From contig OX387197.1 in the NCBI GenBank assembly GCA_947561715.1, positions 1,245,001 to 1,309,000 of the forward strand: DNA of 64,000 nt. The letters run 5' to 3'. This DNA comes from Ascidia mentula. Taxonomy: Eukaryota > Chordata > Ascidiacea > Phlebobranchia > Ascidiidae. Below the pieces are notes generated by a model. That model ran no database searches. It was not told the origin of the DNA and saw nothing but the letters and a program-made list of their open reading frames with translations. Numbering within the stretch: position 1 is the stretch's first letter; the number at the start of each line of letters is the position of its first letter. Below are positions 1 through 64,000 of the stretch, one piece after another. The position numbers were made by a program, and so were the translations under genes.

Positions 1-59
1 TCTCAGTTCTTTAGACCAGATTGTATGTGTTTGTTGTGATTGGTTAACTTTTCTTGCAG

Positions 60-3000
60 ATGCGCGAGAAATACTCAGATTTTATCAAGGTTGACAATAT
101 TCCACCAAAAAGACTGGAAAGTGTATTGGATTATATTTACACTGGTGATATTGAAGTAACAGAGAAAAATGTGTTGGAAGTGTTGGAAGATGCTGATTAT
201 ACACAGATGCAAGGTATGCAAGTTTTAATCTTTACTGATGTTAATGTGTTAAGAGTGATTATTTCAATATATATGTTCTACATGTGTATTTATTTATTTG
301 CAAACCATGACAATTTTGCATATTTTAGGTTAAAATTTTGTGTTTGACTATTGTCACGTTGTTGACACCAGGGACAAAACAAATTATTTGTAATCAATGA
401 AGAAGTGAGCACAGATACCACTTCTGAATTAGGTGTGACTGAATTTTGTTTTGTTCACACTTTCAGAGTTAAAGTCATTTTGTTGTCGAGTCATCCTTAA
501 AATGACTTCAACCGACAACTGTTTGAAGCTAAGAGCTTATGCTACTCGATACAATCTTGCTGATGTGGAAAAGAAAACAAACCAATTGATTGTTGATAAC
601 ATTGCAACAGTTGTACAACATGATGATTTCATGCAACTTGATGTTGGTGATATGTCTGCAATCATCAAACAGAGAAACAAAGGGGTAATTATCATTGATT
701 CCTGATGAATGTTTATCTGGCTATAATTTTTCTATTACATGTGTAAGGCAGCAAGATATATTGCAAGGTGAAAGTAAAATACAAAAACAAAACTAATATG
801 TGTACAAAATGTTGAATGTGATACAAATGCAATGAATGATGACAGCAATCTCTTTATAATATTATTCAAACTTGTACTTGCTTTCTATAGAAAATCCAAA
901 ACTAAATTCTGGATATTTTGAAGCTGACATTTCAAACATAGCTGTGCTAATCATTAATACTTCATTATTGCAAAAATTCTATGTTCGAAACAATTGCTAA
1001 ATATGCATATTAGGTTTGGCGTTTCTACTCCCAAGCTCTTCACACATCACTACTTACTTTGTTATTACATATTAGTTGTTGAATGTAGATGGAAGAAGCT
1101 GTATTTACTGGACTAGTTCGATGGGTTAATTTCAATCCTTCCCATCGAGAGGATTTGTTTGTGAATCTTTTCTCAAAACTTGATCTTTCATCTATTTCCA
1201 CTCAGTTTGTTGCAAACACAATTAAAAATGAAGTAAATTATTTGGGGTTGATTTGTTTCCAATGAGTTAAAATGTTTTACTATTTTCAGCCTCTTGTGAG
1301 AAGAAATGCAGATTGTGCCATTGCAGTCATGGATGTTGTATTAAAACAATATGATGAACCAGGAACAAGTGGAAAAGCAAGTCCCATTAAAAAAGGTGCA
1401 ACATTTGTTCAATATTCACAGCAATATGTTACATCCACCATATTTACACCAACCCTCATAGCAATTATTCTCCCATAACTTTAAACTTCACTGAACCTTT
1501 GCACATGGCAACTACTTGACTATGCACAACAATATAGTGTGAGATCTGCAAGTCTAGGTACAGTAAACAGCCAACTAGTTACTATTTGTTAGACTGTGAT
1601 CAAATACTTTCACTAAATCTATACTGATTAGTATGCAAAGATTTGCTTCACCAACAAGTATTTAGAAATACTGATGTCACTTTAAGACCACAACCTATAA
1701 ATAGTATCTTCATTAAAATGGACTCATTTAAAAAACAATTAGAATTGGTCAAATTAGGAAATATGTTTCCATTGTTATCATCATAAGAATTAATTTTACA
1801 CAAACAAAAACCATAACAAGTAATGTTTATGTTGCAGATTTGTCAGGATTTCTTCTCATTGGTGGCAATAATTCAAAACGAGCTTGTTTGAAATGGAATG
1901 TTGCCACAAAACAACATGAACATTACCCAGTTAGTACATTGCTTGCTGTCATATGGTTTTCATGCTTTTTTAACTATTCACTGGTTTGTTCTTACTTTCT
2001 GGAAGCAAAAACTAAATTATGTAGAACACAAAATGTTTGGTAATCTAGATCTGTTAAATGACATAAAAACAATATTTACTGCACTATTTAGTGAAACATG
2101 TAAATCACTTTGCCTTAATGATTTGTTACATCCTCATCTAAATTTATTTAGAAAATGATCACAGACAGAGTGAACTCAACTTCAGCCAAATTTGGTGAAA
2201 ATGTTTATGTAATGGGTGGAAATGGTCCAACACAAAGTTGTGAGATGTTGAATTTGGAGGAAAGTAAAAACTGGGTAAAAATTGCTGATTTGTTGGAAGG
2301 TCGAAGTTGGGCTGCTTCGTCTGTTGTTGGAGGTTGGTTGCTGTAAAGCATTAGAGATTTACATAATGTAATGCGATGTCTCAAGCTACTGTTTTGGTGT
2401 AATTAGCGCAAACGTGGATTTTCATCTTTTCTAAAGCTCCACCAAGTAAACCTCAATTTAGCATTTATCAGCAGTTTAATTTCTGTAGTTTGTCAAGTAA
2501 GAGGAATGTAATTGTGAACGTTTAATTAAGGTCAAAATGTCTCAAAAGCAACAGTTTAGATATTTGTTACACAACCTGGATCTTATTAAATGCATGTTTT
2601 AGAGGTCATATACCTGACCGGGGGTCAAGGTGGAGATTTCAAACCATTTACATTTTACTTTATTTCGTCAATGAAGGCTTATGGAGAAAAGGCTTTGACG
2701 TGTTACAACCAAGATGTGGACATGGAATGTGTTCAATTGACAGTAAGAATATGTTTGAGTTCATTTATGTGAAAGAATAATCCCATTACTGGACCCAGAT
2801 GTAAATCAGTCAGTTTAAACTTTTTACCCCAACAATATTCACTCATTTAATCCACACAAATATTCCATGTAAACTCACAAGATGTTTGCTTCGACCCGAG
2901 GTCATAGAAATTTCATTGGATAGAAATATTCTGTGACATGAAAATATTGAGAAATACTGACCTAAAACCTACAAAAAAATGCATGAAAATTATGTGTTTT

Positions 3001-4270
3001 TTTACAAAGTAAAACCTTTTTACTTACTTTGGTCACAAATTACTGATGACGTCACTCAGCTTCATAAACTTTAGTAAAAAATCTGTATTGTGCAACGTAA
3101 TTATTTGCAGATTTACTGAGTTATTTGCTGCATGAATATCAACCGTTGTATTATTTAACTTTATTGTAAACGTTGATTTAAAACTGATCTCTTATTTGTA
3201 CGTTAAGAAACACAGAGCTTACCTCATTGCTTGTTACGTAACATTACAACATAACCGTAATATGACGTCACAATGAATATTAACACAAGCGATTTGAAAA
3301 TTTCTTCAGATGTTTTGTTTTCTGTGGGCGGATATGATGGCAGACAACACTTACAATCATGTGAATTCCGTGATATTCGTGTTGGAACCTCCACAAGAAT
3401 CGCTTCTCTCAATAAAGCAAGATGGGGTTTAGCATGTGAAGAAATTAAAGGGAAGATCTATGCAATTGGTTAGTGATGAAAAGTAATAAAATTAACAGTA
3501 AGTTGTTTTTGTGTAAATTTTATAAAATACAAATCCATATTCGTCATCGGTAAATGTATCACGTGATAAATATAATGGAGTTTCCTGAAAAGAATCCTAA
3601 ACATAAAAACTGGTAGATATAACTATAAAGTATTAACCTAAAAACAATAAAAAGTTTTACTTTAAATCTGACAGGAGGAGGTGACGATCTTGGCTTCCTG
3701 CAAACAGTTGAAGAATACGAACCTAGAGTCAACAAATGGAAATATGTTTCTCCTCTCCTAAAACCTCGTTGGGGTCACTCTGCTTGTGTTATTGATGGGA
3801 GGATTTATGTTGTGGGTGGAACGAGGTAAGAATTGATATTATGACGTCACTATAGTCCACTGTTTCCCGTTTTATGTGAAAATGTAAATGTTGAGAAACT
3901 GGGACAAGTGGGATATACGATGTTATACTTGATTAACAACTTGCATAAAATGTTTGTTAAGATTAAACTTAAAACACTTTGTATTATACAAGGTTGTATG
4001 TGTGGTTTGGTTTAGTGATGAAGGAGTCTGCGGTTGTACGTTGGTTTGTTTTTGTTAACTTATAAATTTTTCTTTTAGTGAAAAATGTTGTAGAAAAACT
4101 TGCCTGTGTTTGTTGTGTGTCTGATTCATGAAACTGTATCATGTTTGTTTTAAAGAAACTGGAATGATGGACTGACATCAGTTGAAGTTTACGCTCCAAC
4201 CTCAGATGTCTGGACACATGCTTTTGAACTTGACAAACCAGTTCCTGGTGCAACTGTTGTTGCTGTTTAA
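60..4270 (+). CDS. Kelch-like protein, unit A (exons 3-12; 5' end outside window)
   Basis: This is a BTB-BACK-Kelch protein, predicted to be a substrate adaptor of a Cullin-3 ubiquitin ligase. Exons inferred by alignment to units B-D are 60-213, 467-684, 1089-1232, 1290-1395, 1838-1929, 2152-2332, 2603-2742, 3310-3468, 3675-3825 and 4156-4270 (TAA). Exons 1-2 lie before the window. Positions 60-213 hold the end of the BTB fold (LDYIYTGDIEVTE), 467-1395 hold BACK, and the rest holds six GG-type kelch blades. Exon 9 is 140 nt against 141 in the other copies, so its second half (LQPRCGHGM-like) is in another frame. Either a real 1-nt lesion makes this a young pseudogene, or the base is a sequence error. 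Exon 6 is the most diverged of the set (RRNADCAIAVMDVVLKQYDE). Blade loops differ from the other units: GGNNSK, GGNGPT, GGQGGD, GGYDGRQH, GGGDDLG and TRNWNDG. Confidence 0.85.
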
Positions 4271-4333
4271 TATGTTTCCATATTTGGGTGTAGTTGATAT
4301 TTAACTGAGATTGATTACGGACAAAAATGCTCG

Positions 4334-4339
4334 AATAAA
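4334..4339 (+). promoter_or_regulatory. Poly(A) signal AATAAA of KLHL-A
   Basis: AATAAA lies 64 bases after the stop codon of unit A. The same block in unit B has AATAAA, while units C and D have AATGAA at the aligned place. Confidence 0.6.
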
Positions 4340-5879
4340 AGTTTTTTGTGTAAAATATCGTTTTATGCAACTTCAACCAGTTTTATTAAAATCATGTATT
4401 TGTGTTTGCAAACCGCTGTATTTTGTAATAATAGCAGATATCCGCAAAATAGCAATTATTCCTTTCGTGGATTTCCAACGTGATTCTGCTATGAATTTAT
4501 AATTCCAATACTACAATATGTTCAATGCATGTGTGCCTTTTGCGAATCTTGTTTTCCCTTGTGAAATATCAAGTGCTAATCCGCGCTATATAACGTCCAA
4601 AGCAGTCTGTCGCAACCTTTACATGGGCGCCTGATTCGCCAACCCTTTATGGTTTTATCGGTGCCCAAACTATTTTATGTTTCATGTTTATATACGTTGT
4701 AACTTGTAAAACAAAATAGATTTGATTTTGTCAATAGTTTGGTCTTCGTGGAAGGAAGTGTTTTTTTAAGTGCGGGACCTCTACCATGCAGGTCTGATTT
4801 TGTCAAAATTCGTTTAAATTTGTTATTGAAAATCCCCTTTCCGGAAATGACTCAAGATAAAAACAGCCACTACTTCAGGATAAATAAACAAGCATGTATA
4901 AAGCAAAATTTACGTTTAGCGAATGCATAAATTATCGATGAACATTAGTACGAAACACCAAAAGCAAGAATTTACTTTTAGGCGAAGAAAAACGTGAGGA
5001 GTTAGCGGCAAACCTGGATGTGGTGAGAGCTTTTTCTGTGGTCATCAGCCCTTGATCGTGTGGATAATAAATATTTTTTGTACAACTTTACAAAAATCGT
5101 AAATATTAATATCTTTTGCGCGACTTTGTAAACGAACTTAGAGAATTAGGAGAACAAATTTGGTTACATTGCCTTCTGATTCACATGCTGCGATTTCATA
5201 TATTTACAAGGCAATAAAATTATATTCTTTGACAATTTCTGCTTTGCCTAAACGCAATTAGTTACCGCTTCACTAAACGCGTTTAATTGCAGAACTCCCA
5301 TCTATAAACACCAGCAACGCATTTTCAGCCAATCTTTACATTAAATTGCATGTGACGCGGATAAATAAAACAGTTTAATAATTAAACTAAGAGATGGTTA
5401 TAACTTGAAAGACATTTTTTGGTAAAACAAGTAGATTGATACGGCGACCGGCTTTTGAGATACAGCTGATCAAAGTCGCGTTCTTGGCGCTGCGAACGAA
5501 ATCGTGCGAAAGCGAGATTATTGTTGGGTGACGTCATAGAAGGCGCTTCAGTCGTGCAAGTGCTGACAGCAAGCCTTATGCATAGGAATGGAAAACATTG
5601 TAAACCTGGTTTAGTATAGTTTTGCATTAAACAGGGGACAACAAGTGAACAAGTGCAGTAAACGGATTTTGATGTTAATTTGAGCTGCAGACAGATGACC
5701 TCTTTTTCTACATATTATGTCTTATTTAGTTGTGTAATAATAAAACAGTTACTGGGACAGGGTGTTCTTGTGGTGAAAGCTTTTGTGATTGCTAACGTGA
5801 TGCATGAACTTTTAAAAACACGACAGAAACAATAAACCGTCAATTAAGCAAAAGATAGAAGTAATTCTTTGCTTGGCAG
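4340..5879. other. Spacer AB, left part, no gene recognised
   Basis: AT-rich spacer. From about 4850 it is almost identical to 39340 onward in spacer CD and clearly similar to 26180 onward in spacer BC. Short open frames here, such as the 81-codon minus frame at 5382-5627, have no recognisable domain and are not kept open in the BC copy. I see no RNA gene. Confidence 0.5.
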
Positions 5880-7034
5880 TTGCGTTACCTACGAATTCGT
5901 GTCATAAATGATTAGATTAATTCGCCACAATCAACCACTATAACGCCCGTTAGATACTCCCCGGTTCGTGGAGCGGAACGTCACACGAGGGAAAGGTTAA
6001 ACGCGCCCCCTGAACTTCCTCCGAAAATATTCGCAGTTTTTTATTCGGACAAAGAAGACGGTTTCTGTACAAAATGCATCACATCAACAAATGTACTTTA
6101 CATTTACAATCCATATAGGCTCACTAACTGTTTTCGGAACCGGCATGCAAACGAATAAATTGCTAGTTCAGTGTTACGCCTAAACAAAGATGCAATGTAT
6201 AGTCACAAATTCCCGTTACGACGTTACACACAATGCTTATCAATTGTTGTGACAACAAACCACAAACACCACTTGATTAAATGGCACGAACACTCTAAGA
6301 ATAAACAAAGCAGTGTAAGTAACTTGTCTGACGCATTTACTTTCCAAGGTACAACGAATGGCATCTTAAGCCATTGCGTTCAAATAGCAATCAAGGTTAA
6401 CCATAATACAGTTTATCCAATACGCATAATTAAGCTCTTTGCGACATAGAACCGTGCTCCACGGAAGTCAGACACAAAAAAGGACTTAACCAAGTTTTCA
6501 GTTCAACAAAACTACCCGTTAACTGTTACGTCACAAACTACAATAGACTGCAACAATTATAGCAGTGAAGAGAAAAAAGGCACATAAACAGAAATCAGGC
6601 AATTGCTGGCAAATAAGATGTAACATACCCCCCCACAATGTACGAATCCAAGGAGTACATGTCAACACAACAAACAAACATCGGACAGTAATTGCGAAAA
6701 CAGTTCACCCACAACTAATCACGCATCGCGACGTCGCGGCACAGTAAGCACAATTTTGCGATTGGGCGTTTTAACGCACCAGTGTGAGTCTTCACGATCA
6801 CCTGACGCACAACTCCTTTCCGATCAGGAAGTTCCTCAACCACTCGACCCAAGAACAACTTGCTGCGGGGCTGGTTGTCATCCGCCACAAGAACCACGTC
6901 ATTGACCATAAAATTCGAATGTCCACTTGCCCACTTCGATCTGGGCATGAGCGTAGGCAGGTACTCGCGAGACCATCGCCACCAAATCTGATCGGCCAGG
7001 TATTGTACCTGACGCCACCGGTTTTGATGGTAAC
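5880..7034 (-). mobile_element. BEL/Pao LTR retrotransposon remnant (3' end), spacer AB
   Basis: Fossil piece of a BEL/Pao element read on the minus strand. The protein-coding part (about 6715-7030) matches the C-terminal domain after the BEL/Pao integrase, with recognisable runs [18 protein letters not shown] and RPIAKL. Downstream on the minus strand there is a purine run (GGGGGGG, plus-strand 6628-6634). The presumed 3' LTR then starts with TG at 6625 and carries an AATAAA-type signal further in. The outer LTR edge near 5880 is a guess. The piece is incomplete and broken. It belongs to a different BEL/Pao family from the element at 14261-19612, and paralogous remnants lie in spacers BC and CD. 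Confidence 0.7.
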
Positions 7035-7809
7035 GTGCTTTTGTCTTCCCACTCACAAGTGCAAAACAACCAGACATTAATCTAAAACTACTATTGTCAA
7101 CATAATGAACATTATGGCGTCACAGTTATTTAAATTTAAGACAATCACCTGCTAGTGGCGCTCTTTCCACAAAACACTGCAGCGAAACTTTGTGATTAAA
7201 TGTCATTTTTGTGTTAAATTGTGCAATTCGATTACTTCGCGTACGTACGCATCTGTTATTTTTTGGGTTAATCACTTCGTTCTCTACGACAGATGGGTTA
7301 ATCTCGAACATATGTGCTAATCGGTTTTGGTTTTAATTTCTCATCGACGTTTTATAATAATCCGTCCATATTCGCAGTTTTCTCATTTCGATGATATTAT
7401 AAACACCGCCACACGGCCTTAAGCTAGGGAGAGGAAGCGAGAAAACGGACTGAGCGAGACAAAAGCAATTGAAGTATAACTCTCGTCGTTGCATTTAACG
7501 TTGTTTGTTTTGAAACAAGGTATGTTTGTTTAGCGTTTTATGTTTTGATTAAACAGTCGCAAAAATAGTTTTTTGGCAGATGTTTTTATAGTCTTAGGAG
7601 TCGGATACACGGCGTGTTCATTTCTCTGCAAACGGTCCCTGCAAGACCAAATCTTCGTTGAAATTAATCGTAAGATTTCTGAAAACTGAAATACTAAATT
7701 TGGATAGATTGCTGCTTGGTCGCTAAACGGGTATTCGAAAAATTTGAGGTCCCCCTTGTCAACCTTCCACGGGCCTCTAGCGGCCGCGCTCCCAGTTTAA
7801 GAACTCTTG
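7035..7809. mobile_element. hAT-type non-autonomous transposon, right-hand remnant
   Basis: Paralogous to the interior and right end of the complete element at 29449-30411. It keeps the right terminal repeat (TTTAAGAACTCTTG, ending at 7809) and the right target-site copy ATTTAGAC (7810-7817). Its left edge meets the BEL/Pao remnant directly, where spacer BC has about 1.2 kb more. No transposase frame is visible. Confidence 0.7.
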
Positions 7810-7873
7810 ATTTAGACAATATTAAGGCGTGCTATTCAAATTGCTGGGCCGACGTTTGAAAGACGCCTTTTTG

Positions 7874-8391
7874 GACATCGCCAGGTTCATCAACATTTGT
7901 AGAAACGGACCGGTTGGGTTCATTGCCTTCAGTAAGTTGTTTATTGACAAACGAATATAAAATACACAAGCATGGAGCCAATAATATTAATTTTGTGATC
8001 ATGTCAACCTCAAGTTTGTGAGAATATCATCCTCATCTTCCCATCATCTTCGTTTCAGGGAAGAAGGTGAGTGAGGAACAGGAGACGGAACTTTACACGT
8101 TCGAACAACATGTCCTCCAGAAGATGATGAAGAAGAAGGAAGAAGAAAACAAAGACGAACATCTCATGACAATGATCGTTGAGCAGTAAGTTGGTTAGGA
8201 TTCGAATCCACACAACAATGACTTTAAACTTAAAGTGCCTATGACATAGAAGATGTTGTTTATGCTTCGATCCCACTAAAAGTTTGATTCGCCCTGTAAC
8301 TAAATGTATTTATTTCAGGCAACTGGAATTGCAACTACAAGTGAAGCAATTATTAAACCTTGAGAAACGCAGAAAAAGTTCGAAACTTTAA
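7874..8391 (+). pseudogene. TRPM channel 3' exons, copy in spacer AB
   Basis: Truncated duplicate of the last exons of a TRPM-family cation channel gene. The pieces are 7874-7931 (end of the exon after S6, ARFINICRNGP), 8059-8185 (Lys/Glu-rich, EEQETELYTFEQ), and 8319-8391, a terminal exon encoding QLELQLQVKQLLNLEKRR and ending in TAA. Splice phases agree with the longer copy in spacer DE. Everything before position 7874 is foreign sequence, so the pore and all upstream exons are missing. The last two exons would form the C-terminal coiled-coil tail that assembles TRPM tetramers. No promoter or start is visible, so expression as a channel is unlikely. Confidence 0.75.
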
Positions 8392-9035
8392 AAGGTCACA
8401 AGTTGCCCTATTACCACGTGAGCGATGACCTTGAAGCACAAACGAGGTCAAGCAATCGTGTCCAGTGTAAGCATCACATAAATGAGGCAGCTTATGTATT
8501 TGTAATTGCCTAAATGTCTTTTTTTGCCTGCGCTTGTATTTCTTTGCCATTTTTCCATTTTCCGCGTTATGTAAAAATGTTTTTTTCATTTGATTGATTT
8601 CCATCATTGCTGTTACAGACTTTTCTTTATTGTTTCTGAACTGATTTCTTTTCGTACCGGTAACATCAGTGCCTTATTACAATTTCTGTTTTCAACTTTG
8701 CGATTTTGAATGATTTCATAACTTAAACATTCTGCTTTCCTTTGTAATACTTTAAAGTGTGAACTATTTATTTAACCAGATAATAAAAATTCCGCGTGTA
8801 TTTATTATCCTGACTGGAATCTAATGATTGATTTATTAACTCTTACAATGGATTAATTACAACACACATACTTCTAGTAGTTGGAAGTTTTGTTGCATCG
8901 TCTCCAACCATTGCACGTTTACAACGTTTCAATTATTGCACGTGGGTGATGGTAACAACCAATGACCACTGGGGTCGACACAAATTCCACGCTAGACCAT
9001 TCGGAGTACTTTCTGTACATGGATAATAGCACGAC
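8392..9035. other. TRPM-downstream sequence with poly(A) signal
   Basis: Homologous to 31093-31744 and about 51930-52562. AATAAA at 8782-8787 lies about 390 bases after the TRPM-like stop and is kept in the BC (31494) and DE (52307) copies. This fits an old 3' UTR. No gene is seen. Confidence 0.45.
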
Positions 9036-9038
9036 AGC

Positions 9039-10320
9039 TTAACTCTGTGGAAGGGTAGGATTGTGGTGACCCCCAACGAAGCCTGCCACAATGCTGTCTA
9101 CCACTTCCCGCTGTCCTTCAGGGAGAGGGTACGTTCTGGCTAAGTAAGAGATCTGGGGGAGGAGTAATGTTTTAGTGAGGATGCTTTTCGAATCGTAGGT
9201 CAGAAAGGGGTCGCTTATAGAGGAGACACGGGTGCGTAAAGAGAAAATGGCTTTGCGCCATGCCGCGGTGATTGAGCTGGGGTGTCCGTTTGGTATATTT
9301 AATGGGCTTATGGCCTTACTATTCCAAGTTATCTGATATTGGGTAAAGTTATGAGGGGGATTGATGGTGGCGATCGCCTGGGTTTTGATGGGATTTACGG
9401 TTAAACCTGATATACTAGAAAATTGTGTGACGAGGTCGAGGGCAAGTAAGAGGGAGTCGCGGCCGGTCACCGCTAGGGTGACATCGTCCGCGTAGGCGAC
9501 CGCTTTGGGTACGTTACGGCATGGTGCGGGGATAGACCTAATTGAGGGGTGGTTTTGAAGGGCAGCAAGAAGTGGGTCGACAGCAATCAGGAAGAGGGTC
9601 AGGCTAAGGGGGTCACCTTGCCTGACACCTCTCCTGATCGGGAAACCCGTTGTGGCAAACCCGTTGAGGAGGGCTTGTGATGAGGATGAAGAATTGAGTG
9701 AAGATAAAAAATCAGTAAAAAGTTGGGGAAAGCGCTTTAGTTTTAATTGTAAGAGAAGCCAGTCAAAAGAAATGGAATCGAAAGCTTTTCGGAAGTCAAG
9801 AGAGATAAAAAAGGAGTCTGAATTACGAATTTTGGCTGAATTATGAAGGTCGCGAAGAAGGGTAGCAGCGTGAGATGAGGTAAAACCAGGTTGGGCAAAC
9901 TGATTAGGGGAAATTAACTGTGAAATAAAAAGGGGTAATACGTAAATTAAGTGTTTTTGTCAAAATTTTATAGTCTAAATTAAGAAGGGATATGGGTCTA
10001 TAATTTGATAACAAAGAAGGGTCAGATTTTTTGAAAATAAGAGTAATATGGCCTGATGTAAACTTAGGAGGGGTATAAGCGTTAAGAAAAGAAAAATTAA
10101 GAGCTGATGTGAGGTCGGCCCCGATCAGGTTCCAGAACAGTTTGTAAAACTCTGAACTGAGACTGTCGGGGCCGGGAGTTTTACCGTAGGGAAAAAGAAA
10201 AACTGATTTTTTAATTTCTGAAACTGAAAAGGGGGCAGATAAATTTTCTAAATAAGAATCAGGAATAAACTTAGGAGGTTGTTTAAGAAAAATGTTCGAG
10301 GGGGTTGGTAACTCAAGATT
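9039..10320 (-). pseudogene. LINE ORF2 reverse transcriptase part
   Basis: Minus-strand reading gives the expected reverse-transcriptase motifs in order: NYRPISLLN near 10.0 kb, LDFRKAFDSI (first catalytic Asp) near 9.8 kb, RRGVRQGDPLS near 9.63 kb and VAYADDVTLAV near 9.48 kb (catalytic DD). It ends after SYLARTYPLPEGQ, so the thumb and C-terminal region are absent. More than one frame is needed across the segment. The DE copy (52563-53212) reads through the last two motifs in one frame. Confidence 0.8.
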
Positions 10321-10544
10321 TTGATTAGATTATAACAACTTCAAAAGATCATAAGTGTGTGAAAGCATTTCTTTGGGGGTAGATAAAGGAAGGCCGAAAG
10401 AATCTTGCAACTCAAAAATGGGTGGATTAAATTTTAAAGGAAGAAGTTTTGAATAAAGTGCTTTGTCGATAATGGGTTTAAAATTAGGATCAGAAGATAA
10501 GGATTTAAGTAAATTAGAACGTGAGGTTTCCAAATGAAAATCAA

Positions 10545-11576
10545 CTAAGGACTTTTTGACAAAATAAAAGGAACTAAAATTTTCTTTCGAAGGGGAGAAA
10601 GTAAGAGTGGTTCGAATATTATTGAGGGATTGTTGAAGGGATGAAACATAATTACGGGATTCTTTAACTTAACGTTTCGAATGATAAATAATGAGGGATT
10701 TAATTTTAACTTTAAGGGATAACCAAAATCAAGGGGGTTGTTGAACATGGGAGCAAGTGATGACCAAATAACATAATGACGATTTAAATCATAAACAAAA
10801 AAGGGGTCGTAAAAGGTTTTAACATTATTTTTCCATGGGCCTCTGCCCCTTGGTGAAGCAGAGACCAAATTAAGAGTAAGAATAACAAAATCATGATCGG
10901 AATAGGGACATGTAATAAAAGAATGATTTTTATGTGTTAAATTAGGAGTAACATAAATTCGATCCAAACGGGATTGAAAATGAAAAGAACGACGGGAAAA
11001 TTGAACTAAATCGGGGTGAAGTATACGAAAAGAGTCTTGTAACTTAAAAAGGTTAGTTAACTGTGCTAGATTTGTGCAGGGGGCAGAGGTTTTGATGGGG
11101 GGAAATTTATCTAATGAAGGGTTTTCAACACAATTAAAATCTCCAGCCAAAATTATAGGGTGCGGTGATGTAACATAGGAATACAGTGAGTTAAAAAATA
11201 AATTATTACTAACCGGGTTTCCAGAGGGGGCGTAGATGTTGACAATATGGAGGGTGTGGGTGCGGGTTGAGATGTCGACCGTAATAATACGGCCGGCAGA
11301 GTCAGAAATAGATTTTAGAATTCGGAGGTTCGGAGAATTGAGAAGAAATGCGACACCCCCTTTGGCGTAGCCTTCGTAGGGTGCCGAGTTTAAGAGGGCA
11401 GGGCCGGAAGTCCATTCGGACTTCCAGAGGGATTCGGTTTGGGGTGAAGAGTGAGTCTCCTGTAGGAGATAGGTGTCAAAAGCTAAAGAGGAAAGATGGC
11501 GGAACAAGGCCCGCCTTTTGGTGGCAAGGCCCATGCCATTTACATTCAAGGTACAAATTTTTATGTGTGACGTCAT
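10545..11576 (-). CDS. LINE ORF2 N-terminal apurinic-type endonuclease (broken ORF2)
   Basis: 343-codon open frame starting MTSHIKICTLNVNGMG. It has the landmarks of the AP-endonuclease-like domain that nicks the target for LINE insertion: LNVNGM, LLQETH (catalytic Glu), IVNIYAPSG, LAGDFNCV (Asp, Asn), SRLDRIYVT and YSDHDFVIL (Asp-His). These occupy about residues 1-235. The rest is the linker to the reverse transcriptase, which continues in other frames at 10.5-9.0 kb. The first ATG is a natural ORF2 start because it lies directly before the domain. Confidence 0.85.
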   Translation of the reverse strand: MTSHIKICTLNVNGMGLATKRRALFRHLSSLAFDTYLLQETHSSPQTESLWKSEWTSGPALLNSAPYEGYAKGGVAFLLNSPNLRILKSISDSAGRIITVDISTRTHTLHIVNIYAPSGNPVSNNLFFNSLYSYVTSPHPIILAGDFNCVENPSLDKFPPIKTSAPCTNLAQLTNLFKLQDSFRILHPDLVQFSRRSFHFQSRLDRIYVTPNLTHKNHSFITCPYSDHDFVILTLNLVSASPRGRGPWKNNVKTFYDPFFVYDLNRHYVIWSSLAPMFNNPLDFGYPLKLKLNPSLFIIRNVKLKNPVIMFHPFNNPSIIFEPLLLSPLRKKILVPFILSKSP

Positions 11577-11689
11577 TACTTTTGGTTATTTTAACAAAAA
11601 ATACAAGAACAAATATACAAACTACGAAAAAATACACTAACAGGTCCATTATTATTGAAAGTTCCATTACAAATGATTAATTATTATAA

Positions 11690-11955
11690 ATTTATATTGT
11701 TGTTTGGTTGAAATCAGTTGGTATGCGGACCCCACAGTTACACGTTATTTTTTCTTTTTCTTTTACTCGGTAAAATTCTTTACATACGGTACAACCGGGG
11801 CATCTTACTTTGGTCCCATAGTCCACAGCAGGGCTCCAAATACCACATTCGCACTTTAAGTATAATTTCTCACATTGGCACGTAAAGTCACTGACCTCGC
11901 TTGGGATTCGTGTGCGACAGCACCTTGTATAGGAGTTCCTTGATCTTCTGTTGCG
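11690..11955 (-). other. Cysteine-rich C-terminal segment of the LINE second ORF1 module
   Basis: Minus-strand frame reading RCCRTRIPSEV, then TCQCEKLYLKCECGIW, then KVRCPGCTVCKEF, then TCNCGVRIPTDFNQT and a stop. It holds about twelve cysteines in CxC and CxCG pairs, consistent with a zinc-binding fold. A related segment follows the ORF1 of the CD LINE (42260-42545) with the same order of motifs. I do not recognise a named family. Confidence 0.6.
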
Positions 11956-12138
11956 CTTGCGTGGTTGCGGTGTGCTGGTGTGCGGTTAGGGTAGAGCCAG
12001 CCCGGTGCTGTTCGCAGTTGACAGGGAGTCAGAGGGAACTACTTCTGTTGACGCTGTGTTGGTGTCGGTGTCGGTGTCGGCGTCGATGTCGGAAACCGAA
12101 ACTTCTTCCTCTTCTTTCTCTTCGTGGTGGGGTTGTTG

Positions 12139-12708
12139 CTACTCCTGATCCTCCTGCTCCTGTTGTATCTCTTCGGGATGCTGTGTGTCTTCGAGCATTG
12201 GTTGTTGCTGCTGCTGTTGTTGCAGTTGTTGTTGCCGTTGCTGGTGCTGGTGGTTTTTGCGGCGGAGTTGCGGGCACTCCTCCTTCTCGTGACCCATTTC
12301 TCGGCAATAGTTGCAGTGCGGTACTTGGCTGGGGTAATAGAAAGACAGTTTTACGCCTTCAAGCCATACCTCGCGACCAATTGGATGGGTCTTTATAGTT
12401 GAGGTCTTGACCATGAAGGCTCTTTTCCCCGCTTCCTTTCGCCGAGGATCCAGCATATTCCAGTGACGGGTTACTGGGGAGTGCCTTTGTACAAAGTTCT
12501 TCATCGTTTGCGTACTCATCCACGGTGGGACATAGGAAACGACCATTCTTTCGATATATTCTGTGTACGGTTCTGCGTACACGGGTCGTCCGGTGCTCAT
12601 CAGTTCTGCTGCGAATTGTTTTGCATAGTTTTCAGTAAAAGTATAAAAAGTCACCTTGCAGGCCGGGTATTGTATGAATCCTTTCAGCCGGTCAAGGTCG
12701 AACTTCAT
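12139..12708 (-). CDS. LINE ORF1-like module 2 (CCHC zinc knuckle, Gln-rich tail)
   Basis: Open frame from MKFDLDRLKGF. Sequence just upstream in the same frame (DARFNPGLKRTEIYEILDA) is also homologous to module 1, so the first Met is probably not the true start. It carries VVSYVPPW, WNMLDPRR and a CX2CX4HX4C knuckle (CNYCREMGHEKEEC), then a Gln/His-rich run encoded by imperfect CTG/TTG repeats. It is predicted to bind element RNA. It reads in a different frame from module 1, with the two frames overlapping by about 100 nt, in both AB and DE. Confidence 0.7.
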   Translation of the reverse strand: MKFDLDRLKGFIQYPACKVTFYTFTENYAKQFAAELMSTGRPVYAEPYTEYIERMVVSYVPPWMSTQTMKNFVQRHSPVTRHWNMLDPRRKEAGKRAFMVKTSTIKTHPIGREVWLEGVKLSFYYPSQVPHCNYCREMGHEKEECPQLRRKNHQHQQRQQQLQQQQQQQPMLEDTQHPEEIQQEQEDQE

Positions 12709-12812
12709 CGCATCGAGGATCTCGTAGATCTCCGTCCTCTTTAATCCGGGATTGAATCGAGCATCGATCCCTCCGCGTCGGTCGACTGGGTAGGTTCTGG
12801 CGGGAACACTTC

Positions 12813-13616
12813 CTATTGGTTTGGCGGCGGTGGGCGCTTCTTTCTTGGACCTGGGCCATGGTTATTCTCAAGTTTCCTGCCTACCACCGGCTCAAAAGGG
12901 GTTGAGGATGTTGGTGTCTGATCGCATCGGAGATCAGCTGGAATGTCACCTGGTGCAGAGTCTTGGGCTTGTATTTGGGAACGAGCTGCAATGACCCAGG
13001 GGTATGAGGGTTGGTGACAACTTGCCTGTGGGTTTTGGTGGGGATGTAGATTCCTCATCTGTTTTGGTGGAGGCGGAGGAGGAGTCTTCATCGGGAGAAG
13101 AAGTGTCTCCATTTTCCTCAGTGGAGTTGGCGACATGCTCGCTCTGCTCTTTGGTCTCATCGGTCTCGATCTGGTGGTGTTTGGTGTGTTTCTTCTTTCT
13201 CTTTGCTGCCAGGAGGTGGCATTCGGCCTTGTTGTGGCCATCGGCCTTACAGTGGTCGCAGTGCGGTGGCTGCGATGTGTGGAACGCCGATACCACGTGT
13301 TCCCCGAGCTTGAGCTTTTTGGAATGGGGTTGTTTTGGAGGACGGACCTCTTCCTAATAAATGCTCTTTTCCCATTGCTGGTGCGGTACTCGTCATAGAG
13401 TCCGTTAGGAAGAAGGTTGATACCATTTAAATTTCTTATTGCAAAGTTCATTGCTTTGAGCAGGTTGTAGATCGCTTCCCGGTTCAGCCCGGGATTGAAT
13501 CTCGCTTCTACCTCTCCATCCCGCTCAATGCGGAAGGGGTCATCGTCAGTGTTGTCTACGTTTTGGGCCGCTACTGCAGCATAAGACGTGCCTACAGGGT
13601 TTGTAGCACCTGCCAT
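12813..13616 (-). pseudogene. LINE ORF1 module 1 (degraded)
   Basis: Starts MAGATNPVGTSYAAVAAQN and continues EARFNPGLNREAIYNLLKAM, as in the intact CD copy. Compared with that copy it lacks about 175 bp after NGINLLPNG. The knuckle CDHCKADGHNKAEC then appears in a different frame (12946-13296). It is followed by an acidic Ser/Thr-rich stretch and PFEPVVGRK, where the sequence switches to module 2. Confidence 0.7.
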
Positions 13617-14039
13617 ACTTCAGTGCGCAATACTATAAGACAGTTTGTCCAACCGCTCACCTTGGATTTGTGGTCCTGGAATACGTTCCGGAAAATCCCA
13701 GATGATATAATCCAATTTGGCGTAATCCAAGGACTAAGAGCCAGAAACTAACTTGCCTTCTTTGCTGTTATAAGTAACGTAACTGAAGTAAAAAACGAAT
13801 TCAGGTCTCGTCAGTACTTCTTCAGTAAACGAATGATGTGGTTGTGGCAGAGCAAATTCTTCAGGCGATTGTTTGGCTTGTTTTGCAAACTTACAGTCTT
13901 TCTTAAACCCTAATATAAACGTTCCCAACTTAACTCTATTTTGTCTTTTAATATTTGTGGTGTTCTGTGTTGCGAAATTTGTGCTATTGTTGCTTTGACG
14001 TGACGGCAAATTTGGGAGAGGATAGATCACATTCTATTG

Positions 14040-14200
14040 CAGTGCTTCCCAACCTTTTTCAGTTCGCGACCCACTTTTAATGCAACTTTTATTGTGCGAC
14101 CCACAATGAGATATGACCAAACGAATGACATGCAACAATTTCGTGATCTAATAGAAAACTGTAACATTTAGAAATGCGACCCACTGGTTGGGATGTACTG
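14040..14200. mobile_element. hAT MITE, 161 bp, spacer AB
   Basis: Terminal inverted repeats CAGTGCTTCCCAACC and, reverse-complemented from the right end, CAGTACATCCCAACC. An internal inverted GCGACCCAC motif lies near both ends. It is flanked by 8-bp near-duplicates TTCTATTG and TTCTAGTT. The length, CAG ends and 8-bp duplication fit a hAT-derived MITE. Confidence 0.8.
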
Positions 14201-14260
14201 TTCTAGTTGAACAAACTCCACATACGTGTACATATTTATCTGTAAAAGCTATAAATAGAC

Positions 14261-14596
14261 TGTAGCCGCAGCCTTTTAATTTTAAGCTGTGGTGTGCTGC
14301 ACAATTGCCGCTGTCTACAACTCGTACGCACTTTCCCACTTGTTTATTCAATTGGTGCGGTCAAGATTGTAACGGAAGGTTTTCTATAAATAAATACAAA
14401 CGATAAACATACAAAATTCAAATTTAACAAAATAAGCCACACTTACCGACAGTAAGGCCTGATTATGCAACATAAAACGTGCGCTTTCAAACGTGCATTA
14501 TTTATTTGGCGTAGACAAATTCAGCCACGCGTGTAATCAAGCCTACAAGCGGCAGTTATTTGGCTGCGTTCAAGACGCGAAACTTTGGCGATTTCA
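14261..14596 (-). repeat. 3' LTR of BEL/Pao element, spacer AB
   Basis: 336 bp, TG...CA ends, matching 19287-19612. Preceded by TAGAC at 14256-14260. Confidence 0.8.
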
Positions 14597-17500
14597 CTCC
14601 GGCCCCTTTAAGGAGGAGAGAATGGAGTGCTTAACTCAACAAATTGATAACAATACGCAAGAAAACACCTCATTTTGTTACAGCTTCTACTATTAAGCAG
14701 ATTTTGGTAATGGGTCTTTCTATAAAGCCGTTTTTAGTTTTAATTTTAACAGACCGCACCAGCCCATCGTGGCTGGACGGAAAAGTGGCAACAATGCCTG
14801 TCCAAAGAGGCCAGGTGCCTCTGGGCATATTTTCGTCAACAACACAAACAATATCATTAACAATAAAATTGCGATGAGGTTTGACCCACTTCTGGCGTTT
14901 GTCCATCAGTGGCAAATATTCCTTCAGCCACCGCTTCCAAAATAGGTCCGCTAGATATTGAACTTGGCGCCATCTGCGCCTTGAATAAATGTCTCGTTTG
15001 GTAAAGGAGCCAACAGGAAACGGCTGGTCCGACTTTAGATGTAGGAGGTGGTTTGGAGTCAAGGGCTCAAAATCATCAGGATCGCTGGACACCGTTGTCA
15101 GAGGCCGCCCATTAACAATTGCCTCCGCTTCACACATCAGAGATGTTAAACCTTATTCGTCAAGGACTTGCTCCTTGGTGATGGCCGATAGCACCTTTCG
15201 TACAGTACGTATGGATCGTTCCCATATTCCACCGTGATGGGACGCACCTGGGGGATTGAAGTGCCATTTGGTCTGGTTTGAAGACAAAAAATTCACAATT
15301 TTAGTTTGGTTCAGTTCATGGAGCGCCTGCCACAGCTCTCGTTTGGCACCGATGAAATTGGTTCCATTGTCGGAACGAAGCTCGGCCACTTGTCCTCGTC
15401 GAGCAATGAACCTGCGCAAGGCTAAAATAAAAGAACTTGTGTCCAAGCTATTTGCTACTCCTATATGAATAGCTCTGGTTGTAAGACAAGTAAATAATGC
15501 TCCGTATCTTTTAACTTGTGATCGAGCGCGCTTTACATTGAAAGGACCAAAGTAGTCAACTCCCACAAACGTAAACGGCGGCTTATCGGGTGTTAACCTG
15601 TCCTCGGGTAAGGACGCCATCTGTTGTACGCCACGCCTACCCGTTCTTCTTTTACAGTCCACACAACGGTTCAACACGAAACGCACCAGAGTATTAGCTC
15701 TGACCATCCAAAATTGTTCTCTTATCAGAGCCAAAACGTATTCCCTTCCACTGTGGCCAGAAATTACGTGAAAATGTCTTGCAATTAGCTCAGAAGCGCG
15801 GCCACGTCCGGGCAAGATTACTTTGTGGTGTACTTTAAGCGCTTTACAAAGGCTAGTTCTCCCACCAACACAAATTAGTTCATCAATTAAACAAGGATTC
15901 AAATTATAAATCGAAACGGATTCGTGAATAGGTTTCCCCACTTTTAGGAGCTTATACTCCTTACCGTAATGTTCTTGTTGAACCATAAAGAGTGTTCGAT
16001 TTTTCGCCTGCTTCAGTTCATCTACGGTTAGAGTGCCTAAAGTTGTTCTCTTATCAGGATTGCGCAATGCTTCTGGAAACCTAAGCACCCAGCCAACAAT
16101 ACGAATCATCGATTGCCAGGATGAGGACCTCTCCAACACCCTGTGCAAAACACTGTTGAAATTTGCAACAACATCACATGTTGTTGCTGCAAGTTTAACT
16201 TCTGGATCATTATCTGGAATGACGTTCAAGAAATTAGGCTGTCGAGGAAAACCAGTATCACGGCACCAAAGAAAGTCTGGCCCATTCAGCCATTGTTTAC
16301 ACTTCAAAAAACTCGTAACAGTTAGTCCCCTTGACATGTGGTCAGCAGGGTTGTCTAGAGTCGGTACATACTCCACTGGCATGACTTGGACATATTCAAA
16401 ATTTGAACAATGCGATTTGCAACAAAAGTATGAAAGCATTTGCTGGTATTACGAATATATCGCAAAACTGTTACACTGTCGGTCCACAAGTTTACAGAAT
16501 CAATGTCAAGATGCAATTCCTTTACCAAAATATCAGTTTGTTTTGCTACTACGTTTGCAGCACACAGCTCCAACCTTGGGACGGTCATTGGTTTAATTGG
16601 AGCCAACCTAGTTTTCCCACATAAAAATGCACAATGAATATGATCGTTGTCATCAAAAAAGCGAATATACGAAACGCAACCGTAAGCTGTCAAGGATGCG
16701 TCACAAAAGGTATGAATTTTAACTCTTACTAAAGGTCCCAATTTTGTCGGTTTGAAACAGCGAGGTATCGTCAAATTTTCTAATGCTGGCAATTCATTTG
16801 CCCAGCGCTGCCAAGTGTCACTGAAGACCTTTTGAACGGATTGATCCCATGTTAAGTTACTTCTGCACATGTTTTGCAACAATAATTTTGGAGTATGCAA
16901 TACCGCTGCCGGTAAACCGAGCGCATCATAAAGTGAGCTAAACATGGACAAAATTCCCCTTCGGGTTACAGGGCGATTTGGTATTCGAATTTGAAAACCT
17001 AAGGTATCAGCATTTACTCTCCAGTTAATACCTAATGCTCGCTCAGAAGGCAAGGAGTCACGACTGAGATCAAGATCTTTTATCGCGATGGCATGATCAC
17101 CGGACGGAATTGATTGCAAGACTTCGTGACTGTTAGATATCCATTTCGTGATATGAAACCCGCCACGTTTTAGCAGAGAAGTTAGTTCGTGAATCATTGT
17201 AATTGTTTTTCTTTCATCATCTAATGATTTTAAGCAATCATCAACGTAAAAGTTGTTCATTACTGTGTTTACAGTCTCGGGCGAAAAGGTATCGCCATGA
17301 TTAATTGCCGCTTGACGTAGCGCAAAATTGGCACAACTTGGAGAACAGACGGTTCCAAACAAATAAACGTTCATTTGATAAGTCATTATTTCCTTTTTTA
17401 TATCACCATCTTGCCACCACAAAAAACGCAATAAATCTCGGTCTTCTTCGGGGACGCGAACTTGGTGAAACTACAGCAATTTTGTCTTGTCTAAATCTAC

Positions 17501-19286
17501 ACAGTACACCAAAAGAGCGAGCTAGTTAAATCCGGCCCCTGTAACAGGCATTTGTTTAGTGAAAACCCGTTAAACTCCGCTGAACAATCAAATACAACCC
17601 TTAACTTGTTTGGCTTTTTAGTGTGATATACACCGTGGTGAGGCAGGTACCACACATTTCCGTCATTGCGCTGTAGCAATACACGTGGAACCTTACGAGC
17701 ATGATCTTCAAGAAGCATTTGATTAATAAAAGAACGATAATGCTCGTAAAACTTAGGGTTTCTCTTGAACTTAGATTTCAATTGTTTGATACGGTTTTCA
17801 GCTGGCTTTAAATTTATTGGCATAATCAACTGTGTTTCCCGTTTAGGCAGCGCGATCTCATAAAGTCCGGTGTCAAGTTGCTTAATAGAATTATCGAAAC
17901 ATTTCATAAACAGTTGCTGATCTGGCGACAAACCCTTTCTATTGCTTCCAGCGGTTTCTAAACGTCCCCCATTAACGTCGCTGACTAACGGATTATTCAG
18001 CAAAAAAGCTTCTTTCACGACATTACTGTTTATCGTGGTGGATGTTATTTGAACTTTTACACCGTTTGCCTTGAGTTCACACATAAGGTTCTTGCTACAA
18101 AACGTAGATGTGCTTCCCGGATCAAGAAACGCGTGAACAATCACCCAATTATCGGAATCTGACCGCTGTACCTTAACTGGCAAAATTGGCAACATAATAT
18201 TAGCTTCATGGGACTGAACCACGCCACATTTTACAGCGTCCGATAGGCGCTTTGCTCGATAAAAATGAATCGACAGCAAAAGTCGCGTAGCAATTCGAAC
18301 CACGTTTGGAATGTTCAGATACTACACCGAAGATTGGATAATTGCCCTCTCTGGCCTTCCTTCGAACAAACATTGCAGTATGTTCAATCGTGATTTCTTC
18401 TACACGACAGTGCATAATATCGTCGGCAACAGAACGCCAATTAATCTTTAACGGTACTGGCAGTTTGTCTATTATTTTTTTGCAGCGTTTCTGGATTGTT
18501 CATTTTATGTAAACTTCCGAAGCTTTTTAATGCATTAACGCACGATGTAAGGCATATAGAAAAACGCTGTAGCGCATCAGCATCATTCATACTAATCTTC
18601 GGGAAATTCGTTAGTTTATGAATATAAGACATAGAGATCTGATACGAATGACCATGGTGCTGCTTAAGCAAATCTTTAGCTGCGACATACCCTTCAAAAG
18701 GAGTTAAATACTGGCAACTTGCCACCAAGTCATGGGCGCATCCACTAGTGTACTGCATCAGATAGTATAAACGCTGGCGGGGATCAAATTCCCATTGTTC
18801 AATTAGTGTTTCAAAAGCCGTCATAAAATTGAGGTAATCTGCTGGATTTCCAGCAAAAACCGGTACCTTTACATTAGGAAGTCTTGTCGCTGCAATAGTC
18901 TGCTGCATTAGTCTTTGGTCCGAAGCAGAATTATGATGCGATTGTCCATGTACTGGCTGATAGATGGTGAAAGGTTGCTGAGAGGTTGACGGCATCTGTG
19001 GTTCGGGCGCAGACGCATGTGGAGGGAAAAAGCATGGGTTAAACACACTGTCACTTCGATTAGCAGAAGTTACAGTAGAATCATTTAATTTGCCCTGTTC
19101 TCTTGTTATTACATTTAACAAGGCATCGGTTTCAGACCGAAGTCTTTGGAGCCTCGCCTCAGGGATAGGCGGCGCTTCATCTCAGACATCTGGTCTATTT
19201 AATCTAGACCGAGCACGGGTATTTGGACCCGTATAATCGTTTAGAACTTTACCTTTACGCGGCATCGGAGGCCGTTTCGAAAACTG

Positions 19287-19612
19287 TGTAGCCACAGTTT
19301 CGAAAACTGTGTGTTGCTCAATTGCCGCTGTCTACAACTCATACGCGCTTTCCCACTTGTTTATTCAATTGGTGTCGTCAAGATTGTAACGTAAGGTTTT
19401 CTGGAAACAAATACAAACGATAAACATACAAAATTCATAATTGACAAAATAAGCCACACTTACCGACAGTAAGGCCTGATTAAGCAACATAAAACGTGCG
19501 CTTTCAAACATGCGCTTTTATTTGGCGTAGACAAATTAAGCCACGCTTGTAATCAAGCCCACAAGCGGCAGTTATTTCGTTGCGTTCAAGACGCGAAACT
19601 TTGGCGATTACA
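19287..19612 (-). repeat. 5' LTR of BEL/Pao element, spacer AB
   Basis: About 326 bp, pairing with 14261-14596. Followed by TAGAC at 19613-19617, the second copy of the target duplication. Confidence 0.8.
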
Positions 19613-19785
19613 TAGACCAAGGCCAAATATTTTTTAAAAACCGATCACACAATGAAATAGTTCTCGTTCAATGCTTGAATAATTAAAAGCATCGGCTTGT
19701 TTGAAAATTTATGTGTCTCTCAATGTTTAATGGTCAAAACAATCTTTGAATTAATTTAACTGAAAAAAAATCAAATATTACTTGC

Positions 19786-19946
19786 TGATCACTCAAGCGT
19801 GGTATGAGGTGGTTCCCCTCCGGTGTGACATTAGTTTCGTTCTCGGAAATGCTGCAAAAAATGAAAAGAGGTTGCAGTCAAACATTTAGGGTTGTACGCT
19901 AGACCCGGCATTTCATTCACTGTCAGTTTAACTTTTTGTCTTCATC
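19786..19946 (+). promoter_or_regulatory. Conserved 5' flank of KLHL-B
   Basis: Block from TGATCACTCAAGCG up to the start codon, kept in units B, C, D and E with few differences. It includes GTTTCGTTCTCGGAAATGC and TTTTTGTCTTCATC just before ATG. No clear TATA box. It probably holds the core promoter and 5' UTR, although general paralogy could explain part of the conservation. Confidence 0.35.
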
Positions 19947-22900
19947 ATGAAGCGAACACAAGAAGAAATAAACTTGCATCACCAGAAAGTGATGGATTTT
20001 TTAAACAAGTAAGTTTAATTCATGGAGATTTACTGAAGTTAAACTATTGATGTTTTAGTGACAGAAAAGAAACAAAACGATTTTGCAACAGAACACTTTG
20101 TTCCCAAGGAGAAAACTATTCAATCCATGATGCTGTTGTTTGTTCTATGTCAGATTATTTTAATGCTTTACTTGGTGTTGAGGTAAGTGTGTTTGTTTTG
20201 TAGAAATAATATGAAACCTTAGTGTTTGTCTTTTAGTTGTCCCCTGTCCGTAAATACATTGCTGCAATCAAGCAAACAATGTCATTCAGACAACAACAAC
20301 AACTCTTTAGTTTTTAAAATTAATTTAGTTTGTTGACAAAACTCATAGGTCATGTGGTATAATATCTCAACAATTGAGGAACATACCATAATATTTTATA
20401 CCTGTCTTTTATGAACATACGTACCCAGAGTTGTTCATCCCTTTAGTTTACACCAGGCCTCCATACCACATGGCTCGATCCCGACAACCAGCTCATGTTT
20501 TGACACAATTGGCTCAGTTGCAACAGCTTAGTCTAGTGTTTGCATATCTGATAAGCATTTGTTTAAGTTGTTACAATAGTAAGGTTTAAATTTTTAAGAT
20601 GTTAAGGTGGTTTTTGTTATTACTCGACAATTACGTTGGCTGAACTTTTGTAACTATGCTAGAATGCAACTTACTAGATTGATTTATTTTTTGGTATGGC
20701 CCTTGTGATGTTTCTATTTGAACGGGACTGATGTATGTTATTATATGTAAATTACATACCATATTCCAAATAGTAAAGTTGTAAATTTTTCTCAGTTATT
20801 TAGATCAGATTGTGTTTGTTGTGATTGGTTAACTTTGTTTTCTTATAGATGCGCGAGAAATACTCAGATTTCATCAAGGTTGACAATATTCCACCAAAAA
20901 GACTGGAAAGTGTATTGGATTATATTTACACTGGTGATATTGAAGTAACAGAGAAAAATGTGTTGGAAGTGTTGGAAGATGCTGATTATACACAGATGGA
21001 AGGTATGTAAACATTGCAAGTTTTCATCTTCACTGGTGTTATTGTATTAAGAATGATTATTCCAACATATGTGTTCTATGTATATAATTTTATTTGTCAA
21101 CTACGACATTTTTCATACGTTAATATTATTGTGTTTGACTATTGTTAGTTTGATGTGATGGATATTGATATGTTTGTTCTGTGTAAAATGTAGGACAAAA
21201 CAAATTACTTGTGATTAATGGAGAAGTGAGCACAGATATCACTTCTGAATTAGGTTCGACTGAATTTGGTTTTGTCCACACTTTCAGAGTTAAAGTCATT
21301 TTGTTGTCGAGTCGTCCTTGAAATGACTTCAACTGACAACTGTTTGAAGCTAAGAGCTTATGCTACTCGATACAATCTTGCTGATGTGGAAAAGAAAACA
21401 AACCAAATGATTGTTGATAACATTGCAACAGTTGTGCAACATGATGATTTCATGCAACTTGATGTTGGTGATATGTCTGCAATCATCAAACAGAGAAACA
21501 AAGGGGTAATTATGATTAATTTGTATTTTCTGTTTGCATTGTGGAAGAAAATTGTCAAGACTTTTGATTTGAACGTTAAGGTAAATTAAATGTCGACTAT
21601 AAAAGGTTGGGTAAACTCATCAACAGTTCCTCATCCACAGCCACCAGCTCTGAATGTTGTTTGTTCGTGTTCACACAAAAAGAAGTGAATTCCAGCAATA
21701 ACTGCAGTTAAAACTTAACATGTATTTTGCATAACATTTGCTGTTTACAAGAATTAGTGAACTGGTAACTTTTACATCATATTTTGCGACAGACATTTTT
21801 AGTAGGTTATGGTCCAGGGGTTCTTATCTGCATGTTTTTGTAACGACCTTACATCAAACCAATAAATATCAACCTTTTTGTATTTGTTTTAAGTTGCTTT
21901 TGTGGTGATTAAACTTTTTATGTGACATTTTTACTTTCTATTTGTGTTTTCTGTTTTAATTTACAATTTGATGCAGTCAGATCATGTTAGTAACCTTTTT
22001 ATGATATATTTTAACAGTTACTTAACTTATTGTCACAAATTAGTTGTTGAATGCAGACGGAAGAAGCTGTATTTACTGGAATGGTTCGATGGGTTAATTT
22101 CAATCCTTCCCATCGGGAGGATTTGTTTGTGAATCTTTTCTCGCAACTTGATCTTTCATCTATTTCCAATCAGTCTCTTGCGACCACAATAAGAAATGAA
22201 GTAAATTGTTTTAGTTGATTCGCTTATAATTAGTTTAAATGTTTAATTCTTTTCAGCCCCTAGTAAGAGGTAACATAGAATGCAGCAATGCAGTCATGGA
22301 TGCTTTATCAATGAACTTTGAAAAACCTGGCACAAGTGGAAAAGCAACTCCTGTCAAAAAAGGTGTGATATTTTTTTATATATTGTCACATCATCCACCA
22401 TATTTATACCACTGTTATGGACAACATGGTCCCCAGTAAGAAATAATTATTTCCCCCGACCACAGTGATTTTGTTGTGGACGTCTTGTGACGTAACAAAC
22501 ACCTACTATATTATGTTCCCCTCATTTCGCCGGTATAATGTTGAGATATCTGGTGTAAAGAGCCCAAATTTGTATATGTTTATAATATTCTATTCGAATG
22601 AGTTGCACTCTGAAGCTTTTTAAAATTATACTTTAGGAAACGATTCCAAAACTGTTGAATTGTCAAGAAAAGTGCATATTAAACTTGACCAACCTTATAA
22701 TATCAGTTGGAGAACTGCAAGGTGGAGGCTTGAATGCTGCAACCACCCTTATAGCATTTGTACTCCTGTAATTTTAAACCCTACTCAATTTCCCACTTAA
22801 GATTTACTCGTGGCAAATCATATTGCAAACATCTGGTCAGAATCCAGGGACAGTCAACTACCAACAAGTTAGGGATACAATTCTGTGGGCTGAGATTAAA

Positions 22901-25587
22901 CGAATAAATCAAAACTGACCAATATAGAAAGATTTGCTTCACCAAAAAAGCATTAAGAAAGACTGGTGTCAAAGTAATTAAATACTTAAATGAAGCTTTG
23001 TGTAAATACTATACACAAATACTAACTCCATTCAAAAAGATTGATTAACAAAGCAACAACTTTACCTTCATAAAAAAATATGTTACCCCTGTTATTACCC
23101 CCAAAAAAATATTTTAAGCAAACAAAACCATAACAAACATTGTTTATGTTTCAGATTTGTCAGGATTTCTTCTCATTGGTGGCAGTAATTCAAAACGAGA
23201 TTGTGTGAAATGGAATGTTACCTCAAAACAGCATGAACATTACCCAGTATGTACATTGCTTGCTGTCTTACAGTTTTGCTTTTTAGCATACTTTCTCATA
23301 AATATACATGCTTTTTGTGTGTGCAAGTAAATGTAAATTTTAACTAAAATTAGCAAGACAGCAAAAGTCCAGTAACAGCCAGGATTTATTGCAAAACTTG
23401 GACACTAATAATTTTTTGTTGATTTGATTGCACATGAAATAATAATGCAAACTTGCCCTGGTTTAGTGTAACATGCCAATGACTTAATAAAATATGTTGT
23501 ATAGTATGCCATCTTTTTTTCTATTATTAGAGTCAAAATGATCAAAATTTATTTAGAAAATGATCACAGACAGAGTGAACTCAACTTCAGCCGAATTTGG
23601 TGAAAATATTTATGTAATGGGTGGAGATGGTCCAACACAAAGTTGTGAGATGTTGAATTTGGAGGAACGTAAAAACTGGGTAAAAATTGCTGATTTATCG
23701 GAAGGTCGACGTTGGGCTGCATCTGGTGTTGTTGGAGGTTGGTGTGGGTATTTCTGAAATTGTTGATTTCTTAACCGGGGGCTGTTCTTTTTATCACTAG
23801 TGTGTCTTTGTGTGGTTTATGACTATCTTCTCATCTCTCAACCAACTCATTCTAGTTGCTCTTCATAAATTTTGTTAGTAATACCCCAAAGAAAATTTGT
23901 GTTTTTTTGGACTTGTAACCGGCAAGTTACCAATTGTTGAACAGAAAGTTGTCCAACTATGTTTTTGGAAACTGATAGTAAATATTTGGTGAATATTTAG
24001 ATGTTTATCAACAATTATCACTTTTATGGACAACCTTGTATTCACTAATTACAAACAAATTTAGATGACTTGTATCTCACGGGGGGTGGTGGAAACCAAG
24101 GAACATTCTCATCAACTTTATGTTATTCTGTACAAGAAGACAGATGGAGAAGTGGTTTCGACATGTTACAACCAAGATATGGACATGGAATGTGTCCAAT
24201 TGACAGTGAGAATGCATCTGAGTTCATTTATGTGAAGGAATAATCTCATTACTGGGCCCAGGCCTAAATAGTTGGCATGCATCTGAAACAACAGCATAAT
24301 TAACCGGAAACCATAAATTAAAGTAATCAGTAAATTCACTCTATTTACCCCAACAATATTCACTTTTGGACATGAAAATGTTGTGAAACGCCGACCTCAA
24401 ACTCACCAGAAATGCAGGAAATATTCCATCTTTATTTTGTAGTTCTTTATGACATGAATTTTAACTTTAATATTGATTAATTTCAATTAAAACCTCGATT
24501 GAAAGCTGATCGCTTATTTGTACGTTAAGAAACGCAGAGCTTACCTCAATGATTGTTACGTAACATTACGACATAATCGTAATATGACGTCACAATAAAT
24601 ATTAACACAAGCGATTTAAAAATTTCTTCAGATGTTTTGTTTTCTGTGGGCGGATGGAATGATGGCAGACAACTCTTACAATCATGTGAATTCCTCGATA
24701 TTCGTGTTGGAACCTCCACAAAAATCGCTTCTCTCAATGAAGCAAGATGGGATTTAGCATGTGAAGAAATTAAAGGGAAGATCTATGCAATTGGTTAGTG
24801 ATGAAAAGTTAAGTAACAAAATTAACAGTAAGTGGTTTTTATGTAAATTTTATAAAATACAAATTCATATTCGTCACCGGTAAATGTATCACGTGATAAA
24901 TATAATGGAGTTTCCTGAAAAGAATCCTAAACATAAAAACTGGTAGATATAACTATAAAGTATTAACCTAAAAACACTAAAAAGTTTTACTTTAAATCTG
25001 ACAGGAGGTCGTGGTCGTGGCCTTGACTTCCTGCAAACAGTTGAAGAATACGAACCTAGAGTCAACAAATGGAAATATGTTTCTCCTCTCCTAAATCCTC
25101 GTTGGGGTCACTCTGCTTGTGTTATTGATGGGAGGATTTATGTTGTGGGTGGATTGGGGTAAGAATTACTATTATGACGTCACTATAGTCCACTGTTTCC
25201 CGTTTTTTGTGAAAATGTAAATGTTGAGAAACTGGGACAAGTGGGATATCCGATGTTATACTTGATTAACAACATTTATGAAATGTTTGTTAAGATTAAA
25301 CTTAAAACACTTTGTATTATGCAAGGTTGTATGTGTGGTTTGGTTTAGTGGTGTAGGGGTCTGCCGGTGTACGTTGGTTTGTTTTTGTTAACTTATAAAA
25401 TTTACTTTTAGTGAAAAATGTCGTAGAAAACTTGCCTTTGTTTGTTGTGTGTCTGATTCATGAAACTGTATGATGGTTGTTTTATAGAATGACATCAGTT
25501 GAAGTTTACGATCCAACCTCAGATGTCTGGACACATGCTTTTGATCTTGACAAACAAGTTTATGATGCGACTGTTGTTGCTGTTTAA
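19947..25587 (+). CDS. Kelch-like protein, unit B (complete, 12 exons, 545 aa)
   Basis: BTB-BACK-Kelch protein, predicted Cullin-3 adaptor that brings a substrate for ubiquitination. Exons: 19947-20008, 20059-20182, 20849-21002, 21288-21505, 22057-22200, 22257-22362, 23155-23246, 23557-23737, 24065-24205, 24632-24793, 25005-25158 and 25488-25587. All boundaries are GT-AG and phases match to the TAA. The start is the first ATG (MKRTQEEINLHHQ), the same in four units. BTB is about residues 20-118 (SDYFNALLGVEMREKYSDF, LDYIYTGDIEVTE), BACK about 125-235 (LKSFCC, DNCLKLRAYA, VFTGMVRWVNF), and six kelch blades fill 270-545 (IGGSNSK, VMGGDGP, LTGGGGN, VGGWNDG, IGGRGRG, VGGLG). The last blade loop is about five residues shorter than in A, C and D. 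The nearest named relatives would be KLHL family members; I cannot assign an orthologue. Confidence 0.92.
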
Positions 25588-25650
25588 AATGTTTCCATAT
25601 TTGGGAGTAGTTGATATTTAACTGAGATTGATCACGGACAAAAATGCTCG

Positions 25651-25656
25651 AATAAA
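25651..25656 (+). promoter_or_regulatory. Poly(A) signal AATAAA of KLHL-B
   Basis: AATAAA 64 bases after the stop codon, in a block conserved with unit A. Confidence 0.6.
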
Positions 25657-27284
25657 AGTTTTCATGTAAAATATCGTTTTATGCAACTTCAACCAGTTTT
25701 ATTAAAATCATGTATTTGTGTTTGCAAACCGCTGTATTTTGTGATAATAGCAGATATCCGCAAAATACCAATTATTCCTTTTGTCGATTTTCAACGCGAT
25801 TCTGCTACGAATTTATAATTCCAATACTACAATAGGTGAAGGTGTACAATATGTTCAATGCATGTGTGCCTTAAGCATCTTGTTTTCCCTTGTGAATATC
25901 AAGTGCTAATCCGCGCTATATGAAGTCCAAAGCAGTCTGTTGCAACCTTTACATGTGCGCCTGACTCGATAACCCTTATGGTTTTATCGTTGCCCAAACT
26001 ATTTTATGTTTCATGTTCATGTACGTTGTAACTTGAGAAAATAAAATAGATTTGATTTTGTCAATAGTTTGGTCTTCGTGGAAGGGAGTGATTTTTTTTA
26101 AGTGCGTGACCCCTACCATGCAGGTCTGGTTTTGTCAAAATTCGTTTAAATTTGTTGTTAAAAACCCCCTCCCCCAGAATATAAGATAAAAACAGCCACT
26201 ACTTCAGGATAAATAAACAAGCATGTATAAAGCAAAATTTACGTTTAGCGAATGCATAAATTATCGAGGAACATTAGTACGAAACACCAAAAGCCACAAT
26301 TTACTTGTAGGCGAAGAAAAACGTGAGGAGTTAACGGCAAACCTGGATTTGGTGAGAGCTTTTTTTGTGGTCATCAGCCCTTGATCGTGTGAAAAATGAC
26401 TATTTTTCATACAACTTTACAAAAAATCGCAAATATTAATATCTTGTGCGTGACTTTACAAAAAATAACCTAGAGAATTAGGAGAACAAATTTAGTTACA
26501 TTACCTTCTATGATTCACATGCTGCGATTTCATATATACTTACAAGGCAATAAAATTATATTCTTTGACAATTTCTGCTTTGCCTAAACGCAATTAGTTA
26601 CCGCTTCACTAAACGCAAAACTCCCATCTATAAACACCAGCAACGCATTTTCAGCCAATCTTTACATTAAATTGCATGTGACGCGGATAAATAAAACATT
26701 TTATTAATTAAAGTAAGAGATGGTTATAACTTGAAAAAAATTTTTTGGTAAAACAAGCAGATTGATGCGGCGACCGGCTTTTGAGATACAGCTGATCAAA
26801 GTCGCGTTCTTGCCGCTGCGAACGAAATCGTGTGAAAGCGAGAATATTGTTGTGTGACGTCATAGAAGGCGCTTCAGTCGTGCGAGTGCTGGCAGCAAGA
26901 CTTATGCATAGGAATGGAAAACATTGTAAACCAGATTAAGTATAGTTTTGCATTAAACAGGGGACAACAAGTGAGCAAGTGCAACAAACGGATTTTGATG
27001 TTAATTTGAGCTGCAGATAGGTGGCCGCTATTTCGACCTATGAAGTCTTATGTAGTTGCATAATAATAAAACAGTTACTGGGACAGGGTGTTCTTGTGGT
27101 TAAATCTTTTGTGATTGCTAACGTGATGCATGAACTTTTGAAAACACGACAGAGACAATAAACCGTCAATTAAGCAAAAGATAGAAGTAATTGTATTTTG
27201 AGGCTGGCAATGGCGCTGAGAAAAAACGACCAAATTAGCTGATAATGCCGCACAATTATTCTGTATAGCACCACTTTTTGCTTG
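25657..27284. other. Spacer BC, left part, no gene recognised
   Basis: Homologous to 4340-5879 in spacer AB, with substitutions and an extra stretch of about 80 bp near 27195-27280. Nothing coding or RNA-like is seen. Confidence 0.45.
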
Positions 27285-28972
27285 GCAGTTGCGTTACCTA
27301 CGAATTCGTGTCATAAATGATTAGATTAATTCGCCACAATCAACCACTATAACGCCCGTTAGATGCTCCCCGGTTCGTGGAGCGGAACGTCACACGAGGG
27401 AAAGGTTAAAACGCGCCTCCTGAACTTCCTCCGAAAATATTCGCAGTTTTTTATTCGGACAAAGAAGACGGTTTCTATACAAAATGCATCACATCAACAA
27501 ATGTACTTTAAATTTACAATCAATATAGGCTCACTAATTGTTTTCGGAACCGGCATGCAAACGAATAAATTGCTAGTTCAGTGTTACGCCTAAACAAAGA
27601 TGCAATGTATAGTCACAAATACCCGCTACGACGTTACACACAATGCTTACCAATTGTTGTGACAACAAACCACAAACACCACTTGATTAAATGGCAAGAA
27701 CACTCTAAGAATAAACAAAGCAGTGTAAGTAACTTGTCTGACTCATTTACTTTCCAAGGTACAACGAATGGCATTTTAAGCCATTGCGTTCAAATAGCAA
27801 TCAAGGTTAACGATAATACAGTTTATCCAATACGCATAATTAAGCTCTTTGCGACATAGAACCGTGCTCCACGGAAGTCAGACACAAAAAAGGACTTAAC
27901 CACGTTTTCAGTTCAACAAAACTACCCGTTAACTGTTACGTCACAAACTACAATACACTGCAACAATTATAGCAGTGAAAGGAAAAAAGGTACATAAATA
28001 GAAATCAGGTAATTGCTGGCAAATAAGATGCAACATACCCCCCCACAATGTACGAATCCAAGGAGTACATGTCAACACAACAAACAAACATCGGACAGTA
28101 ATTGCGAAAACAGTTCACCCGCAACTAATCACGCATCGCGTCGTCGCGGCACAATAAGCACAATTTTGCGATTGGGCGTCTTAACGCACCAGCGTGAGTC
28201 TTCACGATCACCTGACGCACAACTCCTTTCCGATCAGGAAGTACCTCAACCACTCGACCCAGGAACCACTTGCTCCGGGGCTAGTTGTTATCCGCCACAA
28301 GAACCACGTCATTGACCATAAATTTCGAATGTTCACTTGCCCACTTCGATCTGGGCATGAGCGTAGGCAGGTACTCGCGAGACCATCGCCTCCAAAACTG
28401 ATCGGCCAGGTATTGTACCTGACGCCACCGGTTTCGATGGTAACAGTCCTTCCCCGTGAACAGTCCTGGGGCATATTCGGCGCTGCACGTTGCAGCAGTA
28501 AATGATTGGGAGTAAGGGGCTCCTCATCCTTCGGATCGAACGTCACTGGGACCAAGGGACGGGTGTTTAGGATTGCCTCGACCTCTACCATCAGAGTGCA
28601 CAACCGCTCATCAGACAACGTCTGTTCCGAGAGCAGGGCGTTGAGAATTTCGCGTACAGAGCGTAACATGCGCTCCCATACCCCACCCTTGTGGCTGACA
28701 GTGGGGGGATTAAAACTCCATGCCATTTCGCATTGTTGCAGATATTCGTGAATCTGCCGTTGGTTCCACTTCTTCAGTTCTTCACGCAGGATACGCTCGG
28801 CTCCGACGAAATTCGTGCCGTTGTCACTGAAGATCTGGTTTGGACGTCCACGACGACCGATGAACCGTCGAAGGGCTCTAATGAAGGAGTCGGTCGACAA
28901 TGAATGGGCTATCTCGATATGTGCGGCCCTGGTGGAGAAACAAGTAAAGATACAACCGTACCTCTTTACCAC
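27285..28972 (-). mobile_element. BEL/Pao remnant (integrase, C-terminal domain, 3' LTR), spacer BC
   Basis: Longest remnant of the second BEL/Pao family, minus strand. The integrase DDE core lies at about 28970-28580 ([25 protein letters not shown]). The EPLTPNHLL region and the C-terminal domain follow, then a purine run and the presumed 3' LTR beginning with TG at 28035. The LTR outer edge near 27285 is uncertain. Gag, protease and reverse transcriptase are absent. It is a broken fossil. Confidence 0.75.
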
Positions 28973-29448
28973 TTCGCCCTTGCTTCACAAGAAAGGGTCC
29001 GAATACTAAATGCATTCTGGCTCTGCTGCCAATTCATCTTTCTGAAACATCGTTTGAGTCGTGTTTTGCTCAGTTTATATAAAGAAGACTGGAGCGATTT
29101 CAAGCGCAATGTGTACTTTTGCCTCAATAAAAAATCAAACGCACCGTTCGTATTTTCGCTGTAGCGACACAATTCTATTCTAATGCCGTTATTCGTGAAC
29201 TAAATTTCCCTATGTTTGTTTCGTACAATTCCAGTTTTGTGCATATATTCTCATGGCAATGTTCAATTCCAAGTGCCCTTGTTAAAAGTTTGGTGAAACA
29301 AATTTAACATAGGATTCGGTGTCGATATTCGGATTCGGTTTGATTCCAAATAAATAATAACCTCGTGTTTTGGCTGATTACCGGAGGTTTGAACTAAGTT
29401 GGCTGCATTTACTATTAACATCTTTTCCCATACTGCTATAATTTAGAG
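28973..29448. other. BC-only segment with TATA-like and poly(A)-like motifs
   Basis: Found in spacer BC only. TTTATATAAAG (29074-29084) is followed about 45 bases later by AATAAA (29126-29131). That spacing is seen in LTRs, but no paired repeat is visible in the window, so the identity is open. Confidence 0.3.
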
Positions 29449-30411
29449 CAGTGGTTCTTAAACTTTCTTGGTCGCGGCCCCAAGACATTTTCTGTTAAAC
29501 CTTGCGTTCCCAACTCCACGAAAAAATCCTGTTCAAAAACATCTTCTTGTTCGTTTTTAATATCGCTCATCAATGAGAGGGATGGGGGATGTTTATTACG
29601 TGGTTAAGTGGAAGACAATTCACACCGCGGGTCTGCTGTACAGTCGGGTTTGTTCCGTGCTTTTGTCTTCCCACTCACAAGTGCAAAACAACCAGACATT
29701 AATCTAAAACTACTATTGTCAACATAATGAACATTATCGCGTCATAGTTATTTAAATTTAAGACAATCACCTGCTGGTGGCGCTTTTTCGACAAACCACT
29801 GCAGCGAAACTTGTGTTAAATTGTGCCATTCGATTACTTCGCGTACGTACGCATCTGTTATTTTTTGGGTTAATCACTTCGTTCTCTACGACAGATGGGT
29901 TATTCTCTGACATATGTGCCAATCGGTCTTGGTTTTAATTTCTCATCGACGTTTTATAATAATCCGTCCATATTCGCAGTTTTCTCATTTCGATGATATT
30001 ATAAACACCGCCACACGGCCTTAAGCTAGGGAGAGGAAGCGAGAAAACGGACTGAGCGAGACAAAAGCAATTAAAGTATAACTCTCGTCGTTGCATTTAA
30101 CGTTGTTTGTTTTGAAACAAGGTATGTTTGTTTAGCGTTTTATGTTTTGATTAAAAAGTCGCAAAGATAGTTTTTTGGCAGATGTTTTTGGTAGTCTTAG
30201 GAGTCAGATACACGGCGTGTTCATTTCTCTGCAAACGGTCCCTGCAAGACCAAATCTTCGCTCTAATTAATTGTAAGATTTCTGAAAACTGAAATACTAA
30301 ATTTGGATAGATTGCTGCTTGGTCGCTAAACGGGTATTCGAAAAATTTGAGGCTTCCTTGTCAACCTTCCACGGCCCTCTAGCGGCCGCGCTCACAGTTT
30401 AAGAACTCTTG
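29449..30411. mobile_element. Non-autonomous hAT-type element, complete, 963 bp
   Basis: Terminal inverted repeats CAGTGGTTCTTAAACT (left) and CAAGAGTTCTTAAACT (right end, reverse-complemented). It is flanked by 8-bp duplicates ATTTAGAG (29441-29448) and ATTTAGAC (30412-30419). The left subterminal GGTCGCGGCC and right GCGGCCGC are typical of these elements. No transposase frame, so it depended on an autonomous partner. Remnants of the same copy lie in spacers AB and CD. Confidence 0.8.
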
Positions 30412-30475
30412 ATTTAGACAATATTAAGGCGTGCAATGCAAATTGCTGGGCCGACGTTTGAAAGACGCCTTTTTG

Positions 30476-31092
30476 GACAGCGCCAGGTTCATCAACATTT
30501 GTAGAAACGGACCGGTTGGGTTCATTGCCTTCAGTAAGTTGTTTATTGACAAACGAATATAAAATACACAAGCATGGAGCCAATAATATTAATTTTGTGA
30601 TCATGTCAACCTCAAGTTTGTGAGAATATCATCCTCATCTTCCCATCATCTTCGTTTCAGGGAAGAAGGTGAGTGAGGAACAGGAGACGGAACTTTACAC
30701 GTTCGAACAACATGTCCTCCAGAAGATGATGAAGAAGAAGGAAGAAGAAGACAAAGACGAACATCTCATGACAATGATCGTTGAGCAGTAAGTTGGTTAG
30801 GATTCGAATCCACACAAAAATGACTTTAAACCGATTCTTCTGGATCAAACGTTTGCGTTGAACGAACTTGATTTAATTCACAACAAATCGAAAAGATTGA
30901 TAGGATTTGCTTCAAAACTAATGAATTTCTGCCGCAAAGCCTTAGTCCCACCTTCAAACTCGCTAAACAAGTCCAAGTAAAACAAGTTTGATTCGCCCTG
31001 TACCTAAATGTATTTATTTCAGAAAACAGGAATTGTAACTACAAGTGAAGCAATTATTAAACCTTGAGAAAAGCAGAAAAAGTTTGAAACTT
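30476..31092 (+). pseudogene. TRPM channel 3' exons, copy in spacer BC
   Basis: Pieces 30476-30533, 30661-30787 and 31023 to about 31092 correspond to the three AB pieces. The truncation edge is the same as in AB, so the loss happened before AB and BC separated. The terminal exon has a premature TAA at 31036-31038 and no longer has the original stop, so this copy is more decayed. About 150 bp inserted in the last intron (30835-31000) is not in AB. Confidence 0.7.
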
Positions 31093-32737
31093 GGTCACAA
31101 GTTGCCCTATTGCCACGTGAGCGATGACCTTGAAGCACAAACGAGGTCAAGCAATCGTGTCCAATGCAAGCATCACATAAATGAGGCAGCTTGTGTATTT
31201 GTAATTGCCTAAATGTCTTTTTTGCCTGCGCTTGTATTTCTTTGCCATTTTTCCATTTTTCGTGTTATGTAAAAATGTTTTTTTCATTCGATTGATTTCC
31301 ATCATTGCTGTTACAGACTTTTTTTTATTGTTTCTGCACTGATTTCATTAAGTTTCGTACCGGCTACATCAGTGCCTTATTGAAAGTTGCTGTTTTCAAC
31401 TTTGCGATTTTGAAATTGAATGATGTAATACCTTCAACATTCTGCTTTCCTTTGAAACACTTTTTGAAGCGTGAACTATTTATTTAACCAGATAATAAAA
31501 ATTCCGCGTGTATTTATTATCCTGACTGGAATCTAATGATTGATTTATTAACTCTTACAATGGATTAATTACAACACACATACTTCTAGTAGTTGGAAGT
31601 TTTATTCCATCGTCTCCAACCATTGCACGTTTACAACGTTTCAATTATTGCACGTGGGTGATGGTAACAACCAATGACCGCTGGGTCGACACAAATTCCA
31701 CGCTAGACCATTCGGAGTACTTCCTGTACATGGACAATAGTACGACACAAAATCATAAGGTAGATAGTAGGATTTTTTCCGATAGTAATCAACTTCAGTG
31801 ATTGTTGGAGGAAATCGACAACCTACAAAAAACTTGCGATGGTTAAATGTTACAAGAAGTGTGATTACAATGCTTTTGCTTAACCTGAAACCTAAGAAAA
31901 CTTCTTAAAACCGATAATATGTTTGCAGGACAATTGTAGTACTTCATGCGTGTGTAGTTCAACTTACAGTGCAACTATTTGTTTCCCACCAGATATAATA
32001 TGTTGAAACATTACAAGACAAGCTTTCTCAACACGTTTGTATCAGCCGTCCATGTGGTCAGGTAATGAACACGGTGAACCCCCAGCTAAGAAACCCGTTA
32101 TTGAGAAACAGAAAACTTATAGCCACCATTAATGTGACAATAAAAAGGGTTATTTTTCCATTGGTTTAGTTAAGGTAAGGTTTGCTTACCTTCCACACCG
32201 ATAAGTAGAACAGCAACCAGTAGACACGATAATAAACGTTTCAGTTTCTTCTCTTTAAAAGTGGGGATTGAATATTGAAGTTTTTGCTAAAATACCAATC
32301 GTTTGATTATGACTTGAAATAGACCAATTAGATTTTAGCAAAAATCCAAAACTTTTAAACATATCTTCCACACAAGGTGTAAAAACCAACGGGAAGTCGA
32401 CTTATTGATACTGAGGTTTTTGCTAAGCTTGATATTGTAAATCCTACGTGGTTTAAAACAAAACATTTACATGGAGAAGAAACCTTCTCCGGTTTTCCTT
32501 GGAAGTTATCATAACGACAACGTGGGCATTTCCTGCAACTTGTAGTAATTTAAGTGGCACGCAGGAATCCAAAACAATGGCATATGCCGACACATTTTCA
32601 AGGTCCTGGTGCTTATATTATAAGAGATGTTGTTTGCAAATATGTTCCATTATGTTCTTCATGGAGATTTCACAATGTAAATTATAGTAATGACATGGAC
32701 GTTTTGGGAAATAATTCCACCTGAAACTAAATATATA
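31093..32737. other. Spacer BC, right part: old 3' flank and unit-specific sequence
   Basis: To about 31744 it matches the TRPM-downstream flank of AB and DE (AATAAA at 31494-31499). Most of 31745-32600 has no paralogue in the window, because it is missing from AB, CD and DE. Part of 32600-32737 is kept in CD (about 42078-42215). I recognise no gene; the longest frames are about 60 codons. Confidence 0.45.
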
Positions 32738-33090
32738 GATGTGGTTGTGGCAGAGAAGCTTGTCCATAAATCCAACTTGAATTCTTCAGGCGATTGTTAG
32801 GCTTGTGTTACACACTTACAGTCTTTCTTAAACACTACTGTAAACGTTGCCATTTGTGCTGTTGATATTGTGACGTTATTACAACAAAGTTAAATCACAT
32901 TGTAGTGGAAAAACTTCACAAAAAACAAGGCCAATTATTTTTTAAAACCGATCACACAATAAAACAGTTCTCGTACAATGCTTGAATTATTCAAAGCATC
33001 GGTTTGTTTGAAAATTTATGCTTCACCAATGTTTGATGGTCAAAACAAATTCTTAAATTAATTTCACTGAAAAAAATTAAAAATTATTGC
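32738..33090. other. Empty paralogous site for the LINE, MITE and BEL/Pao insertions
   Basis: 32738-32786 is a single copy of the 49-bp sequence duplicated around the CD LINE. TTGTAGTG (32900-32907) aligns with the MITE target duplicates. AACAAGGCCAATT (near 32925) aligns with the right flank of the LTR element. None of the three insertions is present. Confidence 0.75.
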
Positions 33091-33251
33091 TGATCACTCA
33101 AGCGTGGGAAAAGGTGGTTCCCCTTCGGTGTGACATTAGTTTCGTTCTCGGAAATGCTGCAAAAAATAAAAAGAATTAGTTTGCAAAAATTTACGGTTGT
33201 ACACTAGTCCCGGTATTTCATTGACTGTCAGTTTAACTTTTTGTCTTCATC
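33091..33251 (+). promoter_or_regulatory. Conserved 5' flank of KLHL-C
   Basis: Same block as upstream of unit B (TGATCACTCAAGCG to the ATG), with scattered substitutions. Confidence 0.35.
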
Positions 33252-36200
33252 ATGAAGCGAACACAAGAGGAAATAAACTTGCATCACCAGAAAGTGATGA
33301 ATTTTTTAAACAAGTAAGTTTAATTTATGGAGATTTACTGAAGTTAAACTATTGATGTTTTAGTGACAGAAAAGAAACAAAACGATTTTGCAACAGAACA
33401 CTTTGTTCCCAAGGAGAAAACTATTCAATACATGATGCTGTTGTTTGTTCTATGTCAGATTATTTTAATGCTTTACTTGGTGTTGAGGTAAGTGTGTTTG
33501 TTTTGTAGAAATAATATGAAACCTGAATGTTTGTCGTATAGTTGTCCCCTGTCCGTAAATACATTGCTGCAATCAAGCAAAAAATGTCATTTACACAACA
33601 ACAACTCTTTACTTTTTAAATTAATTTAGTTTGGTGACAAAACTCATAGGTCATGTGGTATAATATCTCAACAATTGAGAAACAAACCATAATATTTTAT
33701 ACCTGTCTTTTATGAACATATGTACCCAGAGTTGTTCATCCCTTTAGTTTACACCAGGCCTCCATAACACATGGCTCGATCCCGACAACCAGCTCATATT
33801 TTGACACAATTGGCTCAGTTGCAACAGCTTAGTCTAGTATTTGCATATCTGATAAGCATTTGTTTGAGTTGTTATGATATTTAAGGTTTAAATTTGTAAG
33901 ATGTTAAGGTGGTTTTTGTTATTACTCGACAATTACATTGGCTTAACTTTTGCAACTATTCTAGAATGCATCTTACTAGATTGATTTATTTTTTGCTATG
34001 GCCCTTGTAATGTTTCTATTTGAACAGGACTCACGTATGTTATTATATGTTAATTACATACCATATTTCAAATGGTAAATTTGTCAGTTCTTTAGACCAG
34101 ATTGTGTGTGTTTGTTGTGATTGGTTAACTTTGTTTTCTTATAGATGCGCGAGAAATACTCAGATTTTATCAAGGTTGACAATATTCCACCAAAAAGACT
34201 GGAAAGTGTATTGGATTATATTTACACTGGTGATATTGAAGTAACAGAGAAAAATGTGTTGGAAGTGTTGGAAGATGCTGATTATACACAGATGGAAGGT
34301 TATCAAGTTTTAATCTTTACTGATGTTAATGTGTGAAGAGTGATTATTTCAATATATATGTTCTACAAGTGTATTTATTTATTTGCAAACCATGACAATT
34401 TTGCATATTTTAGGTTAAAATTTTTGTGTTTGACTATTGTCACGTTGTTGACACCAGGGACAAAACAAATTATTTGTAATCAATGGAGAAGTGAGCACAG
34501 ATATCACTTCTGAATTGGGTGTGGCTGAATTTTGTTTTATCTACACTTTCAGAGTTAAAGTCATTTTGTTGTCGAGTCATCCTTAAAATGACTTCAACCG
34601 ACAACTGTTTGAAGCTAAGAGCTTATGCTACTCGATACAATCTTGCTGATGTGGAAAAGAAAACAAACCAAATGATTGTTGATAACATTGCAACAGTTGT
34701 GCAACATGATGATTTCATGCAACTTGATGTTGGTGATATGTCTGCAATCATCAAACAGAAAAACAAAGGGGTATTTGTGAAGAATTTATGTTTTTTGTTT
34801 GTGTTGCAGAGCAGACTTTCTGTTGCATATGGTGATTAAGCAATAAATTATTAGGCCTCTTATGTAAACCGATATAAGTTGGGTAAGCACATGATCAGTT
34901 CCTGAGATGTCATTTCTTTTTTAGTCTCACAAAGTAAAAAGTTGATTCCAGTTATAATTGCAGTCCTAATGTAAAATGGATTTCACATAGGTTGTAACTT
35001 TTACAAGGATTAGTGGATTTTGCTGCATACCTACATCCAATATTGTTTTCTAAGTATATTTACTTTTTTTCAGTAAAATTAAAAAAAAAAGAATTATTAT
35101 TTTTATGTTTAAAGAAGCATTATTGGTGATTTAAACTCCTTGATGTTTCACTTTTTGTTTTATTTTCTTGGTGTAAATTTAGTATTTGATGTAGTCACCG
35201 GTGACATTAAACTCTGTATCATTTGTTTAAACTGTTACTTGTTATTACATATTATTTGTTGAATGTAGATGGAAGAAGCTGTTTTTACTGGAATGGTTCG
35301 ATGGGTTAATTTCAATCCTTCCCATCGAGAGGATTTGTTTGTGAATCTTTTCTCACAACTTGATCTTTCATCTATTTCCACTCAGTTTCTTACAACTACA
35401 GTTAGAAATGAAGTAAATTATAAAGTTTATTATTTTTAGCCTTCTGTTAGTGGCTTTTAATATTACTGTGTTTTTTTCAGCCGCTCACGAGAAATAGCTT
35501 TGAATGCTGCCGTGCAGTTTTGGATGCTTTGTCAATGAAATTTAAAAACCCAGGAACAAGTGGAAAAGCAACAACTGTCCAAAAGGGTGCAAGATTTATT
35601 TATGTAATGTTACATTCAAAAAAGATGTTACATCCACCATATTTACACCACCCACATATCTTATGACTTCAAGCTCCAAATAAATTTCCCACTTCACATA
35701 AACTCGAAGCAAATAATATTGCAAATATGTGGTCAGAATTCAGGGACAGTCAACTACCAACAAGTTAGGACTACAATTCTGTGCATGTGATCAAACAAAA
35801 GTACTAAAATAATACCACACTGACTAGTACAGAGAAATGTGCTTCACCATAACTTACAAAATGTATTAGTTTTGTAGCTGTACTTAAAAACTTAACTGAA
35901 TGATGTTTAACACAAATACCAACTCCAATGAAATAGGTTGATTTACAAAGCAACAGTTTCACCTGAATAAAGATATGTTTCCATTGTTATCACCATAATT
36001 ATTTATTTTACACAAATAATAACCGTTACAAGCAATGTTTATGTTGCAGATTTGTCGGGATTTCTTCTCATTGGTGGAGGTAATTCAAAACGAGATTGTG
36101 TAAAATGGAATGTTACCACAAAACAACATGAACATTACCCAGTTAGTACATTGCTTGCTGTTAAATGGTTTTGCTTATTCAACGTACTGTCCCATAAAAA

Positions 36201-38734
36201 TACATGTTTTTTGTGTGCAAGTAAATGCAAATTTAAACTTAAGTTATCAAGACTGCAAAAGTCCAGTAACATTTCGGATTTAATGCAAGATTTGGCCACT
36301 GATATTCTTTTTCGAATTTTATTGCACAAGAAAAAAATAACGCAACATGCCCTGGTTTAGTAAAATGACTTAACAAAATATGTTTCAAAGTAAATCATGT
36401 TTTCTGTTATTCGAGTTACTTGTTTTAAGATAGAGACTTTCTGTTATTTAGTGAAACATTTTGATCACTTTGCCTTAATGTATAGTTTCATTGTCATCAA
36501 ATTTTGTTAAGAAAATGATCACAGACAGAGTGAACTCCACTTCAGCCAAATTTGGTGTAAGTGTTTATGTAATGGGTGGAGAAGGTCCAACACAAAGTTG
36601 TGAGATGTTGAATTTGGGGGAAAGTAAAAACTGGGTAAAAATTGCTGATTTATCGGAAGGTCGACGTTGTGCTGCATCTGGTGTTGTTGGAGGTTGGTGT
36701 GGTTATTTCTGAAATTGTTGATCACTAAACCAGGGGCGGTTCCTGGAATAAAGCATTGGGGAAGCCCCCCTCACAAATTGTCATAGCAATAAAAATTAAC
36801 GCGGGGCAGACAAAATGTTTTGTTAATATTTATTTTTGTTTATCACTAGTGTGTTTTTGTGTGGTTTATGACTATCTTCTCATCTCTCAACCAACTCATT
36901 CTTGTTGCTCTCCATAACTTTTGTTAGTAATACCCCAGAGAAAATTTTTGAATTCTGCCATGACTGCATTTGCGATTTTTTTTGTGCTTTTGACAGTATT
37001 ACTGACACTTTGCTGACAAGTTACCAATTCTTAAACAGAAAGTTGTTCAACTATGTTTTTGGAAACTAATAGTAAATATTTAGATGTTGATCAACAATTA
37101 TAACTTTTATAGACAACCTTGTTTTCACTAATTACAAACAAATTTAGATGACTTGTATCTCACGGGTGGTGATGGAAACCAAGGAACATTTTCATCAACT
37201 TTGTGTTATTCTGTACAAGAAGACAGATTTAGAAATGGTTTCAACATGTTACAACCAAGATATGGACATGGAATGTGTTCAATTGCCAGTAAGAATGCAT
37301 CTAAATTCATTTTTGTATAGGATTAATCTCATTACTGGACCCGGTACCAATAGTTGGCATGCATCTGCAACAACAACATAATTAACCGTAAACCATAAAT
37401 TAAAGTAATCAGTAAATCCACTCTATTTACCCCAACAATATTCCATGACTGGGCCCAGATGTAAATCAGTCAGTTTAAACTTTTTTCCCCAACAATATTC
37501 ACTTTTGGACATAAAAATGTTGTGAAACACCGACCTAAAACTTACCAGAAATACATGAAATATTCCATCTTTATTTTGTAGTTCTTTATTGCATGAATAT
37601 TAACCATAATATTGATTAATTTCAATTAAAACCTCGATTGAAAGCTGATCGCTTATTTGTACGTCAAGAAACGCAAAGCTTACCTCATTGCTTGTTACGT
37701 AACATTACAACATAATCGTAATATGTCACAATAAATATTAACACAAGCGATTTAAAAAATTTCTTCAGATGTTTTGTTTTCTGTGGGCGGAAGTGATGGC
37801 AGACAATCCTTACAATCATGTGAATTCCGCGATATTCGTGTTGGAACCTCCACAAGAATCGCTTCTCTCAATGAAGCAAGATGGAATTTAACATGTGAAG
37901 AAATTAAAGGGAAGATCTATGCAATTGGTTAGTGATGAAAAGTTAAGCAATAAAATTAACAGTCAGTGGTTTTTTTGTAAATTTTATAAAATACGAATTC
38001 ATATTCGTCATCGGTAAATGTATCACGTGATAAATATAATGGAGTTTCCTGAAAAGAATCCTAAACATAAAAACTGGTAGATATAACTATAAAGTATTAA
38101 CCTAAAAACAATAAAAAGTTTTACTTTAAATCTGACAGGAGGAGGTGACGATCGTGGCTTCCTGCAAACAGTTGAAGAATACGAACCTAGAGTCAACAAA
38201 TGGAAATATGTTTCTCCTCTCCTAAAACCTCGTTGGCGTCACTCTGCTTGTGTTATTGATGGGAGGATTTATGTTGTGGGTGGAACGAGGTAAGAATTGA
38301 TATTATGACGTCACTATAGTCCACTGTTTCCCGTTTTATGTGAAAATGTAAATGTTGAGAAACTGGGACAAGTGGGATATACGATGTTATACTTGATTAA
38401 CAACTTGCATAAAATGTTTGTTAAGATTAAACTTAAAACACTTTGTATTATACAAGGTTGTATGTGTGGTTTGGTTTAGTGATGAAGGGGTCTGCGGTTG
38501 TACGTTGGTTTGTTTTTGTTAACTTATAAATTTTTCTTTTAGTGAAAAATGTTGTAGAAAAACTTGCCTGTGTTTGTTGTGTGTCTGATTCACGAAACTG
38601 TATGATGGTTGTTTTATAGGATCTGGGGTAAAGGACTCACATCAGTTGAAGTTTACGATCCAACCTCAGATGTCTGGACACATGCTTTTGATCTTGACAA
38701 ACCAGTTGATTTTGCGACTGTTGTTGCTGTTTAA
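33252..38734 (+). CDS. Kelch-like protein, unit C (complete, 12 exons, 548 aa)
   Basis: Exons: 33252-33313, 33364-33487, 34145-34298, 34553-34770, 35269-35412, 35481-35586, 36050-36141, 36512-36692, 37148-37288, 37769-37927, 38139-38289 and 38620-38734 (TAA). The exon 3 donor is GTTATC, where the other units have GTATG, so splicing there may be weaker. BTB and BACK are nearly identical to the other copies. Exon 6 (LTRNSFECCRAVLDAL) is shared only with unit D, while exons 11-12 and the 3' flank follow unit A, so the gene is a mosaic. Blade loops: IGGGNSK, VMGGEGP, LTGGDGN, VGGSDGRQS, IGGGDDRG and VGGTRIWGKG. The post-arginine sites are RWNLTC and RWRHS, and the end is DKPVDFATVVAV. It looks fully functional. 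Confidence 0.92.
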
Positions 38735-38797
38735 TATGTTTCCATATTTGGGAATAGTTGATATTTAACTGAGATTGATCACGGACAAAAATGCTCG

Positions 38798-38803
38798 AAT
38801 GAA
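38798..38803 (+). promoter_or_regulatory. Variant poly(A) signal AATGAA of KLHL-C
   Basis: AATGAA stands where A and B have AATAAA. It is a weak signal variant and usage is uncertain. Confidence 0.35.
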
Positions 38804-40336
38804 AGTTTTTGTCAAAAATATCGTTTTATGCAACTTAACAAATTGTTTTTTTTTTTATTGCAACGCTTTCTGAATTTTCAAATATCATGTATTTGTGTTT
38901 GTAAACTGGTGGATTTTGTAATAATAGCAGATATCCGCAAAATAGCAATTATTCCTTTTGTCGATTTCAAATGTGATTGTGCTACGAATTTACAAATCCC
39001 AATATTACAATGTGTCAGGTTGTGCATCCGTTGCAGTCGATCACCTCCCAGTGCAACTAGCTGTGATCCTGTGACAGACTGTGATTCTCCGTGAGGAAAT
39101 CACTTTCACATGGGCGCCTGACTCGCCAACCCTTATGGTTTTATCGGTACCCAAACTATTTTGTGTTTCATGTTCATGTACGTTGTAACTTATAAAAATG
39201 ATTTGATTTTGTCAATAGTTTGGTCTTCGCGGAAGGGAATGTTTTTTTAAGTGCGGGACCTCTACCATGCAGGTCTGATTTTGTCAAAATTTGTTATTAA
39301 AACCCCCCTCCCCCGGAATATAAGATAAAAACAGCCAGTACTTCAGGATAAATAAACAAGCATGTATAAAGCAAAATTTACGTTTAGCGAATGCATAAAT
39401 TATCGATGAACATTAGTACGAAACACCAAAAGCAAGAATTTACTTTTAGGCGAAGAAAAACGTGAGGAGTTAACGGCAAACCTGGATGTGGTGAGAGCTT
39501 TTTCTGTGGTCATCAGCCCTTGATCGTGTGGATAATAAATATTTTTTGTACAACTTTACAAAAATCGTAAATATTAATATCTTTTGCGCGACTTTGTAAA
39601 CGAACTTAAAGAATTAGGAGAACAAATTTGGTTACATTGCCTTTTGATTCACATGCTGCGATTTCATATATTTACAAGGCAATAAAATTATATTCTTTGA
39701 CAATTTCTGCTTTGCCTAAACGCAATTAGTTACCGCTTCACTAAACGCGTTTAATTGCAGAACTCCCATCTATAAACACCAGCAACGCATTTTCAGCCAA
39801 TCTTTACATTAAATTGCATGTGACGCGGATAAATAAAACAGTTTAATAATTAAACTAAGAGATGGTTATAACTTGAAAGACATTTTTTGGTAAAACAAGT
39901 AGATTGATACGGCGACCGGCTTTTGAGATACAGCTGATCAAAGTCGCGTTCTTGGCGCTGCGAACGAAATCGTGCGAAAGCGAGATTATTGTTGGGTGAC
40001 GTCATAGAAGGCGCTTCAGTCGTGCAAGTGCTGACAGCAAGCCTTATGCATAGGAATGGAAAACATTGTAAACCTGGTTTAGTATAGTTTTGCATTAAAC
40101 AGGGGACAACAAGTGAACAAGTGCAGTAAACGGATTTTGATGTTAATTTGAGCTGCAGACAGATGACCTCTTTTTCTACATATTATGTCTTATTTAGTTG
40201 TGTAATAATAAAACAGTTACTGGGACAGGGTGTTCTTGTGGTGAAAGCTTTTGTGATTGCTAACGTGATGCATGAACTTTTAAAAACACGACAGATACAA
40301 TAAACCGTCAATTAAGCAAAAGATAGAAGTAATTCT
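38804..40336. other. Spacer CD, left part, no gene recognised
   Basis: The first 200 bases resemble the flank of unit D (50296-50480). From about 39340 the sequence is nearly identical to spacer AB. Nothing coding is recognised. Confidence 0.45.
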
Positions 40337-41502
40337 TTACTTGGCAGTTGCGTTACCTACGAATTCGTGTCATAAATGATTAGATTAATTCGCCACAATC
40401 AACCACTATAACGCCCGTTAGATACTCCCCGGTTCGTGGAGCGGAACGTCACACGAGGGAAAGGTTAAACGCGCCCCCTGAACTTCCTCCGAAAATATTC
40501 GCAGTTTTTTATTCGGACAAAGAAGACGGTTTCTGTACAAAATGCATCACATCAACAAATGTACTTTACATTTACAATCCATATAGGCTCACTAACTGTT
40601 TTCGGAACCGGCATGCAAACGAATAAATTGCTAGTTCAGTGTTACGCCTAAACAAAGATGCAATGTATAGTCACAAATTCCCGTTACGACGTTACACACA
40701 ATGCTTATCAATTGTTGTGACAACAAACCACAAACACCACTTGATTAAATGGCACGAACACTCTAAGAATAAACAAAGCAGTGTAAGTAACTTGTCTGAC
40801 GCATTTACTTTCCAAGGTACAACGAATGGCATCTTAAGCCATTGCGTTCAAATAGCAATCAAGGTTAACCATAATACAGTTTATCCAATACGCATAATTA
40901 AGCTCTTTGCGACATAGAACCGTGCTCCACGGAAGTCAGACACAAAAAAGGACTTAACCAAGTTTTCAGTTCAACAAAACTACCCGTTAACTGTTACGTC
41001 ACAAACTACAATAGACTGCAACAATTATAGCAGTGAAGAGAAAAAAGGCACATAAACAGAAATCAGGCAATTGCTGGCAAATAAGATGTAACATACCCCC
41101 CCACAATGTACGAATCCAAGGAGTACATGTCAACACAACAAACAAACATCGGACAGTAATTGCGAAAACAGTTCACTCGCAACTAATCACGCATCGCGAC
41201 GTCGCAGCACAATAAGCACAATTTTGCGATTGGGCGTTTTAACGCACCAGTGTGAGTCTTCACGATCACCTGACGCACAACTCCTTTCCGATCAGGAAGT
41301 TCCTCAACCACTCGACCCAAGAACAACTTGCTGCGGGGCTGGTTGTCATCCGCCACAAGAACCACGTCATTGACCATAAAATTCGAATGTCCACTTGCTC
41401 ACTTCGATCTGGGCATGAGCGTAGGCAGGTACTCGCCAGACCATCGCCACCAAATCTGATCGGCCAGGTATTGTACCTGACGCCACCGGTTTTGATGGTA
41501 AC
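40337..41502 (-). mobile_element. BEL/Pao remnant (3' end), spacer CD
   Basis: Near-identical paralogue of the AB remnant. C-terminal domain frame about 41183-41500, purine run, and presumed 3' LTR starting with TG at 41093. Its right edge meets the hAT remnant as in AB. Broken fossil. Confidence 0.7.
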
Positions 41503-42069
41503 GTGCTTTTGTCTTCCCACTCACAAGTGCAAAACAACCAGACATTAATCTAAAACTACTATTGTCAACATAATGAACATTATCGCGTCACAGTTATTTA
41601 AATTTAAGACAATCACCTGCTAGTGGCGCTCTTTCCACAAAACACTGCAGCGAAACTTTGTGATTAAATGTCATTTTTGTGTTAAATTGTGCAATTCGAT
41701 TACTTCGCGTACGTACGCATCTGTTATTTTTTGGGTTAATCACTTCGTTCTCTACGACAGATGGGTTAATCTCGAACATATGTGTTAATCGGTTTTGGTT
41801 TTAATTTCTCATCGACGTTTTATAATAATCCGTCCATATTCGCAGTTTTCTCATTTCGATGATATTATAAACACCGCTACACGGCCTTAAGCTAGGGAGA
41901 GGAAGCGAGAAAACGGACTGAGCGAGACAAAAGCAATTAAAGTATAACTCTCGTCGTTGCATTTAACGTTGTTTGTTTTGAAACAAGGTATGTTTGTTTA
42001 GCGTTTTATGTTTTGATTAAACAGTCGCAAAGATAGTTTTTTGGCATATGTTTTTGGTAGTCTTAGGAG
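41503..42069. mobile_element. hAT-type transposon, interior remnant, spacer CD
   Basis: Matches 29657 to about 30200 of the complete element. Both terminal repeats are missing. The right edge at about 42069 jumps to sequence equivalent to 32602 of spacer BC, so the right end of the element, the TRPM exons and their flank are absent from this spacer. Confidence 0.65.
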
Positions 42070-42215
42070 CGCTTGTGTTTCTCCTGGTGCTTATATTATA
42101 AGAGATGTTGTTTGCAAATATGTTCCATTATGTTCTTAATGGAGATTTCACAATGTAAATTATATTAATGACATGGACGTTTTCGGAAATAATTCCACCT
42201 GAAACTAAATATATA

Positions 42216-42264
42216 GATGTGGTTGTGGCAGAGCAACTTGTCCATAAATCCAACTTGAATTCTT
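42216..42264. repeat. 49-bp target-site duplication, left copy
   Basis: Identical to 43734-43782. A single copy is present at the empty site 32738-32786. Confidence 0.8.
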
Positions 42265-42545
42265 TTTTTTTTCTTTTTTTTATTCGGGCGTGTCGCGTTG
42301 AAATCCTGCGGTATTCTAATTCCGCAGTAGCAGGTTTGTGCTTCTGTGTTCGCATGGTAACGACCACAGGTGCACCGCATAAGTAACCGTTTACAGTTTG
42401 TATTTGGACATCGGATGCCTGTGTAGGATTCTTTGTTGGTCCACTGCCCGCACAGGCATCGAAGGTAATCAATCTTGCATTTGCAAGTGCAGATGGTTCC
42501 GTCGGACGGGAACATAGTGCGGCAGCACTTCGCATATTGTTTCTT
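42260..42545 (-). other. Cysteine-rich segment and oligo(A) tail of the CD LINE
   Basis: Minus-strand frame reading YAKCCRTMFPSDG, CTCKCKIDYLRCLCGQW, RCPNTNCKRLLMRCTCG and CYCGIRIPQDFNATRP, then a Lys run encoded by an A-rich tail (plus-strand T runs at 42261-42281). About fifteen cysteines in CxC and CCG-type pairs; likely zinc-binding. Confidence 0.6.
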
Positions 42546-43733
42546 GGGTGAGGGGCTTTTTTCCTTTTTTGTTTCCTGCCTACCACCGGCTCAAAAGGGG
42601 TTGAGGATGTTGGTGTCTGATCGCATCGGAGGTCAGCTGGAATGTCACCTGGTGTCTTGGGCAGAGTCTTGGGCTTGTATTTGGGAACGAGCTGCAATGA
42701 CCCAGGGGTATGAGGGTTGGTGACAACTTGCCTGTGGGTTTTGGTGGGGATGTAGATTCCTCATCAGTTTTGGTGGAGGCGGAGGAGGAGTCTTCATCGG
42801 GAGAAGAAGTGTCTCCGTTTTCCTCAGTGGAGTTGGCGACATGCTCGCTCTGCTCTTTGGTCTCATCGGTCTCGATCTGGAGGTGTTTGGTGTGTTTCTT
42901 CTTCTTTCTCTTTTGGCATTCGGCCTTGTTGTGGCCATCGGCCTTACAGTGGTCGCAGTGCGGTGGCTGCGATGTATGGAACGCCGATACCACGTGTTTC
43001 CCGAGCTTGAGCTCTCTTGGAATGGGGTTGTTTTGGAGGACGGACCTCTTCCTAACAAATGCTCTTTTCCCATCGCTGATGCGGTACTCGTCATAGAGTC
43101 GCCAACCCCGGGACACTGGCGCGTAGTGGCTCAGCGGTGCCTGGATTGGCTGCTGTTTGATCTTAGGGGGTACGTAACTGATGACGACTCTCTCCTCGTC
43201 ATTGGTCCACGCGTTAGCGTAGACCGCCGACGAGGAGTCGTTGATCTTCTTGGCCAATTGTTTCGCTTGCGCCTCATTGGTGGTATAAAACATTACCTTT
43301 CCGTTAGGAAGAAGGTTAATACCATTTAAACTTCTTATTGCAAAGTTCATTGCTTTGAGGAGGTTGTAGATCGCTTCCCGGTTTAGCCCGGGATTGAATC
43401 TCGCTTCTACCTTTCCATCCCGCTCAATGCGGAAGGGGTCATCGTCAGTGTTGTCTACGTTTTGGGCCGCTACTGCAGCATAAGACGTGCCTGCAGGGTT
43501 TGTAGCACCTGCCATACTTCAGTGCGCAATACTATAGGACAGTTTGTCCAACCGCTCACCTTGGATTTGTGGTCCTGGAATACGTTTCGGAAAATCCCAG
43601 ATGACATAATCCAATTTGGCGTAATCCAAGGACTAAGAGCCAGAAACTAACTTGCCTTCTTTGCTGTTATAAGTAACGTAACTGAAGTAAAAAACGAATT
43701 CAGGTCTCGTCAGTACTTCTTCAGTAAACGAAT
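42265..43733 (-). mobile_element. Short ORF1-only LINE with A-rich tail, spacer CD
   Basis: 1469-bp minus-strand element bounded by perfect 49-bp direct repeats. Its 3' end is an oligo(A)-rich tail. It contains a 5' UTR, ORF1 with one CCHC knuckle and the Cys-rich segment, and no endonuclease or reverse transcriptase. This resembles the half-LINE arrangement of mammalian HAL1. Its 5' junction coincides with that of the longer LINEs in AB and DE. Confidence 0.8.
42580..43515 (-). CDS. LINE ORF1 (CCHC zinc-knuckle protein), 311 aa
   Basis: Uninterrupted from MAGATNPAGTSYAAVAAQN. An N-terminal conserved block (EARFNPGLNREAIYNLLKAM, VVISYVPPKI, WRLYDEYR) reaches about residue 165. The knuckle CDHCKADGHNKAEC (CX2CX4HX4C) is at about 190-203. 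A basic run and an acidic Ser/Thr-rich stretch follow. It is predicted to be an RNA-binding gag-like protein. The last 40 or so residues may be out of frame, because the Cys-rich segment downstream reads in another frame. Confidence 0.75.
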   Translation of the reverse strand: MAGATNPAGTSYAAVAAQNVDNTDDDPFRIERDGKVEARFNPGLNREAIYNLLKAMNFAIRSLNGINLLPNGKVMFYTTNEAQAKQLAKKINDSSSAVYANAWTNDEERVVISYVPPKIKQQPIQAPLSHYAPVSRGWRLYDEYRISDGKRAFVRKRSVLQNNPIPRELKLGKHVVSAFHTSQPPHCDHCKADGHNKAECQKRKKKKHTKHLQIETDETKEQSEHVANSTEENGDTSSPDEDSSSASTKTDEESTSPPKPTGKLSPTLIPLGHCSSFPNTSPRLCPRHQVTFQLTSDAIRHQHPQPLLSRW

Positions 43734-43782
43734 GATGTGGTTGTGGCAGAGCAACTTGTCCATAAATCCAACTTGAATTCTT
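43734..43782. repeat. 49-bp target-site duplication, right copy
   Basis: Identical to 42216-42264. Also present at 55782-55830 beside the DE LINE and, partly deleted, from 13835 beside the AB LINE. Confidence 0.8.
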
Positions 43783-43960
43783 CAGGCGATTGTTTGGCTT
43801 GTTTTGCAAACTTACAGTCTTTCTTAAACCCTAATATAAACGTTCCCAACTTAACTCTATTTTGTCTTTTAATTTTTGTGCTGTTCTGTGTTACGAAATT
43901 TGTGCTATTGTTGCTTTGACGTGACAGCAAATTTGGGAGATGATAGATCACATTCTATTG

Positions 43961-44121
43961 CAGTGCTTCCCAACCTTTTTCAGTTCGCGACCCACTTTTA
44001 ATGCAAGTTTTATTGTGCGACCCACAATGACATATGACCAAACGAATGACATGCAACAATTTCGTGATCTAATAGAAAACTGCAACATTTAGAAATGCGA
44101 CCCACTGGTTGGGATGTACTG
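43961..44121. mobile_element. hAT MITE, 161 bp, spacer CD
   Basis: Paralogue of 14040-14200, with the same ends and the same TTCTATTG and TTCTAGTT flanks. Confidence 0.8.
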
Positions 44122-44181
44122 TTCTAGTTGAACAAACTCCACATACGTTTACATATTTATCTGTAAAAGCTATAAATAGAC

Positions 44182-44519
44182 TGTAGCCGCTGCCTTTTAA
44201 TTTGTAGCTGTGGTGTGCTGCTCAATTGCCGCTGTCTACAACTCATACGCACTTTCCCACTTGTTTATTCAATTGGTGCGGTCAAGATTGTAACGGAAGG
44301 TTTTCTTTTTATAAATACAAACGAAAAACATACAAAATTCAAATTTAACAAAATAAGCCACACTTACCGACAGTAAGGCCTGAGTAAGCAACATAAAACG
44401 TGCGCTTTCAAACGTGCGCTATTTATTTGGCGTAGACAAATTATAAGCCACGCTTGTAATCAAGCCTACAAGCGGCAGTTAATTCGTTGCGTTCAAGACG
44501 CGAAACTTTGGCGATTACA
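44182..44519 (-). mobile_element. Solo LTR of the BEL/Pao element, spacer CD
   Basis: 338-bp LTR with no internal sequence, flanked by TAGAC on the left and TACAC on the right. It sits at the same paralogous position as the two-LTR elements in AB and DE. This is the usual product of recombination between the two LTRs. Confidence 0.85.
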
Positions 44520-44692
44520 TACACCAAGGCCAAATATTTTTTAAAAACCGATCACACAATGAAATAGTTCTCGTTCAATGCTTGAATAATTAAAAGCATC
44601 GGCTTGTTTGAAAATTTATGTGTCACACAATGTTTGATGGTCAAAATAAATTTTGAATTAATTCAACTGAAAAAAAATCAAATATTACTTTC

Positions 44693-44853
44693 TGATCACT
44701 CAAGCGTGGTATTGGGTGGTTTCCCTCCGGTGTGACGTTAGTTTCGTTCTCGGAAATGCTGCAAAAAATAAAAAGAAGTTGCAATCAAACATTTAGGGTT
44801 GTACACTAGACCCGGTATTTCATTCACTGTCAGTTTAACTTTTTGTCTTCATC
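44693..44853 (+). promoter_or_regulatory. Conserved 5' flank of KLHL-D
   Basis: Same block as upstream of units B, C and E, from TGATCACTCAAGCG to the ATG. Confidence 0.35.
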
Positions 44854-47800
44854 ATGAAGCGAACACAAGAGGAAATAAACTTGCATCATCAGAAAGTAAT
44901 GAATTTTTTAAACAAGTAAGTTTAATTTATGGAGGTTTACTGAAGTTAAACTATTGATGTTTTAGTGACAGAAAAGAAACAAAACGATTTTGCAACAGAA
45001 CACTTTGTTCCCAAGGAGAAAACTATTCAATACATGATGCTGTTGTTTGTTCTATGTCAGATTATTTTAATGCTTTACTTGGTGTTGAGGTAAGTGTGTT
45101 TGTTTTGTAGAAATAATATGAAACCTGAGTGTTTGTCATATAGTTGTCCCCTGTCCGTAAATACATTTCTGTAATCAAGCAAACAATGTCATTTAGACAA
45201 CAACAACAACTCTTTACTTTTTTTAAATTAATTTAGTTTGTTGACAAAACTCTTAGGTCATGTGGTATAGTATCTCAACAATTGAGAAACAAACTATAAT
45301 ATTTTATACCTGTCTTTTATGAACACACGTACCTAGAGTTGTTCACCCCCTTTAGTTTACACCAGGCCTCCATACCACATGGCTCCATCACGACATTCAG
45401 CTCATGTTTTGACACAATTGGCTCAGTTGCAACAGCTTAGTCTAGTGTTTGCATATCTGATGAGCATTTGTTTGAGTTTTTACAATATTAAGGTTTAAAT
45501 TTTTAAGATGTTAAGGTGGTTTTTGTTATTACTCAACAATTACATTGGCTTAACTTTTGCAACTATGCTAGAATGCAACTTACTAGACTGATTTATTTTT
45601 TGCTATGGCCCTTGTGATGTTTTTATTTAAACGGGACTGATGTATGTTATTATATGTAAATTACAAACCATATTCCAAATGGTAAAGTTGTAAATTTTTG
45701 TCAGTTCTTTAGACCAGATTGTGTGTGTTTGTTGTGATTGGTTAACTTTGTTTTCTTATAGATGCGCGAGAAATACTCAGATTTTATCAAGGTTGACAAT
45801 ATTCCACCAAAAAGACTGGAAAGTGTATTGGATTATATTTACACTGGCGATATTGAAGTAACAGAGGAAAATGTGTTGGAAGTGTTGGAAGATGCTGATT
45901 ATACACAGATGGAAGGTATGCAAGTTTTAATCTTTACTGATGTTAATGTGTTAAGAGTGATTATTTCAATATATATGTTCTACATGTGTATTTATTTATT
46001 TGCAAACCATGACAATTTTGCATATTTTAGGTTAAAATTTTTGTGTTTGACTATTGTCACGTTGTTGACACCAGGGACGAAACAAATTATTTGTAATCAA
46101 TGGAGCAGTGAGCACAGATATCCCTTCTGAATTAGGTGTGACTGAATTTTGTTTTGTTGACACTTTCAGAGTTGAAGTCATTTTGTTGTCGAATCATCCT
46201 TAAAATGACTTCAACTGACAACTGTTTGAAGCTAAGAGCTTATGCTACTCGATACAATCTTGCTGATGTGGAAAAGAAAACAAACCAAATGATTGTTGAT
46301 AACATTGCAACAGTTGTACAACATGATGATTTCATGCAACTTGATGTTGGTGATATGTCTGCAATCATCAAACAGAGAAACAAAGGGGTAATTATGAAGA
46401 ATTTATATTTTTTGTTTGTGTTGCAGAGCAGACTTTTTATTGCATATGGTGATTAAGCAATAAATTATTAGGCCTCGTATGTAAACCGATATAAGTTGGG
46501 TAAGCACATGATCAGTTCATGAGATGTCATTTATTTTTTAGTCTCACAAAGTAAAAGTTGATTCCAGTTGTAATTGCAGTCCTAATGTAAAAGTGGATTT
46601 CACATAGGTTGCAACTTTCACAAGGATTAGTGGACTTTGCTGCATACCTACATCCAATATTGTTTTATTTTCCTTTTTTTCAGTAAAATTATTAATTCCA
46701 ATGATTTAAAAAAAAAAATTTTTATGTTTAAAGAAGCATTGTTGGTGATTTAAACTCTGTGATGTTTCACCTTTCATTTCATGTTCTTGGCGTAAGTTTA
46801 TTATTTGATGTAGTCACTGGTGACATTAAACTCTGTATCATTTGTTTAAACTGTTACTTGTTATTACATATTATTTGTTTAATGTAGATGGAAGAAGCTG
46901 TCTTTACTGGAATGGTTCGATGGGTCAATTTCAATCCTTCCCATCGAGAGGATTTGTTTGTGAATCTTTTCTCACAACTTGATCTTTCATCTATTTCCAC
47001 TCAGTTTCTTACAACTACAGTTAGAAATGAAGTAAATTATAAAGTTTATTATTTTTAGCCTTCTGTTAGTGGCTTTTAATATTACTGTGTTTTTTTCAGC
47101 CGCTCACGAGAAATAGCTTTGAATGCTGCCGTGCAGTTTTGGATGCTTTGTCAATGAAATTTGAAAAGCCAGGAACAAGTGGAAAAGCAACAACTGTCCA
47201 AAAGGGTGCAAGATTTGTTTATGTAATGTTACATTCAAAAAAATATGTTACATCCACCATATTTACACCACCCACATATCTTATGACCACTTCACATAAA
47301 CTCGAAGCAAATAATAATGCAAATATGTGGTCAGAATCCAGGGACAGTCAACTACCAACAAGTTAGGGATACAATTCTGTGCCTGTGATCAAACAAAAGT
47401 ACTAAAATAATACCACACTGACTAGTACAGAGAGATGTGCTTCACCATAACTTACAAAATGTATTAGTTTTGTAGCTGTACTTAAAAACTTAACTGAATG
47501 TTGTTTAACACAAATACCAACTCCAATGAAATAGGTTAATTTTCAAAGCAACAGTTTCACCTGAATAAAGATATGTTTCCATTGTTATCACCATAATTAT
47601 TTATTTTGCGCAAACAAAACCATAACAACCCATGTTTATGTTGCAGATTTGTCAGGATTTCTTCTCATTGGTGGCCTTAATTCAAAACGAGATTGTGTAA
47701 AATGGAATGTTACCTCAAAACAACATGAACATTACCCAGTTAGTACATTGCTTGCTGTTAAATGGTTTTGCTTATTTAACGTACTTTTCCATAAAAATAC

Positions 47801-50231
47801 ATGTTTTTTGTGTGCAAGTAAATGCAAATTTAAACTTAAGTTATCAAGACTGCAAAAGTCCAGTAACATTTCGGATTTAATGCAAGATTTGGCCACTGAT
47901 ATTCTTTTTCGAATTTTATTGCACAAGAAAAAAATAACGCAACATGCCCTGGTTTAGTAAAATGACTTAACAAAATATGTTTCAAAGTAAATCATGTTTT
48001 CTGTTATTTGAGTTACTTGTTTTAAGATAGAGACTTTTTGTTATTTAGTGAAACATTTTAATCACTTTGCCTTGATGTATAGTTTCATTGTCATCAAATT
48101 TTGTTAAGAAAATGATCACAGACAGAGTGAACTCCACTTCAGCCAAATTTGGTGTAAATGTTTATGTAATGGGTGGAGATGGTCCAACACAAAGTTGTGA
48201 GATGTTGAATTTGGGGGAAAGTAAGAACTGGGTAAAAATTGCTGATTTATCGGAAGGTCGACGTTGTGCTGCATCTGCTGTTGTTGGAGGTTGGTGTGGT
48301 TATTTCTGAAATTGTTGATTACTAAACCAGGGGCTGTTCCTGAATTAAAGGATTGGGGAAGCCCCCTACACAAATTGTCATGGCAATAAAAAGTAACGCT
48401 GTGGCAGACAAGGGTTTTGTTAATATTTATTTCCGTTCATCACTAGTGTGTCTTTGTGTGGTTTATGACTATCTTCTCATCTCTCAACCAGCTCATTCTT
48501 GTTGCTCACCATAACTTTTGTTAGTAATACCCCAAAGAAAATTTGTGAATATTGCCATGACTACATCTGCGAAATCTTTTTGTACTTTTAATATTGTTAC
48601 TGACACTTTACTGACAAGTTACCAATTGTTGAACAGAAAATTGTTCAACTATGTTTTTAGAAACATATGGTGAATATTTGGTGAATATTTAGATGTTTAT
48701 CAACAATTATAACTTTTATGGATAACCTTGTTTTCGCTAATTACAAACAAATTTAGATGACTTGTATCTCACGGGCGGTCAAGGAAACCAAGGAACATTC
48801 TCATCAACTTTGTGTTATTCTGTACAAGAAGACAGATGGAGAAGTGGTTTCGACATGTTACAACCAAGATATGCACATGGAATGTGTTCAATTGACAGTA
48901 AGAATATGTCTGGGTTCATTTGTGTGTAGGATTAATCTCATTACTGGATCCAGTCCCAAACAATTGGCATGCATTTGAAACAACAACATAATTAACCGGA
49001 AACCATAAATTAAAGTAATCAGTAAATCCACTCTATTTACCCCAACAATATTCACTTTTGGACATGAAAATGTTGTGAAACACCGACCTCAAACTTACCA
49101 GAAATGCAGGAAATATTCCATCTTTATTTTGTAGTTCTTTATTGCATGAATATCAACCACAATATTGATTAATTTTTATTAAAACCTTAATTTAAAACTA
49201 ATCGCTTATTTGTACGTCAAAAAACGCAGACCTTACCCCAATGATTGTTACGTAACATTATGATATAATCGTAATATGACGTCACAATGAATATGAACAC
49301 AAGCGATTTTTCTTCAGATGTTTTGTTTTCTGTGGGCGGATATGATGGCAGACAATCCTTACAATCATGTGAATTCCACGATATTCGTTGTGGAACCTCC
49401 ACAAGAATAGCTTCTCTCAATGAAACAAGATGGGGTTTAGCATGTGAAGAAATTAAAGGGAAGATCTATGCAATTGGTTAGTGATGAAAAGTTAAGCAAT
49501 AAAATTAACATTAAGTGGTATTTTATGTAAATTTTGTAAAATACAAATTCATATTCGTCACCGGTGAATGTATCACGTGATAAATATAATGGAGTTTCCT
49601 GAAAAGAATCCTAAACATAAAAACTGGTAGATATAACTATAAAGTATTAACCTAAAAACAATAAAAAGTTTTACTTTAAATCTGACAGGAGGTTATGGTC
49701 GTGGCTCCCTGCAAACAGTTGAAGAATACGAACCTAGAGTCAACAAATGGAAATATGTTTCTCCTCTCCTAAATACTCGTTACCGTCACTCTGCTTGTGT
49801 TATTGATGGGAGGATTTATGTTGTGGGTGGATTGGGGTAAGAATTACTATTATGACGTCACTATAGTCCACTGTTTCCCGTTTTATGTGAAAATGTAAAT
49901 GTTGAGAAACTGGGACAAGTGAGATATACGATGTTATACTTGATTAACAACTTGCATAAAATGTTTGTTAAATTGTGGTGTAGGGGTCTGCGGGTGTACG
50001 TTGGTTTGTTTTTGTTAACTTATAAAGTTTACTTTTGGAAAAAAAATGTTGTAGAAAAACTTCCCTGTGTTTGTTGTGTGTCTGATTCATGAAACTGTAT
50101 CATGTTTGTTTTATAGAAGCTGGGTTAAAGGACTTGCATCAGTTGAAGTTTACGATCCAACCTCAGATGTTTGGAAACATGCTTTTGATCTTGACAAACC
50201 AGTTTGGGATGCGACTGTTGTTGCTGTTTAA
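44854..50231 (+). CDS. Kelch-like protein, unit D (complete, 12 exons, 547 aa)
   Basis: Exons: 44854-44915, 44966-45089, 45762-45915, 46170-46387, 46888-47031, 47100-47205, 47647-47738, 48109-48289, 48757-48897, 49318-49476, 49689-49836 and 50117-50231 (TAA). All junctions are GT-AG and in phase. Exons 5-8 and their introns are closest to unit C, while the exon 11 end and donor (GGATTGGGGTAAGAATTACT) follow unit B. Blade loops: IGGLNSK, VMGGDGP, LTGGQGN, VGGYDGRQS, IGGYGRGS and VGGLGSWVKG. Further variable sites are RYAHGM, RWGLAC, TRYRHS and DKPVWDATVVAV. A V-to-C change gives DIRCGTS in exon 10. It appears intact. Confidence 0.92.
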
Positions 50232-50289
50232 TATGTTTCCATATTTTGGTTGTAGTTGATATTTAAATGATCACCTGCAAAGATGCTCG

Positions 50290-50295
50290 AATGAA
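50290..50295 (+). promoter_or_regulatory. Variant poly(A) signal AATGAA of KLHL-D
   Basis: AATGAA at the aligned poly(A) position, as in unit C. Confidence 0.35.
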
Positions 50296-50498
50296 AATTT
50301 TGTCAAAAATATCGTTTTATGCAACTTAACCGATTGTTTTTTTTTTATTGCAACGCTTTCTGATTTTTTTAAATATCATGTATTTGTGATAATAGCAGAT
50401 ATCCGCAAAATAGCAATTATTCCTTTTGTCGATTTCAAATGTGGTTGTGCTACGAATTTACAAATCCCAATATTACAACGGTGTTTCTAAAATGCACA

Positions 50499-50722
50499 AT
50501 GTCGCTAATGCCGCTAATGCCCGCTAATGCCCCGTTTTGTGGCTAATGCCCGCTAATGCCCCGTTTTGTGACTGATGCCGCTAATGCCCGCTTATGTGGC
50601 TAATGCCCGCTTATGTAGCTAATGCCGGCATTAGCGGCATTAGCCACATTAGCTACATTAGCGCCATTGGCTACATAAGCGGGCATCAGCGACATTAGCT
50701 ACATTAGCGGCATTAGCGACAA
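50499..50722. repeat. Palindromic array of GCTAATGCC and GGCATTAGC words
   Basis: The left half repeats GCTAATGCC (about eight near-exact copies, some separated by CCGTTTTGTG or CGCTTATGTG). The right half repeats the reverse complement, GGCATTAGC, and variants (CACATTAGC, TACATTAGC). The halves meet at the perfect 18-bp palindrome centred between 50626 and 50627. It could fold into a long imperfect hairpin. It starts where homology to the other spacers stops and ends just before the TRPM exons. Confidence 0.9.
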
Positions 50723-50755
50723 TTATCCAAACCCGACAAAAACGTAAGCAGTCAG

Positions 50756-51836
50756 TTTGTACGCGTTAACCAACTGCGCGTTATCACTGGAAGTTATTAT
50801 TTCAAACAAGTTCATTTACTTAACATTACATCGGTTGACACTTTCCTCTTGAGTGTCTACAACGACATTATCAGGGTTCCTTACTGGCAACTTTATGGAA
50901 ACGAGCTTGGAAATGCGACTGTTGCACAAAACAGTAAGTGTCTTAATCATTAAGGGTATCTCAAACTCTTTTCTGCACTCCGTGAAGATCTTGGTAATCT
51001 AAAAGCCCTCTTGCAATCGGCAATTATGGCACAACAACGTAAGTTTGTTAATTTTTATTCATCCTCAAAGTGCATGGGAAATAACCTGATATCATAACTG
51101 CAGTGAGCACAAAATGTTGAACTGCTAATTCACACAGCTGTTAATTTCACAGGTTACGGGATAGTATCGGATTTATTGACTTGCTACTACATGTTATTCT
51201 CAAACATTCTTATGCTCAATCTACTCATCGCCATGTTCAGGTTCGTACTCTTGTGTGGTTAAAAGTATTTGCGTCTATTGCCTGCAACATTACTAAAAAA
51301 CATTGATCTTGGGTTATTTTGTAGAATTTGTTTAAACTCTTTCAACAAGGTCAAGTGAAATGAATTATTTGCATGTCGTGTAGATGTAAGTTTATGATTT
51401 CTATAGTTACACATTCCAAACGATTGAAGACCGCGCCGGAATATTCTGGAGTTACCACAGTTTCGATGTTGTTGAAGAGTTTTGTGACAGACCTTGGCTT
51501 CCCGCTCCTTTTGTTATTCTAGAAGACATCGCCAGGTTCATCAACATTTGTAGAAACGGACCGGTTCGTTTCAATGCCTTCAGTAAGTTGTTTATTTACA
51601 AACGAATATAAAATACACAAGCATGGATCCAATAATATGAATTTTGTGATCATGCCAACCTCAAGTTTGTGAGAATATCATCCTCATCTTCCCATCATCT
51701 TCGTTTCAGGGAAGAAGGTGAGTGAGGAACAGGAGACGGAACTTTACACGTTCGAACAACATGTCCTCCAGAAGATGATGAAGAAGAAGGAAGAAGAAGA
51801 CAAAGACGAGCATCTCATGACAATGATCGTTGAGCA
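50756..51836 (+). pseudogene. TRPM channel 3' exons including pore loop and S6, spacer DE
   Basis: Five exons with consistent phases: about 50756-50933 (start uncertain; VPYWQLYGNE pore-loop region), 50955-51038 (predicted only from splice sites and phase), 51153-51240 (SNILMLNLLIAMF, the S6 helix), 51407-51582 (IFWSYHSFDVVEEFCDRP, the TRP-helix region, then PAPFVILEDIARF) and 51710-51836 (Lys/Glu-rich tail). These match the end of TRPM cation channels, membrane proteins passing Ca2+ or other cations. The reading frame is open throughout. All upstream exons are missing and KLHL-D lies there instead. The terminal exon seen in AB (8319-8391) is deleted here. This is a gene fragment, or less likely the end of a gene whose start lies far away. 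Confidence 0.75.
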
Positions 51837-52562
51837 GTAAGTTGGTTAGGATTCGAATCCACACAACAATGACTTTAAACCGATTCTTCTGGATCAAACG
51901 TTTGCGTGAAAAGAACTTGATTTATTTCACAACAAGTTGCCCTATTACCACGTGATTGATAACCTTGAAGCACAAACGAGGTCAAGCATCACATAAATTA
52001 GGCAGTTTGTGTATTTGTAATTACCTAAATATCTCTTTTGCCTGCGCTTGTATTTCTTTGCCACTTTTCCATTTTTCGTGTTTTGGAAAAATGTTTTTTT
52101 CATTTGATTGATTTCCATCATTGCTGTCACAGACTTTTCTTTATTGTTTTTGCACTGATTTCTTTAAGTTTCGTACCGACTACATCAGTGCCTTATTGAA
52201 AGTAACTGTTTTCAACTTTGCGATTTTGAAATTGAATGATGTAATGCCTTTACATTCTCCTTTCCTTTGAAATTCTTTAAAGTGTGAACTATTTATTTAA
52301 CCAGATAATAAAAATTCCGCGTGTATTTATTATCCTGACTGGAATCTAATGATTGATTTATTAACTCTTACAATGGATTAATTTCAACACACATACTTCT
52401 AGTAGTTGGAAGTTTTGTTTCATCGTCTCCAACCATTGCACGTTTACAACGTTTCAATTATTGCACGTGGGTGATGGTAACAACCAATGACCACTGGGTC
52501 GACACAAATTCCACGCTAGACCATTCGGAATACTTCCTGTACATGGACAATAGTACGACGGC
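51837..52562. other. TRPM-downstream flank, spacer DE
   Basis: Homologous to 8186-9035, with a deletion that removes the terminal TRPM exon. AATAAA is kept at 52307-52312. It joins LINE reverse-transcriptase sequence at 52562 exactly as AB does at 9035. Confidence 0.45.
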
Positions 52563-53889
52563 TTAACTCTGTGGAAGGGTAGGATTGTGGTGACCCCCAC
52601 GAAGCCTGCCACAATGCTGTCTACCACTTCCCGCTGTCTTTCAGGGAGGGGGTACGTTCTGGCTAAGTAAGAGATCTGGGGGAGGAGTAATGTTTTAGTG
52701 AGGATGCTTTTCGAATCGTAGGTCAGAAAGGGGTCGCTTATAGAGGAGACACGGGTGCGTAAAAAGAAAATGGCTTTGCGCCATGCCGCGATGATTGAGC
52801 TGGGGTGTCCGTTTGGTATATTTAGTGGGCTTATGGCCTTACTATTCCAAGTTATCTGATATTGGGTAAAGTTATGAGGGGGATTGATGGTGGCGATCGC
52901 CTGGGTTTTGGTGGGATTTACGGTTAAACCTGATATACTAGAAAATTGTGTGACGATGTCGAGGGCAAGTAAAAGGGAGTCGCGGCCGGTCACCGCTAGG
53001 GTGACATCGTCCGCGTAGGCGACCGCTTTGGGAACGTTACGGCATGGTGCGGGGATAGACCTAATTGAGGGGTGGTTTTGAAGGGCAGCAAGAAGTGGGT
53101 CGACAGCAATCAAGAAGAGGGTCAGGCTAAGGGGGTCACCTTGCCTGACACCTCTCCTGATCGGGAAACCCGTTGTGGCAAACCCGTTGATGAGGGCTTG
53201 TGATGAGGACACCCCCTTTGGCGTAGCCTTCGTAGGGTGCCGAGTTTAAGAGGGCAGGGCCGGAAGTCCATTCGGACTTCGGTTTGTTGTGAAGAGTGAG
53301 TCTCCTGTAGGAGGTAGATGTCAAAAGCTAAAGAGGAAAGATGGCGGAACAAGGCCCGCCTTTTGGTGGCAAGGCCCATGCCATTTACATTCAAGGTACA
53401 AATTTTTATGTGTGACGTCATTACTTTTGGTTATTTTAACAAAAAATACAAGAACAAATATACAAACTACGAAAAAATACACTAACAGGTCCATTATTAT
53501 TGAAGGTTCCATTACAATGATTAATTATTATGAATTTATATTGTTGTTTGGTTGAAATCGGTTGGTATGCGGACCCCACAGTTACACGTTATTTTTTATT
53601 TTTTCGCACTTTAAGTATGATTTCTCACATTGGCACGTAAGTCACTGACCTCGCTTGGGATTCGTGTGCGGCAGCACCTTGTATAGGAGTTCCTTGATCT
53701 TCTGTTGCGCTTGCGTGGTTGCGGTGTGCTGGTGTGCGGTTAGGGTAGAGCCAGCCCGGTGCTGTTCGCAGTTGACAGGGAGTCAGAGGGAACTACTTCT
53801 GTTGACGCTATGTTGGTGGTGTCGGTGTCGGCGTCGATGTAGGAAACCGAAACTTCTTCCTCTTCTTTCTCTTCGTGGTGGGGTTGTTG

Positions 53890-54471
53890 CTACTCCTGCT
53901 CCTCCTCCTGCTCCTCCTGCTCCTGTTGTATCTCTTCGGGATGCTGTGTGTCTTCGAGCATTGGTTGTTGCTGCTGCTGTTGTTGCCGTTGTTGTTGCCG
54001 TTGCTGGTGCTGGTGGTTCTTGCGGCGGAGTTGCGGGCACTCCTCCTTCTCGTGACCCATTTCTCGGCAATAGTTGCAGTGCGGTGCTTGGCTGGGGTAA
54101 TAGAAAGACAGTTTTATGCCTTCAAGCCATACCTCGCGGCCAATTGGATGGGTCTTTATAGTTGAGGTCTTGACCACGAAGGCTCTTTTCCCCGCTTCCT
54201 TTCGCCGAGGATCCAGCATATTCCAGTGACGGGTTACTGGGGAGTGCCTTTGTGCAAAGTTCTTCACCGTTTGCGTACTCATCCACGGTGGGACATAGGA
54301 AACGACCATTCTTTCGATGTCTTCTGTGTGCGGTTCTGCGTACACGGGTCGTCCGGTGCTCATCAGTTCTGCTGCGAATTGTTTTGCACAGTTTTTAGTA
54401 AAAGTATAAAAAGTCACCTTGCCGGCCGGGTATTGTATGAATCCTTTCAGCCGGTCAAGGTCGAACTTCAT
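53890..54471 (-). CDS. LINE ORF1-like module 2, DE copy (CCHC knuckle, Gln-rich)
   Basis: Open frame of 193 codons corresponding to 12139-12708, with CNYCREMGHEKEEC and a Gln-rich tail. It is about 95% identical to the AB copy by eye. As in AB, homologous coding sequence extends upstream of the first Met. Confidence 0.65.
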   Translation of the reverse strand: MKFDLDRLKGFIQYPAGKVTFYTFTKNCAKQFAAELMSTGRPVYAEPHTEDIERMVVSYVPPWMSTQTVKNFAQRHSPVTRHWNMLDPRRKEAGKRAFVVKTSTIKTHPIGREVWLEGIKLSFYYPSQAPHCNYCREMGHEKEECPQLRRKNHQHQQRQQQRQQQQQQQPMLEDTQHPEEIQQEQEEQEEEQE

Positions 54472-54503
54472 CGCATCGAGGATCTCGTAGATCTCCGTCC
54501 TCT

Positions 54504-55563
54504 TTAATCCGGGATTGAATCGAGCATCGATCTCTCCGGGTCGGTCGACTGGGTAGGTTCTGGCGGGAACACTTCCTGTTGGTTTGGCGGCGGTGGGCGC
54601 TTCTTTCTTGGACCTGGGCCATGGTTATTCTCAAGTTTCCTGCCTACCACCGGCTCAAAAGGGGTTGAGGTTGTTGGTGTCTGATCGCATCGGAAGTCAG
54701 CTGGAATGTCACCTGGTGCAGAGTCTTGGGCTTGTATTTGGGAACGAGCTGCAATGACCCAGGGGTATGAGGGTTGGTGACAACTTGTCCGTGGGTTTTG
54801 GTAGGGATGTAGATTCCTCATCAGTTGTGGCGGAGGCGGACGAGGAGTCTTCATCGGGAGAAGAAGTGTCTCCGTTTCCTCAGTGGAGTTGGCGACATGC
54901 TCGCTCTGCTCTTTGGTCTCATCGGTCTCGATCTGGAGGTGTTTGTGTGTTTCTTCTTTCTCTTTGCTGCCAGGAGGTGGCATTCGGCCTTGTTGTGGCC
55001 ATCGGCCTTACAGTGGTCGCAGTGCGGTGGCTGCGATACCACGTGTTCCCCGAGCTTGAGCTCTCTTGGAATGGGGTTGTTTTGGAGGACGGACCTCTTC
55101 CTAATAAATGCTCTTTTCCCATTGCTGATGCGGTACTCGTCATAGAGTCGCCAACCCCGGGACACTGGCGCGTAGTGGCTCAGCAGTGCCTGGATTGGCT
55201 GCTGTTTGATCTTAGGGGGTACGTAACTGATGACGACTCTCTCCTCGTCATTGGTCCACGCGTTAGCGTAGACCGCCGACGAGGAGTCGTTGATCTTCTT
55301 GGCCAATTGTTTCGCTTGCGCCTCATTGGTGGTATAAAATATTACCTTTCCGTTAGGAAAAAGGTTGATACCATTTAAATTTCTTATTGCAAAGTTCATT
55401 GCTTTGAGGAGGTTGTAGATCGCTTCCCGGTTCAGCCCGGGATTGAATCTCGCTTCTACCTCTCCATCCGTTCAATGCGGAAGGGGTCATCGTCAGTGTT
55501 GTCTACGATTTGGGCCGCTACTGCAGCATAAGACGTGCCTGCAGGGTTTGTAGCATCTGCCAT
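54504..55563 (-). pseudogene. LINE ORF1 module 1, DE copy
   Basis: Starts MADATNPAGTSYAAVAAQ (ATG complement at 55561-55563). It keeps the middle block missing from AB (EERVVISYVPPKIKQQ, WRLYDEYRISNG) and the knuckle CDHCKADGHNKAEC. It needs several frames, so it is degraded. It joins module 2 at about 54635. Confidence 0.65.
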
Positions 55564-56009
55564 ACTTCAGTGCGCAATACTATAGGACAGTTTGTCCAAC
55601 CGCTCACCTTGGATTTGTGGTCCTGGAATACGTTCCGGAAAATCCCAGATGATATAATCCAACTTGGCGTAATCCAAGGACTAAGAGCCAGAAACTAACT
55701 TGCCTTCTTTGCTGTTATAAGTAACGTAACTGAAGTAAAAAACGAATTCGGGTCTCGTCAGTACTTCTTCAGTAAACGAATGATGTGGTTGTGGCAGAGC
55801 AACTTGTCCATAAATCCAACTTGAATTCTTCAGGCGATTGTTTGGATTGTTTTGCAAACTTACAGTCTTTCTTAAACCCTAATACAAACGTTCCCAACTT
55901 AACTCTATTTTGTCTTTTAATATTTGTGCTGTTCTGTGTTGCAAAATTTGAGCTATTGTTGCTTTGACGTGACGGCAAAATTTGGGTGATGATAGATCAC
56001 ATTCTATTG

Positions 56010-56170
56010 CAGTGCTTCCCAACCTTTTTCAGTTCGCGACCCACTTTTAATGCAAGTTTTATTGTGCGACCCACAATGAGATATGACCAAACGAATGACA
56101 TGCAACAATTTCGTGATCTAATAGAAAACTGTAACATTTAGAAATGCGACCCACTGGTTGGGATGTACTG
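56010..56170. mobile_element. hAT MITE, 161 bp, spacer DE
   Basis: Third paralogue of 14040-14200, with the same terminal repeats and flanks. Confidence 0.8.
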
Positions 56171-56230
56171 TTCTAGTTGAATAAACTCCACATACGTAAA
56201 CATATTTCTCTGTAAAAGCTATAAATGGAC

Positions 56231-56566
56231 TGTAGCCCCAGCCTTTTAGTTCGTAGCTGTGGTGTGCTGCTCAATTGCCGCTGTCTACAACTCGTACGCA
56301 CATTCCCACTTGTTTGTTCAATTGGTGCGGTCAAGACTGTAACGGAAGGTTTTCTATACATAAATACAAACGATAAACATACAAAATTCATAATGGACAA
56401 AATAAGCCACACTTACCGACAGCAAAGCCCGAGTAAGCAACATCAAACGTGCGCTTTCAAACGTGCGCTATTTATTTGGCGTAGACAAATTCAGTCGCGC
56501 GTGTAATCAAGCTTACAAGCGGCAGTTATTTGGCTGCGTTCAAGACGCGAAACTTTGGCGATTACA
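56231..56566 (-). repeat. 3' LTR of BEL/Pao element, spacer DE
   Basis: 336 bp, TG...CA ends, paired with 61680-62017. Confidence 0.8.
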
Positions 56567-59500
56567 CTCCGGCCCCTTTGAGGAGAGAATGGAGTGCTTA
56601 ACACAACAAATTGATAATACGCAAGAAAGCACCTCATTTTGTTACAGCTTCCACTATTAAGCAGATTTTGGTAATGGGTCTTTCTAGAAAGCCGTTTTTA
56701 GTTTTAATTTTAACAGACGGCACCAGCCCATCGTGGCTGGACGGAAAAGTGGCAACAATGCGTCCAAGAAGCCAGGTGCCTCTGGGCATATTTTCGTAAA
56801 CAACACAAACAATATCATTAACAATAAAATTGCGATGAGGTTTGACCCATTTCAGGCGTTTGTCCATCAGTGGCAAATATTCCTTCAGCCACCGCTTTCA
56901 AAATAGGTCCGCTAGATATTGAACTTGGCGCCATCTGCGCCTTGAATAAATGTCTCGTTTGGTAAAGGAGCCTACAGGAAACGACTGGTCCGACTTTAGA
57001 TGTGGGAGGTGGTTTGGAGTCAAGGGCTCAAAATCATCAGGATCGCTGGACACCGTTGTCAGAGGTCGCCCATTAATAATTGCCTCCACTTCACACATCA
57101 GAGTTGTTAAGCCTTCATCGTCAAGGATTTGCTCCTTGGTGATGGCCGATAGAACCTTTCGTACAGTACGTATTGATCGTTCCCATATTCCACCGTGATG
57201 GGACGCACCTGGGGGATTGAAATGCCATTTGATCTGGTTTGAAGACAAAAAATTCACAATTTTAGTTTGGTCCAGCTCTTGGAGCGCCTGCCACAGCTCT
57301 CGTTTGGCACCGACGAAATTGGTTCCATTGTCGGAACGAAGCTCGGCCACTTGTCCTCGTCGAGCAATGAACCTGCGCAAGGCTAAAATAAAAGAACTTG
57401 TGTCCAAGCTATTTGCTACTCCTATATGAATAGCTCTGGTTGTAAGACAAGTAAATAATGCTCCGTATCTTTTAACTTGTGGTCGAGCGCGCTTTACATT
57501 GAAAGGACCAAAGTAGTCAACTCCTACAAACGTAAACGGCGGCTTATCGGGGGTTAACCTGTCCTCGGGTAAGGACGCCATCTGTTGTACGCCACGCCTT
57601 CCCGTTCTTCTTTTACAATCCACACAACGGTTCAACACAGAACGCACCAGAGTATTAGCTCTGACCATCCAAAATTGTTCTCTTATCAGAGCCAAAACGT
57701 ATTCCCTTCCACTGTGGCCAGAAATTACGTGAAAATGTCTTGCAATTAGCTCAGAAACGCGGCCACGTCCGGGCAAGACTACTTTGTGGTGTACTTTAAG
57801 CGCTTTACAAAGGCTAGTTCTCCCACCAACACAAATTAGTTCATCAATTAAACAAGGATTCAAGTTATAAATCGAACTGGATTCGTGGATAGGTTTCCCC
57901 ACTTTTAGGAGCTTATACTCCTTACCGTAATGTTCTTGTTGAACCATAAAGAGTGTTCGATTTTTCGCCTGCTTCAGTTCATCTACGGTTAGAGTGCCTA
58001 AAGTTGTTCTCTGATCAGGATTGCGTAATGCTTCTGGAAACCTAAGCACCCAGCCAACAATACGAATCATCGATTGCCAGGATGAGGACCTCTCCAACAC
58101 CCTGTGCAAAACACTGTTGAAATTTGTAACAACAGCACATGTTGTTGCTGCCAGTTTAACTTCTGGATCATTATTTGGAATGACGTTCAAGAAATTAGGT
58201 TGTCGAGGAAAACCAGCATCACGGCACCAAAGAAAGTCTGGCCCATTCAGCCATTGTTTACACTTCAAAAAACTCGTAACTGTTAGTCCCCTTGACGCGT
58301 GGTCAGCAGGGTTGTCTAGAGTCGGCACATACTTCCACTGGCATGACTTGGACATATTCAAAATTTGAACAATGCGATTTGCAACAAAAGTATGAAAGCA
58401 TTTGCTGGTATTACAAATATATCGCAAAACTGTTACACTGTCGGTCCACAAGGTTACAGAATCAATGTCAAGTTGCAATTTCTTTACCAAAATATCAGTT
58501 TGTTTTGCTACTACGTTTGCAGCACACAGCTCCAACCTTGGGACGGTCATTGGTTTAATTGGGGCCAACCTAGTTTTTCCACATAAAAATGCACAATGAA
58601 TATGATCGTTGCCATCAAAAAAGCGAACATACGAAACGCAACCGTAAGCTGTCAAGGATGCGTCACAAAAGGAATGAATTTCAACTCTTACTAAAGGTCC
58701 CAAATTTGTCGGTTTGAAACAGCGAGGTATCGTCAAATTTTCTAATGCTGGCAATTCATTTGCCCAGCGCTGCCAAGTGTCACTGAAGACCTTTTGAACG
58801 GATTGATCCCATGTAAAGTTACTTCTGCACATGTTTTGCAACAACACTTTTGGAGTATGCAATACCAGGTGCCGCTAAACCGAGCGCATCATAAAGTGAG
58901 CTAACCATGGACAAAATTCCCCTTCGGGTTACAGGGCGATTTGGTATGCGAATTTGAAAACCTAAGGTGTCAGCATCTACTCTCTAGTTAATACCTAATG
59001 CTCTCTCAGAAGGCAAGGAGTCACGACTGAGATCAAGATCTTTTATCGCGATGGCATGATCACCGGACGGAATTGATTGCAAGACTTCGCGACTGTTAGA
59101 TATCCATTTCGTGATGTGAAACCCGCCACGTTTTAGCAGAGAAGTTAGTTCGTGAATCATTGTAATTGTTTTTCTTTCATCATCTAATGATTTTAAGCAA
59201 TCATCAACGTAAAAGTTGTTCTATACTGTGTTTACAGTCTCGAGCGAAAACATATCGCCATGATTAATTGGCGTTTGACGTAGCGCAAAATTGGCACAAC
59301 TTGGAGAACAGACGGTTCCGAACAAATAAACGTTCATTTGATAAGTCACTATTTCCTTTTTTATATCACCATCTTGCCACCACAAAAAACGCAATAAATC
59401 TCGGTCTTCTTCGGGGAAGCGAGCTTGGTGAAACATACTTCTTATATCTCCCATTACAGCAATTTTGTCTTGTCTAAATCTACACAGTACACCAAAGAGC

Positions 59501-61679
59501 GAGCTAGTTAAATCCGGCCGCTGTAACGGGCATTTGTTTAGTGAAAACCCGTTAAACTCCGCTGAACAATCAAATACAACCCTTAACTTGTTTGGCTTTT
59601 TAGGGTGATATACACCGTGGTGAGGCAGGTACCACACATTTCCGTCATTGCGCTGTAGCAATACACGTGGAACCTTGCGAGCATGATCTTCAAGAAGCAT
59701 TTGATTAATAAAAGAACGATAATGCTCGTAAAACTTAGGGTTTCTCTTGAACTTAGATTTCAATTGTTTGATACGGTTTTCAGCTTGCTTTAAATTGATT
59801 GGCATAATCAACTGTGTTTCCCGCTTAGGCAGCGCGATCTCATAATGTCCGGTGTCAAGTTGCTTAATAGAATTATCGAAACACTTCATAAACAGTTGCT
59901 GATCTGGCGACAAAGCCATTCTATTGCTTCCAGCGGTTTCTAAATCATCCTTGCAGATTTCACAAATGTTAAAATCGTTTTGTTCTATAAAATAAGACAT
60001 TGCTTTTGGGACTGTTTCACTCTTGTTGTTAGTCCTAGGGCCACAAACCGTCCATCCAAGTCTGGTTTTAAACGCGTAAGGACCACCATTACAGCTTTCA
60101 GTAACGCGTATGGCTGTAACAGTTCTGGATTATCGAGGCCTATTAGCAATACAACGGGAGCATAGACATCTTCTAACTGCACATTATGAAGATAAGGCCA
60201 CTTATCGAGGTCCTCTGAACGCGCAATATCCGACTGAGAAACCGGCAATTTTCCACCAGCATAAACTTCTCCTAACACGAATTTTCGTCCCCTATTAACG
60301 TCGCTGACTAACAGATTATTCAGCAAAAAAGCTTCTTTCACGACATTACTGTTTATCGTGGTGGATGTTATCTTAACTTTTGGGCTGTTTGCCTTGAGTT
60401 CACACATAAGGTTCTTGCTACAAAACGTAGATGTGCTACCCGGATCAAGAAACGCGTTAACAATCACCCAATTATCGGAATCTGACCGCTGCACCTTTAC
60501 TGGCAAAATTGGCAACATGATATTAGCTTCATGGGACTGAACCACGCCACATTTTACAGCGTTCGAATTAGAGGGCGAATTAGGGTTTTCTTCCGGATGC
60601 AACAGGGTGCTATGCATTTTTACACAACCCTCTTTTCGGCATGGATATGTGCGACTACAGTTGCTTGCAATATGACCAGGTTCAAAACAAGAAAAACACA
60701 AACTTTTGTCCTTCACAAACTTATATCTTTCTTCAACATTCATTCGTCGAAAGACTTTACATTGATTCAGATAATGTTCAGCGCGACAACACACACAAAT
60801 TGGCTTTTTCTGATAGGCGCTTTGCTCGATAAAAATGAATCGACAACAGAAGTCGCGTAACAATTCGAACCACGTTTGGAATGTTCAGATACTACACCGA
60901 AGATTGGATTATTGGCCTCTCTGGCCTTCTTTCGAACAAACATTGCAATATGTTCAATCGTGAATATCTTCTGCACGACAGTGCATAATATCGTCGGCAA
61001 CAGAACGCCAATTAATCTTTAACGGTACTGGCAGTTTGTCTATTATTTTTTGCAGCGTTTCAAATCTTTAGCTGCGACATACCCTTCAAAAGGAGTTAAA
61101 TATTGGCAACTTGCCACCAAGTCATGGGCGCATCCACTAGTGTACTGCATCAGATTGTATAAACGCTGGCGGGGATCAAATTCCCATTGTTCAATTAGTG
61201 TTTCAAAAGCCGTCATAAAATTGAGGTAATCTGCACGATTTCCAGCAAAAACCGGTACCTTTACATTAGGAAGTCTTGTCGCTGCAATGGTCTGCTGCAT
61301 TAGTCTTTGGTCCGAGGCAGAATTCGGATGCGATTGTCCATGTACTGGCTGATAGATGATGAAATGTTGCTGAGAGGTTGACGGCATCTGTGGTTCGGGC
61401 GCAGACGCATGTGGAGGGAAAAAGCATGGGTTAAACACACTGTCACTTCGATTAGCAGAAGTTACAGTAGAATCATTTAATTTGCCCTGTTCTCTTGTTA
61501 TTACATTTAACAAGGCATCGGTTTCAGACCGAAGTCTTTGGAGCCTCGCCTCCGGGGTAGGCGTCGCTTCATCTCCGACATCTGGTCTATTTAATCTATA
61601 CCGAGCACGGGTATTTGGACCCGTATAATCGTTTAGAACTTTACCTTTACGCGGCATCGGAGGGCCGTGTCGAAAACTG

Positions 61680-62017
61680 TGTAGCCGCAGCTTTTTAATT
61701 TGTAGCTGTGGTGTGCTGCTCAATTGCCGCTGTCTACAACTCATACGCACTTCCCCACTTGTTTATTCAATTGGTGCGGTCAAGATTGTAACGGAAGGTT
61801 TTCTATAAATAAATACAAACGATAAACATACAAAATTCAAATTTAACAAAATAAACCACACTTACCGACAGTAAGGCCTGAGTAAGCAACATAAAACGTG
61901 CGCTTTCAAACGTGCGCTATTTATTTGGCGCAGACAAATTATAAGCCACGCTTGTAATCAAGCCTACAAGTGGCAGTTATTTCGTTGCGTTCAAGACGCG
62001 AAACTTTGGCGATTACA
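61680..62017 (-). repeat. 5' LTR of BEL/Pao element, spacer DE
   Basis: 338 bp, TG...CA ends. It is closer to the solo LTR at 44182-44519 than to its own partner, by eye. Confidence 0.8.
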
Positions 62018-62192
62018 TACACCAAGGCCAAATATTTTTTAAAAACCGATCACACAATGAAATAGTTCTCGTTCAATGCTTGAATAATTAAAAGCATCGG
62101 CTTGTTTGAAAATTTATGTGTTACTCAATGTTTAATGGTCAAGAACAACCTTTGAATTAATTTAACTGAAAAAAAAATCAAATATTACTTGC

Positions 62193-62354
62193 TGATCACT
62201 CAAGCGTGGTATAAAGGTGGTTTCCCTCCGGTGTGAGATTAGTTTCGTTCTCGGAAATGCTGCAAAAAATCAAAAGAAGTTGCAACCAAACATTTAGGGT
62301 TGTACACTAGACCCGGCATTTCATTGACTGTCAGTTTAACTTTTTGTCTTCATC
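62193..62354 (+). promoter_or_regulatory. Conserved 5' flank of KLHL-E
   Basis: Same block as upstream of units B-D, ending at the ATG. Confidence 0.35.
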
Positions 62355-63891
62355 ATGAAGCGAACACAAGAAGAAATAAACTTGCATCACCAGAAAGTGA
62401 TGGATTTTTTAAACAAGTAAGTTTAATTCATGGAGATTTACTGAAGTTAAACTATTGATGTTTTAGTGACAGAAAAGAAACAAAACGATTTTGCAACAGA
62501 ACACTTTGTTCCCAAGGAGAAAACTATTCAATACATGATGCTGTTGTTTGTTCTATGTCAGATTATTTTAATGCTTTACTTGGTGTTGAGGTAAGTGTGT
62601 TTGTTTTGTAGAAATAATATGAAACCTGAGTGTTTGTCGTATAGTTGTCCCCTGTCCGTAAATACATTGCTGCAATCAAGCAAAAAATGTCATTTAGAAA
62701 ACAATGACAACAACTCCTTACTTTTTAAAATTAATTTAGTTTGTTGACAAAACTCATAGGTCATGTGGTATAATTTCTCAACAATTGAGCAACAAACCAT
62801 AATATTTTGTACCTGTCTTTTATGAACATACGTACCTAGAGTTGTTCATCCCCTTTAGTTTACACCAGGCCTCCATAACGCATGGCTCGATACCGACATC
62901 CAGCTCATGTTTTGACACAATTGGCTCAGTTGCAACAGCTTAGTCTAGTGTTTGCATATCTAATAAGCATTTGTTTAAGTTGTTACAATATTAAGGTTTA
63001 AATTTTTAAGATGTTAAGGTGGTTTTTGTTATTACTCGACAATTACATTGGATTAACTTTTGCAACTATGCTAGAATGCAACTTACTAGATTGATTTATT
63101 TTTTGCTATGGCCCTTGTAATGTTTTTGTTTGAACGGGACTGATGTATGTTATTATATGTAAATTACATACCATATTCCTGCACCAGAAAGGTTGTGAAT
63201 TTTGTCAGTTCTTTAGACCGGATTGTGTGTGTTTGTTGTGATTGGTTAACTTTGTTTTCTTATAGATGCGCGAGAAATACTCAGATTTCATCAAGGTTGA
63301 CAATATTCCACCAAAAAGACTGGAAAGTGTATTGGATTATATTTACACTGGTGATATTGAAGTAACAGAGAAAAATGTGTTGGAAGTGTTGGAAGATGCT
63401 GATTATACACAGATGCAAGGTATGCAAGTTTTAATCTTTACTGATGTTAATGTGTTAAGAGTGATTATTTCAATATATATGTTCTACATGTGTATTTATT
63501 TTTTTGCAAACCATGACAATTTTGCATATTTTAGGTTAAAATTTTTGTGTTTGACTATTGTCACGTTGTTGACACCAGGGACAAAACAAATTATTTGTAA
63601 TCAATGGAGCAGTGAGCACAGATATCACTTCTGAATTAGGTGTGGCTGAATTTTGTTTTGTTGACAATTTCAGAGTTGAAGTCATTTTGTTGTCGAGTCA
63701 TCCTTAAAATGACTTCAACAGACAACTGTTTGAAGCTAAGAGCTTATGCTACTCGATACAATCTTACTGATGTGGAAAAGAAAACAAACCAAATGATTGT
63801 TGATAACATTGCAACAGTTGTACAACATGATGATTTCATGCAACTTGATGCTGGTGATATGTCTGCAATTATCAAACAGAGAAACAAAGGG
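62355..63891 (+). CDS. Kelch-like protein, unit E (exons 1-4; continues past window)
   Basis: Exons 62355-62416, 62467-62590, 63266-63419 and 63674-63891, starting MKRTQEEINLHHQ. They cover BTB and the first part of BACK and match units A-D almost residue for residue. Small changes are QMQE at the exon 3/4 junction (as in A), YNLTDVEKK and LDAGDMSAI. Positions 63892-64000 are intron 4, similar to that of unit B. The kelch exons lie beyond the window, so its recognition face is unknown. Confidence 0.88.
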
Positions 63892-64000
63892 GTAATTATG
63901 ATTAATTTGTATTTTCTGTTTGCATTGTGGAAGAAAATCGTCAAGACTTTTTATTTAAAAGTTAAGGTAAATTAAATGTTGACTATAAAAGGTTGGGTAA

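Follow-up and report, generated by a model that had tools for sequence, protein, structure and literature searches.

The tandem KLHL genes of this ascidian probably form a repertoire, encoded in the germline, of putative Cul3 adaptors, with positive selection having diversified their predicted target-binding face. The BTB/BACK half of the copies is under purifying selection on average. The propeller has a conserved scaffold, within which strong diversifying selection acts on the residues of the BC and DA loops. The array itself arose by a recent, lineage-specific expansion of BTB-BACK-Kelch genes rich in introns.

The window (the whole stretch of 64,000 nucleotides that was analysed) contains three complete KLHL genes of 12 exons and 551-554 codons (units B, C and D), together with a partial, broken unit A and a partial unit E, all on the plus strand. 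Unit B (19947..25587; 551 codons) has an open frame and every intron GT..AG, its exons being E1 19947-20008, E2 20059-20182, E3 20849-21002, E4 21288-21505, E5 22057-22200, E6 22257-22362, E7 23155-23264, E8 23557-23737, E9 24065-24205, E10 24632-24793, E11 25005-25158 and E12 25488-25587. Exon modelling gave unit C (33252..38734; 554 codons) as E1 33252-33313, E2 33364-33487, E3 34145-34298, E4 34553-34770, E5 35269-35412, E6 35481-35586, E7 36050-36159, E8 36512-36692, E9 37148-37288, E10 37769-37927, E11 38139-38289 and E12 38620-38734. The boundary given here for E11 is the corrected one, on which the final site models and both the face and the intron-rate tests are based; this exon is one codon off in the alignment of the copies, in the pN/pS, per-exon omega, entropy and silent diversity, residue-string, mosaic, indel, composition and recombination-null figures, in the comparison of C with L022 and in the alignment with KLHL3. 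Unit D (44854..50231; 553 codons) is a single open frame with all introns GT..AG, in which Pfam recognises BTB, BACK and Kelch_1; its exons are E1 44854-44915, E2 44966-45089, E3 45762-45915, E4 46170-46387, E5 46888-47031, E6 47100-47205, E7 47647-47756, E8 48109-48289, E9 48757-48897, E10 49318-49476, E11 49689-49836 and E12 50117-50231. The start ATG of unit B at 19947 and the end of the stop of unit D at 50231 are also the limits which an earlier note on this DNA had set. Of unit E, the 5' part lies in the window (62355..63891, by tblastn and exon fit: E1 62355-62416, E2 62467-62590, E3 63266-63419, E4 63674-63891), and the whole gene, read beyond the window as L013, is intact. Unit A (60..4270) is the 3' part of a copy, obtained by tblastn and by shifting the exon fit of L012 to window coordinates: E3 60-213, E4 467-684, E5 1089-1232, E6 1290-1395, E7 1838-1947, E8 2152-2332, E9 2603-2742, E10 3310-3468, E11 3678-3825 and E12 4156-4270. 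It is broken as modelled, because its blade-3 exon E9 measures 140 nt, which breaks the frame; the intact copies have 141 nt here. The earlier note had read units A-D as four copies differing in the residues after each blade GG (N/S/G/L; N/D/E/D; Q/G/D/Q; Y/WN/S/Y; GDD/RGR/GDD/YGR; TR/LG/TR/LG) and in those that follow the strand arginine. We found all these residues as it listed them, although one of the four units carrying the pattern is thus not an intact gene.

The window samples a much larger family, in a genome that one KLHL18 gene places close to Phallusia. By hand count there are at least 118 similar blade-5 exons genome-wide (at 79% or more), mostly in arrays toward both ends of one 28-Mb contig; related copies occur at several places on C1 and also on C52, C67 and C71. 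Among the 150 blade-5 matches listed genome-wide, 148 have no internal stop. We modelled 31 copies, 21 of which are complete with open frames; the other ten, whose models are broken or run beyond the DNA taken and in several cases have frame-breaking exon lengths, were left out of all rate tests. The introns of the 21 intact copies are GT..AG save for one GC donor (L016), and wherever they differ in the length of E10-E12 it is by a multiple of three, which is partly a matter of choice, an open frame being the criterion for inclusion.

A Pfam search of unit D returned a BTB domain (PF00651, E 1e-19, residues 23-124), a BACK domain (PF07707, E 2.5e-16, residues 132-231) and Kelch_1 (E 9e-38, four stretches passing); neither a MATH nor an F-box domain is among the 13 Pfam families listed for it at E up to 1. 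Read by eye, the KLHL copies have six GG blades with one exon per blade. M63-R64-E65 of unit D aligns with M-S-E of three KLHL3 sequences, and M63 and E65 are invariant in all 21 intact copies. This M-R-E sits at the phi-x-E position, which we take to be the Cul3-contact position in BTB domains. We regard the KLHL copies as putative Cul3 adaptors, their binding of Cul3 being predicted from these features.

The two halves of the gene evolve very differently: pN/pS is 0.26 in E1-E5 (BTB/BACK) versus 2.03 in E10, 1.88 in E11 and 1.79 in E12, that is, above 1 in blades 4-6. The earlier note proposed codon site models as a check. Run with our own code on the intact copies, they gave fits of -7106.25 and -6906.13 for M1a and M2a and of -7106.15 and -6917.13 for M8a and M8, all from the whole-gene run that preceded the correction of unit C, as the whole-gene null fits M7 and M8a were poorer in the rerun. 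About 6-9% of codons fall in a class with omega 6-15 (15 for the M8 class on flank trees), so that a class with dN/dS well above 1 does exist. Gap-bearing columns were removed before the site tests (540 of 561 kept), and much of the most variable blade 4-6 loops was lost with them. On per-exon flank trees omega is 3.14 for E10 and 2.48 for E11, both significantly above 1, and 0.03 for E2; E8 and E9 are near 1, and for the whole of E12 omega does not significantly exceed 1 on its own flank tree. That BTB and BACK stay constant, as had been claimed, is true on average, but codons 113, 244 and 251, all outside the propeller, score as selected too. The BACK-Kelch linker is among the selected parts, with codon 244 and, in the whole-gene test, codon 251; a pure contact-face model leaves this linker unexplained.

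We then asked where on the propeller the selected codons lie. We called strict the positions GG+1, GG+6, R+1 and R+2 (those of the earlier note plus R+1), and face the strict positions with the rest of each loop. With both sets placed by sequence landmarks and defined after the alignment was known, 15 of the 21 propeller codons with M8 posterior >0.95 on the whole-gene tree are on the face, against 47 of the 271 tested (hypergeometric P 1.2e-8), and 13 of the 21 are at strict positions, against 21 of 271 (P 6e-12). On flank trees the face receives 15 of 23 selected propeller codons, eight lying off the defined face. Most selected propeller codons are thus at BC- and DA-loop positions of the KEAP1-contact type (loop roles after PMC10146909), with six to eight elsewhere. 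All of the top 13 entropy columns in the 21 intact copies are on the predicted face.

In unit D the sites in question, all on the plus strand, are the following. Blade 1 contributes codon 280 at GG+1 (47676..47678; seven residue types in 21 copies; site models and alignment). In blade 2, site models point to codon 330 after GG (48178..48180) and codon 359, second after the strand arginine (48265..48267). Both site models and the intron-rate test single out codon 375 after the GG of blade 3 (48780..48782), codon 427, sixth after the GG of blade 4 (49356..49358), codons 452-453, first and second after the strand arginine of blade 4 (49431..49436), the equivalent codons 498-499 of blade 5 (49781..49786) and codons 546-547 at the DA-loop position of the C-terminal strand (50205..50210). 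We take codon 427 to be a position of the KEAP1 Q530/F577 type. The BC loop of blade 5 (codons 469-473, 49694..49708) is hypervariable in both sequence and length, according to the alignment and site tests.

Omega itself is inflated, because the synonymous rate is below the flanking-intron rate; a test based on introns addresses this inflation. The median rate at strict contact codons is 3.3 times that of the flanking introns, and non-face propeller codons evolve at 0.005 times the intron rate; 18 of 540 codons are significantly faster than the flanking intron at FDR 5%, 13 of them on the face. In the closest pair (C and L022) the propeller has 29 amino-acid versus five silent codon differences, 17 of the 29 being on the face. 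The diversifying selection which the earlier note had proposed for the array is thus supported: besides the class with dN/dS above 1, most of the selected propeller codons, judged by sequence landmark, are on the predicted face and not on the side or bottom of the propeller.

Could the copies simply divide labour among many ordinary cell proteins, free of any conflict? KLHL proteins generally differ widely from one another in the BC and DA loops, presumably for different substrates, but the same source (PMC10146909) describes these loops, considered substrate-binding, as conserved within each KLHL protein. Here, silent-site divergence between copies in the propeller is only about 6%, and on average they differ at 10.4 of the 13 hypervariable codons; the residue strings at these codons are distinct in 21 of 21 copies. 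Among 19 copies of the array on the plus strand, loop difference is uncorrelated with array distance or with silent divergence. This suggests that the loops are still changing rather than settled in new roles, and a division of labour appears to us rather unlikely.

A role in reproduction or in self/non-self recognition, through gamete compatibility or through genomic conflict (drive, for example), is somewhat less probable still, even counting in its favour that many ascidians are self-sterile. In plants, non-self recognition is carried out by the S-locus F-box genes, adaptors in tandem whose specificity sites are positively selected (PMC6649718), but the related copies of our family are scattered and do not form a single locus.

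Loop variability might also arise without any selection on the protein, by local hypermutation or by conversion from loop donors. The copies are indeed mosaic, their nearest neighbours shifting along the gene; between C and L022 the flanks of E6-E9 differ by 0-0.8%, other parts by 3-10%. Four-fold silent diversity is 0.078 in face codons versus 0.041 in other propeller codons (1.9x), and recombination alone raises the test statistic up to 50 in null simulations. The statistic observed for the propeller, however, is 390 against this maximum of 50; silent diversity is 0.046 around selected sites, up to four codons away, versus 0.041 elsewhere; and in 15 hypervariable codons the first and second positions each have a diversity of 0.46 and the third one of 0.22. 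Nor is the residue composition of the variable sites random: Tyr, Asp, Trp and Cys (Phe is also listed) are enriched relative to the rest of the propeller, and Ala, Thr, Lys and Met do not occur. On the silent diversity we reject local hypermutation as the only cause, and we keep recombination as a source of variation; the explanation without selection we hold to be improbable. Separately, we considered gene conversion homogenising the 3' exons between two groups (L037 and L038 compared). E12 DNA is 91-97% identical between them, E10-E11 blocks 78-84% with one E11 stretch at 95%, and other introns are unalignable; no clean tract was shown, and we rejected this candidate.

Relaxed constraint, with the loops of redundant or decaying copies drifting unheld, is very improbable: ten of the 31 copies are broken or incomplete and loops vary widely across KLHL proteins generally (PMC10146909), but 148 of 150 listed blade-5 matches are stop-free, E10 and E11 have omega above 1 as whole exons, and face codons outpace flanking introns when the neutral rate is the ceiling for relaxation, which refutes it for these codons provided that introns give a sound measure of neutral change.

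In the repertoire of selected Cul3 adaptors that we favour, each copy would be a predicted Cul3-RING E3 substrate receptor, combining a common engine (BTB, BACK and M-R-E) with a private target-binding face. Variants would arise and spread through birth-and-death duplication and recombination between copies, and the copies would be held different by selection for novel specificity. The most likely role, which we propose by analogy with the suggestions made for nematode BTB-MATH and F-box proteins, would be the ubiquitination of changing intracellular targets such as proteins of viruses, parasites or selfish elements. Invertebrate chordates are not known to have rearranging antigen receptors. 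More tentatively, the family may be a chordate germline-encoded, antibody-like intracellular repertoire, in which at least 100 KLHL ubiquitin-ligase receptors built on one scaffold, each with its own hypervariable loops and diversified by selection and inter-copy recombination, would tag non-self proteins for destruction. The array is a new starting point in the search for fast-evolving cell-autonomous recognition among invertebrate chordates. Because the scaffold is common to the copies, and their differences are greatest at some 15-20 mapped residues and in three loops of variable length, specificity is open to study through natural copies.

The earlier note knew of no described system matching this one, which is too strong, as positively selected expansions of cullin adaptors are already known in nematodes and plants. 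In Caenorhabditis, the BTB-MATH and F-box (FTH/FBA2) families are expanded cullin adaptors with a positively selected substrate domain and, in the F-box case, purifying selection on the F-box (PMC5392922 and PMC12062965, citing Thomas 2006). Like them, our array is an expanded family with a selected substrate domain and a constrained cullin-side domain; unlike them, it uses a kelch propeller in place of MATH or FTH/FBA2, and in a chordate. Infection-induced expression is reported for the Caenorhabditis families. The array appears to work like these expansions and, with neither MATH nor F-box, is not a member of them. The plant S-locus SLF/SFBB genes likewise lie in tandem and encode E3 adaptors; each of these recognises some of the partners, and their specificity sites are positively selected (PMC6649718), but they are of F-box and not BTB-Kelch type, their S-RNase partner and pollen role are known, and Petunia has 17 genes per haplotype versus the at least 118 related exons here. 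Our search for relatives of the BTB-BACK half, limited to proteins with shared exact words and similar length, found only one close relative, the "Kelch-like protein 20" of Phallusia mammillata (P0003), with 51% identity across 76% of the region. This is a predicted protein of 372 residues with BTB and BACK and, unlike the array, no kelch repeats listed; its matches in the array's genome are at most 67% identical. In our searches of the open-access literature we found no positively selected adaptor array built on KLHL proteins and no report of such a KLHL array in tunicates. The KLHL Cul3 adaptors KEAP1, KLHL3 and KLHL20 share with the array BTB, BACK, kelch repeats and the phi-x-E position, and KEAP1 makes its contacts at the same loop positions as the variable sites of the array. 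Whereas PMC10146909 describes the BC and DA loops as conserved in any one KLHL protein, in these recent tandem copies of one gene they diverge faster than the flanking introns, and a KLHL propeller here serves as a diversifying surface.

The copies compared here share the 12-exon model of unit D, the KLHL gene (BTB-BACK-Kelch) to which codon numbers refer: 553 codons, GT..AG at all introns, and Pfam matches to BTB, BACK and kelch repeats, the propeller having, by eye, six blades of one exon apiece. Of the 31 copies to which the model was fitted (three genes of the window and 28 further loci of the genome), 21 proved complete and open in frame, L016 among them with a GC donor; the other 10 are broken as modelled, like unit A (L012), or incomplete in the stretch taken. 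In L030 the frame is open, E1 and E2 being missing from the stretch taken. Among the 21 intact copies, on which every selection test was run, the lengths of E1-E9 are invariant and those of E10-E12 differ by multiples of three, partly because an open frame was the selection criterion.

By counting, pN/pS is 0.26 in E1-E5 (the BTB/BACK half) and reaches 2.03, 1.88 and 1.79 in the blade exons E10, E11 and E12. Site models over 540 ungapped codons gave log-likelihoods of -7106.25 (M1a), -6906.13 (M2a), -7124.45 (M7), -7106.15 (M8a) and -6917.13 (M8). Hence the comparison of M7 with M8 proposed in the earlier note does yield a class above 1: 8.5% of codons at omega 5.7 under M8, and 6% at omega 7 under M2a. 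As the copies recombine, we repeated the test with per-exon trees from flanking non-coding DNA alone. Omega was then 3.14 for E10 and 2.48 for E11 (2dlnL 11.9 and 10.1 against omega 1), without significance for E12 (1.41, 2dlnL 1.3), and 0.99, 0.96, 0.53 and 0.03 for E9, E8, E7 and E2; the selected site class comprised 5.6% of codons at omega 15.

Recombination alone can inflate such tests. In null simulations on a single tree (n=20) the statistic stayed at or below 5.5; with a separate tree per exon but analysis on one tree (n=20) it rose to 50, with a mean of 24.5. The value for BTB/BACK, 10.3, is inside this range, and that observed for the propeller is 390. Synonymous change in exons is below intron change (scale 0.23-0.96), so that comparison with the introns is the safer test: 18 of the 540 codons outpace the flanking-intron rate at FDR 5%, 17 of them in the propeller.

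We took as the predicted substrate face, in each blade, the BC loop (GG+1 to GG+7) and the DA loop (R+1 to R+3), with a strict set of GG+1, GG+6, R+1 and R+2. With these sets, defined after the alignment was seen and modelled on the list in the earlier note, the face holds 13 of the 17 faster-than-intron propeller codons (P 4e-8) and 15 of 21 selected propeller codons on the whole-gene tree, or 15 of 23 on the flank trees. The 21 strict positions evolve at a median of 3.3 times the flanking intron, the rest of the propeller and BTB/BACK at 0.005 times, which is the lower grid limit. Off the face are codons 354, 399, 410, 434, 496 and 522 (whole-gene tree); the flank trees add 436, 443 and 495 and lose 410. 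The blades are unequal, 405-406 (blade 3) and 313-314 (blade 1) being without selection, and the positively selected codon 244, in the BACK-Kelch linker, counts against a pure face pattern. The variation at predicted contact sites described in the earlier note is confirmed, and diversifying selection centred on the predicted substrate face is strongly supported. KEAP1 makes contacts through Tyr525, Gln530, Ser555, Ala556, Tyr572, Phe577 and Ser602. The part of PMC10146909 consulted names the contacts Arg380, Asn382, Arg415, Arg483, Ser363 and Ser508, and describes KLHL BC and DA loops as varying between proteins, conserved within each and suggested to bind substrate.

Of the twelve exons, the linker exon E6 (1290-1395, 22257-22362, 35481-35586 and 47100-47205 in units A, B, C and D, plus strand), which carries codon 244 outside the face, diverges most in both silent and amino-acid changes (pS 0.29, pN 0.13).

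At 13 hypervariable codons, the residue strings are distinct in 21 of 21 copies (mean pairwise difference 10.4, minimum 3), and among 19 copies of one array loop difference did not correlate with silent divergence or distance. The residues are mainly Asp (15%), Tyr (14%), Gly (9%), Cys (8%) and Trp (8%), all but Gly above their share in the rest of the propeller. Ala, Thr, Lys and Met are absent; T or C is the usual third base of the hypervariable codons, and this accounts for the lack of Lys and Met but not for that of Ala and Thr. In L010 and L019 (1.21 and 1.39 Mb of contig C1, about 180 kb apart) the last nine of the 13 residues are identical and blades 1-3 differ, as though a specificity block were common to both; their flanks are no closer at the matching block than elsewhere.

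Copies appear to exchange tracts with one another. The pair with the least silent and BTB change, unit C and L022, differs in the propeller by 29 amino-acid and 5 silent codons; their flanks are 0-0.8% apart at E6-E9 and 3-10% elsewhere, and codon 375 differs within the near-identical tract. In a second group, of which two loci were read, L037 and L038 (C1, 2.19 and 2.69 Mb), blades 2-3 are 54-63% and blades 4-6 80-97% identical to unit D; blade 6 has a near-identical framework (DNA 91-97%) with loops of its own.

Within the window, B, C and D are complete genes, A is represented by its 3' part and E by its 5' part. Retroelement blocks recur between the units, with BEL/Pao elements (Pao peptidase, DUF1759, integrase) and a LINE (endonuclease, reverse transcriptase), for example at 9039-19181, 28208-28984, 42580-43518 and 52454-61762; being about 90-98% identical to each other, they were probably duplicated together with the KLHL genes. 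Tandem repeats of 9, 19, 29 and 46 bases lie directly downstream of unit D (50498-50721).

We searched the host genome (196 Mb, 79 contigs) with the blade-5 exon and scored 150 of 230 candidates: at least 118 of these are 79% identical or more (hand count), and 148 of the 150 have no internal stop. The 118 fall on C1 (109), C52 (8) and C71 (1), with 100 of the 109 at 0.65-2.83 or 26.8-27.1 Mb of the 27.9 Mb of C1, that is, near both ends of this contig. Sub-arrays lie at 0.65-1.07 Mb (minus strand), 1.19-1.79 Mb (plus, opposite to the first) and 1.94-2.83 Mb (mixed strands). BTB exons of the window type occupy at least about 80 loci genome-wide (hand count). For one host gene, KLHL18, identity is 90% with Phallusia mammillata, 75% with Clavelina, 73% with Ciona and 67% with Styela. 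Phallusia mammillata P0003 ('Kelch-like protein 20'), the nearest relative found for the BTB-BACK half, matches the host genome at no more than 67% identity, so that the host probably belongs near Phallusia without being that species.

Expressed copies would dock on Cul3 via the conserved BTB/BACK half (M-R-E stands at the phi-x-E position), and each would offer its own target face. Segmental duplication would supply new copies, with tracts exchanged between them while selection holds the loops apart. The most likely cause of this selection is an immune-type role against intracellular non-self, by analogy with the nematode BTB-MATH and F-box families (as far as described in the parts of PMC5392922 and PMC12062965 consulted) and with plant S-locus arrays (likewise for PMC6649718). 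We class the array as a KLHL family expansion that falls under an already described pattern, repertoires of cullin adaptors under positive selection.
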